This document shows, piece after piece, positions 1-64,000 of a stretch of 64,000 nucleotides of DNA. The notes beneath the pieces are model-generated. The model had not been told where the DNA came from, did no database searches, and was given only the letters and a program-made list of their open reading frames with translations. The position numbers and the translations under genes were made by a program. Every line of letters starts with the position of its first letter. The stretch's first letter is position 1. The DNA comes from Bartonella florencae. GTDB lineage: Bacteria > Pseudomonadota > Alphaproteobacteria > Rhizobiales > Rhizobiaceae. The stretch lies in NCBI RefSeq assembly GCF_000312525.1, contig NZ_HE997451.1, forward strand, positions 127,803 to 191,802. The letters run 5' to 3'.

Positions 1-76
1 TATGTTGCAAAATTTTATTCCCTCACCTCTTAGAACATAAATAAAATCAGTAAGTTATAGGATAAGTAAAAGAATA

Positions 77-152
<76 letters not shown>

Positions 153-365
153 ACAACCACGTATGAGGTAGCACAAACTCACAAAAAGGAAAATAGAAAA
201 TTATCAGTTTTGTGCATATTTTAAAAAACTTTTACTACAAATTATAAAATAATCAGTTACTTTATTTTTTACCATAGTTTACAATGATGTTGGATGTTAT
301 TATTCACGTATAATGCCATATAGAAGCGCTGGTGAGCGTTCGTATTTTGTTATCGGATCACGATC

Positions 366-1715
366 TCAACAGGTTGATTGCTTAGAAAGGTATTTTTCTA
401 GCCAGTGAATATTATAATTACCGTCTGCAACATCTTGATTGTTAATGAGATCACGAAAGAGGGGCAATGTGGTTTTTATCCCATCAACCACAAATTCATC
501 TAAAGCACGCCGTAAACGCATCATGCATTCCAAGCGGGTACGTCCATGAACAATCAGTTTTCCAATCATGCTATCATAATAGGGAGGAATTCTATAGCCT
601 GAATAAGCACCTGAATCAACACGGATTCCTAAACCTCCCGGTGTATGAAAATGTGTAATAGTTCCCGGTGATGGTGTAAAGGTAAGAGGATCTTCCGCAT
701 TAATACGACATTCAATAGCATGACCAAAGAAGCAGATATCTTCTTGTGCAACTGAAAGTTTATTTCCTGATGCAATATGAATTTGTTCATGAACTAAATC
801 TATGCCTGTAATTGCTTCAGTTATAGGGTGTTCTACTTGTAAACGTGTATTCATCTCAATAAAATAGAATTCACCATTTTCATAAAGAAACTCAACGGTA
901 CCCGCACCACGATATCCAAGTTGCGCACAGGCACTTGCGACAATATTACCAATTTTTTTTCGTTCAGTTTCATTGAGTGCAGGTGATGTCGCTTCTTCCC
1001 ATATTTTCTGATGACGCCGTTGAAGTGAACAATCGCGTTCTCCTAAATGAATAGCATTTCCAGCGCCATCGCCTATAACTTGAATCTCAATATGACGGGG
1101 CTTTTCCAAATATTTTTCGATATAAACTGCATCATCCCCAAAAGCTGCTTTTGCTTCTGAACGAGTCGTTTTGAGAGCTATAGCGAACTCTTGTTCAGAA
1201 TGAACAACTTTCATACCGCGTCCACCGCCACCAGCAGAAGCCTTAATAATAACTGGATAACCAATATCATGAGCAATGCGTAAAGCATCTGCTTCTTCAC
1301 TGACCGCGCCATCTGAACCAGGAACTACAGGGATTCCAAGTTTTTTAGCAGTTTTCTTCGCTTCGATTTTATCGCCCATAATTCGAATATGTGTCGCCGT
1401 TGGACCTATGAAGGTAATATTGTGAGCTTCTAAAACATCTGCAAACTTGGCATTCTCAGAAAGAAAACCGTAGCCAGGATGAACAGCATCAGCTCCTGTA
1501 ATCTCACATGCAGCAATAATTTGATGAATACTTAAATAAGAATCGCGTGCAGGGGGAGGACCAATACAGACACTTTCGTCAGCAAGACGAACATGCATTG
1601 CATCAGCATCAGCAGTGGAATGAACTGCTACTGTTTTTATACCTAGTTCTTTACAGGCTCGCAGAACGCGAAGAGCAATTTCTCCCCGATTAGCGATGAG
1701 GATTTTTTGAATCAT
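366..1715 (-). CDS. accC: Acetyl-CoA carboxylase, biotin carboxylase subunit
   Basis: ATP-dependent carboxylation of the biotin carried by AccB, the first half-reaction of acetyl-CoA carboxylase in fatty-acid synthesis (cytosol). The 449-residue length is normal for AccC. Visible motifs are the N-terminal domain start [13 protein letters not shown], the ATP-grasp glycine loop [11 protein letters not shown] near residue 160, the catalytic stretch [14 protein letters not shown] near 285, and the C-terminal biotin-carboxylase domain. It lies 14 bp downstream of accB and is surely cotranscribed with it. The gene holds an in-frame A8 tract (minus strand of 953-960), a useful control for the A-tract frameshifts elsewhere in the window. 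Confidence 0.97.
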
Positions 1716-1729
1716 AGCTGCTCCTCGTC

Positions 1730-2218
1730 TTATTCGATAACAATAAGCGGTTCACCAAACTCAACGGGTTGGCCATCTTTAACAAGAATATTACTCACCT
1801 TGCCTGAGCGTGGTGATGGAATTTGATTCATTGTTTTCATTGCTTCAATGATGAGTAAAGTTTGTCCTTCCACAACATTTTGCCCTAATTCTATAAAAGG
1901 CTGTGCACCTGGCGAAGGTGCAAGATAAGCCGTCCCAACCATTGGAGATGTTATTGCGTTTTTTGATTTGTTTTCTTGTATAGAAGTTACCGTTGTTGGG
2001 GCAGGGGAAGAAGATACGGCAACAGTAGGAGAAATGGGGGTATAAATTGTTTGTTCAGGAGTAACTGAGGTATTTTGACGTGACACACAAATACGAAGTT
2101 CACCCTGTTCAATTTCAATATTCGTTAAATTTGTATCATTTAAAATTTCAGCAAGGTCACGGATAATTTTCGTATCAATTGCGGTATGTTTTGCCGCATC
2201 TATCTTTTTTGTTGTCAT
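1730..2218 (-). CDS. accB: Acetyl-CoA carboxylase biotin carboxyl carrier protein
   Basis: Carries the biotin that shuttles CO2 between biotin carboxylase and the carboxyltransferase. The C-terminal biotinyl domain is clear, with the biotinylation motif EAMKTMN about 35 residues from the end; before it lies a Pro/Thr/Ser-rich linker. The frame is open to 2254, but the start at 2218 ([11 protein letters not shown]) is preferred because an AAGGAG ribosome-binding site lies just upstream. That gives 162 residues, normal for the family. First gene of an accB-accC operon. Confidence 0.95.
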
Positions 2219-2452
2219 TTTATTTCCAACTCCTTGATCAATGAAAACCGCCATTATTTATTTAATTTTTATGACTGAATATTTCTAGATTGCGGATGAC
2301 CCTTTGAGAACTTTTTTAGAATTATTTTGCAATTTAAAAGCAATACCTACTAGGTGGGTTTGCATTTATAAGCTTATTGTTAAAAAAGAGAAAGCATAAA
2401 ATTATTTCATTGATGATATTCTTCATAAAATTAACGCAGTAAAAAAACAGTT

Positions 2453-3334
2453 TCACTCTATCGCTTCTATAGAAGCTTTTAGCACATCCTGTTCTATGGC
2501 TCCTATGAATACTTTATTATCAATGATATAAGAAGGCGTTCCTGTAATGTTGAGTTGCGAAGCAATTTGAATATTTTCTTTAAAGAAATTTTTGATATTA
2601 GGGTCCTTTATTGCATTGCGTAGGGCTTTTTCATCTGCTCCCAATGAAACTGCTATTTTTATCGCTATAGCTTCATTTACACGACTTTTATTCGTTAAAA
2701 GCGCTTTATAAAACTGAGGATATTTTTCTGGAAATTGTTTCCGAAAAGCATAAGCAACAGTGTGTGCCGCTATAGAATCAGGTCCTAAAATTGGTAAATC
2801 CTTGATAATAACTCGCAGATCTGGGTATTCTTTTATTAAGTTTTCTATGTATGGATAGGAGAGCTTACAATATCTACAATTGTAATCAAAAAAATCAACA
2901 AGCACTCTTTTGCCATTCGGATTTCCTAAAGTAGCATCATGAGGAGAGTAAAAAATTTCTTTTTTCAGTAACTTAATGGCTGAAGCCTGTTTTTGAGTGT
3001 TTTGCTCATTTCTTTTTTCCAGTTTTTCTTGCAGAGCAAGTTGCATCTCAATTATAATTTCTGGATTCTTAAGTAAATAATCTCTTACAATTTTTTGAAT
3101 ATCATTTTCATTAAGAGGGGAGGTAATCTTTTCTTTAAGTTCAGATAAAAAAGTAGGATCTTTTAGAAGTAGTGTTTTAAGGTCTTTGGGGGCTGCTTTC
3201 TCGTTTGCTGTTGCGTTTGATAAAGAAGATGAAAAGATCAAAACACTCAGCATAATTATCACTGAAAACTTTGTAACGAGAGTTATTTTTGAATGTTTAG
3301 GCTGATGGATCATTGATATGGATTCATATTTCAT
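2453..3334 (-). CDS. DsbA-family thiol:disulfide oxidoreductase, periplasmic
   Basis: Predicted secreted or membrane-anchored thioredoxin-fold protein of 293 residues. A hydrophobic segment near residues 20-42 looks like a signal peptide or anchor. A helical charged region (residues 50-135) precedes the DsbA domain. The active site is CRYC in the context FFDYNCRYCKLSYP, and the cis-proline loop is GTPSYIID. This is the layout of the Com1/DsbA-like family of alphaproteobacteria, expected to oxidise or isomerise disulfides in the periplasm. An internal Met at 3313 is an alternative start; neither has a strong ribosome-binding site. It is separated from accB by about 200 bp. Confidence 0.85.
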   Translation of the reverse strand: MKYESISMIHQPKHSKITLVTKFSVIIMLSVLIFSSSLSNATANEKAAPKDLKTLLLKDPTFLSELKEKITSPLNENDIQKIVRDYLLKNPEIIIEMQLALQEKLEKRNEQNTQKQASAIKLLKKEIFYSPHDATLGNPNGKRVLVDFFDYNCRYCKLSYPYIENLIKEYPDLRVIIKDLPILGPDSIAAHTVAYAFRKQFPEKYPQFYKALLTNKSRVNEAIAIKIAVSLGADEKALRNAIKDPNIKNFFKENIQIASQLNITGTPSYIIDNKVFIGAIEQDVLKASIEAIE

Positions 3335-3651
3335 TGTTATTTTACGTGAATTATACGGAAAGTACTACTTATACACAATAAAGAATTTAACACTTATGTA
3401 AAGCTAGTGGATTACAAAAAAAATATTATTTTTTAAAGAAAGTTCTATTTGGTGCATATTTGCGATGATTATGTTTCTTTAGAGATAAATTTTTTCTATG
3501 TTTATCAACGTTGTTACTATTTATACAATTATTATAGATTTTTTTATGCATGTTGTTATGGGAAAAGGCACATTGATAATCCAATTAAAAACACTTGTAT
3601 TCACTTTTTACTGTTGCTTTACTGAGTACAGTGAAAAAATTAATTTGAATA
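3335..3651. other. Intergenic spacer between divergent dsbA-like gene and glpD
   Basis: About 317 bp, very AT-rich. It must hold the promoters of the two divergent genes, but I cannot assign a convincing -35/-10 pair or operator. No ORF or repeat seen. Confidence 0.5.
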
Positions 3652-5163
3652 ATGAAAAGTGAAATTATGAAAACTATAGCGCATTATGATCTGTTTATCA
3701 TTGGTGGAGGGATAAACGGGTGTGGGTTGGCAAGAGATGCAGCTGGACGCGGGTTTAAAGTGGGATTAGCGGAGATGAATGATCTTGCATCAGGAACATC
3801 AAGTGCCTCGACAAAGCTTATTCACGGAGGACTTCGTTATCTTGAGCACTATGAGTTTAGATTGGTTCGTGAAGCATTAAAAGAACGTGAGGTCATTTGG
3901 CATATGGCTCCCCATATCGTACGTCCTTTGCGTTTTCTTCTTCCTTATCGTAAAGAGTTACGTCCTGCTTGGATGTTACGTTTTGGACTTTTCATTTATG
4001 ATTATTTGGGCAACTGGAATCAAAAACTGTGGCGCAGTAAAACAGTGAATTTTTCAAAAAAATTTCCCTCTATACTTAAGGAAAAATATTGTAAAGGTTT
4101 TGAATATTCTGATGCAAGGGTAGATGATGCACGTTTGGTAATTGCTAATGCTCGTGATGCAGAAAAGTATGGTGCTGATATAAAAGTACGGACAGAAGTT
4201 CTCTCTTTAAAAAGAGAAGAAAAAAAATGGTTTATAAGTCTTCGAAATAAATTAAGCGGTAAAGAATATTCTGTCACGGCTTCTTATGTCGCGAATATGA
4301 CGGGGCCTTGGATTAATCATGTTCTAACAAATGTATTAGACTATAAAGAGAACTCCCCTGTACGACTTGTCAGGGGATCTCATATTCTGGTTCCCAAGCT
4401 TTATACCCATGATCGTGCTTATATTTTTCAAAATGGTGATGGGCGTATTCTCTTTTCTATTCCGTATCAAGAAAAGTTTACATTGCTTGGAACCACAGAT
4501 TGTGACTATCAGGGCGATCCTGCCAATGTTCATATTACAGATGCTGAGATTAATTATATCTGTACAGCAGCAAGTGAATATTTCATACAACCGATCTTGC
4601 CTGAGAATATTGTTTGGACTTATTCTGGAATTCGCCCGCTTTATAATGATGGAGCTTCAAAAGCACAAGAAATTACACGAGATTACGTTCTAAAAGAAAT
4701 GGGCACAGAAGATGTGCCACAGATTCTTAATCTTTATGGTGGAAAAATTACCACTTATCGCAAGTTAGCAGAAGATGCCATGAAATTTGTTGAAAAAGCA
4801 CTTGGAAAAAAGGGGGCACCATGGACAGAAAATTCAACACTTCCTGGGGGTGATTTTCCATATAATGGGTTAGATGTAATTGAAAGTAAAATTGCTCTTT
4901 TGATTCCAGATCTAGATGCTTTTACATATCGCAGACTTGCACGGTCTTATGGTTCAGAAGCTCTGATAATATTTGCAAAGGCTAAAGCAGATAAAGGAAA
5001 AGATTTTGGACATGGACTCTACGAAGTCGAAGTCAAATGGTTAATGGAAAAGGAATGGGCAAAAACATGTGAAGATGTGTTGTGGCGCCGTTCAAAACTT
5101 GGGCTTTTATTTAATAAAAAGGAGACTGATGCTCTTTCTGCCTATATGCAAAATCAAACATAA
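3652..5163 (+). CDS. glpD: Aerobic glycerol-3-phosphate dehydrogenase
   Basis: FAD-dependent, membrane-associated oxidation of glycerol 3-phosphate to dihydroxyacetone phosphate with electrons passing to ubiquinone. 503 residues, typical of GlpD. The N-terminal FAD-binding motif is FIIGGGINGCGLARDAAGRG (near residue 15), followed by the family signature TSSASTKLIHGGLRYLE near 50. GIRPLYNDG near 325 and LYGGKITTYRKLAE near 360 are GlpD-specific. The in-frame Met at 3667 is an alternative start. It stands alone: no glpF or glpK is adjacent. An in-frame A8 tract occurs at 4220-4227. Confidence 0.95.
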   Translation: MKSEIMKTIAHYDLFIIGGGINGCGLARDAAGRGFKVGLAEMNDLASGTSSASTKLIHGGLRYLEHYEFRLVREALKEREVIWHMAPHIVRPLRFLLPYRKELRPAWMLRFGLFIYDYLGNWNQKLWRSKTVNFSKKFPSILKEKYCKGFEYSDARVDDARLVIANARDAEKYGADIKVRTEVLSLKREEKKWFISLRNKLSGKEYSVTASYVANMTGPWINHVLTNVLDYKENSPVRLVRGSHILVPKLYTHDRAYIFQNGDGRILFSIPYQEKFTLLGTTDCDYQGDPANVHITDAEINYICTAASEYFIQPILPENIVWTYSGIRPLYNDGASKAQEITRDYVLKEMGTEDVPQILNLYGGKITTYRKLAEDAMKFVEKALGKKGAPWTENSTLPGGDFPYNGLDVIESKIALLIPDLDAFTYRRLARSYGSEALIIFAKAKADKGKDFGHGLYEVEVKWLMEKEWAKTCEDVLWRRSKLGLLFNKKETDALSAYMQNQT

Positions 5164-5882
5164 ATCAAACACGCTTTATAATAATATCAATTCATTATAA
5201 AACAAAGTTTCTCTGCAGTGCTGTAAATATTTTCCTTCGGGGTGGGGATATAGGAAATATTTCTATATGATTTTTCGCCTTTGACATCAGTCAAATATAA
5301 AATGTTAAACTTACCTGCAGATTGTACAAAATGAAATGCATAGAGTGATTAGCAGGAAAAAACAACTTGATGAGAGCTAATCTGCTTAGAGAATGTGGCA
5401 GGAAGAAGTATTGAGAGATAAGGAGAACAAAGTATCTTAAGTCGCCTTTGTTTTTACAATAATTAAATATTTACGGGAAAAAAACGATAACAATTTGATT
5501 CTATTAATATTTTTGCTTATTGTTTATCAGCTTCAAAATATCTTAGAGATTGTGTGAGATAACACAGATATAATTTAAAAAGATCATATGAATGGCAAGA
5601 AAAGCTGCTTAAAGAGGTTTTTACAGTTTCTCATCTTATAGCTTTAGTTACATGGATATAATATCTGAAATCATTGTGTTAGAAGCAGTATATTATATTT
5701 TCTTATAGTAGAATATGGAGTTTGATAAATTTTAGATCAATTGAGAAAAACAATGAGAGAGAATATGTTTCTACGTTTTTAAGTGTCGGTAAAGGGAAAC
5801 AATTTTTCTATAGATTAGAAAAAATAGAGACTTTGTATTATGAATGAGAGGTGCTTAATGGAGATGAGAAAGTAATTTTTTT
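5164..5882. other. Long AT-rich spacer between glpD and dusA
   Basis: About 720 bp with no supportable gene. It contains the hairpin at 5225-5262, which may end the glpD transcript. All frames are interrupted; the longest clean reading is a short peptide from 5370 that I do not believe. It could be eroded DNA, but no ancestral protein is recognisable. Confidence 0.5.
5225..5262 (+). terminator. Hairpin downstream of glpD
   Basis: AAATATTTTCCT pairs with AGGAAATATTT across a G-rich loop, with one bulged T. It lies 60 bp after the glpD stop. The following sequence is only moderately T-rich, so a terminator role is tentative. Confidence 0.4.
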
Positions 5883-6863
5883 ATGATATTATATAGTCCT
5901 CCATCATTAACAAAATTTGCAGTGGCACCAATGTTAGGGTGGACAGATCGGCATTGCAGATTTTTGTATCGCCTTTTAACAAAAAAAGCACTTCTTTATA
6001 CTGAAATGATTGTAGCCGATGCTCTAATTCATGGTGTTCGCGAACAAATTTTAGCTTTGAATCATCAAGAACATCCAATTGCTTTGCAGTTAGGAGGAGC
6101 TGATCCTCAAAAATTGGCAGAGGCTGCACGAATTGCTGAAGAATTTGGTTATGACGAAATAAATCTCAATGTTGGCTGCCCATCAAATCGTGTTCAAGCA
6201 GGCGTATTTGGTGCTTGTCTGATGTTGCATCCTGATATTGTGGCAAGTGCTGTGGAGGCAATGAAAAAAGTAGTGAGCGTGCCTGTAACTGTGAAATGTC
6301 GTGTAGCTGTGGACGAGCAGGATGAAGAACTGGCTTTAGATCTTTTAGCGCGTCAAGTTTGGAATGCTGGATGTGATGCACTTTGGGTACATGCACGCAA
6401 AGCATGGTTACAAGGGCTAAGTCCGAAAGAAAATCGCAATATTCCTCCCTTAAATTATGAAAGAGTTTATAAGTTAAAACATAAATATCCTCATAAATTC
6501 ATTGGAATAAATGGTGGAATTAAATCTATTTTTGAGATCAAAGAGCATTTAACCTTGTGTGATGCTACCATGGTTGGGCGACAAGTTTATCATGATCCAA
6601 CTTTGTTAAAATATGTCGATTTTGAAATATATGGTGAAAAACAAAATGATCTGAGTGATGATGCTCTTATTGAAGTTATGTGTGATTATGCTGATCGACA
6701 TATCGCATTAGGAGGGCGGCTTTCTCATGTGACACGTCACATGATTGGCTTATTTCACGGTCGCAATGGGGCTCGTCGATGGCGGCAAATATTGTCAAAT
6801 GATGCAACAAAAAATGATGCGGGCATTCATGTTTTGAAAGAAGCTTTTTCTGCCATCATTTAA
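5883..6863 (+). CDS. dusA: tRNA-dihydrouridine synthase A
   Basis: FMN enzyme reducing uridines to dihydrouridine in the tRNA D-loop. 326 residues, usual for DusA. Signatures: the start of the TIM barrel FAVAPMLGWTDRHCRFLYR, LQLGGADPQKLAEAA, the active-site segment NLNVGCPSNRVQAGVFGACLM with the catalytic cysteine, and VHARKAWLQGLSPKENR. The HxxR region DRHIALGGRLSHVTRHM supports DusA over DusB/C. The start has only a weak ribosome-binding site. It is monocistronic, flanked by spacers. Confidence 0.93.
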   Translation: MILYSPPSLTKFAVAPMLGWTDRHCRFLYRLLTKKALLYTEMIVADALIHGVREQILALNHQEHPIALQLGGADPQKLAEAARIAEEFGYDEINLNVGCPSNRVQAGVFGACLMLHPDIVASAVEAMKKVVSVPVTVKCRVAVDEQDEELALDLLARQVWNAGCDALWVHARKAWLQGLSPKENRNIPPLNYERVYKLKHKYPHKFIGINGGIKSIFEIKEHLTLCDATMVGRQVYHDPTLLKYVDFEIYGEKQNDLSDDALIEVMCDYADRHIALGGRLSHVTRHMIGLFHGRNGARRWRQILSNDATKNDAGIHVLKEAFSAII

Positions 6864-7242
6864 CAAAAGTTTACAGATTCATCTATGTTGAATCTTAGAT
6901 TCTCTAAAATTATGATTCTTTACAAAGATTTAAAAAACTTAGATCGCAAATTTTGGCAGCTTATTATCTTTGTTAAAAGGATACACCATGTTAAACAATA
7001 TGCTCATCACATGTTATTCAATAATGAAAAAACCTTAAGATTATGGTTTAAAAACATAAAATAACATATTGATAATATTTTATAATAAGCAAATTATCTA
7101 GAATAACCATTTTGTTAGAAAATTAAACTGCAAAACAATTTAGCAAATAATATTTCATATTTAAAAAAACCAACAAATTATTCATATCCTGTATATATGA
7201 CGAGATTCTCATGAACCATTATAGATTTGAAAAGGTATCTTC
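6864..7242. other. AT-rich spacer upstream of cobT
   Basis: 379 bp, extremely AT-rich. I looked for a cobalamin riboswitch B12 box because the next gene is cobT and found none. No ORF of interest. Confidence 0.5.
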
Positions 7243-8232
7243 ATGACTGTTCATCCATTTGATGATTTTCGTGCTTTACTCACAAATTTACCCACTGCTG
7301 ATGCATTTTCTATAACTTTGGCCAAAAGGCGGCAAAAAAAATTAACAAAAGCTCAAGGAGCTTTAGGGAAGTTGGGAGATATTGCAGTTTGGTATGCAGG
7401 ATGGAGAGGGACAGAGAAGCCTATCGTAAAGCGGCCTTTAGTTGCTATTTTTTCTGGTAATCATGGCGTTACAGAGGAAAATATTACACCATTTCCGCAA
7501 TCTATGACACAAAAGATGGTGGAAAATTTTGCAGCTGGTGGCGCTGCTATTAATCAAATTTGCATAGCTTATGATCTTGGATTGAAGATATTTGATTTAG
7601 CATTAGAATATCCCACAATGAATATTACCAAAGATGCAGCAATGGACGAGCGTAGTGCAGCTGCTACAATGGCCTTTGGAATGGAATCTATTGCTGGTGG
7701 AACAGATCTCTTATGTATAGGTGAAATGGGTATTGGAAATACAACGATAGCTTCAGCTTTGTGTTTAGCGTTATTTGGTGGCGACGTTGAGGAATGGACA
7801 GGAAGTGCTATGGGATCGGAGGGAGAATTTTATCAGCGTAAAATAGCAGCGGTCAAAACAGCACTTTCTTTACATAAAGATCATTTTCATGATCCCTTTG
7901 AAATAATGCGCCGCCTTGGAGGACGTGAAATTGCTGCTATGGTTGGTGCCATTTTAGCAGCAAGAATGGAAAAAGTGCCGGTTATTTTAGATGGTTTTGT
8001 AGCAACGGCAGCTGCTGCAATTCTTTATAAAATGCATCCAAGAGCGCTTGATCATATCCTTGTTGGCCATGTTTCATCTGAGGAAGTACATCGTAAACTT
8101 TTAAAAAAGATTGATAAAGAGCCGATTTTAGATTTGAAAATGCGTCTTGGTGAAGGGACAGGAGCAGCTATTGCAGCTGGTATTGTCAAGGCAGCTGTTT
8201 TAACACATACACAAATGGCTGTTTTTGAGTAA
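7243..8232 (+). CDS. cobT: Nicotinate-nucleotide--dimethylbenzimidazole phosphoribosyltransferase
   Basis: Makes alpha-ribazole phosphate from nicotinate mononucleotide and dimethylbenzimidazole, for the lower ligand of cobalamin. 329 residues. Family motifs include IFSGNHGVTEENITPFP near residue 65, NFAAGGAAINQI, GEMGIGNTTIASAL near 165 (substrate loop), GGREIAAMVGAI, and the C-terminal LGEGTGAAIA containing the conserved catalytic glutamate. GAAAAGG precedes the ATG at 7243. No other cobalamin gene is adjacent, so a role in salvage is inferred. An in-frame A8 tract lies near 7334-7341. Confidence 0.93.
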   Translation: MTVHPFDDFRALLTNLPTADAFSITLAKRRQKKLTKAQGALGKLGDIAVWYAGWRGTEKPIVKRPLVAIFSGNHGVTEENITPFPQSMTQKMVENFAAGGAAINQICIAYDLGLKIFDLALEYPTMNITKDAAMDERSAAATMAFGMESIAGGTDLLCIGEMGIGNTTIASALCLALFGGDVEEWTGSAMGSEGEFYQRKIAAVKTALSLHKDHFHDPFEIMRRLGGREIAAMVGAILAARMEKVPVILDGFVATAAAAILYKMHPRALDHILVGHVSSEEVHRKLLKKIDKEPILDLKMRLGEGTGAAIAAGIVKAAVLTHTQMAVFE

Positions 8233-8285
8233 GAAGACTTAATTGCTTAGAGCGATAATTATATGTTAAAAAGCTTTCAAGAGTT

Positions 8286-8780
8286 TTATTCGGTCGTTTT
8301 ATCTTGCAATTTTATGTAATTGAGTGGGAGTTCGGTTGTATATTTAATTTGTTCCATTGCGAAAGAAGATGAAACATCTCGGATATCAATTTTAGTAATT
8401 AATTTCTTATAAAAAAGATCATAAGCTTCAATATTGGGAACAACAATACGCAGTAAATAGTCAATATCTCCACTCATTCGATAAAACTCAATGACTTCTC
8501 GGAATTCTTGGACAATTTTTGAAAAACGCTTAAACCACTCATGGCTGTGTGTGTTTGTACGAATAGAAACAAAAACAGTAAGGTGAGCATTTACTTTTTC
8601 TGGAGAAAGAACAGCAACACGACGCTGAATAACGCCATCTTCCTCAAGTTTTTGAATTCTGCGCCAGCAAGGAGTGGTTGAAAGTCCAACTTTTTTAGCA
8701 ATATCAGCAACAGAAAGAGTGGCATTTTCTTGTAAAAGATGTAAAATTTTTCGATCAAGACGATCCATATTTTTTCTCAA
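8286..8780 (-). CDS. Lrp/AsnC-family transcriptional regulator
   Basis: 164 residues. N-terminal helix-turn-helix (residues 5-55) with LDRKILHLLQENATLSVADI and the recognition helix region VGLSTTPCWRRIQKLEEDGVI, followed by a C-terminal RAM ligand-binding domain (residues 70-155). This architecture controls amino-acid metabolism genes in response to an effector amino acid. Only 8 bp separate it from the upstream UDG-like gene, so the two are probably cotranscribed. The target regulon cannot be read from the sequence. Confidence 0.9.
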   Translation of the reverse strand: MRKNMDRLDRKILHLLQENATLSVADIAKKVGLSTTPCWRRIQKLEEDGVIQRRVAVLSPEKVNAHLTVFVSIRTNTHSHEWFKRFSKIVQEFREVIEFYRMSGDIDYLLRIVVPNIEAYDLFYKKLITKIDIRDVSSSFAMEQIKYTTELPLNYIKLQDKTTE

Positions 8781-8788
8781 TATTCAGT

Positions 8789-9430
8789 TTATAAAAATTT
8801 ACGCACTAAACTGCGTAAGTACACAACAAGCTCATCATTAAACCATGGATTTTTCTGTAACCAAAAACTGTTACGCCATGACGGATGAGGTAAAGGCATG
8901 ACATTATAACCTCTAGGTTGATGTATGGAAAGAATATTCCTCCAATCTTTGACAGTTGCTGAAACGGTTTTATGTTTTAGTTCTGTAATATGCCACTTTT
9001 GCGCATAACTTCCAATAGCAAGCACAAGCTTTATTTGCGGCATCGCTTGAAATATTTTTTCATGCCATATTTCTCGACATTCACGCCTTGGTGGCAAATC
9101 AGATTTATTTTTATCATAGCCTGGAAAACAAAATCCCATAGGAACAAGTGCAAAAAGAGATCTATTATAAAATTCTTCTTTCGTAACATTAAGCCAATCA
9201 CGCAATCTTTCACCAGAACGGTCATTAAAAGGGATAGAAGTTTCATGAACACGCAAGCCTGGTGCTTGCCCTGCGATTGCAATCAAAGCCGTATCGGATA
9301 AATAAACTACGGGTTTTGCTTCATGAGGAAGAGGAGGAAGATAAAGTGGTTGTTGACTACAAACACGACAGGAATAAATTTTCTTTTCAAGTTTGATAAT
9401 TTGGTTATGGCATGGTTGTTTCATTGTCAA
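8789..9430 (-). CDS. Uracil-DNA glycosylase family protein
   Basis: 213-residue protein of the UDG superfamily, of the subtype common in Hyphomicrobiales. An N-terminal cysteine pair (CRVC) is present. Motif 1 is GQAPGLRVHETSIPFNDRSG (residues about 54-73) and motif 2 is LPHPSWRN near 182. Not the classical Ung type; probable base-excision activity is inferred from fold only. It lies between the nuclease gene upstream (19 bp gap) and the Lrp gene, suggesting a three-gene minus-strand unit. Start could also be the Met two codons in. Confidence 0.85.
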   Translation of the reverse strand: MTMKQPCHNQIIKLEKKIYSCRVCSQQPLYLPPLPHEAKPVVYLSDTALIAIAGQAPGLRVHETSIPFNDRSGERLRDWLNVTKEEFYNRSLFALVPMGFCFPGYDKNKSDLPPRRECREIWHEKIFQAMPQIKLVLAIGSYAQKWHITELKHKTVSATVKDWRNILSIHQPRGYNVMPLPHPSWRNSFWLQKNPWFNDELVVYLRSLVRKFL

Positions 9431-9449
9431 AGAAAATTAAAGAATATTT

Positions 9450-10004
9450 TTATTCTGTTCGAGGATGTGCTTTTCGCCATTCTCTTGGACGTTGGAAATG
9501 TGACTGCCACATCCCATTCTTATTCTCTTTTGCTTCTTGCTCTTCTTCAGGATAATCATAATAACTTACAGCCCAGCCATTACGTACAAGCATGGCATTG
9601 ATATTGCTAATCCGTTTTGTTTTACATGTTGCAAGAATTCGGCGATATTTATCTTTTTTTTGCCAATAACATGTAACAGGCTGATTTGCTATGAGCTCTT
9701 CTAAGTATTTTTTTGCTTCAAGTCCACATAGGTAGCGCGCTTCAGTTTTACCACAAAATTGCTGAAGCTCAGGCGCATCAATCCCCATAAGACGAATCAT
9801 CACAGAAGAAATCACGATTGAGTCACCATCAATAATCGATGCATGACCTTTTATCACTGTTTTAGAAGAAAAATCTTCTTTTAGAGGAATCCTTTGAGTG
9901 TATTTAAAGTAAACTGTTATAATGGCAATAGCAATAAAAATACCAAGAGCAATAACCTTTAGATTCAAAATTCTTTGATTTAAATAAAAAGATTTTTTTG
10001 TCAT
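9450..10004 (-). CDS. Membrane-anchored thermonuclease (SNase)-like protein
   Basis: 184 residues. A single hydrophobic segment at about 15-35 should anchor the protein or direct export. The staphylococcal-nuclease fold follows, with IDGDSIVI, then IRLMGIDAPELQQF carrying the catalytic Arg, Asp and Glu, and a second conserved Arg in DKYRRILATC. Predicted calcium-dependent phosphodiesterase facing the periplasm. Four cysteines in the domain could form disulfides. Its substrate is unknown. Confidence 0.85.
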   Translation of the reverse strand: MTKKSFYLNQRILNLKVIALGIFIAIAIITVYFKYTQRIPLKEDFSSKTVIKGHASIIDGDSIVISSVMIRLMGIDAPELQQFCGKTEARYLCGLEAKKYLEELIANQPVTCYWQKKDKYRRILATCKTKRISNINAMLVRNGWAVSYYDYPEEEQEAKENKNGMWQSHFQRPREWRKAHPRTE

Positions 10005-10370
10005 GAAATTAAAAGAAATAATACTATAATATGTTTAATTTACTGCAAATTGCTTATAATCTTTGTAAAAAACTTCCAATTCTTCAATACAAACACCGCT
10101 CCATTTTCATGGAGAAGTTTCATTATATCCCACATTATTTCCGCTACATATTAAAAGAGCTCAGATACACTATTTTGATAAGATCTATGAGCAGTAATAC
10201 GGATAGACAATCAAACAACAAACCACTCTATTTTATACAAAGGCATATAACTATAGATAGATCGTATTTCTACTAAAAAAATAAAGAAAACCTTTCAAAA
10301 AATAATTCTGAAATGCAAAAATCTATATTTCTCTACATTGTAGAAACTATCGATTAAACGAGGTAACCAC
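10005..10370. other. Spacer between the nuclease gene and rpmG
   Basis: 366 bp. It contains a 6-bp-stem hairpin at 10099-10114 (CTCCAT, TTTC loop, ATGGAG). A plus-strand 81-codon open frame here has no ribosome-binding site or recognisable similarity, and I do not call it. Confidence 0.45.
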
Positions 10371-10538
10371 TTATTTAATTTTTGTTTCTTTAAATTCAAC
10401 GTGTTTTTTTACAACTGGATCATATTTAAGTTTGCTCATTTTATCTGTCATTGTACGACTGTTTTTCTTTGTTACATAGAAAAAACCAGTATCTGCAGTT
10501 GACAAAAGCTTGATCTTAATGGTTGCTGCCTTAGCCAT
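10371..10538 (-). CDS. rpmG: 50S ribosomal protein L33
   Basis: 55-residue basic protein starting [20 protein letters not shown] and ending in [11 protein letters not shown], the cysteine-free form of L33 typical of alphaproteobacteria. It contains the family motif [10 protein letters not shown]. Component of the large ribosomal subunit near the E site. The ATG at 10538 follows a short A-rich leader. The MFS gene lies upstream on the same strand (about 105 bp). Confidence 0.96.
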
Positions 10539-10643
10539 AATTTAAGTTTCCTATTTGTACTGAAAACAATATTGTTTTGCTACTAAAATTTATCTTTAGT
10601 GTAATTAAATTCTGCGGCAACACTAAGGATGTTATAAAAAAAG

Positions 10644-11813
10644 TCAAGAGCTGATTAATTTTCTCATAAGTTGTACAAACACTAAAATCACATATAAGCC
10701 CAAAAAAACAGTTATAGCTATTGAAAAACCAAAGGGTTTGAAGATGTCCATGCTCTGACCAATAAGAGTCGGTCCAATAAGCATACCGATTCCATAACAA
10801 AAAATAAAAGCAGAATTAGCATACGCAAGTTCATGTCCTTTAAAACGTGCACCTAGATGTGCGAGCCCGATTGTATAGAGACCCGCAGAAACACCTCCAA
10901 GGAGAAAGAAATCAATCATCAAAAACCATTGAAGTTTTGTTATCCACGGTATCATAAGAGTTCCAAAAAAACCTAAGATAGCGCAGCCCATAAGAGGATA
11001 ACGTCGATCTTTTACATAATCACTTATAATGCTGATAGGGATTAAGAGAAAAATATTCCCCAGTGCGAGTGTTGTCATAAACCCTGCAGCTTCATTTTCA
11101 TTATAGCCAATGGATAAACTAAAGGGCGTTATAAGTGTTAATGCTCCCATTTGGACAGCACCGTAAACAAAAACTGCCATCATTGAACTTGGGACGCAAA
11201 AAAGATAAGGGAAAAAATGCGCATGTTGATTCTTTTTAAATTCTGGACTTAACGTCCAAGCTACAAGAATCGGTATAGAAGCAAGCACGATAAAAATGCC
11301 TCCGATAGCAAAAGGTGTAAATCCTTGTGTTCCTACTTTTACTAATAGTGTAGGACCTACTGCAAATCCTAGTCCTAATATAATAGCATAAATGGAAAGT
11401 ATTAAACCACGCCTTTTCGATGGAGCACAACTGTTGATCCAAAACTCTGACAGAATAAATAGAACTGTCATAGTGAAATGTAATATAAATCTTAAAATGA
11501 ACCAAATCCATAGGGAGTCAAAAAAATAGAATCCTAAGAAACTCAAATATCCTATGATCATCATGATCAATATTGTTTGAGTAATACCTAAGTATAGAGC
11601 AATTCGAGCGGTAAAGATGGCAGCAATAATGGTCGCGATCCCGCCAATTGTTCCGCTATAACCAATAACACTATTTGAAATGCCTTTCTCTGTCATGAGA
11701 AGTGAAACAAGTTGTGTTCCCATTCCCAATGCTATTCCAACTGTACCAATAGTTGTAATTGCTGCAATGATTGCACGCAAAGAATTATTGTGAAGATTCA
11801 AATTTTTTATCAT
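10644..11813 (-). CDS. Major facilitator superfamily transporter
   Basis: 389 residues with about twelve hydrophobic helices. The N-terminal half has the pattern GTVGIALGMGTQLVSLLMTEKG and the loop after helix 2 holds a weak motif A. The loop between helices 6 and 7 (around residues 190-205) is short and charged. It resembles the YcaD-like MFS proteins of Hyphomicrobiales, whose substrate is not established. Inner-membrane transporter, probably efflux or uptake of a small molecule. It sits in the rnr-MFS-rpmG stretch conserved in the order. Confidence 0.8.
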   Translation of the reverse strand: MIKNLNLHNNSLRAIIAAITTIGTVGIALGMGTQLVSLLMTEKGISNSVIGYSGTIGGIATIIAAIFTARIALYLGITQTILIMMIIGYLSFLGFYFFDSLWIWFILRFILHFTMTVLFILSEFWINSCAPSKRRGLILSIYAIILGLGFAVGPTLLVKVGTQGFTPFAIGGIFIVLASIPILVAWTLSPEFKKNQHAHFFPYLFCVPSSMMAVFVYGAVQMGALTLITPFSLSIGYNENEAAGFMTTLALGNIFLLIPISIISDYVKDRRYPLMGCAILGFFGTLMIPWITKLQWFLMIDFFLLGGVSAGLYTIGLAHLGARFKGHELAYANSAFIFCYGIGMLIGPTLIGQSMDIFKPFGFSIAITVFLGLYVILVFVQLMRKLISS

Positions 11814-12155
11814 GAGGATGGCTTAATTTTGCCTTTATTTATTCGTCTTACGCAAAGTTAATTGGAAATAAAAGAAATACAAATTTACCCTTTGTAATTT
11901 TTCTTAGCATTAAATATAAAAAATTCTTCCATATTTTTATAAATATTTCTTAAATAATAAACGTGAATTTATATGCTAAATTAAAATAATTGTACATATT
12001 AAAATAATATAATGATAGCTACATTAATAGAGATATTTTTACTTTTAATAGCTTGCGATATTATATTAATATTTGGTTTTATGGATTAAAAATAAATATG
12101 AAATTTCTTTTATAAGTTTTTAGAGACTTTTAAATAAAAATTATAATAATATTTT
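11814..12155. other. AT-rich spacer between MFS gene and rnr
   Basis: 342 bp of exceptionally AT-rich sequence. No ORF, no clear terminator hairpin and no repeat. It presumably ends the rnr transcript and holds the MFS promoter. Confidence 0.45.
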
Positions 12156-14405
12156 TTAGTTTTGGTGAAGATTCTTTCTTCTATAAGAAGCGTATTTTTG
12201 TTTTTTTGTTGTAAATTTACTTTTATGGTAGGATTTAGAGGAAAAGGCTATTGGCTGAGGTTCTGTTAAGAGTTCAAAGCATAAAGCGCCAGCAAAAGGC
12301 TGTACTGTTATAAGCTTTACCTCTACGATATCGCTCAGTTGATAGCCTTTATGACTGTGCTTTCCAACAAGAGTATGTTGTACTTCATCGAAATGATAAT
12401 AATCATTTTTAAGTGTTGAAACATGCACAAAACCATCTGTATTGAGTTTATCAAGTGAAATAAAAAGTCCTGCTTTGGTGACGCCAGAAATACGACCTGT
12501 AAAAGTACGGCCGATTTTATTGGTTAAATAATGCGCGACAAGCCGATCAACGGTTTCTCTTTCAGCTATCATTGCACGACGCTCATATAGGGAAATTTCT
12601 GTAGCAATCTCTGCAAGATTTTGTTCTTGTGTCTGTGTTAGTTTGTCATTTCCTAGTTTTAGAGCTTTAATGAGTGCGCGATGAATAATAAGATCAGCAT
12701 AACGACGAATTGGTGACGTAAAATGTGTATAGTTGTGCAAATTTAAACCAAAATGGCCAATATTTTGAGGGTGATATTCTGCTTGAGATTGTGTGCGCAA
12801 AACAACTTGATTGACCAATTCTTGTTGTTGGCTATTCATAACTTTTGCTAAAATGCTATTAAGACGAGCGGATGTAAGCTCTGCACCTCGAGAAAGAGAT
12901 ATCCCCAAACTTTGAAGAAAATTTCGTAAGACTTCTTGTTTAGCTAGAGAAGGTTTATCATGAATACGATAAATGAAAGGTTGGCGATGTTCTTTTAATG
13001 TTTCAGAAGCTGCAATATTGGCTTGTATCATGAATTCTTCAATCAAACGATGGGCGTCTAAGTGTGGCTCACTCACGACATCTTTGATACACCCGTTTTG
13101 ATCAAGAATAATCTTTTTTTCTGCTATTTCTAATTCTAGAGGTTGTCGACGTTTCCGTGCGATGTTAAGGCATTGATAAGCTTCCCATAATGGTTGCAAA
13201 ACCCTCTCAGAAAAGGGCGCAGTTTTTTCATTTATATTTCCCTCAATTGCTAATTGCATTTCTTGATAGGAGAGCTTGGCTATTACACGCACCATAACAC
13301 GATGAAAACTATGTTTTCGTTTATTCCCATTTGCATCAAAAATCATACGAACGGCTAAAGCTGGTCTTTCTTTTCCTTCACGCAGAGAACACAAGTCATT
13401 GGAAATGCGTTCTGGCAGCATTGGCACGACACGATCAGGAAAATAAACAGAATTCCCTCGTTTTAATGCTTCTTTATCTAAAGCACTTCCCGTTTTGATA
13501 TAGAAAGAAACATCTGCAATGGCGACGACAATAATCCAACCACCAAGATTGGCAGGATCTTCATCTTTTGTTGCATAAACGGCATCATCATGATCTTTTG
13601 CATCTAGTGGATCAATTGTAACAAGCGGTAATTGGCGCCAGTCTTCACGATTTTCTCTATTGGCAGGTTTTATATGTTTGACTTGCTCAAGAACATCTTC
13701 AGGAAAAATATAAGGAATTCCTTTTGAAAGGAGAGCAATCATTGAGAGTGTTTTTTCACTCTCAATATGTCCTAAAACCTTTTTTATTTGTGCACTTTTC
13801 AGTCCATAACCGGTATTTTTTTTAATTTCGACTTCAACAAGATCACCCGTTTCGATCTTTATTTTTGAAGATGTCTCGAAAATATCAATAATGAATTCGT
13901 TGGTTTTTCGCTCTATAGGGTCAAGATGCCATTGATCATTTTTTAGTTTTCGTACAACACCAAATATGCTCTTTGGTGACACATCAATTTTACGGATGAT
14001 TCGTCCTGTATAAGGGGAGCTTTGAGATGTTTTATTTCGAAAGATTTTTACAAGAATATGATCTCCAACACCAATGCTTGCTCCTTTTATGCGATGAAAA
14101 GAGTGTATTTCAATATTTGGTTTTTGGCCCTCTTCCCACTCAAGAGGTTGCGCAATGAAACTACCATCTTCATCGCGTCCACTAATTTTTACCAAAGCAA
14201 TGGGTGGTAATTTTCTTTTGTTTATTGCTTTTTTTCGCTGTTTTGATATGAGGTTTTCATTTTTCAACTCACGTAATATGCCCCTTAACCAAATACGAGA
14301 ATCAACTTTTAAGTTAAAAGCTTTGATGATTTCTCGTTTAGTTGATTGGTCAGGATTTTCATGAATAAAGGAAAGAATTTCCGCCTTGCTAGGTAAGCGT
14401 TCCAT
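12156..14405 (-). CDS. rnr: Ribonuclease R
   Basis: Processive 3'-to-5' exoribonuclease degrading structured RNA. 749 residues. An N-terminal winged-helix-like region (residues 1-75) is followed by a cold-shock domain region. The catalytic RNB domain begins around 250 with the metal-binding motif TIDPLDAKDHDDAVY. The RNB end motif YTHFTSPIRRYADLIIHR is near 565, and a C-terminal S1 RNA-binding domain (GRTFTGRISGVTKAGLFISL) is near 635, ending in a basic tail. It lies 47 bp after topA, consistent with cotranscription. Confidence 0.96.
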   Translation of the reverse strand: MERLPSKAEILSFIHENPDQSTKREIIKAFNLKVDSRIWLRGILRELKNENLISKQRKKAINKRKLPPIALVKISGRDEDGSFIAQPLEWEEGQKPNIEIHSFHRIKGASIGVGDHILVKIFRNKTSQSSPYTGRIIRKIDVSPKSIFGVVRKLKNDQWHLDPIERKTNEFIIDIFETSSKIKIETGDLVEVEIKKNTGYGLKSAQIKKVLGHIESEKTLSMIALLSKGIPYIFPEDVLEQVKHIKPANRENREDWRQLPLVTIDPLDAKDHDDAVYATKDEDPANLGGWIIVVAIADVSFYIKTGSALDKEALKRGNSVYFPDRVVPMLPERISNDLCSLREGKERPALAVRMIFDANGNKRKHSFHRVMVRVIAKLSYQEMQLAIEGNINEKTAPFSERVLQPLWEAYQCLNIARKRRQPLELEIAEKKIILDQNGCIKDVVSEPHLDAHRLIEEFMIQANIAASETLKEHRQPFIYRIHDKPSLAKQEVLRNFLQSLGISLSRGAELTSARLNSILAKVMNSQQQELVNQVVLRTQSQAEYHPQNIGHFGLNLHNYTHFTSPIRRYADLIIHRALIKALKLGNDKLTQTQEQNLAEIATEISLYERRAMIAERETVDRLVAHYLTNKIGRTFTGRISGVTKAGLFISLDKLNTDGFVHVSTLKNDYYHFDEVQHTLVGKHSHKGYQLSDIVEVKLITVQPFAGALCFELLTEPQPIAFSSKSYHKSKFTTKKQKYASYRRKNLHQN

Positions 14406-14452
14406 ATTGAATGATTGAAAATATTTTGTTTTTTTTCGCCTTTAGCCAAAGT

Positions 14453-17041
14453 TTATGTCTCTTTTCTTTTAGAAGGAGCTCGTTTTGTAGTTACTTTTTT
14501 ACTAGAAGCTTTACCGGTTGCTTTTTTCCCAGATGTTTTAGCCGCTATAAGTTCTAATGCTTCTGAAAGAGTCACACTAATTGGTTCTTTATCTTTTGGC
14601 AATGTTGCATTAATTTTGCCCCAATTAACATACGGACCGTAACGTCCATTGCGCACAGTGATAGTTCCTCCATCAGGGTGCTCTCCTAATGTTGCAAGTG
14701 CTGCAGAGACTGTTCTGCTGCGTGTTGTTTTATTTTCTTGCTTTTCAGCCAACACTGTAACGGCACGATTGATTCCAATATCAAAAACTTCGTCTGCATG
14801 AAGGAGAGGAGCAGATTTACCATCATGCGTAAGGTAGGGACCATAGCGTCCGATGTTTGCTGTAATCATTTTTCCTGTTTCAGGATGCGTACCAATTTCA
14901 CGGGGCAGGGATAGTAAAGCCAAGGCTTTGTCAAGAGTGATATTTGCTGCTTTCCATTCTTTTGGCAACCCTGCACGTTTGGTTTCTTTTTTTTCACCAA
15001 GTTGAATATAGGGACCAAAACGGCCATTGCGAAGAGAGATTTCTTTTCCTGTTTTAGGATCGACACCAAGTATAACAGGCTCATCATTCTGCATGATTTC
15101 TTTTTCTTCTCCAGTATCTGTTCCAAGTTGGCGTGTATATTTGCACTCGGGATAATTGGAGCAGCCAACAAATGCACCATAACGCCCTAATTTTAAAGAT
15201 AATTCACCGTTTGTACAAAGTGGGCAGGACCGGACATCACTTCCATCTTCACGAACAGGAAAAGCGAGAGGCGCTAATGTTACGTTTAAAACGTCAAGGA
15301 CATTGGTTATACGGAGTTCTTTGATATTGGTAATAGATGCGTTAAACCCATCCCAGAAATCGCGCATGACACCTTTCCAAGAAAGTTTTCCATCTGATAT
15401 AAGATCTAATTTTTCTTCAAGATCTGCTGTAAAACCATATTCTACATAACGATTAAAGAAATTTTCAAGAAAAGCTGTAACGATACGGCCTTTGGCATCA
15501 GGAATAAGCTTTTTTTTATCAATAATAATATATCCACGATCACAGAGCGTAGCCAATGTCGATGCATAAGTTGAAGGACGACCGATTCCTAACTCTTCAA
15601 GCTTTTTAATTAAGGAAGCTTCAGAATAACGGGGAGGTGGCTCTGTACTATGTTGTATAGATTCAACTTTTTCTTTTTTTAGCACTTCATCAGTATTTAT
15701 TTGTGGCAAACGTGTTGTTTCATTTTCCTCACTGTTTTCCTCCTCTCTTTGATCAGTGTAGACAGAAATAAAGCCATCAAAACGAATAACAGAACCTGTA
15801 GCACGTAGATTAGCACGATTTTCTCTTTGCTGTGCCTCAATTTCAACGGTTGTGCGTTCAATTTCAGCAGAACACATTTGGCTGGCAATAGCGCGCTTCC
15901 ATATGAGTTCATAGAGCTTTGCTTGATCGCTGTCGAGAAAATTTCGTACTTGATGGGGAGTGCGTTGAAAATCTGTTGGGCGGATTGCCTCGTGTGCTTC
16001 TTGTGCGTTCTTTGCTTTTGTCGAATAAAAACGTGGTTTTTCAGGAATATAATTACTGCCAAAAGATTCATGAATCACTTTTCGTACTGAATCAATGGCT
16101 TCAGGTGCTATTTGTACACCATCGGTACGCATATAGGTAATAAGTCCTGTCGTTTCGCCATTAATTTCAACGCCTTCGTAAAGCTTTTGAGCAATTTGCA
16201 TAGTACGAGAAGCTGAAAATCCTAATTTTGAAGAAGCAGCTTGCTGTAAAGTGGATGTTGTAAACGGAGGAGAAGGATTTCTTTTTGTCGGCTTTGCTTC
16301 AACACTGAGTGTATGATATGTTGCTTCCTCCAACATAAGACGAATTTGATCTGCTTGTTCTTGAGATTTAATATCAAGTTTGCCAATCTTCTTTTGATTA
16401 AACGTTGTTAATCTTGCTTGGAAGCTATCGTTTCGGATGGTTTTTAATTCTGCTGTCAGAGACCAATAATCTTCTTTGATAAAATGTTCTATTTCTGATT
16501 CACGATCACAAATAATACGCAAAGCAACAGATTGAACGCGACCAGCAGACCGTGCACCGGGGAGTTTCCGCCACAAAACAGGTGAGAGTGTAAAACCGAC
16601 GAGATAATCAAGAGCGCGACGTGCAAGATAGGCATCTACAAGTGATGTATCAATATCACGTGGTTTGTTCATGGCATCAAGTACAGATTTTTTAGTGATG
16701 GCATTAAACACTACCCGTTTAATAGGCTTATCCTTTAAAACTTTTTTCTGACGAAGAACATCTAAAATATGCCATGAAATAGCTTCCCCCTCTCGATCAG
16801 GGTCGGTTGCTAGGATCAAACTATCGGCTTCTTTAACGGCTTTCGCTATTTCATTTAAACGTTTAGCAGCAGCAGAATCTATATCCCATTTCATAGAAAA
16901 ATCTTGATCAGGCAGAACGGAACCATCTTTTGCGGGCAAATCACGAACATGTCCAAATGATGCGACCACTTTGTATTGGGAGCCAAGATATTTATTAATT
17001 GTTTTTGCTTTTGCTGGAGATTCAACGATAACGATATCCAT
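14453..17041 (-). CDS. topA: DNA topoisomerase I
   Basis: Type IA topoisomerase relaxing negative supercoils. 862 residues from the ATG at 17041, preferred because the protein then begins MDIVIVESPAKAKT as in the family; the open frame starts 4 codons earlier. The TOPRIM domain spans about 1-140 with ATDPDREGEA. The active-site tyrosine is in GLITYMRTDG near 305. A four-cysteine zinc finger (CPLC ... CSNYPEC) near residue 600 is followed by repeated topoisomerase C-terminal modules (NGRFGPY, IGRYGPY, NGRYGPY). The tail is rich in Lys, Ser and Thr. An in-frame A8 tract lies at 15520-15527. Confidence 0.97.
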   Translation of the reverse strand: MDIVIVESPAKAKTINKYLGSQYKVVASFGHVRDLPAKDGSVLPDQDFSMKWDIDSAAAKRLNEIAKAVKEADSLILATDPDREGEAISWHILDVLRQKKVLKDKPIKRVVFNAITKKSVLDAMNKPRDIDTSLVDAYLARRALDYLVGFTLSPVLWRKLPGARSAGRVQSVALRIICDRESEIEHFIKEDYWSLTAELKTIRNDSFQARLTTFNQKKIGKLDIKSQEQADQIRLMLEEATYHTLSVEAKPTKRNPSPPFTTSTLQQAASSKLGFSASRTMQIAQKLYEGVEINGETTGLITYMRTDGVQIAPEAIDSVRKVIHESFGSNYIPEKPRFYSTKAKNAQEAHEAIRPTDFQRTPHQVRNFLDSDQAKLYELIWKRAIASQMCSAEIERTTVEIEAQQRENRANLRATGSVIRFDGFISVYTDQREEENSEENETTRLPQINTDEVLKKEKVESIQHSTEPPPRYSEASLIKKLEELGIGRPSTYASTLATLCDRGYIIIDKKKLIPDAKGRIVTAFLENFFNRYVEYGFTADLEEKLDLISDGKLSWKGVMRDFWDGFNASITNIKELRITNVLDVLNVTLAPLAFPVREDGSDVRSCPLCTNGELSLKLGRYGAFVGCSNYPECKYTRQLGTDTGEEKEIMQNDEPVILGVDPKTGKEISLRNGRFGPYIQLGEKKETKRAGLPKEWKAANITLDKALALLSLPREIGTHPETGKMITANIGRYGPYLTHDGKSAPLLHADEVFDIGINRAVTVLAEKQENKTTRSRTVSAALATLGEHPDGGTITVRNGRYGPYVNWGKINATLPKDKEPISVTLSEALELIAAKTSGKKATGKASSKKVTTKRAPSKRKET

Positions 17042-17307
17042 AATTTTACCCAAATGTTGAAATAAAAAGTCTTTTTATAACTACCTTTCATGCGAATAGC
17101 TAATGACAATTGATAAAGAGCACATAAAAAAATATTTGTCATACAAAAAACATTAATTTTGTACAACTTGTGATTGTTATTGTTAAAATACCCCCTATAT
17201 GGAGTTGCACGATTTATTTTTCCACTGCGAATACAAAAACATATGGCAGAATATTAAAAGAACATCTGTTGAGAAGTAGGAGGGGAAATGCTCAAGGATA
17301 GAGGATT

Positions 17308-17514
17308 ATGTTTATAAATCATTTAAAAGTTATCCAATATATTACAGATATGTCAAAACAAATGAATCAAATGGCGCGTCAAGCGCACAGCCCGCTTTTA
17401 GCACTACTTTTGGATATGGTCGCCAAAGAAGGGCAAAGCATTATTAATAGCGCTGATGCTCTTGGAGAAGATCAGAATTCGACAATGACACATAACCACC
17501 AGAGTGCCGAATAA
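17308..17514 (+). CDS. Small hypothetical protein between topA and dprA
   Basis: 68-codon ORF opposed to both neighbours, whose 3' end overlaps the 3' end of dprA by 71 bp. AGAGGATT just before the ATG is a plausible ribosome-binding site. The peptide has an amphipathic Met/Gln-rich middle (MSKQMNQMARQAHSPLLALL) and a polar tail, and looks like a soluble helical protein. I do not recognise it. A nine-codon reading frame with AGGAGG starts at 17288 and overlaps its start. It may be real or a chance open frame. Confidence 0.4.
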   Translation: MFINHLKVIQYITDMSKQMNQMARQAHSPLLALLLDMVAKEGQSIINSADALGEDQNSTMTHNHQSAE

Positions 17515-18646
17515 GCTTTCCAGAAAGCTCAAGCTCGACCAGTAAGAGGTAGAGGTTTGGCAGTGAAACACCTGAATGAGTACTAAGTGTGTCTAAGTCA
17601 ATTGGCGTTGTGGAAAGAGCGGAAAAAACAGCTGCACGTTCTTTATCGTTTTTAAGAGCAGAAGGTTTATTGTCTTTTTCATTAGATTCATTAACTTGCT
17701 TTTTTTCAAATTCTATGGAGGCAGCTTCTCCTTCCTCAAAAAAGTTGAGTTGAGAATTTTGAGGTGGTGGTGTTAATGGTGTAAGCGTTTCTATGATATC
17801 AGAAGGATGAGTGGTAAGTTGTGCTCCATCCTTGATGAGATTGTTTGTACCAACGGATCTTGGATCAAGTGGAGAGCCAGGAATGGCGAAGGTTAATCGT
17901 CCGATTTCTGCAGCTTGGCGTGCTGTAATTAAAGACCCTGATCGTAGGGCAGCTTCTACCACTAGCAGGCCAAGTGAGAGACCTGCGATAATACGATTTC
18001 TTCTTGGGAAATCGATAGCGCGTGGTTTCCAAGCAATGGGCATTTCACTAATAATTGCTCCACCATTGGCAACAATATCTTCGTATAACTTTTTATTTTC
18101 AGGAGGATAGATATGGTCAATTCCTCCAGCCATCACCGCAACTGTACCTGTTAATAGGCTTGCTTGATGCACAATGCTATCAATTCCACGAGCAAGCCCA
18201 GAAATGGTTGCAAAGCCAGCGTTTCCAAGAAAATGAGCAAATTGAGCAGCAAGTTTTTTGCCAGCCGCTGAAGCATTTCGAGAGCCTACAATTCCAACAG
18301 AAGGTTTCTGAAAAACCGAAATATTGCCTTTTATGGCAATAAGAGGTGGTGATGCTTCCATCACTTTAAGAAAGGGAGGATAATCCGGTTCCCCTACACC
18401 AATAAACCGAATACCTAACCTTTCAGCTGCTTGCATTTCTTTTTCCGCATCTTCTATCGTTGTTATGCGAATAGATGTAGAAAGTCCCCCTTTTCTACTA
18501 AGCTCAGGAAGTGCTGCTAGAGCATTTTCTGCTGTTTTATAATGATCAATGAGATTACGAAAACTTACTGCTCCGATATTTTCACTGCGTAATAACCGCA
18601 ACCAATTTAGACGTTGACGATCAGTAAGTAGAATTCCTTTATTCAT
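17444..18646 (-). CDS. dprA: DNA-processing protein DprA
   Basis: Binds incoming single-stranded DNA and loads RecA during natural transformation. 400 residues from the Met at 18646; the frame is open six codons further. The Rossmann-fold DprA/Smf domain (about 80-290) is clear: [17 protein letters not shown], the [12 protein letters not shown] loop, [15 protein letters not shown] and [22 protein letters not shown]-terminal winged-helix domain (about 335-395) follows an acidic linker. Its start overlaps the plsY stop by 8 bp, so translation is coupled. DprA is widespread in Hyphomicrobiales, so its presence does not prove competence. Confidence 0.95.
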
Positions 18647-19271
18647 TCCCGTTTTGCATACCAATCTTGCTTTCTTTCCCAGTAAACAATCTAGTGATAT
18701 TTGTATGATGTTTTATATATACAAATATGCTCATAGCCATCAGCATACAATAAAAATGAGGGTCAGAAAGATAAAAAACAAATATTGAAGTCATCACAAC
18801 AGCAATAAGTGCAGATAAAGAAGAATAGCGTGTAAGCAAAAAAATTCCCATCCACACAACGACGAAAACAATTGCTGCTGGCCAGTAGAATCCCAAGCAG
18901 ACTCCAAGATAGGTAGCAACACCTTTACCACCTTTGAATTTCAACCATATGGGAAAAAGATGTCCTAAGAAAACAAAAAAACCTGCGAAAGAAATAATTA
19001 TATTGTTTTCTACTGGATCACTTAAAAATTTTATAACAAGAACAACAACCGTCCCTTTCAACATATCGCAAAGAAGTGTGAGGGCAGCAACTTTTTTGTT
19101 TCCTGTTCGTAGAACATTTGTAGCTCCAATATTTCCAGAACCAATTGTTCTCACATCACCAAGCTTGGCCAATCGCGTAAAAATGAGACCAAATGGAATA
19201 GAGCCAATGAGATAGGATAACAGAAAGATAAACCATGGAGTAAACTGAAAAAGCGTTTCTATTTTATTCAT
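18639..19271 (-). CDS. plsY: Acyl-phosphate glycerol-3-phosphate acyltransferase
   Basis: Inner-membrane enzyme that acylates glycerol 3-phosphate from acyl phosphate, the first step of phospholipid synthesis. The start at 19271 ([10 protein letters not shown]) is chosen because its ATG overlaps the end of the upstream pyrC' gene by 8 bp and gives 210 residues, the usual length; the open frame extends 47 codons further without support. Five or so membrane helices with the family motifs [23 protein letters not shown] and [12 protein letters not shown], plus the [11 protein letters not shown] segment. Confidence 0.95.
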
Positions 19272-20571
19272 CAACAATCTCATGAAGCTTAAAAATTGAT
19301 TGTCCCTTAAGAAAGGTTTGGAGAACGCGTCCTTGGAAACGTGCATTCTCAAAAGGTGTATTTTTTGAACGCGAATACAATCTATCTTTAGAAACGACCC
19401 ATGGCTCTTCAAGATCTACCAAAATAAGGTCTGCATGAGCACCTTTTTTGAGTGTTCCCGCATTAAGGTTAAAGAGTTTTGCGGGTGCCGTTGATAAAAG
19501 GTCGACTAATCGTAAAAGAGATATGGTTTCATCATGATAAAGACGTAAAGCTGCACTTAGCAAGGTTTCCATACCAACAGCACCTGAAGAGGCTTCATCA
19601 AATGGTAAATGTTTTGTATCAGCATGTTGAGGATCATGAGAAGAGACAATAATATCCACTGTCCCATCTTTTATTGCTTCAATCAGTGCTATACGATCTT
19701 CCTCTGCACGCAATGGCGGTATGAGGCGGCAAGAAGTACGATATTCACCAATATCATTTTCGTTAAGAGATAAATGGTGAATGGACACACCAGCTGAAAT
19801 CTTTGCATTTCGCTGTTTGTTTAAGCGAAGTGCATCAACAGAGAGTGCTGTCGATATTTGTGCGGCATGATAGCGTGTTTGTGTTAAAGCTGCTAGTCGT
19901 AAATCTCTTTCGAGAGGAATGACTTCTGCTTCACGAGGAATGCCAGAAAGTCCTAGCCAACTGGCGAGCAGCCCTTCATTCATAACACCTTTTTCTGTGA
20001 GTTCTTTATCTTGTGTTTCATGCATCAATGGAACATCAAAATCGCGTGCATAAGTCATTGCACGCCGCATAACAGATGAACTTTGAAGTGTTTTTTTTCC
20101 TTCACTAAAAGCAACTGCTCCTGCATCTTTTAGTAAGCCAAATTCGGTTATTTCTTGCCCGTTAAAACCTTGAGTTATTGCTGCAACAGGATAGATATTA
20201 ACCGATGACATTTCTCTTGCTGTACGTGTAATGAATTTAACAAGTGCTACATTATCAATAACTGGGTTTGTGTCTGGCATCATAAGAAAGGAAGTAATGC
20301 CACCTGCTGCTGCTGCTTGATTTGCTGTGGCGAGTGTTTCTTGGTGTTCATTTCCTGGTTCCCCAACAAAGACACGAGCATCAACAAGTCCAGGGAGAAT
20401 TGCTTTGTTTTGTGCATTAATAATTTCTGCCCCCTCAGGAGTTCCTTGATTCAAGGCTTCCTTTCCAGCAGCTGTAATCTGTCCATTTTCAACGATAACA
20501 GTGCCAATTTCATCCATTGTGCGTGAAGGATCAATAATACGGGCATTTTGAAAGACAATTGGCTTTATCAT
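19264..20571 (-). CDS. pyrC: Dihydroorotase-like protein (PyrC', probably non-catalytic)
   Basis: 435 residues of the amidohydrolase superfamily, type I dihydroorotase branch, overlapping pyrB by 4 bp upstream and plsY by 8 bp downstream. In active enzymes the first strand reads PGLVD-x-HVHLREPG; here Arg66 and Phe68 replace the two zinc-binding histidines and Gly70 the substrate-binding arginine ([14 protein letters not shown]). Later metal-site positions are also altered (MHETQD and [11 protein letters not shown]). This matches known inactive PyrC' partners that structurally support aspartate carbamoyltransferase in some bacteria. Real dihydroorotase activity should then come from another gene. 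An in-frame A8 tract is at 20091-20098. Confidence 0.88.
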
Positions 20572-21533
20572 TCTTTTTCTCCACTTGGCTGCAGACGTGA
20601 AGCCAATAAAGCCTCCATGACAGCCATACGCACAGCAATTCCCATTTCTACTTGTTTATGAATCATACTTTGTGGTCCATCTGCTATGTCAGATGCTATT
20701 TCTACACCACGGTTTATTGGGCCAGGATGCAGAATAATGCAATCATTTTTAGCATAAGCCAAATTTTCTTTATGCAAGCCAAAATAATGAAAATATTCAC
20801 GAATCGATGGAATAAAAGAACCTGTCATACGTTCATGCTGTAAGCGTAGCATCATGACAACATCAGCGCCTTTAAGGCCTTCCTTCATCGTGTTAAAAAC
20901 CTCAACACTCATATTGGAAATTCCTTTGGGTAAGAGTGTAGAAGGGGCAACAACACGAACGCGGGCGCCTAAAGCATTAAGACTAAGGATATTGGACCGC
21001 GCGACACGTGAGTGCAAAATATCTCCACAAATTGCGACCGTTAATCCCTCAATACGACCTTTTGTTCTTTTAATGGTCAGAGCGTCTAAGAGAGCCTGTG
21101 TTGGATGTTCATGAGCACCATCGCCTGCATTAATGACACAACAATTAACTTTTTGTGCTAACAAAGCAGCAGCTCCAGCGCTACTATGGCGAACGACAAG
21201 TATATCTGGCTTCATTGCATTGAGGGTTGTAGCAGTATCAATCAATGTTTCTCCTTTTTTTACAGATGAATTGCCAATGGCCATATTCATCACATTGGCT
21301 CCTAATTGTTTGCCAGCTAATTCAAAAGAAGATTGTGTTCGCGTGGAAGCTTCAAAGAAGAGATTAATTTGAGTTCGTCCATATAAGATCGATTTTGTTT
21401 TATCAATTTTTTTAGAAAAAGTAACATTTGTATCGGCGCGATCAAGCAATGTAGAGAGATCCTGTACACTCAAATCTTTAATACCCAAAAGATGTTGGTG
21501 GGGGAAAAGTGGAAAAAAAATATTTTGAGTCAT
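20568..21533 (-). CDS. pyrB: Aspartate carbamoyltransferase catalytic subunit
   Basis: Condenses carbamoyl phosphate with aspartate in pyrimidine synthesis. 321 residues. Carbamoyl-phosphate-binding motif [15 protein letters not shown] near residue 60, [12 protein letters not shown] near 143, [10 protein letters not shown] near 228 and [13 protein letters not shown] near 273. It ends with a 4-bp overlap with the pyrC' start, and forms a pyrB-pyrC'-plsY-dprA-topA-rnr run on one strand. No pyrI regulatory gene is adjacent, fitting a PyrB-PyrC' complex. Confidence 0.96.
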
Positions 21534-21660
21534 AGCATTCTATTTTATCTCTCTTTAAACAGGTTAAACAAGCATTTGTTTGAATATGATAAATGTTTTT
21601 TAACTGCAAAAAGACAAATAGTCTATGAATAGTCTATGATTTGAATAATGGAATATACCT

Positions 21661-23289
21661 ATGAATGCTGTATCTGCGCAAACTGCTCGTCGAAAAAATG
21701 CATTTCTCAGTGATACGCTGATGTTTCGTATTGCTTCTACTTTGCCTAAATTCTTATTAGCAAGTTTTGAGGAGATAGGAGATTTTGTAGCAAGTCATGA
21801 GGCATGGGAGCTTTCCTGTTTGGCGAATCGTTATCGCCCATTCTTACGCTATAATGATGAATGGGGGCAGCAAGCGGAAAAGCTAGAAATACATTCTTCT
21901 TATCAGGCTCTTCAACAATATTCTAGACAAGCAGGTTTGGTCACTTCGCTTTGGGAAAATTCGACCTCAGAAAACGGAGTACGCTATCAAGCGCGTGCCA
22001 TTCGCTTGGCTTTATCTGCTGGTTTGGAAACAGGACATTTGAATGAGGTTATTATAACAAGTGCGGCTATTGCCGTCTTAATTAGTGATGCTGAGCTTTT
22101 CAAAAAATGGCAAAATATACTCTTATCACGCCAATATGATTTATCCTCAAAGCCTATTCACAGCAAAAAAGCGGCTTCACTGACCTGTGCTTTTGATGAT
22201 GTTAAACAAGGAGAAAAATACGCTTTCAATTTTCCTAGTGTTAAGAAAATTTCTTTTGATGAAAAAATGGGGCGAGATCTCTATCGTTTAGATGTTGTAA
22301 AAACCAATGTTATTAATCCTATAGTGGATGGATATCTTGTGAGTGCAGAGTTAGATGGCCATTTGAGTTGCTTTTTAGTTCCACGTATACAAGAGAATGG
22401 CGCATTAAATGGATCTATTAAAATTCGTCATTTGCTGCGGCGTTCCGGAGAATTTTTAACACCAGAAGGTGTTGTTGATTTTCAAGGGAATTATGGTTGG
22501 CTTTTGGGAAATATTGGAGAAGGACCTAAAGTCATTAAAGATATAGAAACGATGATGCGTTTTGATCAATCTGTTGTATCGGCAGGTGTTTTGCGGGCTG
22601 CACTTCAATTTGGCATAGATTTTTTTCGACAAAAAAGGTCCGATCAGCCTTTGTCACCGCTAACAGAACGTATTTTTGCAGATATTGCTTTGGATATTGC
22701 TGCTGCACAAGCATTGGTTTTGCGTTTAGCACGGGCCTTTGACAATGCTGCAAATGATCGCTCTGAAGCTGCTTTTGCAAGAATTATGACTCCTATTATT
22801 GCTTATCACACAAGCCAATTAGTGGTGCCTATTCTTGGTGAAATTATTGCACAACTTGGCATTGAAAGTTTTGTAGAGGACAATCCATTGTCACAAATGT
22901 TATGTAATAGCCCTGCACGAATTGTGAGAAATATTTCTGCTAATCAATTAGTAAAGGATGCAATTCTCATTGCTGAAAAAGCACCAGGATTGTTCCATAA
23001 ATTGTTAGAAAAAATTGCTCTTGATATTGGTCCAGCAGGCCCACGGGCAATTGAGATCATTAAATCTGCTGTAGAAATGGCATCAGCAAATGAGGGAGCT
23101 GGAAGATTTTTTATTGAACAAGTGGCATATGCAGCTGCAGCTGCATCATTGCGTTCTACAGATATAGAACATGTTGCAAATGCTTATATGGAAAGCCGTC
23201 TTGGTGGGCAATGGAGATCTTCTTACGGAATGCTTATTGCGCGATATAATGCGGGACATTTGCTCAATGTTCTTTATCCATCTATATGA
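21661..23289 (+). CDS. AidB-like acyl-CoA dehydrogenase family protein
   Basis: 542-residue flavoprotein of the acyl-CoA dehydrogenase superfamily, closest in layout to AidB. The C-terminal helical domain shows [18 protein letters not shown] (near 300), [22 protein letters not shown] and [23 protein letters not shown] (near 415-440). The N-terminal and middle parts are divergent from E. coli AidB. AidB proteins bind DNA and respond to alkylation; whether this one does is unknown. Convergent with ruvX, overlapping it by 16 bp at the 3' end. A divergent promoter region separates it from pyrB. Confidence 0.8.
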
Positions 23290-23753
23290 TGAAGGCTTCG
23301 AATCCTATTGAGAGCACCTTGCAATATGAAAGCAGCTGCAGCCGAATCAATACGGTTTGCTCTTTTAGCACGTGATACGTCCATTTCTAGAAGAGTGCGT
23401 TCTGCGGCACTTGTTGATAAGCGTTCATCCCAAAAAATAAATGGAATTTCTGTAAGTGTTTTCATATTGCTTACAAAAGTTCTGGTTGCCTGAGCACGAG
23501 GACCACTACTTCCATTCATGTTAAGAGGTAAGCCAATGACAATTGCTCCTACGTTTTCACGATCAAAAATTTTTATAAGTGTATGGGCATCTTCCATAAA
23601 TTTTTTTCGCTGTAATACAGGACGCGGATTTGCAAAAGTCAACCCCATATCAGAAATTGCAATTCCGATAGTTTTTGTGCCCAAATCTAAACCTGCTATT
23701 GTTTGGCTAGGCAAGAGATGTATTATAATTTCATTTATGTTAATAACACTCAT
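23274..23753 (-). CDS. ruvX: Putative pre-16S rRNA nuclease / Holliday junction resolvase-like (YqgF)
   Basis: 159-residue RNase H-fold protein. The first catalytic aspartate is in [16 protein letters not shown], the family motif [20 protein letters not shown] is near residue 75, and the last acidic site [17 protein letters not shown] is near 108, with [17 protein letters not shown] at the end. The family is implicated in maturation of the 16S rRNA 5' end. The 3' end overlaps the convergent AidB-like gene by 16 bp. Confidence 0.93.
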
Positions 23754-23887
23754 GGGATTGATATTTAAGTCTTTTTAGTATTTCCTGTTCATAGTTCTAT
23801 TTTATTTGCCTTATCAACATTCTTGCGTTTGCAAACGCAGCCTTGTATAGCCAGTAAGTAAATATCAAAAAAGCAGAAAGGCACAGT

Positions 23888-24175
23888 ATGTCTGTTGATC
23901 AAGAAACAGTCAAGCGGGTGGCACATTTAGCGCGTATTGCTGTCCATGATGATGAAGTACAACGTATGACAAAAGAACTCAATGTCATTTTAGGTTTTGT
24001 TGAACAATTAAATGAAGTCGATGTTGGGAATGTTGAACCCTTAACATCCGTGATACCAATGACTTTACGAATGCGTGAAGATAATATCACAGATGGTGAT
24101 AAAGCAGCAGATATTGTAGCAAATGCACCTGTTACGGAAGAAAACTTTTTTCTTGTCCCAAAAGTCGTTGAGTAA
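23888..24175 (+). CDS. gatC: Asp-tRNA(Asn)/Glu-tRNA(Gln) amidotransferase subunit C
   Basis: 95-residue small subunit that stabilises the GatCAB amidotransferase, which converts Glu-tRNA(Gln) (and Asp-tRNA(Asn)) to the amidated form. Conserved start region [15 protein letters not shown] and the central [17 protein letters not shown] are typical. AGAAAGG sits before the ATG. gatA follows after about 32 bp; gatB is not in the window. Confidence 0.96.
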
Positions 24176-24207
24176 TTTTTAATATTTTAAAAAGCTTGAG
24201 AACCAAT

Positions 24208-25692
24208 ATGACCGATTTAACAACATTCACAATTGCACAGGCTCGTGATGCTCTCATAAATAAAGAATTCACAGCAACGGAATTGACAGAATCTTATTTA
24301 AAAGCAATTGAACTGGCTAATCCAACTTTGAACGCTTATGTAGCAATAACAGCAGAACAAGCAAGAAAAATGGCTGTTGAATCAGAGTGCCGTTTGGCGA
24401 AAGGGCAGGGGAGACTTTTAGAAGGAATTCCACTAGGAATTAAGGATCTTTTTGCAACATGTGGTGTTCATACGCAAGCTTGTTCTCATATTCTTGATCA
24501 TTTTAAACCGCATTATGAATCAACAGTGACCGCTAATTTATGGCAAGATGGAGCCGTTATGTTAGGGAAGCTTAATATGGATGAATTTGCTATGGGTTCC
24601 TCCAATGAGACATCATATTATGGCCCAGTTATAAGCCCATGGAGAAAAAAAGGTTCCCATGAAAAGCTTGTGCCGGGTGGTTCTTCAGGTGGTTCTGCAG
24701 CTGCTGTTGCAGCAGGTCTTTGTGCTGGTGCAACAGCAACAGATACAGGTGGTTCAATACGCCAACCTGCAGCATTCACTGGGACGGTCGGGATTAAACC
24801 AACTTATGGACGTTGTTCACGGTGGGGAACTATAGCTTTTGCCTCATCACTTGATCAAGCAGGGCCCATAGGGCGGGATGTGCGCGATTGTGCTATCTTA
24901 CTTCAATCCATGGCTTCTTTTGATGAAAAAGATTCTACTTCCGTGAATTTACCGGTTCCAAATTATGAAAGTTACCTTGGTCAATCAATCAAAGGAATGA
25001 AAATTGGTATTCCAAAAGAATATCATATGGAAGGAATGTCTCCTGAGATTATTGAGCTTTGGCAAAAGGGCATGAATTGGCTAAAAGAAGCGGGTGCTGA
25101 AATACACGATATTTCATTACCCCATACAAAATATGCTTTACCTGCCTATTATATTGTCGCTCCTGCAGAAGCATCTTCTAATTTAGCGCGTTATGATGGT
25201 GTCCGTTTTGGTTTACGTATACCAGGAAAAGATGTCATTGAAATGTATGAAAATACCCGTTCAGTGGGTTTTGGTGATGAAGTTAAACGGCGTATTTTGG
25301 TTGGTACTTATGTTCTCTCCTCAGGTTATTATGATGCTTATTATCTTAAAGCACAAAAAGTACGAACACTCGTAAAGCGTGATTTTGATCAATGTTTTGC
25401 CTCTGGCGTTGATGCTATCCTCACACCTGCAACACCAACACCAGCATTTGGTATTGCTGATGAAAGAATTAAAAATGATGCTGTAGCGATGTATCTCAAT
25501 GATATTTTTACTGTACCAGTTAATATGGCTGGTTTACCAGGGATCTCTATTCCTGCTGGTCTCTCATCAAATGGCTTACCATTAGGATTACAATTGATTG
25601 GTAAGCCTTTTGCTGAAGAAGTTATTTTTCAAATAGCATACATTATAGAACAAGCTGCTGGGACGTTCAGCGCTGAAAAGTGGTGGATATAA
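24208..25692 (+). CDS. gatA: Asp-tRNA(Asn)/Glu-tRNA(Gln) amidotransferase subunit A
   Basis: Amidase subunit releasing ammonia from glutamine for tRNA amidation. 494 residues from the ATG at 24208; a TTG four codons earlier is in frame but less likely. The amidase signature with the Ser-cisSer-Lys triad is complete: [10 protein letters not shown] (Lys near 79), [14 protein letters not shown] (near 153) and [14 protein letters not shown] (nucleophilic Ser near 178). TPTPAFGI and [14 protein letters not shown] mark the C-terminal part. A strong bidirectional terminator follows. Confidence 0.96.
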
Positions 25693-25713
25693 ACACAAAA
25701 AAAATCCACTTAA

Positions 25714-25749
25714 AAAAAGCATTCCTCTTTATACTAGAGGAATGCTTTT
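25714..25749. terminator. Bidirectional terminator between gatA and livF
   Basis: AAAAAGCATTCCTC pairs with GAGGAATGCTTTT around a TTTATACTA loop. A-rich on one flank and T-rich on the other, it can stop transcription arriving from gatA (plus) and from livF (minus), which converge here. Confidence 0.85.
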
Positions 25750-25789
25750 GAGAAGAATAAACTGCTAATTTTTAAACGTTCTGTATTTT

Positions 25790-26500
25790 TCATCCACCAA
25801 GATATGCTTCTTTAACACGTGGATCCGAAAGCATGCTTTTACCTTCACCATGAAATAAAACACGTCCTACCTCTAAAATATAAGCATAATCAGCAATGGA
25901 AAGTGCTGCAAATGCATTTTGTTCAATAAGAAGAACAGTTTTTCCCATATCATTAATTTTCCGGATAATCGAAAAAAGTTCCTTTACAAGAAGTGGTGCT
26001 AGCCCCAGAGAGGGTTCATCTAATATTATCATATCAGGATTGCTCATAAGCGCACGGCCTACAGCCAGCATTTGTTGTTCCCCACCTGACATTGTACCCC
26101 CCAATTGTTTTGCTCTTTCACGCAAGCGCGGGAAAAGCTCAAATATCCATTCAATATCGCGTGCAATTCCAGATTTATCATGACGAATATAAGCACCTAG
26201 ATGGAGATTCTCTAAAACAGTGAAATGGGGCATAATGCGACGTCCTTCAGGACTAAGTGCAATCCCTAATTGCAAAATTTTTTCTGGTGACTTTTTAATA
26301 ATTGATTCACCTTTATAGCTAATCTCTCCATAAACAGATTGATTAAGTCCTGTAATAGAGCGCACAATACTGCTTTTTCCTGCTCCATTGGCACCTATCA
26401 AAGTGACTATACTTCCTTTTTTTATAGACAGAGAAAGATTTTGGATAGCTTTAATGGCACCATAATGAACGTGAAGATTTTTAATTTTAAGAATATCCAT
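25790..26500 (-). CDS. livF: Branched-chain amino-acid type ABC transporter ATP-binding protein LivF
   Basis: 236 residues from the ATG at 26500 (MDILKIKNLHVHYG); the frame is open 28 codons further but runs into livG. Walker A is GANGAGKSS near residue 37, the signature MSGGEQQML near 134, Walker B MIILDEPSLGLAP near 153, with the switch histidine position occupied by Gln in LLIEQNA, as usual in LivF. Cytosolic ATPase partner of the LivHM permease. Its start overlaps the livG reading frame by 14 bp. Confidence 0.93.
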   Translation of the reverse strand: MDILKIKNLHVHYGAIKAIQNLSLSIKKGSIVTLIGANGAGKSSIVRSITGLNQSVYGEISYKGESIIKKSPEKILQLGIALSPEGRRIMPHFTVLENLHLGAYIRHDKSGIARDIEWIFELFPRLRERAKQLGGTMSGGEQQMLAVGRALMSNPDMIILDEPSLGLAPLLVKELFSIIRKINDMGKTVLLIEQNAFAALSIADYAYILEVGRVLFHGEGKSMLSDPRVKEAYLGG

Positions 26501-27268
26501 AAACATCTCCGCCAAGATAAGCTTCAATAACTTTAGGGTTGTTACGAATTTCATCTGGTGTGCCATTGGCAATGCAACAACCATGCTCCATTACAATAAT
26601 ATATTGGCAAAGCCCCATAACAACTTTCATATCGTGTTCAATAAGCAGAATTGTAAGATCAAAGTCTTTTTGCACTTTTGCTATGAATTTCCTGAGATCT
26701 TCACTTTCCTGTGGATTCATACCAGCAACCGGTTCATCAAGAAGAAGCAATTTTGGCTTTGTTGCTAACGCGCGCGCAATTTCTAAACGTCGTTGCACTC
26801 CATAGGGCAGAGACGTTGCTGGTTGATTGGCAAGGTGATCAAGTTTGAGTCTTTCAAGAAGCTCTATTGCATTTTTATAAATTTCTTTTTTTCTTTTACT
26901 GCTTTTGGGAAAAACAGAGCTGAAGAAAACCATGGATGTTTTTGCCGAACATGCGCACCCACCATAACATTTTGTAAGACTGTCAGACCTGCAAAAAGAC
27001 GAATATTTTGAAATGTTCGTGCAATATGGCGTCGACAGATAATATAAGGAGGAGCTCCAGAAAGTTTTTCTTCATCAAGCAGAATGGTTCCACTTGTGGG
27101 GGCATAAAAGCCAGAAATCATATTAAAAACTGTTGTTTTTCCAGCGCCATTGGGACCAATTAATCCAGTAATGGTTCCTCGCTTAATTGCCATATTAATA
27201 TTATTAACAGCAACTAAACCACCAAAACGCATTACAATATCATTGAGTGAAAGGATAGTGTCGTTCAT
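26487..27268 (-). pseudogene. livG: livG with an A7-tract frameshift (ABC ATPase LivG)
   Basis: The second liv ATPase is split into two frames. Frame one (27268 to 26867) encodes the start through Walker A GPNGAGKTT (residues 38-46) and stops after residue 134. The -1 frame continues to 26487 with the signature region LPYGVQRRLEIARAL and Walker B LLLLDEPVAGMNP. The switch is at an A7 tract (minus strand of 26886-26892). Zero-frame codons are GAA AAA AAG, so the tract forms A-AAA-AAG, the classical bacterial -1 slippery heptamer. One more A, or a -1 slip at codons 127-128, yields a normal protein of about 260 residues. Reading options: recent inactivation, sequencing error, or rescue by slippage. 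Confidence 0.85.
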
Positions 27269-28323
27269 AGCTTTCCCTCAGTATTAGAGAGCTTCTTGCG
27301 TGTTAAAAAGTGATAAATTCCATTCCATGAGAATTCACGTTGTCCCAACAAACCTTTTCTCCAAAATAAGATAATAACGAGCAATAAAAGAGAAAAAATA
27401 ATCATCCGGAGTCCTGGTGTCTCTGGAATATGTATAAAACCTAAGTCAAACGGACTTTCAATAATACGAAGCCATTCAAGCATGACTGTAATAATAATGC
27501 TGCCAATAATGCTTCCTGTAATTGAGCCAAGACCACCGGCAACAACAATCATCAAAATATTAAAAGTGAGCAGAAAGTTGAACATTTTGGGATCGATCGT
27601 AGAAATAAGAGCAGCCATCAATGCTCCTCCTACACCTGCAAAAAATGCACCGACAGTAAAGGAAAAACTACGGTAAAAAAAAGCATTAATTCCCATGGTT
27701 TTTGCAGCAATTTCATCATCACGAATAGCACGCAGTACGTTACCAGTATTGCTTCGCAGTAAGAGAACAATAAAGAGAACTGTAAATGCTAACCAACCAT
27801 AGTTCCACCATAATGTTGCTTCTTGAGGAATTCCTTTAATTCCCAAAGAGCCATTTGTTAACGAGGTAGCATTTGTAATAACAATACGGATAATTTCTGC
27901 AAATCCTAATGTTGCAATTCCAAGATAATCACCACCAAGACGCAATATTGGCAGAGCAACCAATAAACCTACAACTGCAGCACATAAACCACTTACAACA
28001 ACAGTGAGAAAAAAAGGTAACTGCAAGTGATATAATGGTTCAGCTATAGGTTCAAGAATCCACATCATTTCTTTTTGTTCGGGGGAAAGAAGTAAAATTG
28101 CGCAGACATAAGCACCAATAGCCATAAAACCAGCATGTCCGAGAGAAAACATTCCAGTAAAACCATAAATCAAATTAAGCGAAATTGCCAATATCGCATT
28201 AATAGCAACAAGATTGATGATACGAAGTGTGTAATCATTAAAATGGTTATCAGCATAAAACAAAAAACCGATAAGAACTAAAATACTGACGCACGATAAA
28301 AACGTTGTTGCTGATTTTCCCAT
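27265..28323 (-). CDS. livM: Branched-chain amino-acid type ABC transporter permease LivM
   Basis: 352-residue inner-membrane permease with about nine hydrophobic helices. The family motifs ISLNLIYGFTGMFSLGHAGFMAIGAY (residues about 45-70, here shown in part) and LRLGGDYLGIATLGFAEIIRI near 128 are present, with RAIRDDEIAAKTMGIN as the cytoplasmic coupling loop near 195. Overlaps livG by 4 bp (ATGA) and abuts livH by one base (TAATG), so the genes are translationally coupled. Confidence 0.93.
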   Translation of the reverse strand: MGKSATTFLSCVSILVLIGFLFYADNHFNDYTLRIINLVAINAILAISLNLIYGFTGMFSLGHAGFMAIGAYVCAILLLSPEQKEMMWILEPIAEPLYHLQLPFFLTVVVSGLCAAVVGLLVALPILRLGGDYLGIATLGFAEIIRIVITNATSLTNGSLGIKGIPQEATLWWNYGWLAFTVLFIVLLLRSNTGNVLRAIRDDEIAAKTMGINAFFYRSFSFTVGAFFAGVGGALMAALISTIDPKMFNFLLTFNILMIVVAGGLGSITGSIIGSIIITVMLEWLRIIESPFDLGFIHIPETPGLRMIIFSLLLLVIILFWRKGLLGQREFSWNGIYHFLTRKKLSNTEGKL

Positions 28324-29393
28324 TAGATTTTCTCCTGACTTTTTTTACCCATTAAGCCCGTGGGCATTATCAATAAAATCAGAATTAATAAAATAAAAGC
28401 GAAGGCATCTCTATAGCCAGATAATGCAGGAAAGAATGCGATAATCATAATTTCAATAAATCCGAGCAATAATCCCCCTAACATTGCTCCTGGAATTGAA
28501 CCGATACCTCCAATAACAGCGGCAATAAATGCTTTAAGCCCTGGAAGAACGCCCATATAAGGATGAATTTGAGGATAACGCAGTGACCACATAATACCCG
28601 CGATAGCGGCAAGTGCTGAGCCTATTCCAAATGTAAATGCAATGACTTTATTGACAGAGACGCCCATCAAACGTGTTGTTTCAATATCATGGGAGATTGC
28701 ACGCATAGCAAGACCAGGTTTTGTTTTGTGGATAATCCACAGCAGCGAAATAATAAGAATAAACGAAACAATAGGAACAATAAGAGACATGGGAGCAATC
28801 CTAATGACTTTGTCTGCTTCTAAATGCCATAAGAATGGTTTTACAAGAAAATCTGGCTGTTTTACACCTTTTGGAACACCGCTAAAGAGTACGGTTGCAA
28901 GATTTTCAATAAAAAAGGAAACACCTATTGCGCCGATAAGTGCCGAGATACGCGGAGCATGGCGAAGAGGTTTATAAGCAAATTGATCAACAATAATTCC
29001 CACTGCACTTGTAATAAAAATGGAAAAACAAAGAGCTAAAACCCAGATCGGTGTAAAATCTTGTGGGGAAATTTTAAAATAATAAACAAATCCTAACGCA
29101 AGAATTAAAAAAATAGCAATCCAATAAATTGAAGGGCGCCTTTTGAAACCTATGAACACCGAATAATAGATGAGAACAGCAAGCAACAAAAGAAGAATTG
29201 CCGCCCAAGCAGGCATAAAACTGATGGTGGAAAAGAAAACAAAATATGCTCCCAACATAAAGATGTCGCCGTGAGCAAAATTAATGAGTCTCAATATACC
29301 ATAGACCATGGTGTAACCAATAGCGATCAGTCCATAAAGAGATCCCAATGCCAGTGCATTAAAAAAATACTGGATGAACATTTCAGTGCTCAT
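28323..29393 (-). CDS. livH: Branched-chain amino-acid type ABC transporter permease LivH
   Basis: 356-residue permease. N-terminal GLIAIGYTMVYGILRLINFA and HGDIFMLGAYF, then an extra hydrophobic stretch around 60-110 that makes it longer than E. coli LivH, as in many alphaproteobacteria. The coupling loop RAISHDIETTRLMGVSVN is near 235, and GGIGSIPGAMLGGLLLG near 300. Forms the membrane channel with LivM. It lies 115 bp downstream of the binding-protein gene, across a hairpin. Confidence 0.93.
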   Translation of the reverse strand: MSTEMFIQYFFNALALGSLYGLIAIGYTMVYGILRLINFAHGDIFMLGAYFVFFSTISFMPAWAAILLLLLAVLIYYSVFIGFKRRPSIYWIAIFLILALGFVYYFKISPQDFTPIWVLALCFSIFITSAVGIIVDQFAYKPLRHAPRISALIGAIGVSFFIENLATVLFSGVPKGVKQPDFLVKPFLWHLEADKVIRIAPMSLIVPIVSFILIISLLWIIHKTKPGLAMRAISHDIETTRLMGVSVNKVIAFTFGIGSALAAIAGIMWSLRYPQIHPYMGVLPGLKAFIAAVIGGIGSIPGAMLGGLLLGFIEIMIIAFFPALSGYRDAFAFILLILILLIMPTGLMGKKSQEKI

Positions 29394-29450
29394 CTCTCAT
29401 CCTTCCACATTTGTTAATTCATATAGGACAAAACAAGAAATTTTTAGACT

Positions 29451-29477
29451 TTAGTTGAGGAAAAAATCCTCAACTAA
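29451..29477 (-). terminator. Hairpin between livK and livH (partial terminator)
   Basis: Perfect 11-bp inverted repeat (TTAGTTGAGGA and its complement) with a five-base loop, 32 bp after the livK stop on the minus strand. The downstream flank reads AGTCTAAAAATTTC rather than a pure T run, so partial attenuation or mRNA 3'-end protection is more likely than full termination. Such a hairpin is common where a binding protein is made in excess over its permease. Confidence 0.6.
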
Positions 29478-29508
29478 TTCTTGTATTTTGATTAATAAAA
29501 CGCTCACT

Positions 29509-30642
29509 TTAAAAAGCAGGTTTAACTTCCTCTAAATAGACACGTTTTCCATCCTTTATTTCAATTATACCAATAGGAATTTTAGGATTATGATTTTCAT
29601 CCATAGACATATTGCCAAAAGGCGTTTGAAAATCTTTTAACTGGCTAAGTGCAATGGTAATTTTTTCACGATCAGCACTGCCAGCATTTTCAATAGCTTT
29701 CATAAACATCATATAACTCGTGTAACCCAAAACAGAATTGATATTTGGTTCTTTATCAGGATAAGCTGCTCTCCACTCATTTGTGAATTCCTGTGCAGCT
29801 GCTGACATATTTGGCATGTCTTCACTGTAGGGAAGGGTCGTATGTAAAAAACCTTCAGCAGCTTTTCCTGCAATTGCAATAGTTTCAGGATTATCCATAG
29901 CATCTCCACCCATGATTTTAAACTTTGCACCTAATTCGCGTGCTTGTTTCATGATGATGGCACCTTCAGAAAAATAAGATGGAATAAATAAGACATCAGG
30001 TTCTTGTGCTATAATCTGTGTAAGAACTGCTGAAAAATCCTGATCTCCAGAATTATAGTTCAAATTGGAGATAACCTCGCCACCTAATTTTTTGAAGGCA
30101 CGTGTGAAATAACTAGCAAGGCCAATCGCATAATCGCTCGATATATCCTTAAGGATAGCTGCTTTTTTTGCATGTAAATTTTGGCTCACATAAGTTGCGA
30201 TGCCTATACCTTGATAGGAATCAATAAAGCAAGTGCGGAAGTAATATTTTTTACCCTGTGTAACAAGTGGACTTGTTGAAGACGTCGCAATACTTGGAGT
30301 TTTTGCCTTTTCAGATATTTCTCCACCAGCCAATGAGAGTGAAGAGCCATAACTACCAATGATTCCATTCACCTTTTCACTTGCAGTTAAACGCATAACA
30401 GCATTTGCAGCTTCTACTTTATCAGACTTATTATCAATAATAATAAGTTCCACTTTACGCCCTAATATCTCTGGAACTTTTTTATGTGCCAACTCTATAC
30501 CTCTAATTTCAAGCTGGCCTCCAAATGCATTTTGACCACTTAATGGGAGGTAAACACCAATTTTAATAGGTTCACTCGCATAGACATTTGCTACAAGTGC
30601 CATGACAGCTGCGAGCGTAGTAAGGATTCTCTTCAATTGCAT
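29509..30642 (-). CDS. livK: ABC transporter substrate-binding protein, branched-chain amino-acid type
   Basis: 377-residue periplasmic-binding-fold type I protein. A signal peptide (residues 1-22, ending VYASE) is followed by IKIGVYLPLSGQNAFGGQ. IDNKSDKVEAANAVMRLTASEKV and GSYGSSLSLAGGEISEKAKTP (each quoted in part as landmarks) are typical of Leu/Ile/Val or amide binding proteins. The ligand cannot be fixed from sequence. First gene of the liv operon, with AAGGAAAG before the start. Confidence 0.9.
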   Translation of the reverse strand: MQLKRILTTLAAVMALVANVYASEPIKIGVYLPLSGQNAFGGQLEIRGIELAHKKVPEILGRKVELIIIDNKSDKVEAANAVMRLTASEKVNGIIGSYGSSLSLAGGEISEKAKTPSIATSSTSPLVTQGKKYYFRTCFIDSYQGIGIATYVSQNLHAKKAAILKDISSDYAIGLASYFTRAFKKLGGEVISNLNYNSGDQDFSAVLTQIIAQEPDVLFIPSYFSEGAIIMKQARELGAKFKIMGGDAMDNPETIAIAGKAAEGFLHTTLPYSEDMPNMSAAAQEFTNEWRAAYPDKEPNINSVLGYTSYMMFMKAIENAGSADREKITIALSQLKDFQTPFGNMSMDENHNPKIPIGIIEIKDGKRVYLEEVKPAF

Positions 30643-30951
30643 TATGCACTTTCCTTAAATTAGTTGTGATTTTTGCACTTTATCTTGAACCTCTTCATCA
30701 TGCAAGTTACACATTCATGAAAATATCATTGTGTGAAAAACCTGTTATATAATTTCTTGAGTGCTTGCTGTAAGATATTGGAGTATAGGATCAGACATTT
30801 TTGTCAATATTTATGTTGATATTAACATTAAGGGATACGACAATATGGGGAAATCTTATCTTGGGGCTTGCGTGTTGAGGCAAGAGCAATGTTTACTTAA
30901 AAGCAGAGAATCAATATTCGTAAATTTAGAGCTACAGGATCACGTTTTATT

Positions 30952-31527
30952 ATGACAAGTAAGGATACATTAAGAGATTGTTCCCTAGCTGAGGACAGTA
31001 TAGGCGCTTGTGGTGAGATTATTGAAATTAGCGGTGTCATTAAGTGGTTTGATGGTAGTAAGGGTTATGGGTTCATTGTCCCTGATTTGCCTCATTTCCC
31101 TGATATATTATTGCATGTTACGGTGATGCGTAGGGATGGTTTTCAAACAGCTTTAGAGGGTGCTAAAGTTATCTGTGCTGTGGAAAAAACTGAACGGGGA
31201 TTAAAGTGTGTTCAAGTGAAATCTATAGATTGTTCTTCAGCAATTCATCCGTCGGAAATTCCAGCCCGTACGCATGTTGTTGTTACTCCGGAAAGTGGTT
31301 TAGAACGCGCAATTGTCAAATGGTTTAATCGCGATAAAGGCTTTGGTTTTCTCAGCCGTGGGCAGGGAACAGAAGATATTTTTATTCATATGGAGACGTT
31401 GCGCCGTTTTGGTCTAGCGGAGCTTCGTTCTGGTCAAGTTGTTCTTGTGCGTTTTGGTAAGGGAGAAAAGGGCTTGATGACAGCGGAAATTTATCCGGAT
31501 ATAGGGATTCCGTTTGCTACACACTAA
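30952..31527 (+). CDS. Protein with two cold-shock domains
   Basis: 191 residues. The first cold-shock domain (about 25-85) begins ISGVIKWFDGSKGYGFI and has an insertion around PDLPHFPDILLHV. The second (about 120-185) has AIVKWFNRDKGFGFLSRG and EDIFIHMETLRRFG. Both carry the aromatic RNP1-like surface (KGYGFI, KGFGFL), so single-stranded nucleic-acid binding is expected. Tandem CspA-like proteins of this size are conserved in Hyphomicrobiales, upstream of a DUF192 gene as here. No typical cold-box leader is recognised. Confidence 0.9.
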   Translation: MTSKDTLRDCSLAEDSIGACGEIIEISGVIKWFDGSKGYGFIVPDLPHFPDILLHVTVMRRDGFQTALEGAKVICAVEKTERGLKCVQVKSIDCSSAIHPSEIPARTHVVVTPESGLERAIVKWFNRDKGFGFLSRGQGTEDIFIHMETLRRFGLAELRSGQVVLVRFGKGEKGLMTAEIYPDIGIPFATH

Positions 31528-31550
31528 ATTGCGCTTTTGTAGTCTTGTCG

Positions 31551-31573
31551 ACTCTCTTTTTTAAAAAGAGAGT
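31551..31573 (+). terminator. Hairpin after the cold-shock gene
   Basis: ACTCTCTTTTT pairs with AAAAAGAGAGT, 23 bp after the stop codon. The stem is strong but lacks a T-tract on its 3' side (TTCGCAT follows), so it may be a weak or rho-assisted terminator. Confidence 0.45.
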
Positions 31574-31784
31574 TTCGCATGGGGGTAAGCAGAAGTAGCT
31601 CTAAAGTGACATGACCAGCGGAATCTATCTATAAAGTTGTTAAATCAAATAAAGCAGATAGTCAGTGTTGCCTAATATTGCATTGAAAGTAATAAGAATA
31701 TCGCTTTTTATATTTCATTTTTAAGTTCTGATGCTTTTTATTTTATACAATAAAATTAAAAATTTTGCTGTAATGGAGATAAAA

Positions 31785-32294
31785 ATGTTAAAGCTTTTTA
31801 GACGAGGGATCATTATTATATTAGCACTCTTTTGTATTTTAGAAGTGAGTGTAGCCGTAGCGAAGAAACCTATGGAAATCCCTGTTCATCCTGTTCCTTT
31901 AAAAATACAGACAAAGCAAGGTGTAATCTCTTACAGGGTAGAAATTGCTTTTACGCCGTCTCAGGCGGCGGCTGGTTTAATGTACCGTACTAATTTTCCA
32001 CGTGATCGCGCAATGATTTTTAGAAATCAGGCAAGCAATGATGAGCAGAAAATGTTTATGTGGATGGCGAATACACCTTTACCCTTGGACATGATTTTTT
32101 TGAATGCTGAAGGAATTATCGTATCGATTGTTGAAAAAACCTCTCCATTTTCAACAGATGTTATTTCATCGAGAGTACCTGCAACTTTTGTCATTGAAGT
32201 TAATGCTGGTGAAGTTTCTGAAAAAAAAATAGAGAAAGGACAGCGTTTTCTTCATCCTGAAATTTGCGGAAAATGCGAAAGTGATACAAAATGA
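31785..32294 (+). CDS. DUF192 family protein, exported
   Basis: 169 residues from the ATG at 31785, chosen for GGAG seven bases upstream; the frame is open 18 codons earlier. A signal peptide (residues 1-26) precedes the compact DUF192 fold, with GLMYRTNFPRDRAMIF and WMANTPLPLDMIFLN as family landmarks. The function of DUF192 is not established. The 3' end overlaps the next gene by 4 bp (ATGA). It contains an in-frame A9 tract at 32221-32229. Confidence 0.88.
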   Translation: MLKLFRRGIIIILALFCILEVSVAVAKKPMEIPVHPVPLKIQTKQGVISYRVEIAFTPSQAAAGLMYRTNFPRDRAMIFRNQASNDEQKMFMWMANTPLPLDMIFLNAEGIIVSIVEKTSPFSTDVISSRVPATFVIEVNAGEVSEKKIEKGQRFLHPEICGKCESDTK

Positions 32295-33076
32295 CAGCGG
32301 AAAATATTCTTTTTTTTGAATATGATGGTTTGCGATTTGCTTATCGAGAAGAGGGGCATGGGACACCTATTTTATTGATTCATGGTTTCGCATCTTCTGC
32401 GCGTGTGAATTGGTATGCGACGGGTTGGTTTCGTACTCTTACTGAAGCTGGATATCGTGTTATTGCTCTTGATAACCGCGGACATGGAAATTCAGTAAAA
32501 AGTTATGATCCTGACTTTTATACGCCTCAAGCTATGGCTGGTGATGCGGTGAGATTATTGCAGCATTTAGGCTTATCTAAAGCACATGTTATGGGATATT
32601 CTATGGGAGCTCGTATTAGCGCATTTATGGCTCTTTTATATCCAACATATGTGCACAGCGTTATTTTTGGTGGCTTAGGTATTGGCATGGTGACAGGAGC
32701 AGGAAATTGGCAACCTGTTGCAGAAGCACTTTTGGCGGAAGACATTTCTACTATTAATAATCCACGTGGTTTGATGTTTCGTAAATTTGCAGATCACACG
32801 CAAAGCGATAGACGTGCTTTGGCTGCTTGTATTGTGACATCAAAACAAGAGTTAACAGCGTCTGAGATTTACAAAATTAAACAACCAACGCTTGTTGCTG
32901 TTGGTTCTCTAGATGAAATTAGCGGTGAAGCAGAGCCATTAGCAGCTTTATTGCCTTGTGGTGAAGCATTGTCGATTCCTGGTCGAGATCATATGCTTGC
33001 TGTGGGAGATAAAGTTTATAAAAAGGGCGTTATTGATTTTCTTTCTCGTTATCCTATCATTGAAAATTATTCATAG
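32291..33076 (+). CDS. Alpha/beta-fold hydrolase
   Basis: 261 residues. Oxyanion-hole motif LLIHGFASSARVNW near residue 28, nucleophile elbow GYSMGA near 102, acid in VGSLDEISG near 213 and the histidine in IPGRDHML near 236, so the catalytic triad is complete. No lid domain large enough to suggest a lipase. Substrate unknown. Translationally coupled to the DUF192 gene by a 4-bp overlap. Confidence 0.88.
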   Translation: MTAENILFFEYDGLRFAYREEGHGTPILLIHGFASSARVNWYATGWFRTLTEAGYRVIALDNRGHGNSVKSYDPDFYTPQAMAGDAVRLLQHLGLSKAHVMGYSMGARISAFMALLYPTYVHSVIFGGLGIGMVTGAGNWQPVAEALLAEDISTINNPRGLMFRKFADHTQSDRRALAACIVTSKQELTASEIYKIKQPTLVAVGSLDEISGEAEPLAALLPCGEALSIPGRDHMLAVGDKVYKKGVIDFLSRYPIIENYS

Positions 33077-33689
33077 GTTTGAGAGCTTATAAAAATATTC
33101 AATATTTCTCATTTTGAATAAGATGAAAAGCATCTTCAAAAACTTGGTTATTTTGCTGTGAAACTTTATGAAAAGATTTAATAATTAATAAGTTTCATTA
33201 CTGTATCTTGTATTAGGAATAAAGTTTCTTTCTTATATAAACCGACTATACTACAATGAATAAATTTAAAATAATTCTTTTTTAATTATTGAACATCATT
33301 TTTCAGCAAAAAAGAAAACTGTACAAGAGGGGTGTAGCTCTATTCTATAGAACTCTATTTTTTAATAGAAAAAAATATAAGTTTTCAGTCAATTTTTTAT
33401 CGGAATATGCTTGTAAGCACAAATGCTGAAGTTGCAGATAAAATAAAAATTGTTTAAAATTTATGATCTGCTAACTGTTTTTTTACTTTTCAATCTATAC
33501 GTTATATTTAGCAATGATAGACCCTTTTAGTAAAGGTGCTTTAGTAAATATGTTGAGATAGTGTTATTTAAGGTAGAGATAATATAATTAAAAATTGAAA
33601 CCAAGATTTACTATCTTTACAGAGCCTTAGGAGTACCTTATTTGCCTTTCAGAATTTAATTTGAGAGTCTTAAGAGACAGGAGAGCATA
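33077..33689. other. AT-rich spacer upstream of the DUF3126 gene
   Basis: 613 bp. No ORF, tRNA or strong hairpin seen. It may contain the promoter of the downstream gene, but no pair of boxes is convincing. Confidence 0.45.
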
Positions 33690-33902
33690 GTGAATGCTGA
33701 TGAAATAAAAAAACTTGATAGTTATTTTAAAAACATATTCCAAAATTCAGCATTGCAAGTAAAAGCACGGCCTAAAAAGGATGATTCTTGTGAGCTTTAC
33801 ATTGGGAATGAGTTTTTAGGTATTATCTATCGAGATGAAGATGAGGATGAATTATCTTATAATTTCTCAATGGCCATATTGGATATTGATTTAGGAAGTT
33901 GA
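33690..33902 (+). CDS. DUF3126 family small protein
   Basis: 70 residues starting at GTG (MNADEIKKLDSYFKNIF), with GACAGGAGAG upstream as ribosome-binding site. The fold core ELYIGNEFLGIIYRDEDEDE and the C-terminal FSMAILDIDLG match DUF3126, a family restricted to alphaproteobacteria and of unknown role. Acidic and soluble. Convergent with radC. Confidence 0.85.
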   Translation: MNADEIKKLDSYFKNIFQNSALQVKARPKKDDSCELYIGNEFLGIIYRDEDEDELSYNFSMAILDIDLGS

Positions 33903-33947
33903 TTCGTTATGGGGAATTGGATAGATCCCTTTTTAATGTAATTAGGT

Positions 33948-34742
33948 TTATATGAGCTTTAATGCTTTAAAGCTCGTGTATTCGTTTCGCGCGATTATAA
34001 GGTGATCATGGATGGTGATTCCGAGTGCATTTGCTGCATCTTTTAACATATGTGTCATTGTTACATCTGCTTTAGAAGGTGTTGCATCACCAGAAGGGTG
34101 ATTATGCACTAGGATGAGTCCTGATGCGGATAATTCTAAAGCGCGAGATATAACTTCACGCGGGTAGACAGGGGTGTGATCGATGGTTCCAGTTTGTTGC
34201 ACTTCATCAGCAAGCAAGCCGTTTTTTTTATCAAGAAATAAAATACGAAATTGTTCACGTGTTTCATGAGCCATAACGGCTTTACAATAAGCCAATACTT
34301 TATCCCATGATGAAAAAATATCGCGTTTAAACAACTCTGCACGAGCAAGGCGTCCAGCAACATCTGAAATAATTTTTAAATCAATCGCAGTTGCTGGCCC
34401 ACATCCTTGAATCTCTTGAAGTCGATGAATATCAGCACCCAATACGTCTGCTAATGAACCAAAACGCGCTAGTAAGCTTTTTGCTATTGGTTTTGTATTT
34501 ACTCGAGGAATCGTACGGAAAAGTAATAATTCAAGATATTCATAATCTTCAATTGCATTTCCTTTGGATTTTAAATAGCGCTTACGGAGACGTTCACGAT
34601 GTCCTTGGTAATGCTTTTGTATCTGTGTATTTTTTTGCAGCTTTTTCGTTTTTATTTCTGATATTGGATTAAGTGGTGAAGTTGATATCAATGCAAAGTG
34701 ATCATTTTTTATGTCTCCCTTTTTATTTATTTTTTCAGCCAT
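33948..34742 (-). CDS. radC: RadC family protein (JAB-domain)
   Basis: 264 residues. A helix-hairpin-helix region ([19 protein letters not shown] and [11 protein letters not shown], about 85-120) precedes the MPN/JAB domain with the metal-site pattern [14 protein letters not shown] near 226-239. The historical DNA-repair role of RadC is not supported in E. coli; the biochemical function is unclear. It has a basic, low-complexity N-terminus (residues 1-45). It lies 17 bp after map. Confidence 0.92.
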
Positions 34743-34759
34743 GACATTTCTACATTTAT

Positions 34760-35590
34760 TTACGCACTTGAGCTTGGAATATAAAAAATATTTTTAGGAG
34801 ATTGTGTAAAAATTTCGCATCCCTCATTTGTGACACCAATTGTATGTTCGTATTGTGCGCTAAGAGAACGATCCCGTGTAACAGCAGTCCAGCCATCAGA
34901 TAAAATCTTAACTTGTGGTTTTCCAAGATTGATCATTGGTTCAATGGTAAACATCATACCTTGTTTTAGTTCTATTCCTTCTCTAGGATTTCCATAATGG
35001 AGAATATTGGGTGCATCATGAAAAAGCTGACCAATTCCATGTCCGCAAAAGTCCCTTACAATTGAGCATCGCTCAGCTTCTGCATAGTTTTGAATAGCTG
35101 CACCAATATCACCTGTTGTGGCACCAGGTTTGACGACAGCAATTCCTCTCATAAGACTTTCATGGGTTATTTTTAACAGACGTTCCGCAGCACGTCTAAT
35201 TTTTCCAACAGGATACATGCGACTTGAATCTCCATGCCAGCCATCGAGAATAAAGGTCACATCAACATTAACGATATCGCCTTCTTGCAAAGTTCTTTTG
35301 TTGGGAATACCATGGCACACAACATGATTGATGGATGTACAGCATGAATGACTATATCCATGGTAATTTAGATCTGCAGGAAGAGCGCCTTTTTGGGCAC
35401 CAAAAATAAAGACAAAATCATCAATTTCTTGAGTAGTAACACCAGGCTTAATAACATCTGCAAGTGCATCAAGGCATTCCGCAGCAATCTGACCAACTTC
35501 ACGCATTTTAGCAAAAGCATACTCATCAAAAATGCGGATTTGTCCATTAAATTTTAAGGGTATCTTATTATATTCAATATAGTCAGTCAT
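34760..35590 (-). CDS. map: Methionine aminopeptidase, type I
   Basis: 276 residues; removes the N-terminal methionine from nascent proteins. The five metal ligands are visible: two aspartates in [18 protein letters not shown] (near 108-119), His in [18 protein letters not shown], Glu in MFTIEPMIN and Glu in [10 protein letters not shown]. The substrate histidine is in [20 protein letters not shown] (in part). Its start overlaps the end of sfsA by 8 bp. Confidence 0.96.
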
Positions 35591-36299
35591 TGCTTTTTCT
35601 GTTTTCTATTTTCACTCGGTGAATCGGAAAAATACCTTCTACACTTACGTGGCATTTTACGGCATAAAATTCTACCCCTGATTTTAATGCTAAATCAAAT
35701 TTGCGTCCATATGTTGGGTCAAGCTCATGGCAGACTGTAAAAGATGAGCAATCTTCTCGTTGAATGATATAAAGCATAGCGGCTCGTTTTCCTTGTTGCA
35801 CGACTTTTATAAGTTCTTCAAGATGACGTGCACCACGTTTCGTCACGGTATCAGGAAATTCTGCTAACCCTTTTTTGCGCATAAAATGAACATTTTTTAC
35901 TTCTAAATAACAGTCAGGGAAGATGCCATCACACAGAAGAAAGTCAATCCGTGATTGCGTTCCATAATATTGTTCTTTGAAAATTGTTTTGTATGTGCTT
36001 AACTCCGGCAATAGTCCATTTTGAATTGCTTCTAATGCAAGCTTATTTGGGAGAGTTGTATTGATCCCAACCAAAGTATTATTTGCTTCAACAATTTCTA
36101 ATTGATATGCATATTTTCGTTTCGAACTGTTATGATATGAAAGCCAAATATTAGAGTTTGGCTTTATTAATCCAAGCATCGATCCTGTATTAGGGACTGA
36201 TACGGTAGAGATCTGTTGATCGTCCCATTCAATATCCGCAAGAAAACGTTTATAACGACGGATAAGTTTTGCAGGAAAAAGTTTTGGAATAAAAAACAT
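35583..36299 (-). CDS. sfsA: Sugar fermentation stimulation protein homolog
   Basis: 238 residues from the ATG at 36299, supported by AAGGAAT just upstream; the open frame starts 12 codons earlier. Family landmarks are RYKRFLADIEW, the CLSCLVP-equivalent region VPNTGSMLGLI, SRIDFLLCDG, CYLEVKNVHFMR and FPDTVTKRGARHLEEL. SfsA proteins have a nuclease-like fold, and E. coli SfsA binds DNA; its exact role is unsettled. Overlaps map by 8 bp. Confidence 0.93.
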   Translation of the reverse strand: MFFIPKLFPAKLIRRYKRFLADIEWDDQQISTVSVPNTGSMLGLIKPNSNIWLSYHNSSKRKYAYQLEIVEANNTLVGINTTLPNKLALEAIQNGLLPELSTYKTIFKEQYYGTQSRIDFLLCDGIFPDCYLEVKNVHFMRKKGLAEFPDTVTKRGARHLEELIKVVQQGKRAAMLYIIQREDCSSFTVCHELDPTYGRKFDLALKSGVEFYAVKCHVSVEGIFPIHRVKIENRKSND

Positions 36300-36602
36300 A
36301 TTCCTTATCCTAGAATGTATGATTGTATAATTCAACTCAGATTGTGATTTGCAAATATTATAGCATTTAAGAATACACCGTTAACATTAAAGGCGCTTTG
36401 CATAACTGCTCGAAGAGCTGAAAATAAAAGTTTTTTTCTTACACAATTTATTATTAATCATCTTCATCATAAACTCTAAATGGAAAGACAATATGGGCTA
36501 CAATGTGTTATGAAAAAGGTTATTTTGGGGAGTATTCTTTTAGAAGGTTGCGTTTAAAAAAATCAGCTATAGGAGCATAACGCATAGAATTAGGTAGGAT
36601 TG

Positions 36603-37439
36603 ATGGCTGGAACCAATAAGAATCGTAAAAATTTAACCAAGGGGCCAATTATTATTTTAGTCGAACCACAACTGCCCGAGAATATTGGTATGGTAGCACG
36701 GGCGATGGCAAATTTTGGACTCTCTAAACTTCGGTTAGTTGCGCCTCGAGAAACATTCCCAAATGAAAAAGCCAGAGCAGCGGCGAGTAAAGCGGATCAT
36801 GTCATTAATCATACGGTCATTTTTGATACATTGCGTGAGGCTGTTGCAGATTTGCATTATGTTTTTGCCACAACAGCACGTGAAAGATGTGGCTTTAAAA
36901 CCGTAAAAAGTGCTGTTGAGGCAGCAGAAATACTCCGTCAGCATGAAAATATTGGGCATAAGACGGGTATTTTATTTGGAAGAGAAAGGTGGGGATTAGA
37001 AAATGATGAAATCAGTCTTGTTGATGAAATCATCACTTTTCCAGTTAATCCTGCTTTTGCCTCTCTCAATATTGCACAAGCGGTTTTGCTGATGTCTTAC
37101 GAATGGATGAAGTCAGGTTTGGAGAATGTGAGCGATACCGTTTTTCGTGCTATAGAGATGGAACCAGCCAATAAAGAAACATTTCATGGTTTTTTATCTC
37201 AATTAGAAGAAGCTTTGGATATTCGTGGATATTTTAGACCACGAGAACGCAAAGAAGTGATGGTTGCAAATCTGCGTTCTGTTTTTACGCGTGCTCATTT
37301 TAGTGAGTCTGAGGTTCGCTTACTAAGGGGTGTTATTTCTTCATTAGATCATTTTTCTCCTCAATTACCGCGAGGAAGTGGTGCGCCTGCAGATCGTGAA
37401 CGTAAAAAATTTAAAAAAAATAGGAAAATTGATGGATAA
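36603..37439 (+). CDS. TrmJ-type tRNA/rRNA 2'-O-methyltransferase (SpoU family)
   Basis: 278 residues from the ATG at 36603; a TTG immediately before is in frame. SPOUT-fold motifs: ILVEPQLPENIGMVARAMANFG near the N-terminus, ILFGRERWGLENDEI (motif 2) and NPAFASLNIAQAVLLMSYEW (motif 3). This is the TrmJ/LasT branch, which methylates position 32 of tRNAs in E. coli. The 3' end overlaps murI by 8 bp, so both genes are probably coupled. Confidence 0.9.
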   Translation: MAGTNKNRKNLTKGPIIILVEPQLPENIGMVARAMANFGLSKLRLVAPRETFPNEKARAAASKADHVINHTVIFDTLREAVADLHYVFATTARERCGFKTVKSAVEAAEILRQHENIGHKTGILFGRERWGLENDEISLVDEIITFPVNPAFASLNIAQAVLLMSYEWMKSGLENVSDTVFRAIEMEPANKETFHGFLSQLEEALDIRGYFRPRERKEVMVANLRSVFTRAHFSESEVRLLRGVISSLDHFSPQLPRGSGAPADRERKKFKKNRKIDG

Positions 37440-38247
37440 ACGGCCTGTTCTTTTTTTTGATAGTGGTATTGGCGGTTTAACAGTGTTAAGGGAAGTACGC
37501 ATTCTTATTCCTGAAATGCAATTTATTTATGTTGCTGATGATGCTGGATTTCCTTATGGAAATTGGGAAGAAAATGTCTTAAAAGACAGAATTTTAAAGA
37601 TTTTTACAAATCTTTTAACGCTCTATAATCCTACCTTATGTGTCATCGCATGCAATACCGTTTCTACACTGATGATGACAGATTTACGAGAAAAATTTCC
37701 ACATACTCTTTTTGTAGGAACCGTTCCTGCAATTAAATTAGCAGCAGAACAAACCAAATCTGGTTTTATTTCAGTATTAGCCACTCCTGGAACAGTTAAG
37801 CGTGCTTATACACATGAATTAATCAATTCTTTTGCGGCGCAATGTCATGTTCAGCTTGTTGGCAGTGAAAAACTTGCTGGATTTGCTGAAGATTATTTAC
37901 GTGGAAAGCCTATAGATTTGAAAGAATTACGTCATGAAATTCTTCCGTGCTTTGTTAAAAAAAATGGTAAATATACCGATATTATTGTCTTAGCTTGTAC
38001 GCATTATCCTTTTTTGCTTAACTTTTTTCGCCAACAAGCTTTATGGACTGTTGAATGGATTGATCCAGCAAAAGCTATAGCCAAACACACACGCTCATTA
38101 TTACCAAAAAGAATGCATTCCAAAAACATCATAAAGAAACATAAAGATTTTGCTGTATTTACATCGCAAAATATAACTTCTTCAACGGAACGTTTGTTAA
38201 AAGAATTTTACTTAAATATTATGAAAGGAGTTGACTTTGGGGTGTAA
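37432..38247 (+). CDS. murI: Glutamate racemase
   Basis: Interconverts L- and D-glutamate for peptidoglycan. 271 residues from the ATG at 37432 (MDKRPVLFFDSGIGG), which overlaps the upstream stop. The two catalytic cysteines are in VIACNTVST (near 77) and VLACTHYPFL (near 188), with DDAGFPYGNW near 40. The T8 tract at 37451-37458 is in frame. Confidence 0.96.
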   Translation: MDKRPVLFFDSGIGGLTVLREVRILIPEMQFIYVADDAGFPYGNWEENVLKDRILKIFTNLLTLYNPTLCVIACNTVSTLMMTDLREKFPHTLFVGTVPAIKLAAEQTKSGFISVLATPGTVKRAYTHELINSFAAQCHVQLVGSEKLAGFAEDYLRGKPIDLKELRHEILPCFVKKNGKYTDIIVLACTHYPFLLNFFRQQALWTVEWIDPAKAIAKHTRSLLPKRMHSKNIIKKHKDFAVFTSQNITSSTERLLKEFYLNIMKGVDFGV

Positions 38248-38387
38248 GATCAATAAAAACATTTTTGGCTTTTTCTCTCAAGAAAATAGCAATAATTGAC
38301 GTGTCCCGTGGGTAGTTTTGCCTATATAATATGTAAAAATATCCTGTCAGTCTTTATATCCGAAGGCAGAGGAGGGCGCGTTTCCTT

Positions 38388-38420
38388 GAGATCTTACTGT
38401 GAGATCTTGTTTTTTTATTT
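38388..38420 (+). terminator. Terminator-like hairpin in the rpsD leader
   Basis: AGATCT, loop TACTGTG, AGATCT, then TGTTTTTTTATTTTT. This is a short stem with a long U-tract, ending only 14 bp before the rpsD start. It may terminate readthrough from murI or act as an attenuator within the S4 leader. A likely -10 element (TATAAT at 38325-38330) lies upstream, so the hairpin would be inside the rpsD transcript. Confidence 0.55.
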
Positions 38421-38434
38421 TTAAAGGAAATGCG

Positions 38435-39052
38435 ATGAGTAAACGTGAAACAACAAAGTATAAAATTGACCGCCGTATGGGAGAGAATATTTGGGGCCGT
38501 CCAAAATCTCCTGTTAATCGCCGTGATTATGGTCCAGGACAGCATGGGCAACGCCGTAAAGGAAAGCTTTCTGATTATGGTGTGCAATTGCGGGCTAAGC
38601 AGAAATTAAAGGGGTTTTACGGTGATATTTCAGAAAAGCAATTCCGTAAAACTTATGAAGAAGCTGCTCGTCGTCGTGGTGATACTGGTGAAAACCTCAT
38701 CGGCCTTTTGGAAGCGCGTTTGGATGCTGTTGTCTACCGTGCGAAATTTGTGCCTACAATCTTCGCTTCCCGTCAATTTATCAATCATGGTCATGTTAAT
38801 GTAAATGGGCGTCGCACAAATATTCAATCATATCGTTGTAAACCAGGTGATGTTATTGAGGTTCGTGAAAAATCAAAACAGCTTGTTCTGGTACTGGAAT
38901 CTGTACAGCTAGCAGAGCGTGATGTCCCTGAATATATTGAAGCAGATCATAAACAGATGAAAGCAATATTTACGCGTATTCCTGCTTTTGCAGATGTTCC
39001 TTATGCTGTGCAAATGGAACCGAATTTGGTTGTTGAGTTTTATTCTCGTTAA
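38435..39052 (+). CDS. rpsD: 30S ribosomal protein S4
   Basis: 205 residues from the ATG at 38435 with AAAGGAAA before it. Starts [20 protein letters not shown], contains the S4 signature and S4 RNA-binding domain (about 95-160: [27 protein letters not shown] equivalent) and ends VEFYSR. Nucleates 30S assembly by binding the 16S 5' domain; in E. coli S4 represses its own operon. Here it stands apart from the alpha operon, as in other alphaproteobacteria. Confidence 0.97.
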
Positions 39053-39324
39053 ATTCGCTATAGGGGTATGCTGCTCTCTTTTGTTCTATTATATCTTCAA
39101 AGAAGATCGCTTCTTTATAGTCTTTAAAGTTAACAAGTAATTTTTATGAATGGCGCTATATCAAGTTTGTTTTTATATTTATAATAATATTACTTGTGTA
39201 GCTTCATTTCTTTTTTGCTTATCTCATTTTATAGCTCCATATCTTTTTTTAAGCTGTATGATGCTTGTTATTGTTTCTGTCATTCTTGCAGAAGAAGCTA
39301 TTTATTGTGCAGAATTGTGCTATT

Positions 39325-40209
39325 ATGGATAATATTTCAGTCAAGTATCAAGCAATCGAAGAGAATGGAGATAACAAGAATTCTTTGCTGAGGGAGGTTA
39401 ATGATTGTCATCCGATTTTTCGGGAGGCTCCTTCAACTGTAGAGTTTCATAAGCTGCGTAAAAGGCTTTTACGCCATATACGACAAGCATTCGATGATTT
39501 TTCTATGCTCTCTTCAGGAAAAAAATGGCTTGTTGCTTTATCGGGTGGAAAAGATTCTTATGGTTTGCTTGCACTTCTTTTAGATTTAAAATGGCGGGGA
39601 CTTTTACCTGTTGAAATTCTGGCTTGTAATCTTGATCAAGGACAACCAGGCTTTCCAAAACATATTCTTCCGGATTTTTTAAATTCTTATCAAATTCCAC
39701 ATCGCATTGAGTATCAGGATACTTATTCCATTGTTACAGATAAATTAGCAGAGACACAAACTTATTGTTCGCTTTGTTCTCGGTTGCGACGCGGTAATTT
39801 GTATCGTATTGCTCGTGAAGAGAGATGTACAGCATTGCTTCTTGGGCATCATCGTGATGATGTTTTAGAAACGTTTTTTATGAATTTATTTCATGGTGGT
39901 CGATTAGCAGCCATGCCTGGAAAGCTTATAAATAACGAGGGAGATCTTTTTGTTTTGCGCCCTCTTGTTTATGCTGCTGAAGAAGATATGGAAAAATTTT
40001 CACAAGCAATGCGGTTTCCTATTATTCCTTGCAATCTTTGTGGCAGCCAAGATGGTTTACAACGCAATGCAATGAAAGAAATGCTAAAAGATATCGAAAA
40101 AAGAATGCCAGGACGTAAAGACACTATGATTCGTGCCTTAACAAATGTTCGTCCAAGCCATTTACTTGATAAAAATTTTTTTGATTTTGCAAACTTATTA
40201 TCAAGCTAA
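39325..40209 (+). CDS. ttcA: tRNA 2-thiocytidine biosynthesis protein TtcA
   Basis: Thiolates cytidine 32 of certain tRNAs using an iron-sulfur cluster. 294 residues from the ATG at 39325; the frame is open 20 codons further. PP-loop ATPase motif [15 protein letters not shown] near 71. The cluster-binding cysteine pairs are CSLC (in [15 protein letters not shown]) and CNLC (in [14 protein letters not shown]). [13 protein letters not shown] is family-specific. Convergent with rimO. Confidence 0.94.
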
Positions 40210-40240
40210 ATTAAGCATCGTTAGGTCTTAAATTTTATCT

Positions 40241-41553
40241 TTAAACAGCAATACCATAAAGATCATAGGCATCTGATTTTTCAATTTTTACTGTGACAAA
40301 TTCACCGACACGCAGTGGTCGTCGTGATGATATGTGCACAACACCATCTATTTCTGGAGCATCATATTGGCTACGGCCTTTAGCAATTTTCCCTTGGCTT
40401 TCATCAATGAGGATTTGGAGTCTTTTTCCGATTTTCTTCTTTAAAAGATGGGTAGAAATTTGTTGTTGTTTTGCCATAAAGCGATGCCAGCGACTTTCTT
40501 TTACTTCTTCAGAAACATTTTCTAGTCCCAAATCATTAGCGACAGCGCCTTTTACTTTTTCATATTTAAAACATCCCGCGCGTTCAATTTTTGCTTCTTC
40601 TAGCCATTCGAGAAGCATATTAAAATCTTCATTTGTTTCGCCTGGAAAGCCAACAATAAATGTTGATCGTAAAGCGAGATCTGGACAAATTTCTCTCCAC
40701 TTTTCAATTCTACGATTTGTTTTTTCCATAACAGCAGGACGTTTCATATTACGTAAAACAACGGGTGACGCATGTTGAAAAGGAATATCCAGATAAGGAA
40801 GAATTTTTTTCCAGCCATAAGCTCAATAACTTCATCCACATGAGGATAAGGATAGACATAATGCATACGTATCCAAATACCCATATCACCGAGTTCACGA
40901 CAAAGATCAAAAAATTTGGTTTTTACGCTACGGTCTTTCCAAGGATTTTCAAGATATTTAAGATCAATACCATAAGCACTCGTATCTTGTGAGATAACCA
41001 AAAGCTCTTTTACACCGGCTTGTACAAGTTTTTCAGCTTCGCGAAGAACATCACTGATAGGACGTGAAATAAGATTACCACGTAGAGTAGGAATAATACA
41101 AAAGCTACATCGATTAGAACATCCTTCAGAAATTTTCAAATAAGCATAATGGCGAGGTGTTAAACGAATTCCTTGTGGAGGAACTAAATCAATAAAGGGT
41201 TCATGAACTGGAGGAATTGCGGCATGAACAGCCTCTATAACACTTTCATAAGCTTGTGGCCCCGTAATGGCTAATACATGAGGATGGGTTTGACGAATAA
41301 TGTCAGGATCAGAACCAAGACAGCCAGTCACAATAACTTTGCCATTTTCTTTGAGGGCTTCATCAATATTCGCTAATGATTCATTGCGTGCAGAATCAAG
41401 AAAACCACAAGTATTTACAATAACAACATCAGCACCCTGATGCTTCCGTGAGATTTCATAACCTTCAGACCTGAGTTTGGTAATAATTCGTTCAGAATCT
41501 ACCAGTGCTTTTGGACATCCGAGGGAGACAAAACTAATACGAGGTGCTGTCAT
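40241..41553 (-). pseudogene. rimO: rimO with an A7-tract frameshift (ribosomal protein S12 methylthiotransferase)
   Basis: RimO adds a methylthio group to an Asp of ribosomal protein S12 by radical-SAM chemistry. Frame one (from 41553) encodes the MTTase domain ([12 protein letters not shown]) and the radical-SAM motif CSNRCSFC near 145, then leaves the family alignment after ELMAGKK (residue 250). The -1 frame continues with [14 protein letters not shown] through [13 protein letters not shown] to a C-terminal TRAM domain ending at 40241. The switch is at A7 (minus strand of 40804-40810), zero-frame codons GGA AAA AAA. One extra A, or a -1 slip on A-AAA-AAA, gives 437 residues, the normal length. 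No other defect is seen. Confidence 0.85.
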
Positions 41554-41781
41554 AATAATCCTGCAAAATCATAATGATTAAATTGTTATTTGCTGTTTTA
41601 AATTAAAAATGGTCTTTAATTTTTTGATACATATGCAATAGAATTTATTACAAAGCTATTTTTTCTTACTAAATTGTTTTACGTGTACATACGTTTTATT
41701 ACTAAATGTGCCACAATACAAATAAAATACCCAATAACTTTTTACTCAGTGTGCGAATGTACTGAATAATTTTTTTATTTT

Positions 41782-42495
41782 TTAATATTTGCGAATAAGT
41801 CCAATAAGTTTACCTTGTATCTGTACACGCTCAGATTCATACATTCGCGTTTCATAATGAGGGTTTGCTGCTTCTAGTACTACAAAAGCTCCTTTGCGTC
41901 GATAACGTTTTAAAGCTGCTTCTTTGTTATCAATAAATACAATAACAATTTCACCTGATGTTGCTGTATTCTGACGTTTGACAATTATAATATCCTTATC
42001 AAGAATGCCAGCTTCAACCATAGAATTATCTCTGACTTCTAATGCGTAGTGCTCGCCTGAATTAATCATATCTGCTGGTAAGGAGAGCGTGTCTATTTGT
42101 TGCAATAGTGCGGAGATGGGTATATTTGCAGCAATGCGGCCCATAATAGGAAGAGTGACATTTTTTGTTTTTTCTTCCTCAAAGTTATCAAGCTCACCAA
42201 AGTTTTTTGATATTTTTCTTTTATTTTTCTCTATCATACTAGGAGAAATTTTACGCGCTAAAGAAAGATTAAATGTTATTTTATCGGGAAGTCGAATCAC
42301 TTCTACTGCACGGGCACGATTTGGTAAACGACGTATAAAACCTCGTTGTTCTAAGGCTATCATGAGCTTATGAATCCCAGACTTTGAAGAAAGTTCTAAT
42401 GCTATTTTCATTTCATCAAAGGAAGGGGGAATACCAGTTGCTTTCATATGATTATGAATGAACAAAAGTAGTTCATACTGTTTACATGTTAGCAT
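41782..42495 (-). CDS. lexA: LexA repressor with an altered cleavage site
   Basis: SOS repressor, 237 residues. The N-terminal winged-helix domain (1-68) is close to the alphaproteobacterial type, with SKSGIHKLMIALEQRGFIRR as recognition region. The C-terminal S24 peptidase domain keeps the catalytic serine (Ser158 in RDNSMVEAGI) and lysine (Lys196 in EAALKRY). The self-cleavage bond, normally Ala-Gly, is Ala123-Asn124 here (GRIAANIPISAL), and the usual Gly-Asp before the serine is Asp-Asn. No GTTC or GAAC tetramer occurs in the 220 bp upstream, so the usual autoregulatory box is missing; a palindrome lies at 42538-42560 instead. RecA-stimulated self-cleavage may be impaired. Confidence 0.93.
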   Translation of the reverse strand: MLTCKQYELLLFIHNHMKATGIPPSFDEMKIALELSSKSGIHKLMIALEQRGFIRRLPNRARAVEVIRLPDKITFNLSLARKISPSMIEKNKRKISKNFGELDNFEEEKTKNVTLPIMGRIAANIPISALLQQIDTLSLPADMINSGEHYALEVRDNSMVEAGILDKDIIIVKRQNTATSGEIVIVFIDNKEAALKRYRRKGAFVVLEAANPHYETRMYESERVQIQGKLIGLIRKY

Positions 42496-42537
42496 TCAAT
42501 ATTCCAATCAAAAGAATAAAAAATATACGTGTTTATA

Positions 42538-42560
42538 CTTATGATATAATTTATCATAAG
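42538..42560. promoter_or_regulatory. 23-bp palindrome upstream of lexA
   Basis: Perfect 9-bp inverted repeat CTTATGATA / TATCATAAG with a five-base TAATT centre, 43 bp before the lexA start. Its centre contains TATAAT, so it can overlap a promoter. A 19-of-23 match occurs upstream of pcs (54608-54630). It does not resemble the alphaproteobacterial SOS box. The protein that might bind is unknown. Confidence 0.5.
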
Positions 42561-43436
42561 ATAAAATAAAAATATTTTATTTATTTTTATTTCATAAATA
42601 ATTTTAATAAAGTAATAATTTTTATTTGTATTAATTATATATTATATTATAATATAATTTTTATTTTTCTATGTTAAAATATTTATATTATATTAGATGC
42701 CATATATAAATATTATACGTAAGAAATGAGTTTTTTAAACATGTTTTTCTCGCTTTTGTAAAATGCATTAACTCAAAATAAATTATGTGATTTGTTGAGA
42801 GAAAAACTTTTAAAAAGAATAAGTTATTTCGTAATTTCTACCATAAAGAGCCCAAGTACATGATCTTCTGCCTATTTGCTAGAAACGGTAGCACATTACA
42901 TATTATTCCACGATAATTATCTAAAAATAAAACATTGAGCGACAATTTTATTTTCATGAATAATATTTTTCAATTTGTATTAAACTTCCGGTTTATCTTT
43001 GCTTTGTTTCTCTATAATGATAGATTTTTTCTATATATCCATTGTGCTTTATCAGAGCTGCACTCATATTTAAAAGTGAGAAAAATATAAGAATAGGTAA
43101 TTATATTTCTAGCAATAGGATATAATAACCTCACTTCCAGCCCATGTATTTTTTTCTTTTGCTCTATTCATTAAACTTAGTAATGGAGCATATTGTTGTT
43201 TTTACGGTATTGATTAACCATAGTTTACCGTTTTTTTATATATTTTCAGTTCTTCTCATAATTTGAGAATATGCACTCTTTCGTGTTTGAAAAGTTATGA
43301 GGTCTTTTATGTCTAAATTCTTTCTTATTCGAAATTAGAATGGAAAAAAAATTGTATCTACAGTGATCGAGAAAGGAAAAAAGCAAAAAAATTATTGATA
43401 ACTTAAACGGAATAATAATTTTTTTTTCAAAAGGTG
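42561..43436. other. Long AT-rich gap between lexA and tRNA-Lys
   Basis: About 880 bp without a supportable gene. Every frame is heavily stopped. An imperfect inverted repeat ACGGTA ... TACCGT followed by a T run occurs near 43203-43237 and could be a terminator. No repeat unit or relic protein was recognised. Confidence 0.45.
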
Positions 43437-43465
43437 TTGACCAAATGAAAAGTCAACCGTATGTT
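43437..43465 (+). promoter_or_regulatory. Probable tRNA-Lys promoter
   Basis: TTGACC and TATGTT separated by 17 bp, ending 36 bp before the mature tRNA. The -35 sits in an inverted repeat GTTGAC ... GTCAAC (43436-43457). Good spacing and position for a housekeeping sigma promoter. Confidence 0.6.
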
Positions 43466-43501
43466 CCGTTAACTTTCTACAGAGCAGAATAGCTTTTGTG
43501 G

Positions 43502-43577
43502 GAGCGCGTAGCTCAGCTGGTAGAGCAACTGACTTTTAATCAGTAGGTCCAGGGTTCGAATCCCTGCGCGCTCACCA
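43502..43577 (+). tRNA. tRNA-Lys (anticodon TTT)
   Basis: 76 nt including an encoded CCA. The acceptor stem GAGCGCG pairs with CGCGCTC. The D arm is AGCTCAGCTGGTAGAGC, the T arm GTTCGAATC. The anticodon stem-loop CTGACTTTTAATCAG carries TTT. Confidence 0.96.
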
Positions 43578-44047
43578 ACTTTAAATGAAATCAATTAGCT
43601 ATACAAAAACTTAGGAATTTTTGTTGCTTTGATTCTTTAAATTTACTTTTCTATTTATCGCATAATTTTTTAATGTTTTATTGATTCTATTCTAAGCATT
43701 TTTTCAGCGCTTTGAGTATAAAGTAATACTGTGAGAATATAGTTGTTCTCTCATTAATCAAAATAACTGGCTATTTATGATTCATTGCATTTATAGAAAA
43801 CATCTTTTTTATAAAGATATTGATTTTTTTATTTTTTAAAATTCATTCATCATTTCTATGACAGACATATTTTGTGGAAACATAAAAATATTAACGATAT
43901 ATTAATTCTTGATAAATGGTTAATTTTAGGTTTATTATAGCCGCCGTGAGGGGAATCATCAAAAAATGTGAATTTCCTTATCGTATACAGAAGATGCGAT
44001 GTGATTTTTTACAGTAAATACTCAATGAGAAATAAGCGGGCTGACAA
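43578..44047. other. Spacer between tRNA-Lys and rlpA
   Basis: 470 bp, AT-rich, with no ORF. The last 130 bp contain a less AT-rich patch (TAGCCGCCGTGAGGGG near 43938-43953) that probably belongs to the rlpA leader or promoter. Confidence 0.4.
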
Positions 44048-44917
44048 ATGCTTTTAAATAGCAAAAGAAAACTTACTTTCATTCTTAATTCAACATTTCA
44101 ATTTCTTTCTATAGTCGTTGTATCCCAGTTATTAGTATCTTGCTGTGCAAGCCAAACAGCACATTTTGTCATGAAAAGTTTTTACAATAATAAAGAGGCT
44201 GACGCAAAAACTGCTGTTCTTTCTAAAAAAAATCCAAGTGAGCAAAATCAGTCAAAAGAAAAGAAAAAAAATGGGCGAGCTGTTGTCGGTAAACCTTACC
44301 AAATAAAAGGGAGATGGTATTATCCCCAAAATGATCCAACCTATCAGCGTGTTGGAGAGGCATCATGGTATGGTTCAGATTTTCATGGACGTCTAACAGC
44401 AAACGGTGAGATTTATGATATGAATCTCTTGACTGCTGCTCATCCCACAATGCCTTTACCTAGTTATGCGCGTGTTACAAATCTAAAAAATGGTTCTTCA
44501 CTCATTGTTAGAGTGAATGATCGCGGTCCTTTTATGAAAGATAGAATTATTGATTTATCAAAACAAGCGGCGGAAATACTTGGTTATGCCAATGCAGGTG
44601 TAGCAAATGTTAAAGTGGAATATGTTTCTGAAGCACCTGTTGGTTATTATGATGGTGCTTATTTAATGGCTTCTTATACATCAGGGAATAACACATCATC
44701 CTCACGCGCCTTGGCAGATATTTCGAAAGAAAAAGAAAATACCATGCTAAAAAGATTTGCTACAAATAGTCTAAAAGGATCAAGGGATTCTATTATTGTA
44801 CAAAAGCAGTCTTATAAAAATTCTTTAGTAAGATTGCCAGAAAGTGGTCCGCTTTTGCTTAATAAGCCAACATTATTTGAGCAAGTCGCTTTACTAAATA
44901 AGCTAACTAAAAAATAA
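44048..44917 (+). CDS. rlpA: RlpA-like septal lipoprotein (double-psi beta-barrel)
   Basis: 289 residues. An N-terminal hydrophobic segment ends in LLVSCCAS, a plausible lipobox with Cys at 32 or 33, so an outer-membrane lipoprotein is predicted. The RlpA double-psi barrel spans about 95-200: GEASWYGSDFHGRLTANGE, MPLPSYARVTNL and VRVNDRGPF with the catalytic-type His/Asp positions of lytic transglycosylases. No SPOR domain follows; the tail is Ser/Lys-rich. Two in-frame A8 tracts occur in the linker. A strong terminator follows. Confidence 0.9.
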   Translation: MLLNSKRKLTFILNSTFQFLSIVVVSQLLVSCCASQTAHFVMKSFYNNKEADAKTAVLSKKNPSEQNQSKEKKKNGRAVVGKPYQIKGRWYYPQNDPTYQRVGEASWYGSDFHGRLTANGEIYDMNLLTAAHPTMPLPSYARVTNLKNGSSLIVRVNDRGPFMKDRIIDLSKQAAEILGYANAGVANVKVEYVSEAPVGYYDGAYLMASYTSGNNTSSSRALADISKEKENTMLKRFATNSLKGSRDSIIVQKQSYKNSLVRLPESGPLLLNKPTLFEQVALLNKLTKK

Positions 44918-44961
44918 CAGTTAACTAATTGCAGCTATTGAAAGAAAAATAATATTTGTTT

Positions 44962-45006
44962 CTGATCATCTATAATTTAAAGACTATAGATGATCAGGAT
45001 TTTTTG
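44962..45006 (+). terminator. Rho-independent terminator after rlpA
   Basis: CTGATCATCTATA pairs perfectly with TATAGATGATCAG (13 bp) around a ten-base loop, followed by GATTTTTT. It ends the rlpA transcript and isolates it from the dac operon. Confidence 0.9.
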
Positions 45007-45271
45007 CTATAATAAGGTCTTCATTACCTGTAAAAAAGTAAGATTAATTCTTATTCTAAAGCAGTATGATGCTTTGCCTATCTTAGAACATAAGAAATAA
45101 ATCCCACATGAGAAATAAAAGAAAAAATATATTGGTTTATTTTGATGATACTGAATCAAAATAGAAACCTGTTTTAATTTCATGATATGATTCTTAGTCG
45201 GCAGAAAAACAAGTCTTTTCTTGTATAAGAAGATTCTTTATGCTGTTTCTCCAAATATGAGAGGAGCGGCT

Positions 45272-46434
45272 ATGCACACGACATTAAGGGTTTTATTCAC
45301 CTTAGTTTGGATGTTGACATTAGACGGGTGGGGGAGAGCGCAAGATTTTCAAAATTCTGCATCACAAATACTGCTACTTGATAATGATACAGATACAATA
45401 CTTTTTGAAAAACAAAGCGATATTACTTTTTTTCCAGCTTCATTAACAAAATTGATGACCGCTGAAGTCATATTTCATCAATTAAAAGAAGGCTTATTAA
45501 GCAGTACACAAAAATTCAAGATTAGTGAAAATGCTTGGCACAAAGGTGGAGCAATTTCTGGTACCACCACTATGTTTGCAAAAGTAAAGACAGAAATTAG
45601 TGTTTCTGATCTTTTGCGTGGTTTAATTATTGTCAATGGAAATGATGCGGCGATTGCTCTTGCTGAGGGCATAGCGGGAAGCGAGGCTAATTTTGCAAAA
45701 CTCATGAATCAACGAGCTAAAATACTTGGGCTATCGCATAGTCACTTTGTAAACGCGACGGGGTTTCCTGAAGAAGGACAATTTGTGTCATTGCGCGATA
45801 TGATCATATTAGCGCGTCATATTGTTCATGAATATCCCGATTATTATACGCTTTACAGCGAACCTCATTTTACTTGGAATAATATTTTTCAACGTAACAA
45901 AAATCCTCTCATTTCCAAAGAAATTGGTGTAGAAGGATTTACTTTTGGTTACAGTAAAGATGAAGGATTTTCGATGGTTGTTTCTGTTTATAAAAATCAT
46001 CGGCGTCTTTTTTTGGCAATAAATGGTTTGCGAGATGGTAAAGGACACACAAAAGAAATAGAGCGTATTCTTCAATGGGGTATGACAGCTTTTGATTTTA
46101 AAACGATTTTCACACAAGGAGAGACTATTGGCCATGCTTCTGTTTATGGTGGGATGCAAAATTCTGTTTCTGTTATTGTTAAAGAGCCTATAAATCTTAT
46201 GCTTTCGAATGAAAAAAAATGAATGTTAAAGCAAAAATTAAATATCATGGCCCCTTAAAAGCTCCGATCATTTTAGGACAACCGGTTGGTGTTTTGCAAA
46301 TTTTAGAAGATAAAAAGATTCTTCTCGAAAAAACAGTTTTTGCTGGAAATAATGTTCAGGAAGGAAGCTTTTTTATAAAAGTAAAAAACGCACTCTATGA
46401 ATTAACAATTGGCTGGTTACAGAAATATTTATAG
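45272..46434 (+). pseudogene. D-Ala-D-Ala carboxypeptidase homolog, frameshifted before its C-terminal domain
   Basis: Penicillin-binding protein of the DacC/DacF family, start at 45272 (GAGGAG five bases before). After a signal peptide the active-site SLTK is intact (Ser57-Lys60). However, the SxN motif reads NGN (122-124) and the KTG motif TFG (224-226, in GVEGFTFGYSKDEG). Frame one ends with TGA at 46222 after 316 residues. The PBP5 C-terminal domain (MNVKAKIKYHGPLKAPI to 46434) is in the -1 frame, starting at an ATG that overlaps the stop. The junction is an A8 tract (46212-46219), so one more A would give a single 387-residue protein. Alternatively the two parts are made separately by coupling. 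Confidence 0.8.
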
Positions 46435-46464
46435 TGTGTGCTCAATAAGGGTTGAGGTTTATAC

Positions 46465-47112
46465 GTGTCAGGTTATTTTATTACATTTGAAGGGGGGGAA
46501 GGGGCAGGGAAAACAACGCAAATTTCTTTGCTCGCTCAGTATCTTTCTAACAAAGGCTACAATGTTATTACAACACGAGAGCCAGGTGGAACAGAAGGTG
46601 CTGAAGCAATACGTTATATTTTGTTGTCGGGTCAGGCCCAACAATATGGGGCATTCGTTGAAGCAGCTTTATTTACAGCCGCACGTGCTGATCATGTTAG
46701 CGAAATTATTATACCAGCGCTGCAAAAAGGCAAAATCATTTTATGTGATCGCTTTATTGATTCTACGCGCGTTTATCAAGGACTCAATGATAGGGTCAAT
46801 TCTTCTATTCTTACCATTTTAGAATCTGTTGCTCTCAATGGGATAATACCTCATCTAACATTTTTATTAGATATACCAGCAACATATGGTATGGAACGCG
46901 CAAAAGTGCGAAGAAAAAAAACAGAAACGATTGATTATTTTGAAAAAGATAATTTAAAGATTCAAGAGCAAAGGCGCCAAGCTTTTTTGCAATTAGCAAA
47001 ACAGGAGCCTAATAGATTCCGAGTGATTGACGCCACAGCTGCAATAGAAATTATTGCACAAAAAATAAAAAATATTTGTCATCAGCTATTGTTGGATCAA
47101 GCTCATGAGTGA
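46465..47112 (+). CDS. tmk: Thymidylate kinase
   Basis: Phosphorylates dTMP to dTDP. 215 residues starting at GTG (MSGYFITFEGGEGAGKTTQI, with the P-loop GGEGAGKTT). DR(H/Y)-type motif REPGGTEGAEAIR near 38, CDRFIDSTRVYQG near 93 and the LID region RAKVRRKKTETIDYFE near 148 are present. Its end overlaps holB by 8 bp, in the conserved dac-tmk-holB-metG-tatD order. Confidence 0.96.
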   Translation: MSGYFITFEGGEGAGKTTQISLLAQYLSNKGYNVITTREPGGTEGAEAIRYILLSGQAQQYGAFVEAALFTAARADHVSEIIIPALQKGKIILCDRFIDSTRVYQGLNDRVNSSILTILESVALNGIIPHLTFLLDIPATYGMERAKVRRKKTETIDYFEKDNLKIQEQRRQAFLQLAKQEPNRFRVIDATAAIEIIAQKIKNICHQLLLDQAHE

Positions 47113-48148
47113 CGTAAATATTCTACACCAATATGATGATATTGATACAGTTTTATCACCTTCACAGAATAATGTCATCTTTGGTCATGAGGATGCCCGT
47201 CATCTTTTGGCGTGCATGCGTGAAGAGGGACGTTTGCACCATGCATTGTTATTTGAAGGAAAACATGGAATTGGAAAGGCTACATTAGCATTTCATCTTG
47301 CTTGGAATATTCTAAGCTCTCAAAAGGGCAGTTTTTTGCAGCCAGAGCATAATTCCATTACATGGAATCAAATTATGCAAGGCTGTCATCCTGGTCTTTT
47401 GCATATTTCGCGCCGCTTTGATTTTAAAACACAAAAGTTCAAAACAGGTATACTCATTGATGATATCCGCGATGTGATGCATTTTTTAAACCAAACATCG
47501 CAAGATAATGGATGGCGTATTGTTATCATTGATCCTGCAGAGGATATGAATAGAAGTGCAGCTAATGCAATTCTCAAAACGCTTGAAGAACCTCCTGCAA
47601 AGACTTTATTCATCATTATTACACACTCTTTAGGAAAATTGCTTCCAACAATTCGTTCACGATGCCAACAGATTTCTTTGCGGCCATTACATGATGATGA
47701 GATGAAACAAGTCATTACGCATATTTTTTCAAATCAGAATTTACCTGATAAAGAAATCATTGAAATGATTATTGAAAGATCCAAAGGAAGCCCTCGAAAA
47801 GCTGCTTTACTTATGTGCCATGGTGGTTTTGAAATTATTAAAACCATTGATACTTTTTTAGAGCAATCTATTTGTAACTTTGCTGTTGTACACACTCTTG
47901 CACAAACACTTTCATCCCTTTCTTCTACACTTCAGTTTCAACAATTTTGTGATGAAATTCTTGATAAAATTCAAAAAAAAGCTATCCTATTTGCTGAAAG
48001 AGGAGCGTTAGCTCTCTCAAAGAAATGTGCGCAAGCGTGGCAGGAGATTCATCAAGAAATAGAAGAAATGCAATCATTTAATCTTGATAAGAAGCAATTT
48101 ATGATTAATTTGCTTTTAAAAGTTCATAAGGTCATTCACAATGAGTGA
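47105..48148 (+). CDS. holB: DNA polymerase III subunit delta'
   Basis: Clamp-loader subunit, 347 residues, AAA+ fold. P-loop-like LLFEGKHGIGKATLAFHLAW near 50 and sensor region NRSAANAILKTLEEPP near 158, then SRCQQISLRPL. The zinc-binding cysteines found in E. coli delta' are absent, as commonly seen in alphaproteobacteria. Overlaps tmk by 8 bp. Confidence 0.93.
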   Translation: MSDVNILHQYDDIDTVLSPSQNNVIFGHEDARHLLACMREEGRLHHALLFEGKHGIGKATLAFHLAWNILSSQKGSFLQPEHNSITWNQIMQGCHPGLLHISRRFDFKTQKFKTGILIDDIRDVMHFLNQTSQDNGWRIVIIDPAEDMNRSAANAILKTLEEPPAKTLFIIITHSLGKLLPTIRSRCQQISLRPLHDDEMKQVITHIFSNQNLPDKEIIEMIIERSKGSPRKAALLMCHGGFEIIKTIDTFLEQSICNFAVVHTLAQTLSSLSSTLQFQQFCDEILDKIQKKAILFAERGALALSKKCAQAWQEIHQEIEEMQSFNLDKKQFMINLLLKVHKVIHNE

Positions 48149-48225
48149 GCTTTTTCCGTGACAATGCCATTAACAGACGTTATGTCTCAGTGTAATCTTT
48201 TATTGCGTTTTACAATGAGTATGAC

Positions 48226-49785
48226 ATGCGTGACACATATTATATAACAACTCCAATTTTTTATCCTAATGGCACTCCACATATTGGACATGCCTATAGT
48301 GCAATTACAAGTGATGTTTTGGCTCGTTTTCAACGATTAGATGGGAAAAATGTATTTTTTCTTTCTGGTACAGATGAGCACGGCTTAAAGATGCAACAAA
48401 CGGCAGAAGCGTTGGGTATGACAGCTCAGCAACTTGCAGATCGTAATAGCGCTGTATTTCAAAAAATGCTTGCAGTTTTAAATTGTTCTAATGATGATTT
48501 TATCCGCACAACAGAAGAGCGCCACTATAAAGCCTGTCAAGAAATTTGGAAAAAGATGGAAGCGAATGGCGATATTTATCTTGGTCGTTATACGGGTTGG
48601 TATTCAGTTCGCCAAGAAGCATATTATGAAGAGAAAGATACTGAAATTGGAGAAGACAATGTCCGCCGCGAAAAGGAGTTAGGCTCTCCTGTTGAATGGA
48701 ATGAAGAGGAAAGTTATTTTTTTAAGCTTTCACGCTATGAAAAAGTTCTTCTAGAACATTATGAAAAACATCCTAATTTTGTTGCTCCCCTTGAGCGACG
48801 TAATGAAGTCATTAGTTTTATCAAATCAGGTTTAAAAGATATTTCTATTTCGCGGGCAAATTTTAATTGGGGTGTTGCTGTTCCCAATAATCCAAAGCAT
48901 GTGATGTATGTTTGGGTCGATGCGCTTACAAATTATCTGTCAGCTATTGGTTTTTTTGATGAAAATTCAAAAAAACGTAATTTTTGGCCTGCAAATACGC
49001 ATATTATTGGTAAAGATATCCTTCGTTTTCATGCGGTCTATTGGCCAGCATTTTTAATATCCGCTGGAATTGAATTGCCTAAACATATTTTTGCGCATGG
49101 TTTTTTACTCAATCGCGGTGCAAAAATGTCAAAGTCCATTGGAAATGTCGTTGATCCTTTTGAAATGGTTGATCATTATGGCCTTGATCAGTTTCGTTAT
49201 TTTTTGCTTCGAGAAGTACCATTTGGACAAGATGGCAGTTATAGCCATGATGGTTTTGTAAATCGCATTAATGCAGATCTTGCTAATGATCTTGGTAATT
49301 TAGCACAGCGTTCTTTGTCTATGATTGCCAAAAATTGCCATGCAAAAGTTCCCCAACCTGCAGCTTTTTTAGTTCAAGATAAGCAGCTTTTAGAACAGTC
49401 TCTTCAAACGCTTTCACTTGTGCGCCAAGCGATGTCTTCTCACGGGATACATTTAGCACTTTCAGTTATTTTTTCACTCATAGCAGACGTTAACCGTTAT
49501 TTTGCTAGCGAACAGCCTTGGAGTTTACGAAAAAATAATCCAGAGCGATTTTGTACGGTTCTTTATACAACTGTAGAAATTCTTCGGCGCATAGGAATTA
49601 TGCTTTTGCCTTTCATACCACAGTCAGCAAGCAAGCTTCTCGATAGCCTTGCGATTGCTGAAGATAAGAGGTTACTGTATCATATCAGTCATACAAGAAT
49701 TCAAGAAGGTCTTGATATTCCGCCACCGGAACCAATCTTTCCCCGTTATATCTTAAGAAAAGATGAGATACATCATGCTGATTGA
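48226..49785 (+). CDS. metG: Methionyl-tRNA synthetase
   Basis: 519 residues, the short single-chain form without a C-terminal tRNA-binding domain. HIGH-class motif PNGTPHIGHAYSAI near 12-25 and KMSKS motif AKMSKSIGNVVDP near 300. The connective-peptide knuckle has no cysteine cluster (GWYSVRQEAYYEE), the zinc-free type. The anticodon-binding helical domain ends near 500. Overlaps tatD by 11 bp. Confidence 0.96.
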   Translation: MRDTYYITTPIFYPNGTPHIGHAYSAITSDVLARFQRLDGKNVFFLSGTDEHGLKMQQTAEALGMTAQQLADRNSAVFQKMLAVLNCSNDDFIRTTEERHYKACQEIWKKMEANGDIYLGRYTGWYSVRQEAYYEEKDTEIGEDNVRREKELGSPVEWNEEESYFFKLSRYEKVLLEHYEKHPNFVAPLERRNEVISFIKSGLKDISISRANFNWGVAVPNNPKHVMYVWVDALTNYLSAIGFFDENSKKRNFWPANTHIIGKDILRFHAVYWPAFLISAGIELPKHIFAHGFLLNRGAKMSKSIGNVVDPFEMVDHYGLDQFRYFLLREVPFGQDGSYSHDGFVNRINADLANDLGNLAQRSLSMIAKNCHAKVPQPAAFLVQDKQLLEQSLQTLSLVRQAMSSHGIHLALSVIFSLIADVNRYFASEQPWSLRKNNPERFCTVLYTTVEILRRIGIMLLPFIPQSASKLLDSLAIAEDKRLLYHISHTRIQEGLDIPPPEPIFPRYILRKDEIHHAD

Positions 49786-50548
49786 TACACATTGCCATCT
49801 TGATTTTGAAGATTTTTCACAAGACTTGGATGATGTAATTCGACGGGCTTTAGATGTTGGTGTTGAACGTATGATAACAATTTCTACGCATGTCCGTAAA
49901 TTAGATAAGTTGTTGGCAATTGCACAAAGCTATGACCAAGTATTTTGTTCCGTTGGCACGCATCCAAATCATGCCCATGAAGAACAAAATATTACCGCTA
50001 AAGAGCTTATCCACCTCTCAAAGCATCCTAAAATTGTTGCTTTTGGAGAGGTTGGCCTTGATTATCATTACGATTATTCCTCACCAGAAGAACAAAAAAA
50101 GGTTTTTCAAGAACATATTATTGCGTCTCGAGAAACACAGCTTCCTCTTGTTATACATTCACGCAATGCCGACTCAGATATGGAAAGAATATTACGTGAG
50201 CAAATAAAAGAAGCTACTTTTCCATTTGTCCTTCATTGTTATTCATCTGGGATGCAACTTGCTCGTGTTGGTATTGAACTTGGTGGTTATATTTCTTTTT
50301 CAGGGATTTTGACTTTTAAAAATGCGCTTGAAATTCGTGAGATAGCAAAAATTGTACCGCATGAGTATCTATTGGTGGAAACGGATGCACCATTTTTAGC
50401 CCCTGTTCCTCATCGAGGTAAAACAAATGAGCCATCTTTTGTATGCTATACAGCAGCTATTTTGGCTGAAACAATTGGTTTAAGCATGGAAGAGATCGCT
50501 CAAATTACAACGCGTAATGCTTTTCGTTTGTTTAACAAAATGAAATAA
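49775..50548 (+). CDS. tatD: TatD family metal-dependent deoxyribonuclease
   Basis: 257 residues from the ATG at 49775; an ATG at 49763 is also in frame. TIM-barrel metallo-hydrolase with MLIDTHCHLDFEDF, GEVGLDYHYDYS, LVIHSRNAD, FVLHCYSSG and LVETDAPFLAPVPHRGK, i.e. the full set of metal ligands. Probable 3'-5' DNA exonuclease. Its start lies within the 3' end of metG, and the MBL hydrolase follows 10 bp downstream. Confidence 0.93.
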   Translation: MLIDTHCHLDFEDFSQDLDDVIRRALDVGVERMITISTHVRKLDKLLAIAQSYDQVFCSVGTHPNHAHEEQNITAKELIHLSKHPKIVAFGEVGLDYHYDYSSPEEQKKVFQEHIIASRETQLPLVIHSRNADSDMERILREQIKEATFPFVLHCYSSGMQLARVGIELGGYISFSGILTFKNALEIREIAKIVPHEYLLVETDAPFLAPVPHRGKTNEPSFVCYTAAILAETIGLSMEEIAQITTRNAFRLFNKMK

Positions 50549-50558
50549 GGCAAAAGGT

Positions 50559-51376
50559 ATGTCTGATCGGTACCAATTCACGATATTAGGTTGTGGTCCC
50601 TCTCCAGGAGTACCACGCCCCAATGGTGACTGGGGAGCTTGTGATCCAAACAACCCTAAGAATGAACGCTATAGAAGTTCTTTGTTAGTTGAACGCATTA
50701 AACCATCAGGAAAAAAACAACAGTGGTTATTGACACTGGTCCAGATTTTAGATCACAAATGATCAATGCTCACGTAAACCATCTTGATGCCGCACTTTAT
50801 ACACATTCTCATGCGGATCATATTCACGGTATTGATGATTTGCGCAGTTATGCACTTGCACAAAAATGTTTAATAGATATCTATGCAGATATATTCACTC
50901 TAAAACATTTAAAAAATGCTTTCGGATATTGTTTCCAAACACCAAAAGGTTCCTCTTATTCACCCATTTTAAAAGCACATATCATCAATGAAGATAGTCA
51001 ATTCATCATTCAAGGGCAGGGTGGAGCAATAGCTGTCAGTACACATTTACAATGTCACGGTAATATTCATTCTTTAGGTTTTCGTATTGGTAATGTTGCT
51101 TACTGTACAGATGTGAGTAAATTTCCTGAAAAAACATTACTAAAACTTATGAATTTGGATGTTCTCATTATTGAAGCTCTTCAATTTGAAAAACATCCAA
51201 GCCATTTTTCTGTTGATCAAGCATTACAATGGATAAAATACTTACAGCCAAAACAAGCAATCCTTACACATATGGATAGATCACTGGATTACAATAAAGT
51301 GGCAAACTATGTTCCACCCCATGTTAAGCCTGCATATCAAGGTCTCATTTTTGAAACAGATGTAAAAGCCTTATAA
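50559..51376 (+). pseudogene. Metallo-beta-lactamase-fold hydrolase (PhnP-like) with an A7-tract frameshift
   Basis: Frame one starts MSDRYQFTILGCGPSPGVPR and stops at 50762 after 67 residues; only the first 53 fit the family. The -1 frame from 50717 (TTVVIDTGPDFRSQMI) carries the metal site HSHADHIHGID, HLQCHGN, CTDVSKF and the C-terminal LTHMD to 51376. The junction is A7 at 50711-50717, zero-frame codons GGA AAA AAA CAA. One extra A gives a normal 272-residue protein. Family members near tatD are phosphodiesterase-like (PhnP group); the substrate is unknown. Last gene of the dac-to-tatD operon. Confidence 0.85.
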
Positions 51377-51482
51377 TCAAATATTTTTTGTTGACTAAAA
51401 GCTTCTCTAAAAATCTTATCTTTTCTTTGTATTCCATTTGTTATAATTATGTCTTTTTTATGTTTAAATAGAGGTTTTTTTT

Positions 51483-51842
51483 ATGTATAAATATTTGAAG
51501 CGGGGAATATGTATTGTAGTTTTAGCTACTTCTTTGTCAGCATGCGGAGGGCGCTTAGAAAAAAATATTTCAGTTACAACATTACATGATGGAGCAATGA
51601 GCTGCGCCGATATTCAACGAGAGTTTTACGCCAATAAACGCCAGATTAATGATACAATTGGAGAACGTTCTAAAGCAAGAAGCAAAAACGCAGCCTTAGC
51701 AGCAGCAGGTGTTGTATTTTTACCTGCTTTATTTTTTATGGATGTAAAGTCAAGTGAAAGCAATGAAATTTCAGCTTTAAACAACCGTAATATTGTTTTG
51801 AGTGATCTCGCACGTGTGAAACGTTGTAAATTACCACAATAA
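51483..51842 (+). CDS. Hypothetical lipoprotein
   Basis: 119 residues. A basic N-terminus, hydrophobic segment and lipobox LSAC (Cys21) indicate a lipoprotein. The mature part has two cysteines (MSCADIQREF and VKRCKLPQ), a charged helical region and a hydrophobic stretch AALAAAGVVFLPALFFMDV at about 76-94 that could be a second membrane contact. I do not recognise a named family. It has its own terminator. Confidence 0.8.
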   Translation: MYKYLKRGICIVVLATSLSACGGRLEKNISVTTLHDGAMSCADIQREFYANKRQINDTIGERSKARSKNAALAAAGVVFLPALFFMDVKSSESNEISALNNRNIVLSDLARVKRCKLPQ

Positions 51843-51872
51843 TTTTTTTCATTTATTATATCAAATCGTTTT

Positions 51873-51915
51873 TTTAGCTTTAAGTAAATTTTACTTAAAG
51901 CTAAATTTCTATATT
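51873..51915 (+). terminator. Terminator after the lipoprotein gene
   Basis: Perfect 15-bp stem (TTTAGCTTTAAGTAA and complement) with a three-base loop, followed by TTTCTATATT. Located 31 bp after the stop codon. Confidence 0.75.
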
Positions 51916-52116
51916 ATTCAAATAGATAAAAATTTTTAACAAATTATTGCCATAATTTTGTTTATATATAGGCATATGCGTCATTAATATGACTAACATG
52001 TCTAAAGTATGGTTCATATTGTTCATATATTTGGTCGTGACCTTCTTAACCTTCTTAGTCATATTATCGCATAATATATATTATGGAACTTTTATAGATA
52101 TAGAAAGGTATATTTT

Positions 52117-52218
52117 ATGACTGCAGCAGCAATTTGGGGAGCAGTAGCATCATTATTATGGATATTTTCCGCAAAAGCGACTAGTCCTTGGGATTTGTGG
52201 TGGGTGCCTTTTTGTTAA
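52117..52218 (+). CDS. 33-residue Trp-rich small membrane peptide (candidate)
   Basis: ATG at 52117 preceded by AAAGG with eight-base spacing. The peptide is MTAAAIWGAVASLLWIFSAK followed by a polar turn and a Trp-rich end (DLWWVPFC). It has five tryptophans, one hydrophobic helix of about 17 residues and a C-terminal cysteine. A 15-bp-stem hairpin follows 20 bp after the stop. Composition differs from random AT-rich spacer, supporting a real small protein, but no homolog is recalled. Confidence 0.5.
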   Translation: MTAAAIWGAVASLLWIFSAKATSPWDLWWVPFC

Positions 52219-52237
52219 GAAAAACCTTTTAAAATTG

Positions 52238-52271
52238 AAGTTTTCGGGTCAAGAAATTGACTCGAAAACTT
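52238..52271. terminator. Long hairpin between the small ORF and the DUF6163-like gene
   Basis: AAGTTTTCGGGTCAA pairs with TTGACTCGAAAACTT (15 bp, one G-T pair) around GAAA. It separates two convergent genes and can serve as a terminator for both, though neither flank has a long T run. Confidence 0.55.
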
Positions 52272-52311
52272 AATTGCAATAGTTTTCTAGTTTTTAATCT
52301 CGTAGTCTTTT

Positions 52312-52704
52312 TTATGGTTTCTTTAATAATATCGTGATTTGTAACACTACAAAAATCAAAAACAATATTCCATGAAATAATAGTACAAAGGATTGGTCAA
52401 TAGAATTAGAATAATACATCGTTAATGTTTCTATAAATGCTGCAATACACCATAAAACAATTCCCCACAGCGAATACATCCAGAGACCAATTAAGGCGAT
52501 AGGATAAACAATAGCCAATGTAGCTGATGCAAACTGCCAATGCCATGGCATAAGATCAAAACGCCATAAAGCACCAGGCACTATACCAACAAGACGTATC
52601 CAATAAAAAATACTTAAACTTAAGCAAATAAGCGCTAAAAATCGCAAATAACAATTATAAATTAATGTGATTTTTGAAATTTGTTTTGGACGATTATTTT
52701 TCAA
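52312..52704 (-). CDS. Four-helix membrane protein, DUF6163-like
   Basis: 130 residues with four hydrophobic segments (about 15-35, 48-68, 72-92, 100-125), starting MKNNRPKQISKITLIYNCYL. In Hyphomicrobiales a small membrane protein annotated DUF6163 follows the 3-hydroxyisobutyryl-CoA hydrolase gene, and this position and topology agree. No catalytic motif seen. Overlaps the upstream hydrolase gene by 4 bp. Confidence 0.7.
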   Translation of the reverse strand: MKNNRPKQISKITLIYNCYLRFLALICLSLSIFYWIRLVGIVPGALWRFDLMPWHWQFASATLAIVYPIALIGLWMYSLWGIVLWCIAAFIETLTMYYSNSIDQSFVLLFHGILFLIFVVLQITILLKKP

Positions 52705-53744
52705 AATAATAATTCTTTTTCAACAGGTTGGAAATAAATATCTATCATTTGATCTGTTACATTTGAAAGTTTATTTGGTTGCCATTTCGGTGTCTTATCC
52801 TTATCAATTAACATTGCACGTATACCTTCATAGAAATCATGTGAATTAATCATATGATGTGCAATGCGATTTTCCATTTTCATACAATCTTCTAAAGTTT
52901 TTTGATTTTGTTTCATTTGTTTCCAGATAACTTTTAAACTTGTAGGAGAACGTGATAGCAAAATATCATAACATTCTTTAGCAAATAAAACACCTTCATT
53001 ACTTTTTTTATGAAGCAGTTCAAGACATTCCTCCAACCTATTGGTACCAAAACATGCGTTGATAACACAGCGTATTTCATGACTTGTTTCATAGTCTTTT
53101 GTAATTGCTCGCTTATCTAAAGCTAATTTAGGATCTCCTTGCTCAATAATAGCTTTTCTAATAGAGGCTAATTCAATTTCAGGAACCGCGTGAGTTGCTA
53201 ACCTTAAATTTAAACAATCTCCCCATTTTATACGTGCACCAGTCAAGGCAAGATAAATACCAAAGTGATTGGGCAGAGATGGTAAGAAAAAGCTTGCACC
53301 AACATCTGGAAAAAAACCAATAGCGCCCTCTGGCATAGCAAAGAGTGTATTTTCTGTAACAATCCGATGTGATCCGTATAAAGAAATACCTACCCCTCCT
53401 CCCATCCAAATACCATTCAAAAAAGAAATATAAGGTTTTGAAAAACGTTTAATATAAGCATTTAAGCGATATTCATCACTAAAGTATTGATAAGAAGAAG
53501 TTTTTTTCCCCATATGGTAGATTTCTACAACATCTCCACCAGCACAAAAAGCACGCCCCTCTCCTTCAACGAGGACACAAGATACATCATTATCTGTTTC
53601 CCATGTACTGAGAGCTTTTTTAAGAGCAAAAACCATTCGTCGATTAAGAGCGTTTAATGCTGAAGGGCGTGTAAGCTTTATAATACCAGCACGCCCTTTT
53701 TTTGTAAAAGAAATGTCCCCACCTGCTCCAAAGTCAATTTGCAT
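52701..53744 (-). CDS. Enoyl-CoA hydratase/isomerase family protein, 3-hydroxyisobutyryl-CoA hydrolase-like
   Basis: 347 residues, crotonase fold. VEGEGRAFCAGGDVVEIYHMG near 60 and SFLNGIWMGGGVGISLYGSH near 107 form the oxyanion hole; MPEGAIGFFPDVGASFFLP near 140 carries the Glu and Asp typical of the HIBCH branch that hydrolyses 3-hydroxyisobutyryl-CoA in valine breakdown. The C-terminal extension (230-345) also fits HIBCH. It overlaps the downstream membrane-protein gene by 4 bp. Confidence 0.87.
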   Translation of the reverse strand: MQIDFGAGGDISFTKKGRAGIIKLTRPSALNALNRRMVFALKKALSTWETDNDVSCVLVEGEGRAFCAGGDVVEIYHMGKKTSSYQYFSDEYRLNAYIKRFSKPYISFLNGIWMGGGVGISLYGSHRIVTENTLFAMPEGAIGFFPDVGASFFLPSLPNHFGIYLALTGARIKWGDCLNLRLATHAVPEIELASIRKAIIEQGDPKLALDKRAITKDYETSHEIRCVINACFGTNRLEECLELLHKKSNEGVLFAKECYDILLSRSPTSLKVIWKQMKQNQKTLEDCMKMENRIAHHMINSHDFYEGIRAMLIDKDKTPKWQPNKLSNVTDQMIDIYFQPVEKELLF

Positions 53745-53767
53745 AAATTATTCCTGTTTTCAAATAT

Positions 53768-54586
53768 CTACTTATTTATTTTATCACATTTTTTTACTCC
53801 TAATTGGGGGAATATTTGCATGATAGCACCAATAGAATAGATATAAATTCCTGTAATTGAAATCCCTATCTTAACCCAACAAGGAGCATTCAGTTTGTAA
53901 AAAAATGCAGCAACAGCAAAAGAACACCATAAGAGAAAAATTGAAAAATTAAGTTTACGCAAACGGATAACCCTTATTGGATGAATAAAATAAATTGGTA
54001 AAAAAGATATAATTGCCGATAAGGCAATAATAGTAAAAGTAATCCACTCTCCAGGCTTTATGACAAAAAGAATAAAAACCATCATATTCCAAACTACAGG
54101 AAATCCTTTAAAAAAGTTTTCTTTTGTTTTCATTCCAGTATCTGCGTAGTAAATAGCTGATGAAATGACAATAATAGCACTCAATAAAAATGATAATCCT
54201 GAACTCATTAAACCACTTTGATAAAGTGCAAAAGCCGGAATTAAGACATAAGTGACATAATCAATAATATTATCCAAAAGCTCACCAGACCATGTCGGAA
54301 GTACGTATTTAACATCAAGTTTGCGTGCAATTGGACCATCTATACCATCAACAAGAAGTGCAAGCCCAAGCCAACAAAACATAGCCGTCCATTCTTTTTG
54401 AGATGCTGATATGAGAGAAAGAAATGCCAAAAATGAGCCTGAAGCTGTTAATAAATGAACCGAAAAGGCCTTTGCTTGTGGCATTGTTACTTTTTTGTGA
54501 CGCAAAAGATCAGCATTTGTTTTTATTTTTTTTGTTAGCTTACGTTTCAAAGTTTTCTTAGCCTCATTTTTAAAGTCTTTATTCAT
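53768..54586 (-). CDS. pcs: Phosphatidylcholine synthase
   Basis: Condenses CDP-diacylglycerol with choline to form phosphatidylcholine in one step, giving membranes a eukaryote-like lipid that depends on host choline. 272 residues, CDP-alcohol phosphatidyltransferase fold with about eight membrane helices. The CDP-binding motif is degenerate in the Pcs manner: DGIDGPIAR ... GELLDNIIDYVTYV near 95-125. A basic 35-residue N-terminal extension precedes the Pcs core. The 23-bp palindrome-like element is 22 bp before the start. Confidence 0.92.
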   Translation of the reverse strand: MNKDFKNEAKKTLKRKLTKKIKTNADLLRHKKVTMPQAKAFSVHLLTASGSFLAFLSLISASQKEWTAMFCWLGLALLVDGIDGPIARKLDVKYVLPTWSGELLDNIIDYVTYVLIPAFALYQSGLMSSGLSFLLSAIIVISSAIYYADTGMKTKENFFKGFPVVWNMMVFILFVIKPGEWITFTIIALSAIISFLPIYFIHPIRVIRLRKLNFSIFLLWCSFAVAAFFYKLNAPCWVKIGISITGIYIYSIGAIMQIFPQLGVKKCDKINK

Positions 54587-54607
54587 TTACCAACACACTG
54601 TTTTTTA

Positions 54608-54630
54608 TTTATGGTATAATTTATCGTAAA
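54608..54630. promoter_or_regulatory. Imperfect palindrome upstream of pcs, matching the lexA element
   Basis: TTTATGGTATAATTTATCGTAAA matches the element at 42538-42560 at 19 of 23 positions. It lies between pcs and the divergent ubiH-like gene, 22 bp from the pcs start. It could be a shared operator or simply a similar promoter core. Confidence 0.4.
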
Positions 54631-54764
54631 AAAAATCACAAAAAAGTTACTTTTTTATATCGTATCACTGATTACATAATATAATAGAAAAACTTCATAT
54701 AACAAAAAGAGATTTTAGATTTAGAAATGTTAAAATTAATAAATGGGAAAAGGTTTAAGTCATT

Positions 54765-55991
54765 GTGACATGTGAAAAAAATGAGTACAAAAATATTGCT
54801 GTTATTGGTGCTGGTCCAGTCGGTATGTTGGCAGCGCTTTGTCTTGCACATAAGGGCTACTCTGTTTACCTTATTGGGCCACCTGCTCATGCGGATGAAT
54901 TACGAACCACTGCTCTTATGATGCCAGCAGTACGTACCCTTGAAAAACTTAATATTTGGAATAATCTTAAAAGGCACGCAGCAGCTTTATCTTTCATTAG
55001 AATTATAGATATAACTTCTAGAATTGTGCATGCTCCTAGTGTGAATTTTTCTTCTGTTGAAATTGGTGAGGAGGCTTTTGGTTATAATATCCCGAATGTA
55101 GAGCTGAACAACACTTTAGTTTCCTCTATTACACATATGCCTAATATTATAAGATTTCTCTCTTCGGCAAAGTCTTTTCAACAGCAAAACAGCCATATAT
55201 GTATTACTCTTACAGATGGGCAGCTTATTCAAACATCTCTTGTTGTAGCTGCCGATGGGCGCCACTCTCTAGCACGAACTGCTGCAGGTATAGGTACTAG
55301 ACGGTGGAATTATCCACAAAAAGCACTTGTTCTCAATTTTTCCCATGATTTTTCTCATCAAAATACATCAACTGAATTTCATACAGAACATGGTCCATTT
55401 ACACAGGTTCCACTCCTAGGAAAAAGATCAAGTCTCGTATGGGTCGTTCATCCCTCTCGTGCCGAAGAATTATTAAATATGGAGAAAAAAGAAACTGAAA
55501 AAGTAATGGAAAACCAAATGCAATCAATGCTTGGAAAACTAACATTAGAAACATCAATTCAAGCTTGGCCACTTTCAGGACTTATATCTCATTGTTTTGC
55601 TGCTAATCGGACGATTTTAGTGGGTGAAGCAGCCCACGTTTTTCCTCCTATTGGAGCTCAGGGATTAAATTTAGGATTTCGTGATGTGCAAACTTTGATT
55701 GATATTTTACCTAAAAAAATATCTGATTTTCACTGCAAAATGATTGTTACAAATTATAATAAATGCCGCCGACCTGATATATTAATCCGAAGTGGATCTG
55801 TTCATATGCTCAACTTTTCTTTACTTTCTAATATGTTGCCTATTCATATTATACGAAGTGTAGGACTTGGATTATTACGTAATTGCTCACCATTACGTAA
55901 TCTATTTATGCGAGAAGGAATGCATCCTGGTTACGGCCTTAAAGAAATTATGCAAATATTCCAAACCAAATTACCTACACGGCTCCATTGA
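54765..55991 (+). CDS. UbiH/UbiF-family FAD-dependent monooxygenase
   Basis: 408 residues starting at GTG. N-terminal dinucleotide motif IAVIGAGPVGMLAALCLA, middle DG motif VVAADGRHSLARTAAGI near 165, and FAD-binding GEAAHVFPPIGAQGLNLGFRD near 287. This is the ubiquinone-biosynthesis hydroxylase group; alphaproteobacteria use such enzymes (UbiH, UbiL, UbiM) for ring hydroxylation, and the exact position hydroxylated cannot be told here. Divergent from pcs. Confidence 0.87.
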   Translation: MTCEKNEYKNIAVIGAGPVGMLAALCLAHKGYSVYLIGPPAHADELRTTALMMPAVRTLEKLNIWNNLKRHAAALSFIRIIDITSRIVHAPSVNFSSVEIGEEAFGYNIPNVELNNTLVSSITHMPNIIRFLSSAKSFQQQNSHICITLTDGQLIQTSLVVAADGRHSLARTAAGIGTRRWNYPQKALVLNFSHDFSHQNTSTEFHTEHGPFTQVPLLGKRSSLVWVVHPSRAEELLNMEKKETEKVMENQMQSMLGKLTLETSIQAWPLSGLISHCFAANRTILVGEAAHVFPPIGAQGLNLGFRDVQTLIDILPKKISDFHCKMIVTNYNKCRRPDILIRSGSVHMLNFSLLSNMLPIHIIRSVGLGLLRNCSPLRNLFMREGMHPGYGLKEIMQIFQTKLPTRLH

Positions 55992-56331
55992 TATAATAAA
56001 AATAGATGGTACTGATAAAGTTAAAACAATAAGATACAGCCTCACAAAGAATATTAAGGAAATGTCTCTTAGAGCTCTATATAAATATAAAAAGTGAGAT
56101 ATACTGATAAAAAGTAATCGACAGAATAAGATTAGTTATAAATGATCTCATAAAATCCATAGCGGTAAGACATTTTTGTCAATCATATCTTGCACTTTAA
56201 GAGAATAAAAGAAAAAACGATTTTAATCCATCATTTCTTCATTAACTATAATATTTCAAATACTTATAGCCTTGGGAACTTGTTAGCAATACGAGAGTTA
56301 ATGAAGTATTGTTTCAACAGATGCCAACAAG
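55992..56331. other. Spacer after the ubiH-like gene
   Basis: 340 bp, AT-rich. A 76-codon open frame overlapping the end of the ubiH-like gene has no support. No terminator or promoter is clear. Confidence 0.4.
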
Positions 56332-56676
56332 ATGAAATTAAGTAAAATTTTAAAATCCAGTATTTTTTTTATGATGATTATATGCCTATCATCTATAGTT
56401 ATGGCTTCAATAAAAAGTTTTTTTTATGCTCCCTATTGTCAAGTTTCTGCATATAGCTTCACAAAAGACATTACTAAACAAGGACAAAATTCGTTTACTG
56501 CTTCGCAAATTAAAAACTGTCTTATGCAAAATGGTTTTACAAATATTAAGCGATTACGCTTAGATGATAAGGGTATTTGGCGTGCTTTAGTAGAATTTAA
56601 AAGAAGTCATTTTCTCATATCAGTTGATTATTCTGGAACCGTTAGCATTCAAAATAAAAGAAAAAAATATGATTGA
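56332..56676 (+). CDS. Small exported protein, PepSY-like
   Basis: 114 residues. A signal peptide or anchor at about 10-27 is followed by a short cysteine-containing region and a compact beta-alpha-beta segment (residues 55-108: FTASQIKNCLMQNGFTNIKR, GIWRALVEFKRSH, LISVDYSGTVSIQN). That pattern resembles small periplasmic PepSY-type proteins, but the match is by shape only. Overlaps the next gene by 8 bp. Confidence 0.6.
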   Translation: MKLSKILKSSIFFMMIICLSSIVMASIKSFFYAPYCQVSAYSFTKDITKQGQNSFTASQIKNCLMQNGFTNIKRLRLDDKGIWRALVEFKRSHFLISVDYSGTVSIQNKRKKYD

Positions 56677-56974
56677 TTTTAAAACTGATAGCAATATTGG
56701 CTCTTATCATTGTGAGAGAGCTTTTTTCAAAAGAACCTATCATTCTCTTAAAGAGCCTGCTTTTATTGGAAGTTTAAATGGTACTCTATCAGGGTTAATC
56801 GCAGCCGTTCTAGCAACTTATGGTTATATTGCTCTACCAGGATTTGGTCCAATTATTACCATGGGTATAGGTATAGCATTTTCCATTGGAATGATCATTG
56901 GTGCAATGATCGGATCAATAATAGGTATTTTGGTCGGTACATTTTATGCTTTTATAGAAGATTTGTATACATAA
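56669..56974 (+). CDS. Small glycine-rich membrane protein
   Basis: 101 residues from the ATG at 56669, within the last codons of the upstream gene. Residues 1-30 are polar; residues 33-95 form two long glycine-rich hydrophobic helices with repeated G-x3-G spacing (GIGIAFSIGMIIGAMIGSII). That resembles glycine-zipper proteins. Function unknown; coupled translation suggests a shared role with the exported partner. Confidence 0.6.
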   Translation: MIDFKTDSNIGSYHCERAFFKRTYHSLKEPAFIGSLNGTLSGLIAAVLATYGYIALPGFGPIITMGIGIAFSIGMIIGAMIGSIIGILVGTFYAFIEDLYT

Positions 56975-57024
56975 TAAGAAAAAAACAACTCATTATAACT
57001 TGCTGATTTTTATGTATTTTGTAC

Positions 57025-57045
57025 CATATTATCGATGATAATATG
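57025..57045. repeat. Inverted repeat CATATTATC-GAT-GATAATATG
   Basis: Perfect 9-bp arms around GAT, 51 bp after the membrane-protein stop and about 305 bp before sodC, in a 375-bp spacer (56975-57349) that holds nothing else recognisable. The arms can be extended by GTAC with one extra C on the left. No T-tract follows, so an operator or processing site is as likely as a terminator. Confidence 0.45.
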
Positions 57046-57349
57046 TACTAAATTATCAAAAAAATTCTTACTTAATTTTTCACGAGTGCTTTAAAAATCT
57101 GTTTTTTATTGAGAATCTCCTCTTGAAAAAATGAAGAAGAACTATATATACCGGTCCATAAAGTGCGCATTGTTTTTGAAATTTTTAAGAGATAAGTTTT
57201 TAGTAAACTTAAAGTACTATGAAATATGTATTTTGAATACTATAGAGTCTTTTTCTTAATCATATTTATCTATCAATTATAATGCTGTTTTATAAAATAC
57301 AATTCAGAAAATAATTTTATAGTTTAACTAGATAATAAGTAGAAAAAAC

Positions 57350-57880
57350 GTGTTAAATAAACTTATATTTATATTCGTATCATTATTGGTAACTTTCAAT
57401 TCTTATTCTGTTGCATTAGCAAAATCTATTAAAGTAAAGATTTATGCCTTAGAGCAAAACAATATACAAAAAGCTATTGGCATAATTAAAATTGAAGAAA
57501 ACACACATGGTTTGATTTTTACACCAAATTTGTTCAATTTACCACAGGGGTTGCACGGTTTTCATGTGCATGAAAATCCTTCATGTGGCATGAAAGACGG
57601 TGTAATGGGTGGCGCAGCAGGTGGACATTATGATCCTACTCGTACTAATAAACATCTTGGACCTTATAATATTAATGGTCACTTAGGTGATTTGCCTGCA
57701 CTTTACGTCGATGATAAAGGGCAATCAACAATGAGTGTTCTTGCTCCGCGAATTAAAAAACTTTCGAATATTAAAGGGCATTCGCTAATAATTCATCTAG
57801 GAGGAGACAATCAATCAGATAAGCCATTGCCGCTTGGTGGAGGTGGTGCGCGTTTAGCCTGTGGGATTATTGCAAAATAG
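57350..57880 (+). CDS. sodC: Periplasmic Cu/Zn superoxide dismutase
   Basis: 176 residues beginning at GTG with a signal peptide (1-25, ending VALAK). Copper and zinc ligands are in HGFHVHENPSCG, GGHYDPTRTNKHLGP, NGHLGDLPALYVD and GHSLIIHLGGDN; the disulfide cysteines are in NPSCG and RLACGI. Complete and probably active. It should detoxify host-derived superoxide in the periplasm. No clear upstream regulator site besides the distant inverted repeat. Confidence 0.95.
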   Translation: MLNKLIFIFVSLLVTFNSYSVALAKSIKVKIYALEQNNIQKAIGIIKIEENTHGLIFTPNLFNLPQGLHGFHVHENPSCGMKDGVMGGAAGGHYDPTRTNKHLGPYNINGHLGDLPALYVDDKGQSTMSVLAPRIKKLSNIKGHSLIIHLGGDNQSDKPLPLGGGGARLACGIIAK

Positions 57881-58156
57881 GTTTATCAGAATCTATTATT
57901 CTGTTGATTTCAAAGGTAAAAAACCGGCTTTTATTTCTCATATATAGATAACAAGAGTTTTTAATTAACCCTCTAATGTAAGCAAAACATTTTTGATAGT
58001 AAATTTGAAAGCTCTCCCTTTTTGATGTTAATTTTTTTATGACTCTGAAAAATAAAAAAAGACATTCTTAAAGTATTTTATTAGCAGTTTTACGCTAATA
58101 ATAGTAATTAAGCGTGATAAGAGCTAAATTAAAAATTTGAGAATGATAGGCAATCT

Positions 58157-59103
58157 TTAAGAAAAGTTTTTAAGAGAATGATCCCAATCAGATTGGCGAA
58201 TCTCACCAGTCTGATAAAATTGGCGGATGAGTTTTTCATAATGGAAAAGTCTTTGTTTTCCTCCAGCAATCTATTAGCGGTATCTCAATCGATTTCATTA
58301 CGCTCTTATGCAGGAATCATAATTTGACTCTCGGAAAAGTTTTCCCTATCAAGTCTTATAAAACCAATTCCATGTAAACTTGAAAGCATCCCAAGTTCTT
58401 TTAACGTATTAACGCCTGAAATCTCACTAGCGACTAGATAAATAAAATTATCCCATGAAGATTTACTAACCATTTGGAAAAATGCTTGTCGTACATTTGA
58501 ACGATTGAGAAAAATTTTTACTTCAAAAGACCAGAATTTTGTTTTTTATCAAAATATTGTAAAACACAGTCTTTAATTTCAGGATGCCATTCACGACTTA
58601 AACCTTGTATTCCGACAAGGTCTGGTTACAACCCATTTATTTCCACCTGCTCCATTCTTATACGAGAATGTTTCTCATTAATACGTTTGCTGTAAACTTC
58701 AAGTTCTGACCATAAAAATTTAGATAATAGTGGATAAAGATCATGTTCTTTAACAAAGTCATTTGTCTTAGAAGTTGTACTCTTTGCCTCATCAATTTCA
58801 GCACTATCTGTTGACTGCGTGAAATAATATTGTCGTGGACGTCCCTGCGTGGTTTTAATTTCGGGATAAACGTTTTTGCAAATATGGAGGTCTTACCCCT
58901 ACCTCAGCAACAATTTGCTGAATAAGAGCTGCATCATTATTAAGGGGGATAACTTTTGCAGTTGAATGTTTTTGTTTTTGATGGCAGGATTCTATATAAT
59001 TTTCAAATATCCATTGAGCAATTTCTCGAGCTGTGATTTTTTTTGTCGAGTTTTGTTTTAAAAAATTAAAAACAGTGTTTGTTAAATCTAAAATCATACG
59101 CAA
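58157..59103 (-). pseudogene. Decayed COG2958 (HrgA-like) gene
   Basis: A relic of an about 315-residue protein spread over three frames. The start is intact: an N-terminal winged-helix region with ITAREIAQWIFENY and NNDAALIQQIVAEVG. An extra T near 58868 then shifts the frame to YPEIKTTQGRPRQYYF. Further shifts occur near 58655-58628 (NGAGGNKWV, then PDLVGIQGLSREWHPEIKD) and near 58530 (FEVKIFLNRSNVRQAFFQMV). Stop codons at 58306-58308 and 58285-58287 interrupt ARERNEID-DTANRLLEEN. The natural end is FYQTGEIRQSDWDHSLKNFS. The family is patchily distributed and includes H. pylori HrgA, linked to a restriction locus. Confidence 0.75.
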
Positions 59104-59348
59104 AATTATCTATTATCCTCCATTATGTTTATTCCACTACAATAAGCTTTTACAACAGAAAGAATAAAGATATTTTTAAAAGCTTTTAATTTCAACTCAA
59201 AAGCTCTCCAAATAAAATTTAAATGTTTTTATGAATTTATAAGATTTTAGTCGTTATAAAGAAAAAAAATCTGCATTTTCATTAAAAATAAGAAATAAGC
59301 TGCAAATCTCTTTCCCAAAAAGATGATTTTAGAACTCTTTAACAGTAT

Positions 59349-59750
59349 CTAGTACCATCCAACAGCAATTTGTGCTTCTTCTGACATACAATCAGGTGTC
59401 CATGGTGGATCGAATGTCATGGTGACTTCAACATGCGAGACACCTTCAACTGCACTTACAGCATTTTCCACCCAACCTGGCATTTCACCTGCAACAGGAC
59501 ATCCTGGTGCCGTAAGTGTCATTTCAATCTTTACTGAACGATCATCTTCAATATCAATACGATAAATCAGTCCTAGTTCATAAATATCAGCAGGAATCTC
59601 TGGATCATAAACTGTTTTGAGAGCAGCAATAATATCATCCGTCATACGATCAATTTCATCAGCTGGGATTGCTGATATGCTCGTCTTTTCACTTTTGTTT
59701 ACAGTTTCAGCAGATTCTGTAGAATGATGCTCTTCAATTGATTTAGCCAT
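59349..59750 (-). CDS. SUF-system Fe-S assembly protein, DUF59 (SufT-like/MIP18 type)
   Basis: 133 residues. Polar, Glu/Ser-rich N-terminus (1-30), then the DUF59 domain: DDIIAALKTVYDPEIPADIY, ELGLIYRIDI, TLTAPGCPVAGEMP with the conserved cysteine near 82, and FDPPWTPDCMSEEAQ. Proteins of this type assist Fe-S cluster maturation. The start overlaps sufS by 8 bp. The sufA-type carrier that often follows is not found before the COG2958 relic. Confidence 0.92.
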   Translation of the reverse strand: MAKSIEEHHSTESAETVNKSEKTSISAIPADEIDRMTDDIIAALKTVYDPEIPADIYELGLIYRIDIEDDRSVKIEMTLTAPGCPVAGEMPGWVENAVSAVEGVSHVEVTMTFDPPWTPDCMSEEAQIAVGWY

Positions 59751-60987
59751 TAAAAAATATCCTTGCTTTTTCTAATGCTTCCACTAACTGGTCAATATCT
59801 TTATGACTACTATACATAGCTAATGATGCACGACAAGCAGATGTTAAACCAAAATGCTGTAACAAAGGTTGAGCACAATGTGTTCCTGCACGTATTGCAA
59901 CACCTTGTCGATCAACAAACATAGCAATATCATGGGCATGGATGCCTGCCATTTCAAAAGATACAATTGCACCTTTATCAGGAGAACTGCCATAAATATG
60001 CAGTGATTTAACCATTTTAAGCCTTTCATGGGCATAAGACAAAAGTGCCCTTTCATGTGCGTGAATAGCATTTCTATCTTTTTTTTGCATGTAATTAATA
60101 GCAGCGGCCAAGCCAATAGCTTCAACTATGGGAGGTGTGCCTGCTTCAAAGCGATGGGGGGGAGCATTGTAAGAAACCTTATCAACAGTTATATCTTCAA
60201 TCATTTCCCCTCCCCCTTGAAAAGGATGCATTTCTTCTAGCCTATATTCCTTACCATAAAGGACACCAATACCTGTTGGACCATAAAGTTTATGACCTGT
60301 AAAGACATACCAGTCACAATCAAGGTTTTGTACATCAACGGTTAAATGTACAGCTCCTTGAGAACCATCAACGAGAACAGGAATGGCATTTTGGTGTGAT
60401 AGCTCAATGATTTCCTTAACAGAAGGTACGGTTCCCAATACATTCGACATATGCGTAATAGCAACAAGTTTTGTTCTATCATTTAAAGCTTTTTGAAAAT
60501 CTTCAATATGAAGAACACCATTCCCATCAACGGGCACAAAAACAAGTTTTATACCTTTACGCTCACGAATAAAATGCCAAGGGACAATATTTGAGTGATG
60601 CTCCATAATGGTAAGAATAATTTCATCACCTTCATTCAATTGAGACATTCCCCAACCGTAAGCAACGGTATTAATAGCTTCCGTCGCACTTTTTGTAAAA
60701 ACAATCTCCCTTACTGTTTTAGCATTTAAAAAGCTACGAACTGTTTCACGAGCATCTTCATAACATTGTGTCGCTGCATTGGATAAAAAATGTATTCCTC
60801 GATGCACATTTGCATAACGATATCGATAAAAATTATCCATCGCATCAAGAACAGACTGCGGCTTTTGAGCAGATGCTGCACTATCAAGATATGCTAACCG
60901 TTTGTCATAAACATTATGTTGTAAAATAGGAAAATCAAGGCGAATTTCTTCTACATTATAATTCAACGTTGGTACGTTACTTTCCAT
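59743..60987 (-). CDS. sufS: Cysteine desulfurase SufS
   Basis: 414 residues, PLP-dependent, supplying persulfide sulfur for Fe-S clusters. PLP lysine in FTGHKLYGPTGIG near 235, catalytic Cys371 in RAGTHCAQPLL, and HHSNIVPWHFIRE near 130. Group II (SufS/CsdA) features. It lies 9 bp after sufD with AAGG ahead of the ATG, and overlaps the DUF59 gene by 8 bp. No sufE is adjacent. Confidence 0.95.
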   Translation of the reverse strand: MESNVPTLNYNVEEIRLDFPILQHNVYDKRLAYLDSAASAQKPQSVLDAMDNFYRYRYANVHRGIHFLSNAATQCYEDARETVRSFLNAKTVREIVFTKSATEAINTVAYGWGMSQLNEGDEIILTIMEHHSNIVPWHFIRERKGIKLVFVPVDGNGVLHIEDFQKALNDRTKLVAITHMSNVLGTVPSVKEIIELSHQNAIPVLVDGSQGAVHLTVDVQNLDCDWYVFTGHKLYGPTGIGVLYGKEYRLEEMHPFQGGGEMIEDITVDKVSYNAPPHRFEAGTPPIVEAIGLAAAINYMQKKDRNAIHAHERALLSYAHERLKMVKSLHIYGSSPDKGAIVSFEMAGIHAHDIAMFVDRQGVAIRAGTHCAQPLLQHFGLTSACRASLAMYSSHKDIDQLVEALEKARIFFNG

Positions 60988-60996
60988 TTTTTGACC

Positions 60997-62262
60997 TTAA
61001 ACATTTTTTTCTAACCATTTGCCAATGATATTTTTTAAAACAGTCTGGATATTATCTTGCTTAATCTCCTCAATAAGTTCAGAGACAAATCCATTAATCA
61101 GAAGTGCACGCGCAGTTTTAAAAGGAATGCCGCGCGCCATAAGATAAAAAAGATAATCATGGTTAATATTGGCAACGGTTGCACCGTGACCACATGCAAC
61201 ATCATCAGCAAAAATTTCTAATTCAGGCTTTGCATTAAATTCTGCGTCATCTGAGAGAATAAGACTATTACAAGCCATACGTGCATCTGTTTTTTGCGCT
61301 TTTTGCGCAACACGTATTATTCCTTGAAAAACACCAACGGCTTTATCTGTAACCACATTGCGTATAATTTCAGTTGAAGTTGAGTTTTCTTCCAAGTGAC
61401 GCACACTCATGGTGAGATCGCTATGTGTCCCTCCTGATAATAAATTGATAACTCGCAATTGAAAATTGGAGCCTTCCCCTTGTAACTCAACATCAATTTC
61501 CTGACGATTAAGTTGGCTGCCTATATTAATCACATAAAGTGATAGTTTTGCTTCTTGATCAAGAACAGCACAAAATCGGCTAAACTGTGCAGAGTTAAAA
61601 CCACGATTTCGAATAATAATCCATGTAACATCACTATAAGCGGCAACCTGTAATGAAAATATCGAACTGACGAAAGTCTCTTTATCATTGCCACTCTGAC
61701 GTTCAATAAATACAGCTTGACTATTTTTATCAATTTTTATCTCTGAAAAAATATGAGATTGCCCTCCCCTTTGAATATTTTGTAATTCAATAGGAACATC
61801 TAATTTTGTATTTTCAGGGATGTGAAAAAGCCAACCATCCGTAACAAAAGCCGTATTTATTTGTCCAATAAAATCTTCTCGAGAAATAATCTGGTCTATT
61901 TTTATAGACTCTTCCTTTAACGCATCTGCAAATCGTTTTGTTGTAACATTTGTAATCTTTGATTGCTTATCTGTTTTACCATTTTTAATAGAAAAAACAG
62001 CGCTCTCTGAAAATAATGCATCAAGCAATTGCTCCTCATCATTGACTTCTGAAAAATCACTAACAGATTTTAATAATGTGCGCAGATTTGTGTAGTGCCA
62101 GTTTTCGATTTTACGTGAAGGAAGTCTTGCGGACTGAAACAGTTCAATAGCTTTTTTACGGACTGTTTGCACTGTTTTATCGCCAGGTAAATTGCTTATA
62201 CATTGATTGAAATGACGAATAATATCTTTTTCAACCGTTAACAATTCTTGTTGTGCATTCAT
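60997..62262 (-). CDS. sufD: Fe-S cluster assembly protein SufD
   Basis: 421 residues from the ATG at 62262 (MNAQQELL), with GAGG ten bases upstream; an in-frame TTG at 62277 would overlap the sufC stop but is less likely. Forms the SufBC2D scaffold. C-terminal parallel beta-helix region with ARMACNSLILSDDAEFNAKP, ELEIFADDVACGHGATVANI and YLMARGIPFKTARALLINGF, which contains the conserved histidine region used in assembly. Divergent N-terminus, as usual for SufD. Confidence 0.95.
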   Translation of the reverse strand: MNAQQELLTVEKDIIRHFNQCISNLPGDKTVQTVRKKAIELFQSARLPSRKIENWHYTNLRTLLKSVSDFSEVNDEEQLLDALFSESAVFSIKNGKTDKQSKITNVTTKRFADALKEESIKIDQIISREDFIGQINTAFVTDGWLFHIPENTKLDVPIELQNIQRGGQSHIFSEIKIDKNSQAVFIERQSGNDKETFVSSIFSLQVAAYSDVTWIIIRNRGFNSAQFSRFCAVLDQEAKLSLYVINIGSQLNRQEIDVELQGEGSNFQLRVINLLSGGTHSDLTMSVRHLEENSTSTEIIRNVVTDKAVGVFQGIIRVAQKAQKTDARMACNSLILSDDAEFNAKPELEIFADDVACGHGATVANINHDYLFYLMARGIPFKTARALLINGFVSELIEEIKQDNIQTVLKNIIGKWLEKNV

Positions 62263-62273
62263 ATTCAATGACC

Positions 62274-63032
62274 TCAAGCGGCATCACTGATAATATCAGC
62301 ATAGCCATTTTTCTCTAAATAAAGCGCTAATGACTTATCTCCACTTTTAATAATACGCCCTTTATAAAGAACATGTACCGTATCAGGAACAATATAATTG
62401 AGGAGACGTTGGTAGTGGGTAATAACTAAAAACGAACGTTTTGAATCTCGCAGTTTATTAACACCATCTGCAACAATTTTTAGCGCATCAATATCTAAAC
62501 CAGAATCTGTTTCATCTAAAATACAAAGTTTAGGTTCAAAAAGTGCCATTTGTAAAATTTCAGCACGTTTTTTTTCTCCACCTGAAAAACCTACATTTAA
62601 TGGACGTTTGAGCATATCCATATTGATTTCAAGTTTTGAAGCAGCCTCTTTAACATGTTTTATAAATTCAGGAATTTTAAGCTCTTTTTCACCACGTGCT
62701 TTGCGTTGAGAATTCATAGCAACTTTTAAAAATTCCATTGTGGCTACCCCAGGTATTTCCATTGGATATTGAAATGCAAGAAAAACACCATATGCGGCGC
62801 GTTCTGCTGGATCCATTTCTAAAAGGGATTGTCCATTATAAAGAATTTCACCTTCCGTGACTTCATAATCATCACTACCAGCAAGCAAATAAGACAAAGT
62901 CGATTTTCCTGCTCCATTTTGTCCCATAATAGCAGCAATTTCACCATCTTGAACAGTCAAGTTCAAACCGCGAATAATTTCTGTATCGGTCTCAGCAATA
63001 CGGGCGTGCAAATTCTTTATCTCTAACATCAT
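62274..63032 (-). CDS. sufC: Fe-S cluster assembly ATPase SufC
   Basis: 252 residues, ABC-type ATPase. Walker A MGQNGAGKSTLSYLLAG near 35, signature NVGFSGGEKKRAEILQMA near 147, Walker B KLCILDETDSGLDIDALK near 167 and switch VITHYQRLLNYI near 199. The sequence ETDSGLD in place of EPTSGLD is the SufC hallmark. It lies about 160 bp downstream of sufB across a short spacer with no gene. Confidence 0.96.
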   Translation of the reverse strand: MMLEIKNLHARIAETDTEIIRGLNLTVQDGEIAAIMGQNGAGKSTLSYLLAGSDDYEVTEGEILYNGQSLLEMDPAERAAYGVFLAFQYPMEIPGVATMEFLKVAMNSQRKARGEKELKIPEFIKHVKEAASKLEINMDMLKRPLNVGFSGGEKKRAEILQMALFEPKLCILDETDSGLDIDALKIVADGVNKLRDSKRSFLVITHYQRLLNYIVPDTVHVLYKGRIIKSGDKSLALYLEKNGYADIISDAA

Positions 63033-63194
63033 TTAATCCTGTTCTGGCTGTTTTCTTTTTCGGATACTAACGCGCATTTGCCTTATCTTCGTATCCATTT
63101 GCTTCTCTAATTTATCATAGAGATCATGTCTTGCATTATTTGCTACTGTTATAGCCTTTTTACATTAACTTTTCTCTTTATCTCATAAATAAAA

Positions 63195-64000
63195 TTATCC
63201 CACACTACCCTCAAGGCTAATACCAATGAGCTTTTGTGCTTCGACAGCAAATTCCATTGGAAGTTTTTGAATAACCTCTTTTACAAAACCATTGACAATT
63301 AATGCGATAGCTTCTTCTTCAGGAATTCCCCGCTGCATAACATAAAAAAGCTGCTCATCAGAAATTTTTGATGTTGTTGCTTCATGTTCAAATTGAGCTG
63401 TGGCATTTTTTGCTTCAATATAAGGGACTGTATGGGCACCACAATCATTGCCTATTAACAAACTATCACATTGCGTAAAATTCCGTGCATTTTGTGCTTT
63501 TCGATGCGCTGTAACTTGTCCTCGATAAGTGTTGTTTGAAAAACCAGCAGAAATGCCTTTAGAAACAATACGACTAGAAGTATTTTTTCCCAAATGGATC
63601 ATTTTTGTACCAGAATCAATTTGTTGGTAGCCATTTGCAATCGCAATAGAATAAAACTCTCCACGTGTGTTATCACCACGAAGTAAACAAGATGGATATT
63701 TCCAAGTAATTGCTGAACCAGTCTCAATCTGTGTCCATAAAATTTTAGAATTATCGCCTCTGCAATCTCCACGCTTTGTGACAAAATTATAAATACCTCC
63801 CTTACCATCCTTATCGCCGGGATACCAATTTTGTACTGTAGAATATTTAATTTCTGCATTTTTGAGAGCAACAAGCTCGACAACAGCAGCATGAAGCTGA
63901 TTTTCATCGCGCTGGGGAGCCGTACATCCTTCAAGATAAGAAACATAGGAATCTTCATCAGCTATAATTAATGTTCGTTCAAATTGGCCTGTATTGCGCT
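63195..64000 (-). CDS. sufB: Fe-S cluster assembly protein SufB (5' part beyond the window)
   Basis: The frame is open from the right edge (first complete codon at 63998) to the stop at 63195, giving the C-terminal 268 residues. It starts within [20 protein letters not shown]. Landmarks are [21 protein letters not shown] (in part), [73 protein letters not shown] and [18 protein letters not shown]. This is an intact C-terminal half of the SufBC2D scaffold subunit, with the conserved cysteine and histidine regions. Confidence 0.95.

What the first reader, a model, noticed from the sequence alone, without database searches (positions are those of the whole stretch)
26487..51376. Four genes broken at coding-strand A7/A8 tracts, all one A short and all restorable by a -1 slip
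livG (A7), rimO (A7), the PhnP-like MBL gene (A7) and the D,D-carboxypeptidase (A8) are each otherwise complete but change frame exactly at a poly-A tract. All four need one extra A, on both genomic strands. In the same window, at least nine A8/A9 or T8 tracts in coding sequence stay in frame (accC 953-960, glpD 4220-4227, cobT near 7334, topA 15520-15527, pyrC' 20091-20098, DUF192 A9 at 32221-32229, murI T8 at 37451-37458, two in rlpA). The shared direction fits three explanations: systematic homopolymer undercalling in the assembly, ongoing decay by slippage mutation, or tolerated frameshifts rescued by RNA-polymerase or ribosome slippage, as reported for some AT-rich endosymbionts. The four genes are otherwise free of damage, which argues against old pseudogenes.
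Basis: partly seen in the sequence, partly recalled or inferred. Interest (0 to 1): 0.72.

Follow-up and report, generated by a model that had tools for sequence, protein, structure and literature searches.

The report
Four sequencing-error frameshifts at poly-A runs
Four bacterial genes look broken at runs of the letter A, but the evidence points to the sequencing machine miscounting those runs in an old draft genome rather than to real broken or self-repairing genes.

Summary
A scan with relatives' intact proteins finds the four breaks at the stated tracts, all -1: livG A7, rimO A7, a D,D-carboxypeptidase A8, an MBL-fold hydrolase A7. The window is a Bartonella contig, most probably B. florencae R4, a genome sequenced only by Roche 454 and assembled with Newbler (PMC3910550). 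Best explanation: 454 homopolymer undercalling. Support: length dependence; the same break type in another 454 Bartonella draft; too few long A-runs in both; more breaks than in 11 other assemblies (6 of 337 against 3 of 1265 tracts, p=0.004); purifying selection that continues after each break, close to intact orthologues. The direction is not universal: ribD in the same genome breaks at A8 the opposite way. Programmed frameshifting is unlikely: in most relatives the frame is intact, there is no downstream structure, and the slippery heptamer is at background frequency. Loose end: the nearest sister genome (G042) breaks livG at the same tract, but that assembly also looks error-prone. Resequencing four amplicons would settle it.

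The parts
26864..27268 (-). livG, first piece (ATP-binding protein of branched-chain amino-acid ABC transporter), runs out of frame after the A7 tract
   Evidence: NF008449 positions 1-123; Pfam ABC_tran 1-80
26886..26892 (-). A7 tract in livG where the frame changes (-1); holds an in-phase A_AAA_AAG heptamer
   Evidence: same tract broken in sister genome G042
26487..26933 (-). livG, second piece
   Evidence: NF008449 positions 124-254; BCA_ABC_TP_C
40744..41553 (-). rimO, first piece (ribosomal protein S12 methylthiotransferase)
   Evidence: TIGR01125 positions 1-243
40804..40810 (-). A7 tract in rimO where the frame changes (-1)
40241..40747 (-). rimO, second piece (end of the radical-SAM domain and TRAM domain)
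   Evidence: TIGR01125 positions 265-432; TRAM_2
45221..46222 (+). D,D-carboxypeptidase (Peptidase_S11), first piece
   Evidence: Peptidase_S11 and PBP5_C 1-43
46212..46219 (+). A8 tract in the D,D-carboxypeptidase gene where the frame changes (-1)
46219..46434 (+). D,D-carboxypeptidase, second piece (rest of the PBP5_C domain)
   Evidence: PBP5_C 45-91
50559..50762 (+). MBL-fold metallohydrolase, first piece
   Evidence: NF038231 positions 2-41
50711..50717 (+). A7 tract in the MBL gene where the frame changes (-1)
50723..51376 (+). MBL-fold metallohydrolase, second piece
   Evidence: NF038231 positions 47-249; Lactamase_B_2

Best explanation
The four frame changes are most likely consensus errors of a Roche 454/Newbler draft. 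Pyrosequencing reads the length of a homopolymer from signal strength, and long A/T runs are called short in a length-dependent fraction of cases. Read from this draft, ordinary intact genes appear split in the -1 sense. Shown: the breaks, their tracts, their sign, the length dependence, the low dN/dS, the shortage of long runs and the excess over other assemblies. Shown from a paper: the platform of B. florencae R4. Inferred: that the window is B. florencae R4, and that the true tracts are in frame.
For: (1) Identity and platform: the genus is Bartonella (record titles). Of 29 named loci compared, the window is nearest in DNA to phoceensis, ML69XJBT and ML70XJBT.G (84.0, 83.7 and 83.7%); apart from each other those two isolates are nearest to the window, ML70XJBT.G only just (83.65 against 83.63% for phoceensis). 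Both isolates have B. florencae R4 as closest type strain (PMC10132096, passages). R4 was sequenced by 454 GS FLX Titanium only, 36x, 3-kb paired ends, Newbler 2.5.3, 2,010,844 bp (PMC3910550, passages). G000 has 2,045,420 bp with N gaps; about 2.02 Mb without N by extrapolation. (3) Length dependence in G000, counts: +1 break about 1 of 150 tracts of inferred length 7; -1 breaks 3 of about 63 and 2 of about 9 at the next two lengths. (4) Missing tail: A-runs of 10 or more, 2 observed against 7.8 expected from 30 near relatives (P=0.016), and of 9 or more, 62 against 79.6 (P=0.024); G056 alike (3 against 8.2; 65 against 84.0); ranks 2 and 3 lowest of 34 for runs of 10 or more. (5) Strict break rate 6 of 337 coding A/T tracts of 7 or more in G000 against 3 of 1265 in 11 other assemblies, p=0.004; with looser counting 7 of 337 against 5 of 1265, p=0.005; against only the 8 scanned with the same three reference genomes 3 of 800, p=0.02. 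(6) dN/dS stays low after the break. (7) Intact in relatives at the site: MBL 43 of 43, rimO 24 of 25, D,D-carboxypeptidase 32 of 32, livG 28 of 29 plus G065. (8) mutS and mutL open in G000, so no sign of a mismatch-repair mutator. (9) Literature: 454 assembly errors favour A/T runs, rise with length, and low-GC genomes may have 20% or more of genes affected (PMC3277595, passages).
Against: No raw reads or second assembly of this strain could be examined. The species name is inferred, and the paper's contig count (62 in 14 scaffolds) and G+C (38.5%) do not equal G000's 89 contigs and my sample's 37.6%. livG is broken at the same tract in the sister genome G042, which a single inherited frameshift would also explain. 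Tract breaks occur in other assemblies too, strict: G034, G028 and G062 one each. G062 (B. queenslandensis AUST/NH15), which I recall as another 454 draft but did not check, shows no tail shortage (97 runs of 9 or more against 89.3 expected). Four breaks within 25 kb is denser than the rest of the contig (P=0.004, uncorrected). All six strict breaks are on coding-strand A, none on T; a strand-blind error would give that with probability about 0.08 (222 A and 115 T tracts).
Confidence: 0.8

Rival explanations
1. Real, recent slippage mutations: long A tracts mutated in this strain or its near ancestor, and the genes are young pseudogenes with no time to decay.
For: Tract breaks are found in other Bartonella assemblies (G034 +1 at A8, G028 -1 at A8; platforms not checked); rimO is broken in several places in B. 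koehlerae; the liv operon seems dispensable, with no livM match in 3 of 61 genus genomes and only a weak one in a fourth.
Against: Odds of a tract break about 7.6 times those of 11 other assemblies; long-run shortage across the whole genome; mutS and mutL intact; ribD, a biosynthetic gene, is also hit.
Confidence: 0.14
2. Frameshifts are real and tolerated because RNA polymerase or the ribosome slips at the tracts and makes some full-length protein.
For: All four tracts hold an in-phase A_AAA_AA(A/G) heptamer; low dN/dS after the break; livG broken at the same tract in two sister genomes, with dN/dS 0.106 between their second pieces.
Against: The heptamer is in 85 of 160 A7 and 53 of 67 A8 coding runs, so 4 of 4 is not unusual (about 0.12). 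No downstream structure (z 0.84, -0.31, 2.52, 0.11). No Shine-Dalgarno-like stimulator seen by eye upstream. Runs of 7 or more A near the site only in 3 of 28, 13 of 24, 22 of 32 and 21 of 43 intact relatives. A documented rescue used 11 A (PMC4256274, passages). A transcriptome study of E. [quoted passage not shown]
Confidence: 0.05
3. Phase-variable (contingency) tracts that switch the genes on and off.
For: Homopolymer tracts inside coding sequence.
Against: Tracts are short (7-8), present in only part of the intact relatives, and the genes look like housekeeping rather than surface genes.
Confidence: 0.01

Closest known systems
Roche 454 homopolymer consensus errors (PMC3277595, passages seen)
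   Same: A/T runs, more errors at longer runs, frameshifted genes in a low-GC genome
   Different: Raw reads not available here to show the error directly
Transcriptional slippage rescue, Citrobacter rodentium tssM (PMC4256274, passages seen)
   Same: Frame interrupted at a poly-A tract
   Different: tssM has 11 A and about 20-25% frameshifting with function shown; here 7-8 A, frame intact in nearly all relatives, no expression data
dnaX-type programmed -1 ribosomal frameshifting (recalled)
   Same: In-phase A_AAA_AAG in livG, A_AAA_AAA in the other three
   Different: No downstream structure and no upstream stimulator seen by eye; frame intact in nearly all relatives
Poly-A frameshift decay or rescue in Buchnera and Blochmannia (PMC5574713 passages; PMC3017870 listing only)
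   Same: AT-rich host-associated bacterium, poly-A tracts in genes
   Different: Bartonella is only moderately AT-rich (37.6% GC in the sample) and relatives keep the genes intact

Membership tests
454 homopolymer undercall artefact | Assembly made from 454 reads | tested here: inconclusive
   True of B. florencae R4; identity of the window with R4 inferred from nearest relatives and size
454 homopolymer undercall artefact | Errors rise with run length and are mostly deletions | tested here: met
   One search counts: about 1/150, 3/63, 2/9; 5 of 6 strict breaks are -1 (small numbers)
454 homopolymer undercall artefact | Shortage of long called runs genome-wide | tested here: met
   2 against 7.8 expected runs of 10 or more; B. 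senegalensis alike; G062 not
454 homopolymer undercall artefact | Genes otherwise under normal selection | tested here: met
   dN/dS; livG slightly above its intact relatives
454 homopolymer undercall artefact | Tract longer in accurate reads | not testable with these tools
   No reads and no second assembly of the strain found in the collections used
Programmed -1 ribosomal frameshifting | In-phase slippery heptamer | tested here: met
   4 of 4, but background 53% (A7) and 79% (A8)
Programmed -1 ribosomal frameshifting | Downstream RNA structure | tested here: not met
   z-scores 0.84, -0.31, 2.52, 0.11
Programmed -1 ribosomal frameshifting | Frameshift conserved in orthologues | tested here: not met
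   Intact in all or all but one relative at each site; livG shared only with G042
Transcriptional slippage rescue | Tract long enough for efficient slippage (11 A in tssM) | tested here: not met
   7-8 A; comparison from PMC4256274
Transcriptional slippage rescue | Length heterogeneity in cDNA | not testable with these tools
   No transcript data
Old pseudogene | Relaxed selection or further lesions | tested here: not met
   dN/dS close to intact orthologues; one frame change per gene
Contingency locus | Tract conserved among relatives | tested here: not met
   Runs of 7 or more A in 3/28, 13/24, 22/32 and 21/43 intact relatives

The most novel reading that the evidence does not exclude
The livG frameshift is real and was inherited by both this species and its sister genome G042, and the gene has stayed under purifying selection since they parted (dN/dS 0.106 across the second pieces). 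Full-length LivG would then be made by -1 slippage at the in-phase A_AAA_AAG tract, a newly arisen recoding site in a Bartonella sublineage.
Probability: 0.05. Interest if true: 0.6.

Novelty: not a real feature. Interest (0 to 1): 0.15.

Why it matters
If the artefact reading is right, the practical lesson is that this draft, and at least one other 454 Bartonella draft held as a species representative (B. senegalensis, with lexA and rnr apparently broken), carries false pseudogenes at poly-A runs. Statements about gene loss in these species would need checking. If the livG case were real, it would be a naturally arisen recoding event that can be placed on the Bartonella tree.

Tried and rejected
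Mutator by loss of mismatch repair: rejected, mutS and mutL are open in G000. Programmed frameshifting: the heptamer looked striking (4 of 4) until the background was counted, and folding gave nothing. Strand bias as an argument against the artefact: A tracts outnumber T tracts about 2 to 1 in coding strands, so six of six on A is not decisive. A T7 frame change at window 38416 was dropped because it lies upstream of the profile start of rpsD. Single-reference, low-identity frame changes (for example around 24.2 kb and 58.2-58.9 kb of the window) were not counted. Under the strict rule (two reference genomes, or both sides 78% identity or more) I dropped one site each of G000, G056, G010 and G028 that pass the looser rule. 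My note gives 27 of 28 for rimO; the checked count is 24 of 25. A paper search for Bartonella with transcriptional slippage found none. Searches spelling the species florencae did not list its genome paper, whose title has florenciae; it came up by accession prefix.
Full report
What the window is. The genus is Bartonella: the metG gene of the window finds 43 named Bartonella loci at 70-90% identity. The window is G000 contig 1, bases 127803-191802, of a 2.05-Mb assembly in 89 contigs. Of 29 named loci compared, the window's nearest in DNA are B. phoceensis (84.0%) and isolates ML69XJBT and ML70XJBT.G (83.7% each). Apart from each other, those two isolates are nearest to the window, ML70XJBT.G by a hair (83.65 against 83.63% for phoceensis). 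A paper on them gives B. florencae R4 as their closest type strain (PMC10132096, passages). The R4 genome paper reports 454 GS FLX Titanium alone, one 3-kb paired-end library, 36x, Newbler 2.5.3, 62 contigs in 14 scaffolds, 2,010,844 bp (PMC3910550, passages). G000 carries scaffold gaps of mostly 0.5-1.3 kb, and by extrapolation about 2.02 Mb without N. The identity is an inference, which I hold at about 0.85. Mismatches to tell: the paper's contig numbers are not 89, and its G+C is 38.5% where my sample has 37.6%.

The observation. A scan was made in which open reading frames of G021, G010 and G045 were searched by tblastn against 623 kb of contig 1 (320,541 coding nt covered). It found the four breaks at the stated tracts, all with the sign of a missing base (first pass). 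Tracts: 26886-26892, 40804-40810, 46212-46219 and 50711-50717. Family profiles run on from first to second piece. Beyond the window two more well-supported tract breaks appeared: a NifS-like cysteine desulfurase (A8, -1; two references) and ribD (A8, +1; three references). A further single-reference case in an efflux-family gene was noted and not pursued. So five of six strict breaks are -1, and the shared direction is a tendency, not a law.

Are the genes intact elsewhere? At the four sites one frame runs through in 28 of 29 livG copies (the exception is G042) plus G065, 24 of 25 rimO copies (B. koehlerae is broken in several places), 32 of 32 D,D-carboxypeptidase copies and 43 of 43 MBL copies. 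Loci without an orthologue of at least 60% identity are left out: 18 for rimO, 11 for the carboxypeptidase. At a lower bar the carboxypeptidase is in one frame in 39 of 40 loci, B. massiliensis being split elsewhere in the gene. A run of 7 or more A lies within about 15 nt of the site in 3 of 28, 13 of 24, 22 of 32 and 21 of 43 of the intact copies. The tract is therefore not a conserved element.

Selection. dN/dS against G010 in the pieces before and after the break is 0.081 and 0.110 (livG), 0.114 and 0.068 (rimO), 0.190 and 0.290 (carboxypeptidase) and 0.047 and 0.089 (MBL). Intact relatives give 0.033-0.072 and 0.052-0.091, 0.072-0.101 and 0.066-0.110, 0.169-0.218 and 0.157-0.445, and 0.038-0.115 and 0.095-0.127, leaving out two paralogue hits with dS above 1.2. 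livG lies slightly above its relatives on both sides, and rimO's first piece does too. The genes are not old pseudogenes. Very recent breaks, sequencing errors and rescued genes all fit this.

Artefact against biology. Three lines favour the artefact. First, rate: 6 strict breaks per 337 coding A/T tracts of 7 or more in G000, against 3 per 1265 in 11 other assemblies (p=0.004). The comparison is not perfectly even: three of the 11 were scanned with two reference genomes rather than three. Against the eight scanned with the same three references it is 3 of 800 (p=0.02); with looser counting it is 7 of 337 against 5 of 1265 (p=0.005); an earlier count with fewer controls gave 6 of 337 against 4 of 895 (p=0.03). 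Second, the length distribution of A-runs over the whole genome: runs of 10 or more number 2 where 7.8 are expected from 30 near relatives, and runs of 9 or more 62 where 79.6 are expected. G000 ranks second lowest of 34 on the first measure and fourth on the second. The known 454 draft B. senegalensis (PMC3746424; G056) ranks third and second. The lowest on both, G042, has a broken metG, which is an essential gene (general knowledge), and five strict tract breaks in 77 kb. The three tail-deficient assemblies together have 13 of 587 tracts broken against 3 of 1265 (p=6e-5). The grouping by tail was made after seeing the break data of G000 and G056, which weakens this p. Third, length dependence within G000: about 0.7%, 5% and 22% for successive lengths inferred, on six events. 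Mismatch repair is intact, so a mutator does not explain the shortage of long runs. PMC3277595 (passages) describes the same pattern for 454 assemblies.

Rescue by slippage. All four tracts contain an in-phase A_AAA_AA(A/G) heptamer, and in livG it is the A_AAA_AAG known from dnaX (recalled). But 85 of 160 A7 and 53 of 67 A8 coding runs of this genome have one too, so four of four has a chance of about 0.12. The 70 nt downstream fold no better than shuffled sequence. A documented transcriptional rescue used 11 A (PMC4256274, passages), and a genome-wide study of E. coli and Buchnera transcripts reports no case of a restored frame (PMC5574713, passages).

The loose end. G042, the closest relative among 71 genus genomes searched (90% over one 1,044-nt gene), changes frame in livG at the same A7, while its rimO, carboxypeptidase and MBL genes are intact. 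Either both assemblies miscount a run that the two sisters share, or the frameshift was inherited. In the second case dN/dS of 0.106 between the second pieces (8.5 nonsynonymous and 19.5 synonymous differences) would mean the gene still works. From G042's own coding breaks about 1 in 22 runs of the relevant length is miscalled, and its run-length tail suggests more, so a coincidence at one of three or four tracts is of order 10-30% (inference). I therefore keep the recoding reading at 0.05.

Unresolved. Four of the six strict breaks of a 623-kb sample fall in 25 kb (P=0.004 uncorrected, computed for the 64-kb window). Local low read depth would explain it but cannot be tested here.

Verdict. 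Interest is low unless livG is confirmed by accurate resequencing in both sister strains.

Noticed in passing
L261:8858 (+), L204; window 26886-26892: The sister genome G042 breaks livG at the same A7 tract as the window; 29 other copies examined (28, G065) are in one frame there.
   Followed up: partly
L173:6372, L180:3399, L260:13528; window lexA 41782-42495 is intact: lexA changes frame at a poly-A tract in B. senegalensis, in B. queenslandensis AUST/NH15 and in G042. Of the 24 named loci with an orthologue, 21 are in one frame, 2 broken and 1 partial: probably assembly errors at a long tract.
   Followed up: partly
L260:7688 (-): G042, a single-contig assembly, has a broken metG and the strongest shortage of long A-runs of 34 near genomes, so it looks error-prone.
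   Followed up: partly
L112:4374 (+): ribD of this genome changes frame at A8 in the opposite sense to the four genes of the finding.
   Followed up: partly
L117:1960 (-): A NifS-like cysteine desulfurase gene of this genome breaks at A8 near its start, -1.
   Followed up: partly
L174:16180 (+), L169:685 (+): B. senegalensis 454 draft: RNase R broken at A8 (three references), and cckA apparently at A7 (one reference).
   Followed up: no
L055 (rimO) and L047 (D,D-carboxypeptidase): B. koehlerae C-29 rimO is broken in several places, which looks like real decay; B. massiliensis carboxypeptidase changes frame elsewhere, near a T6.
   Followed up: no
window 46219-46222 and 40744-40747: In both the carboxypeptidase and rimO, the second open frame starts with an ATG overlapping the stop of the first (ATGA); probably chance.
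   Followed up: no
L222:10587 (-): A single-reference, lower-identity frame change near a T8 in a gene of the MFS efflux family; left out of the strict counts.
   Followed up: no
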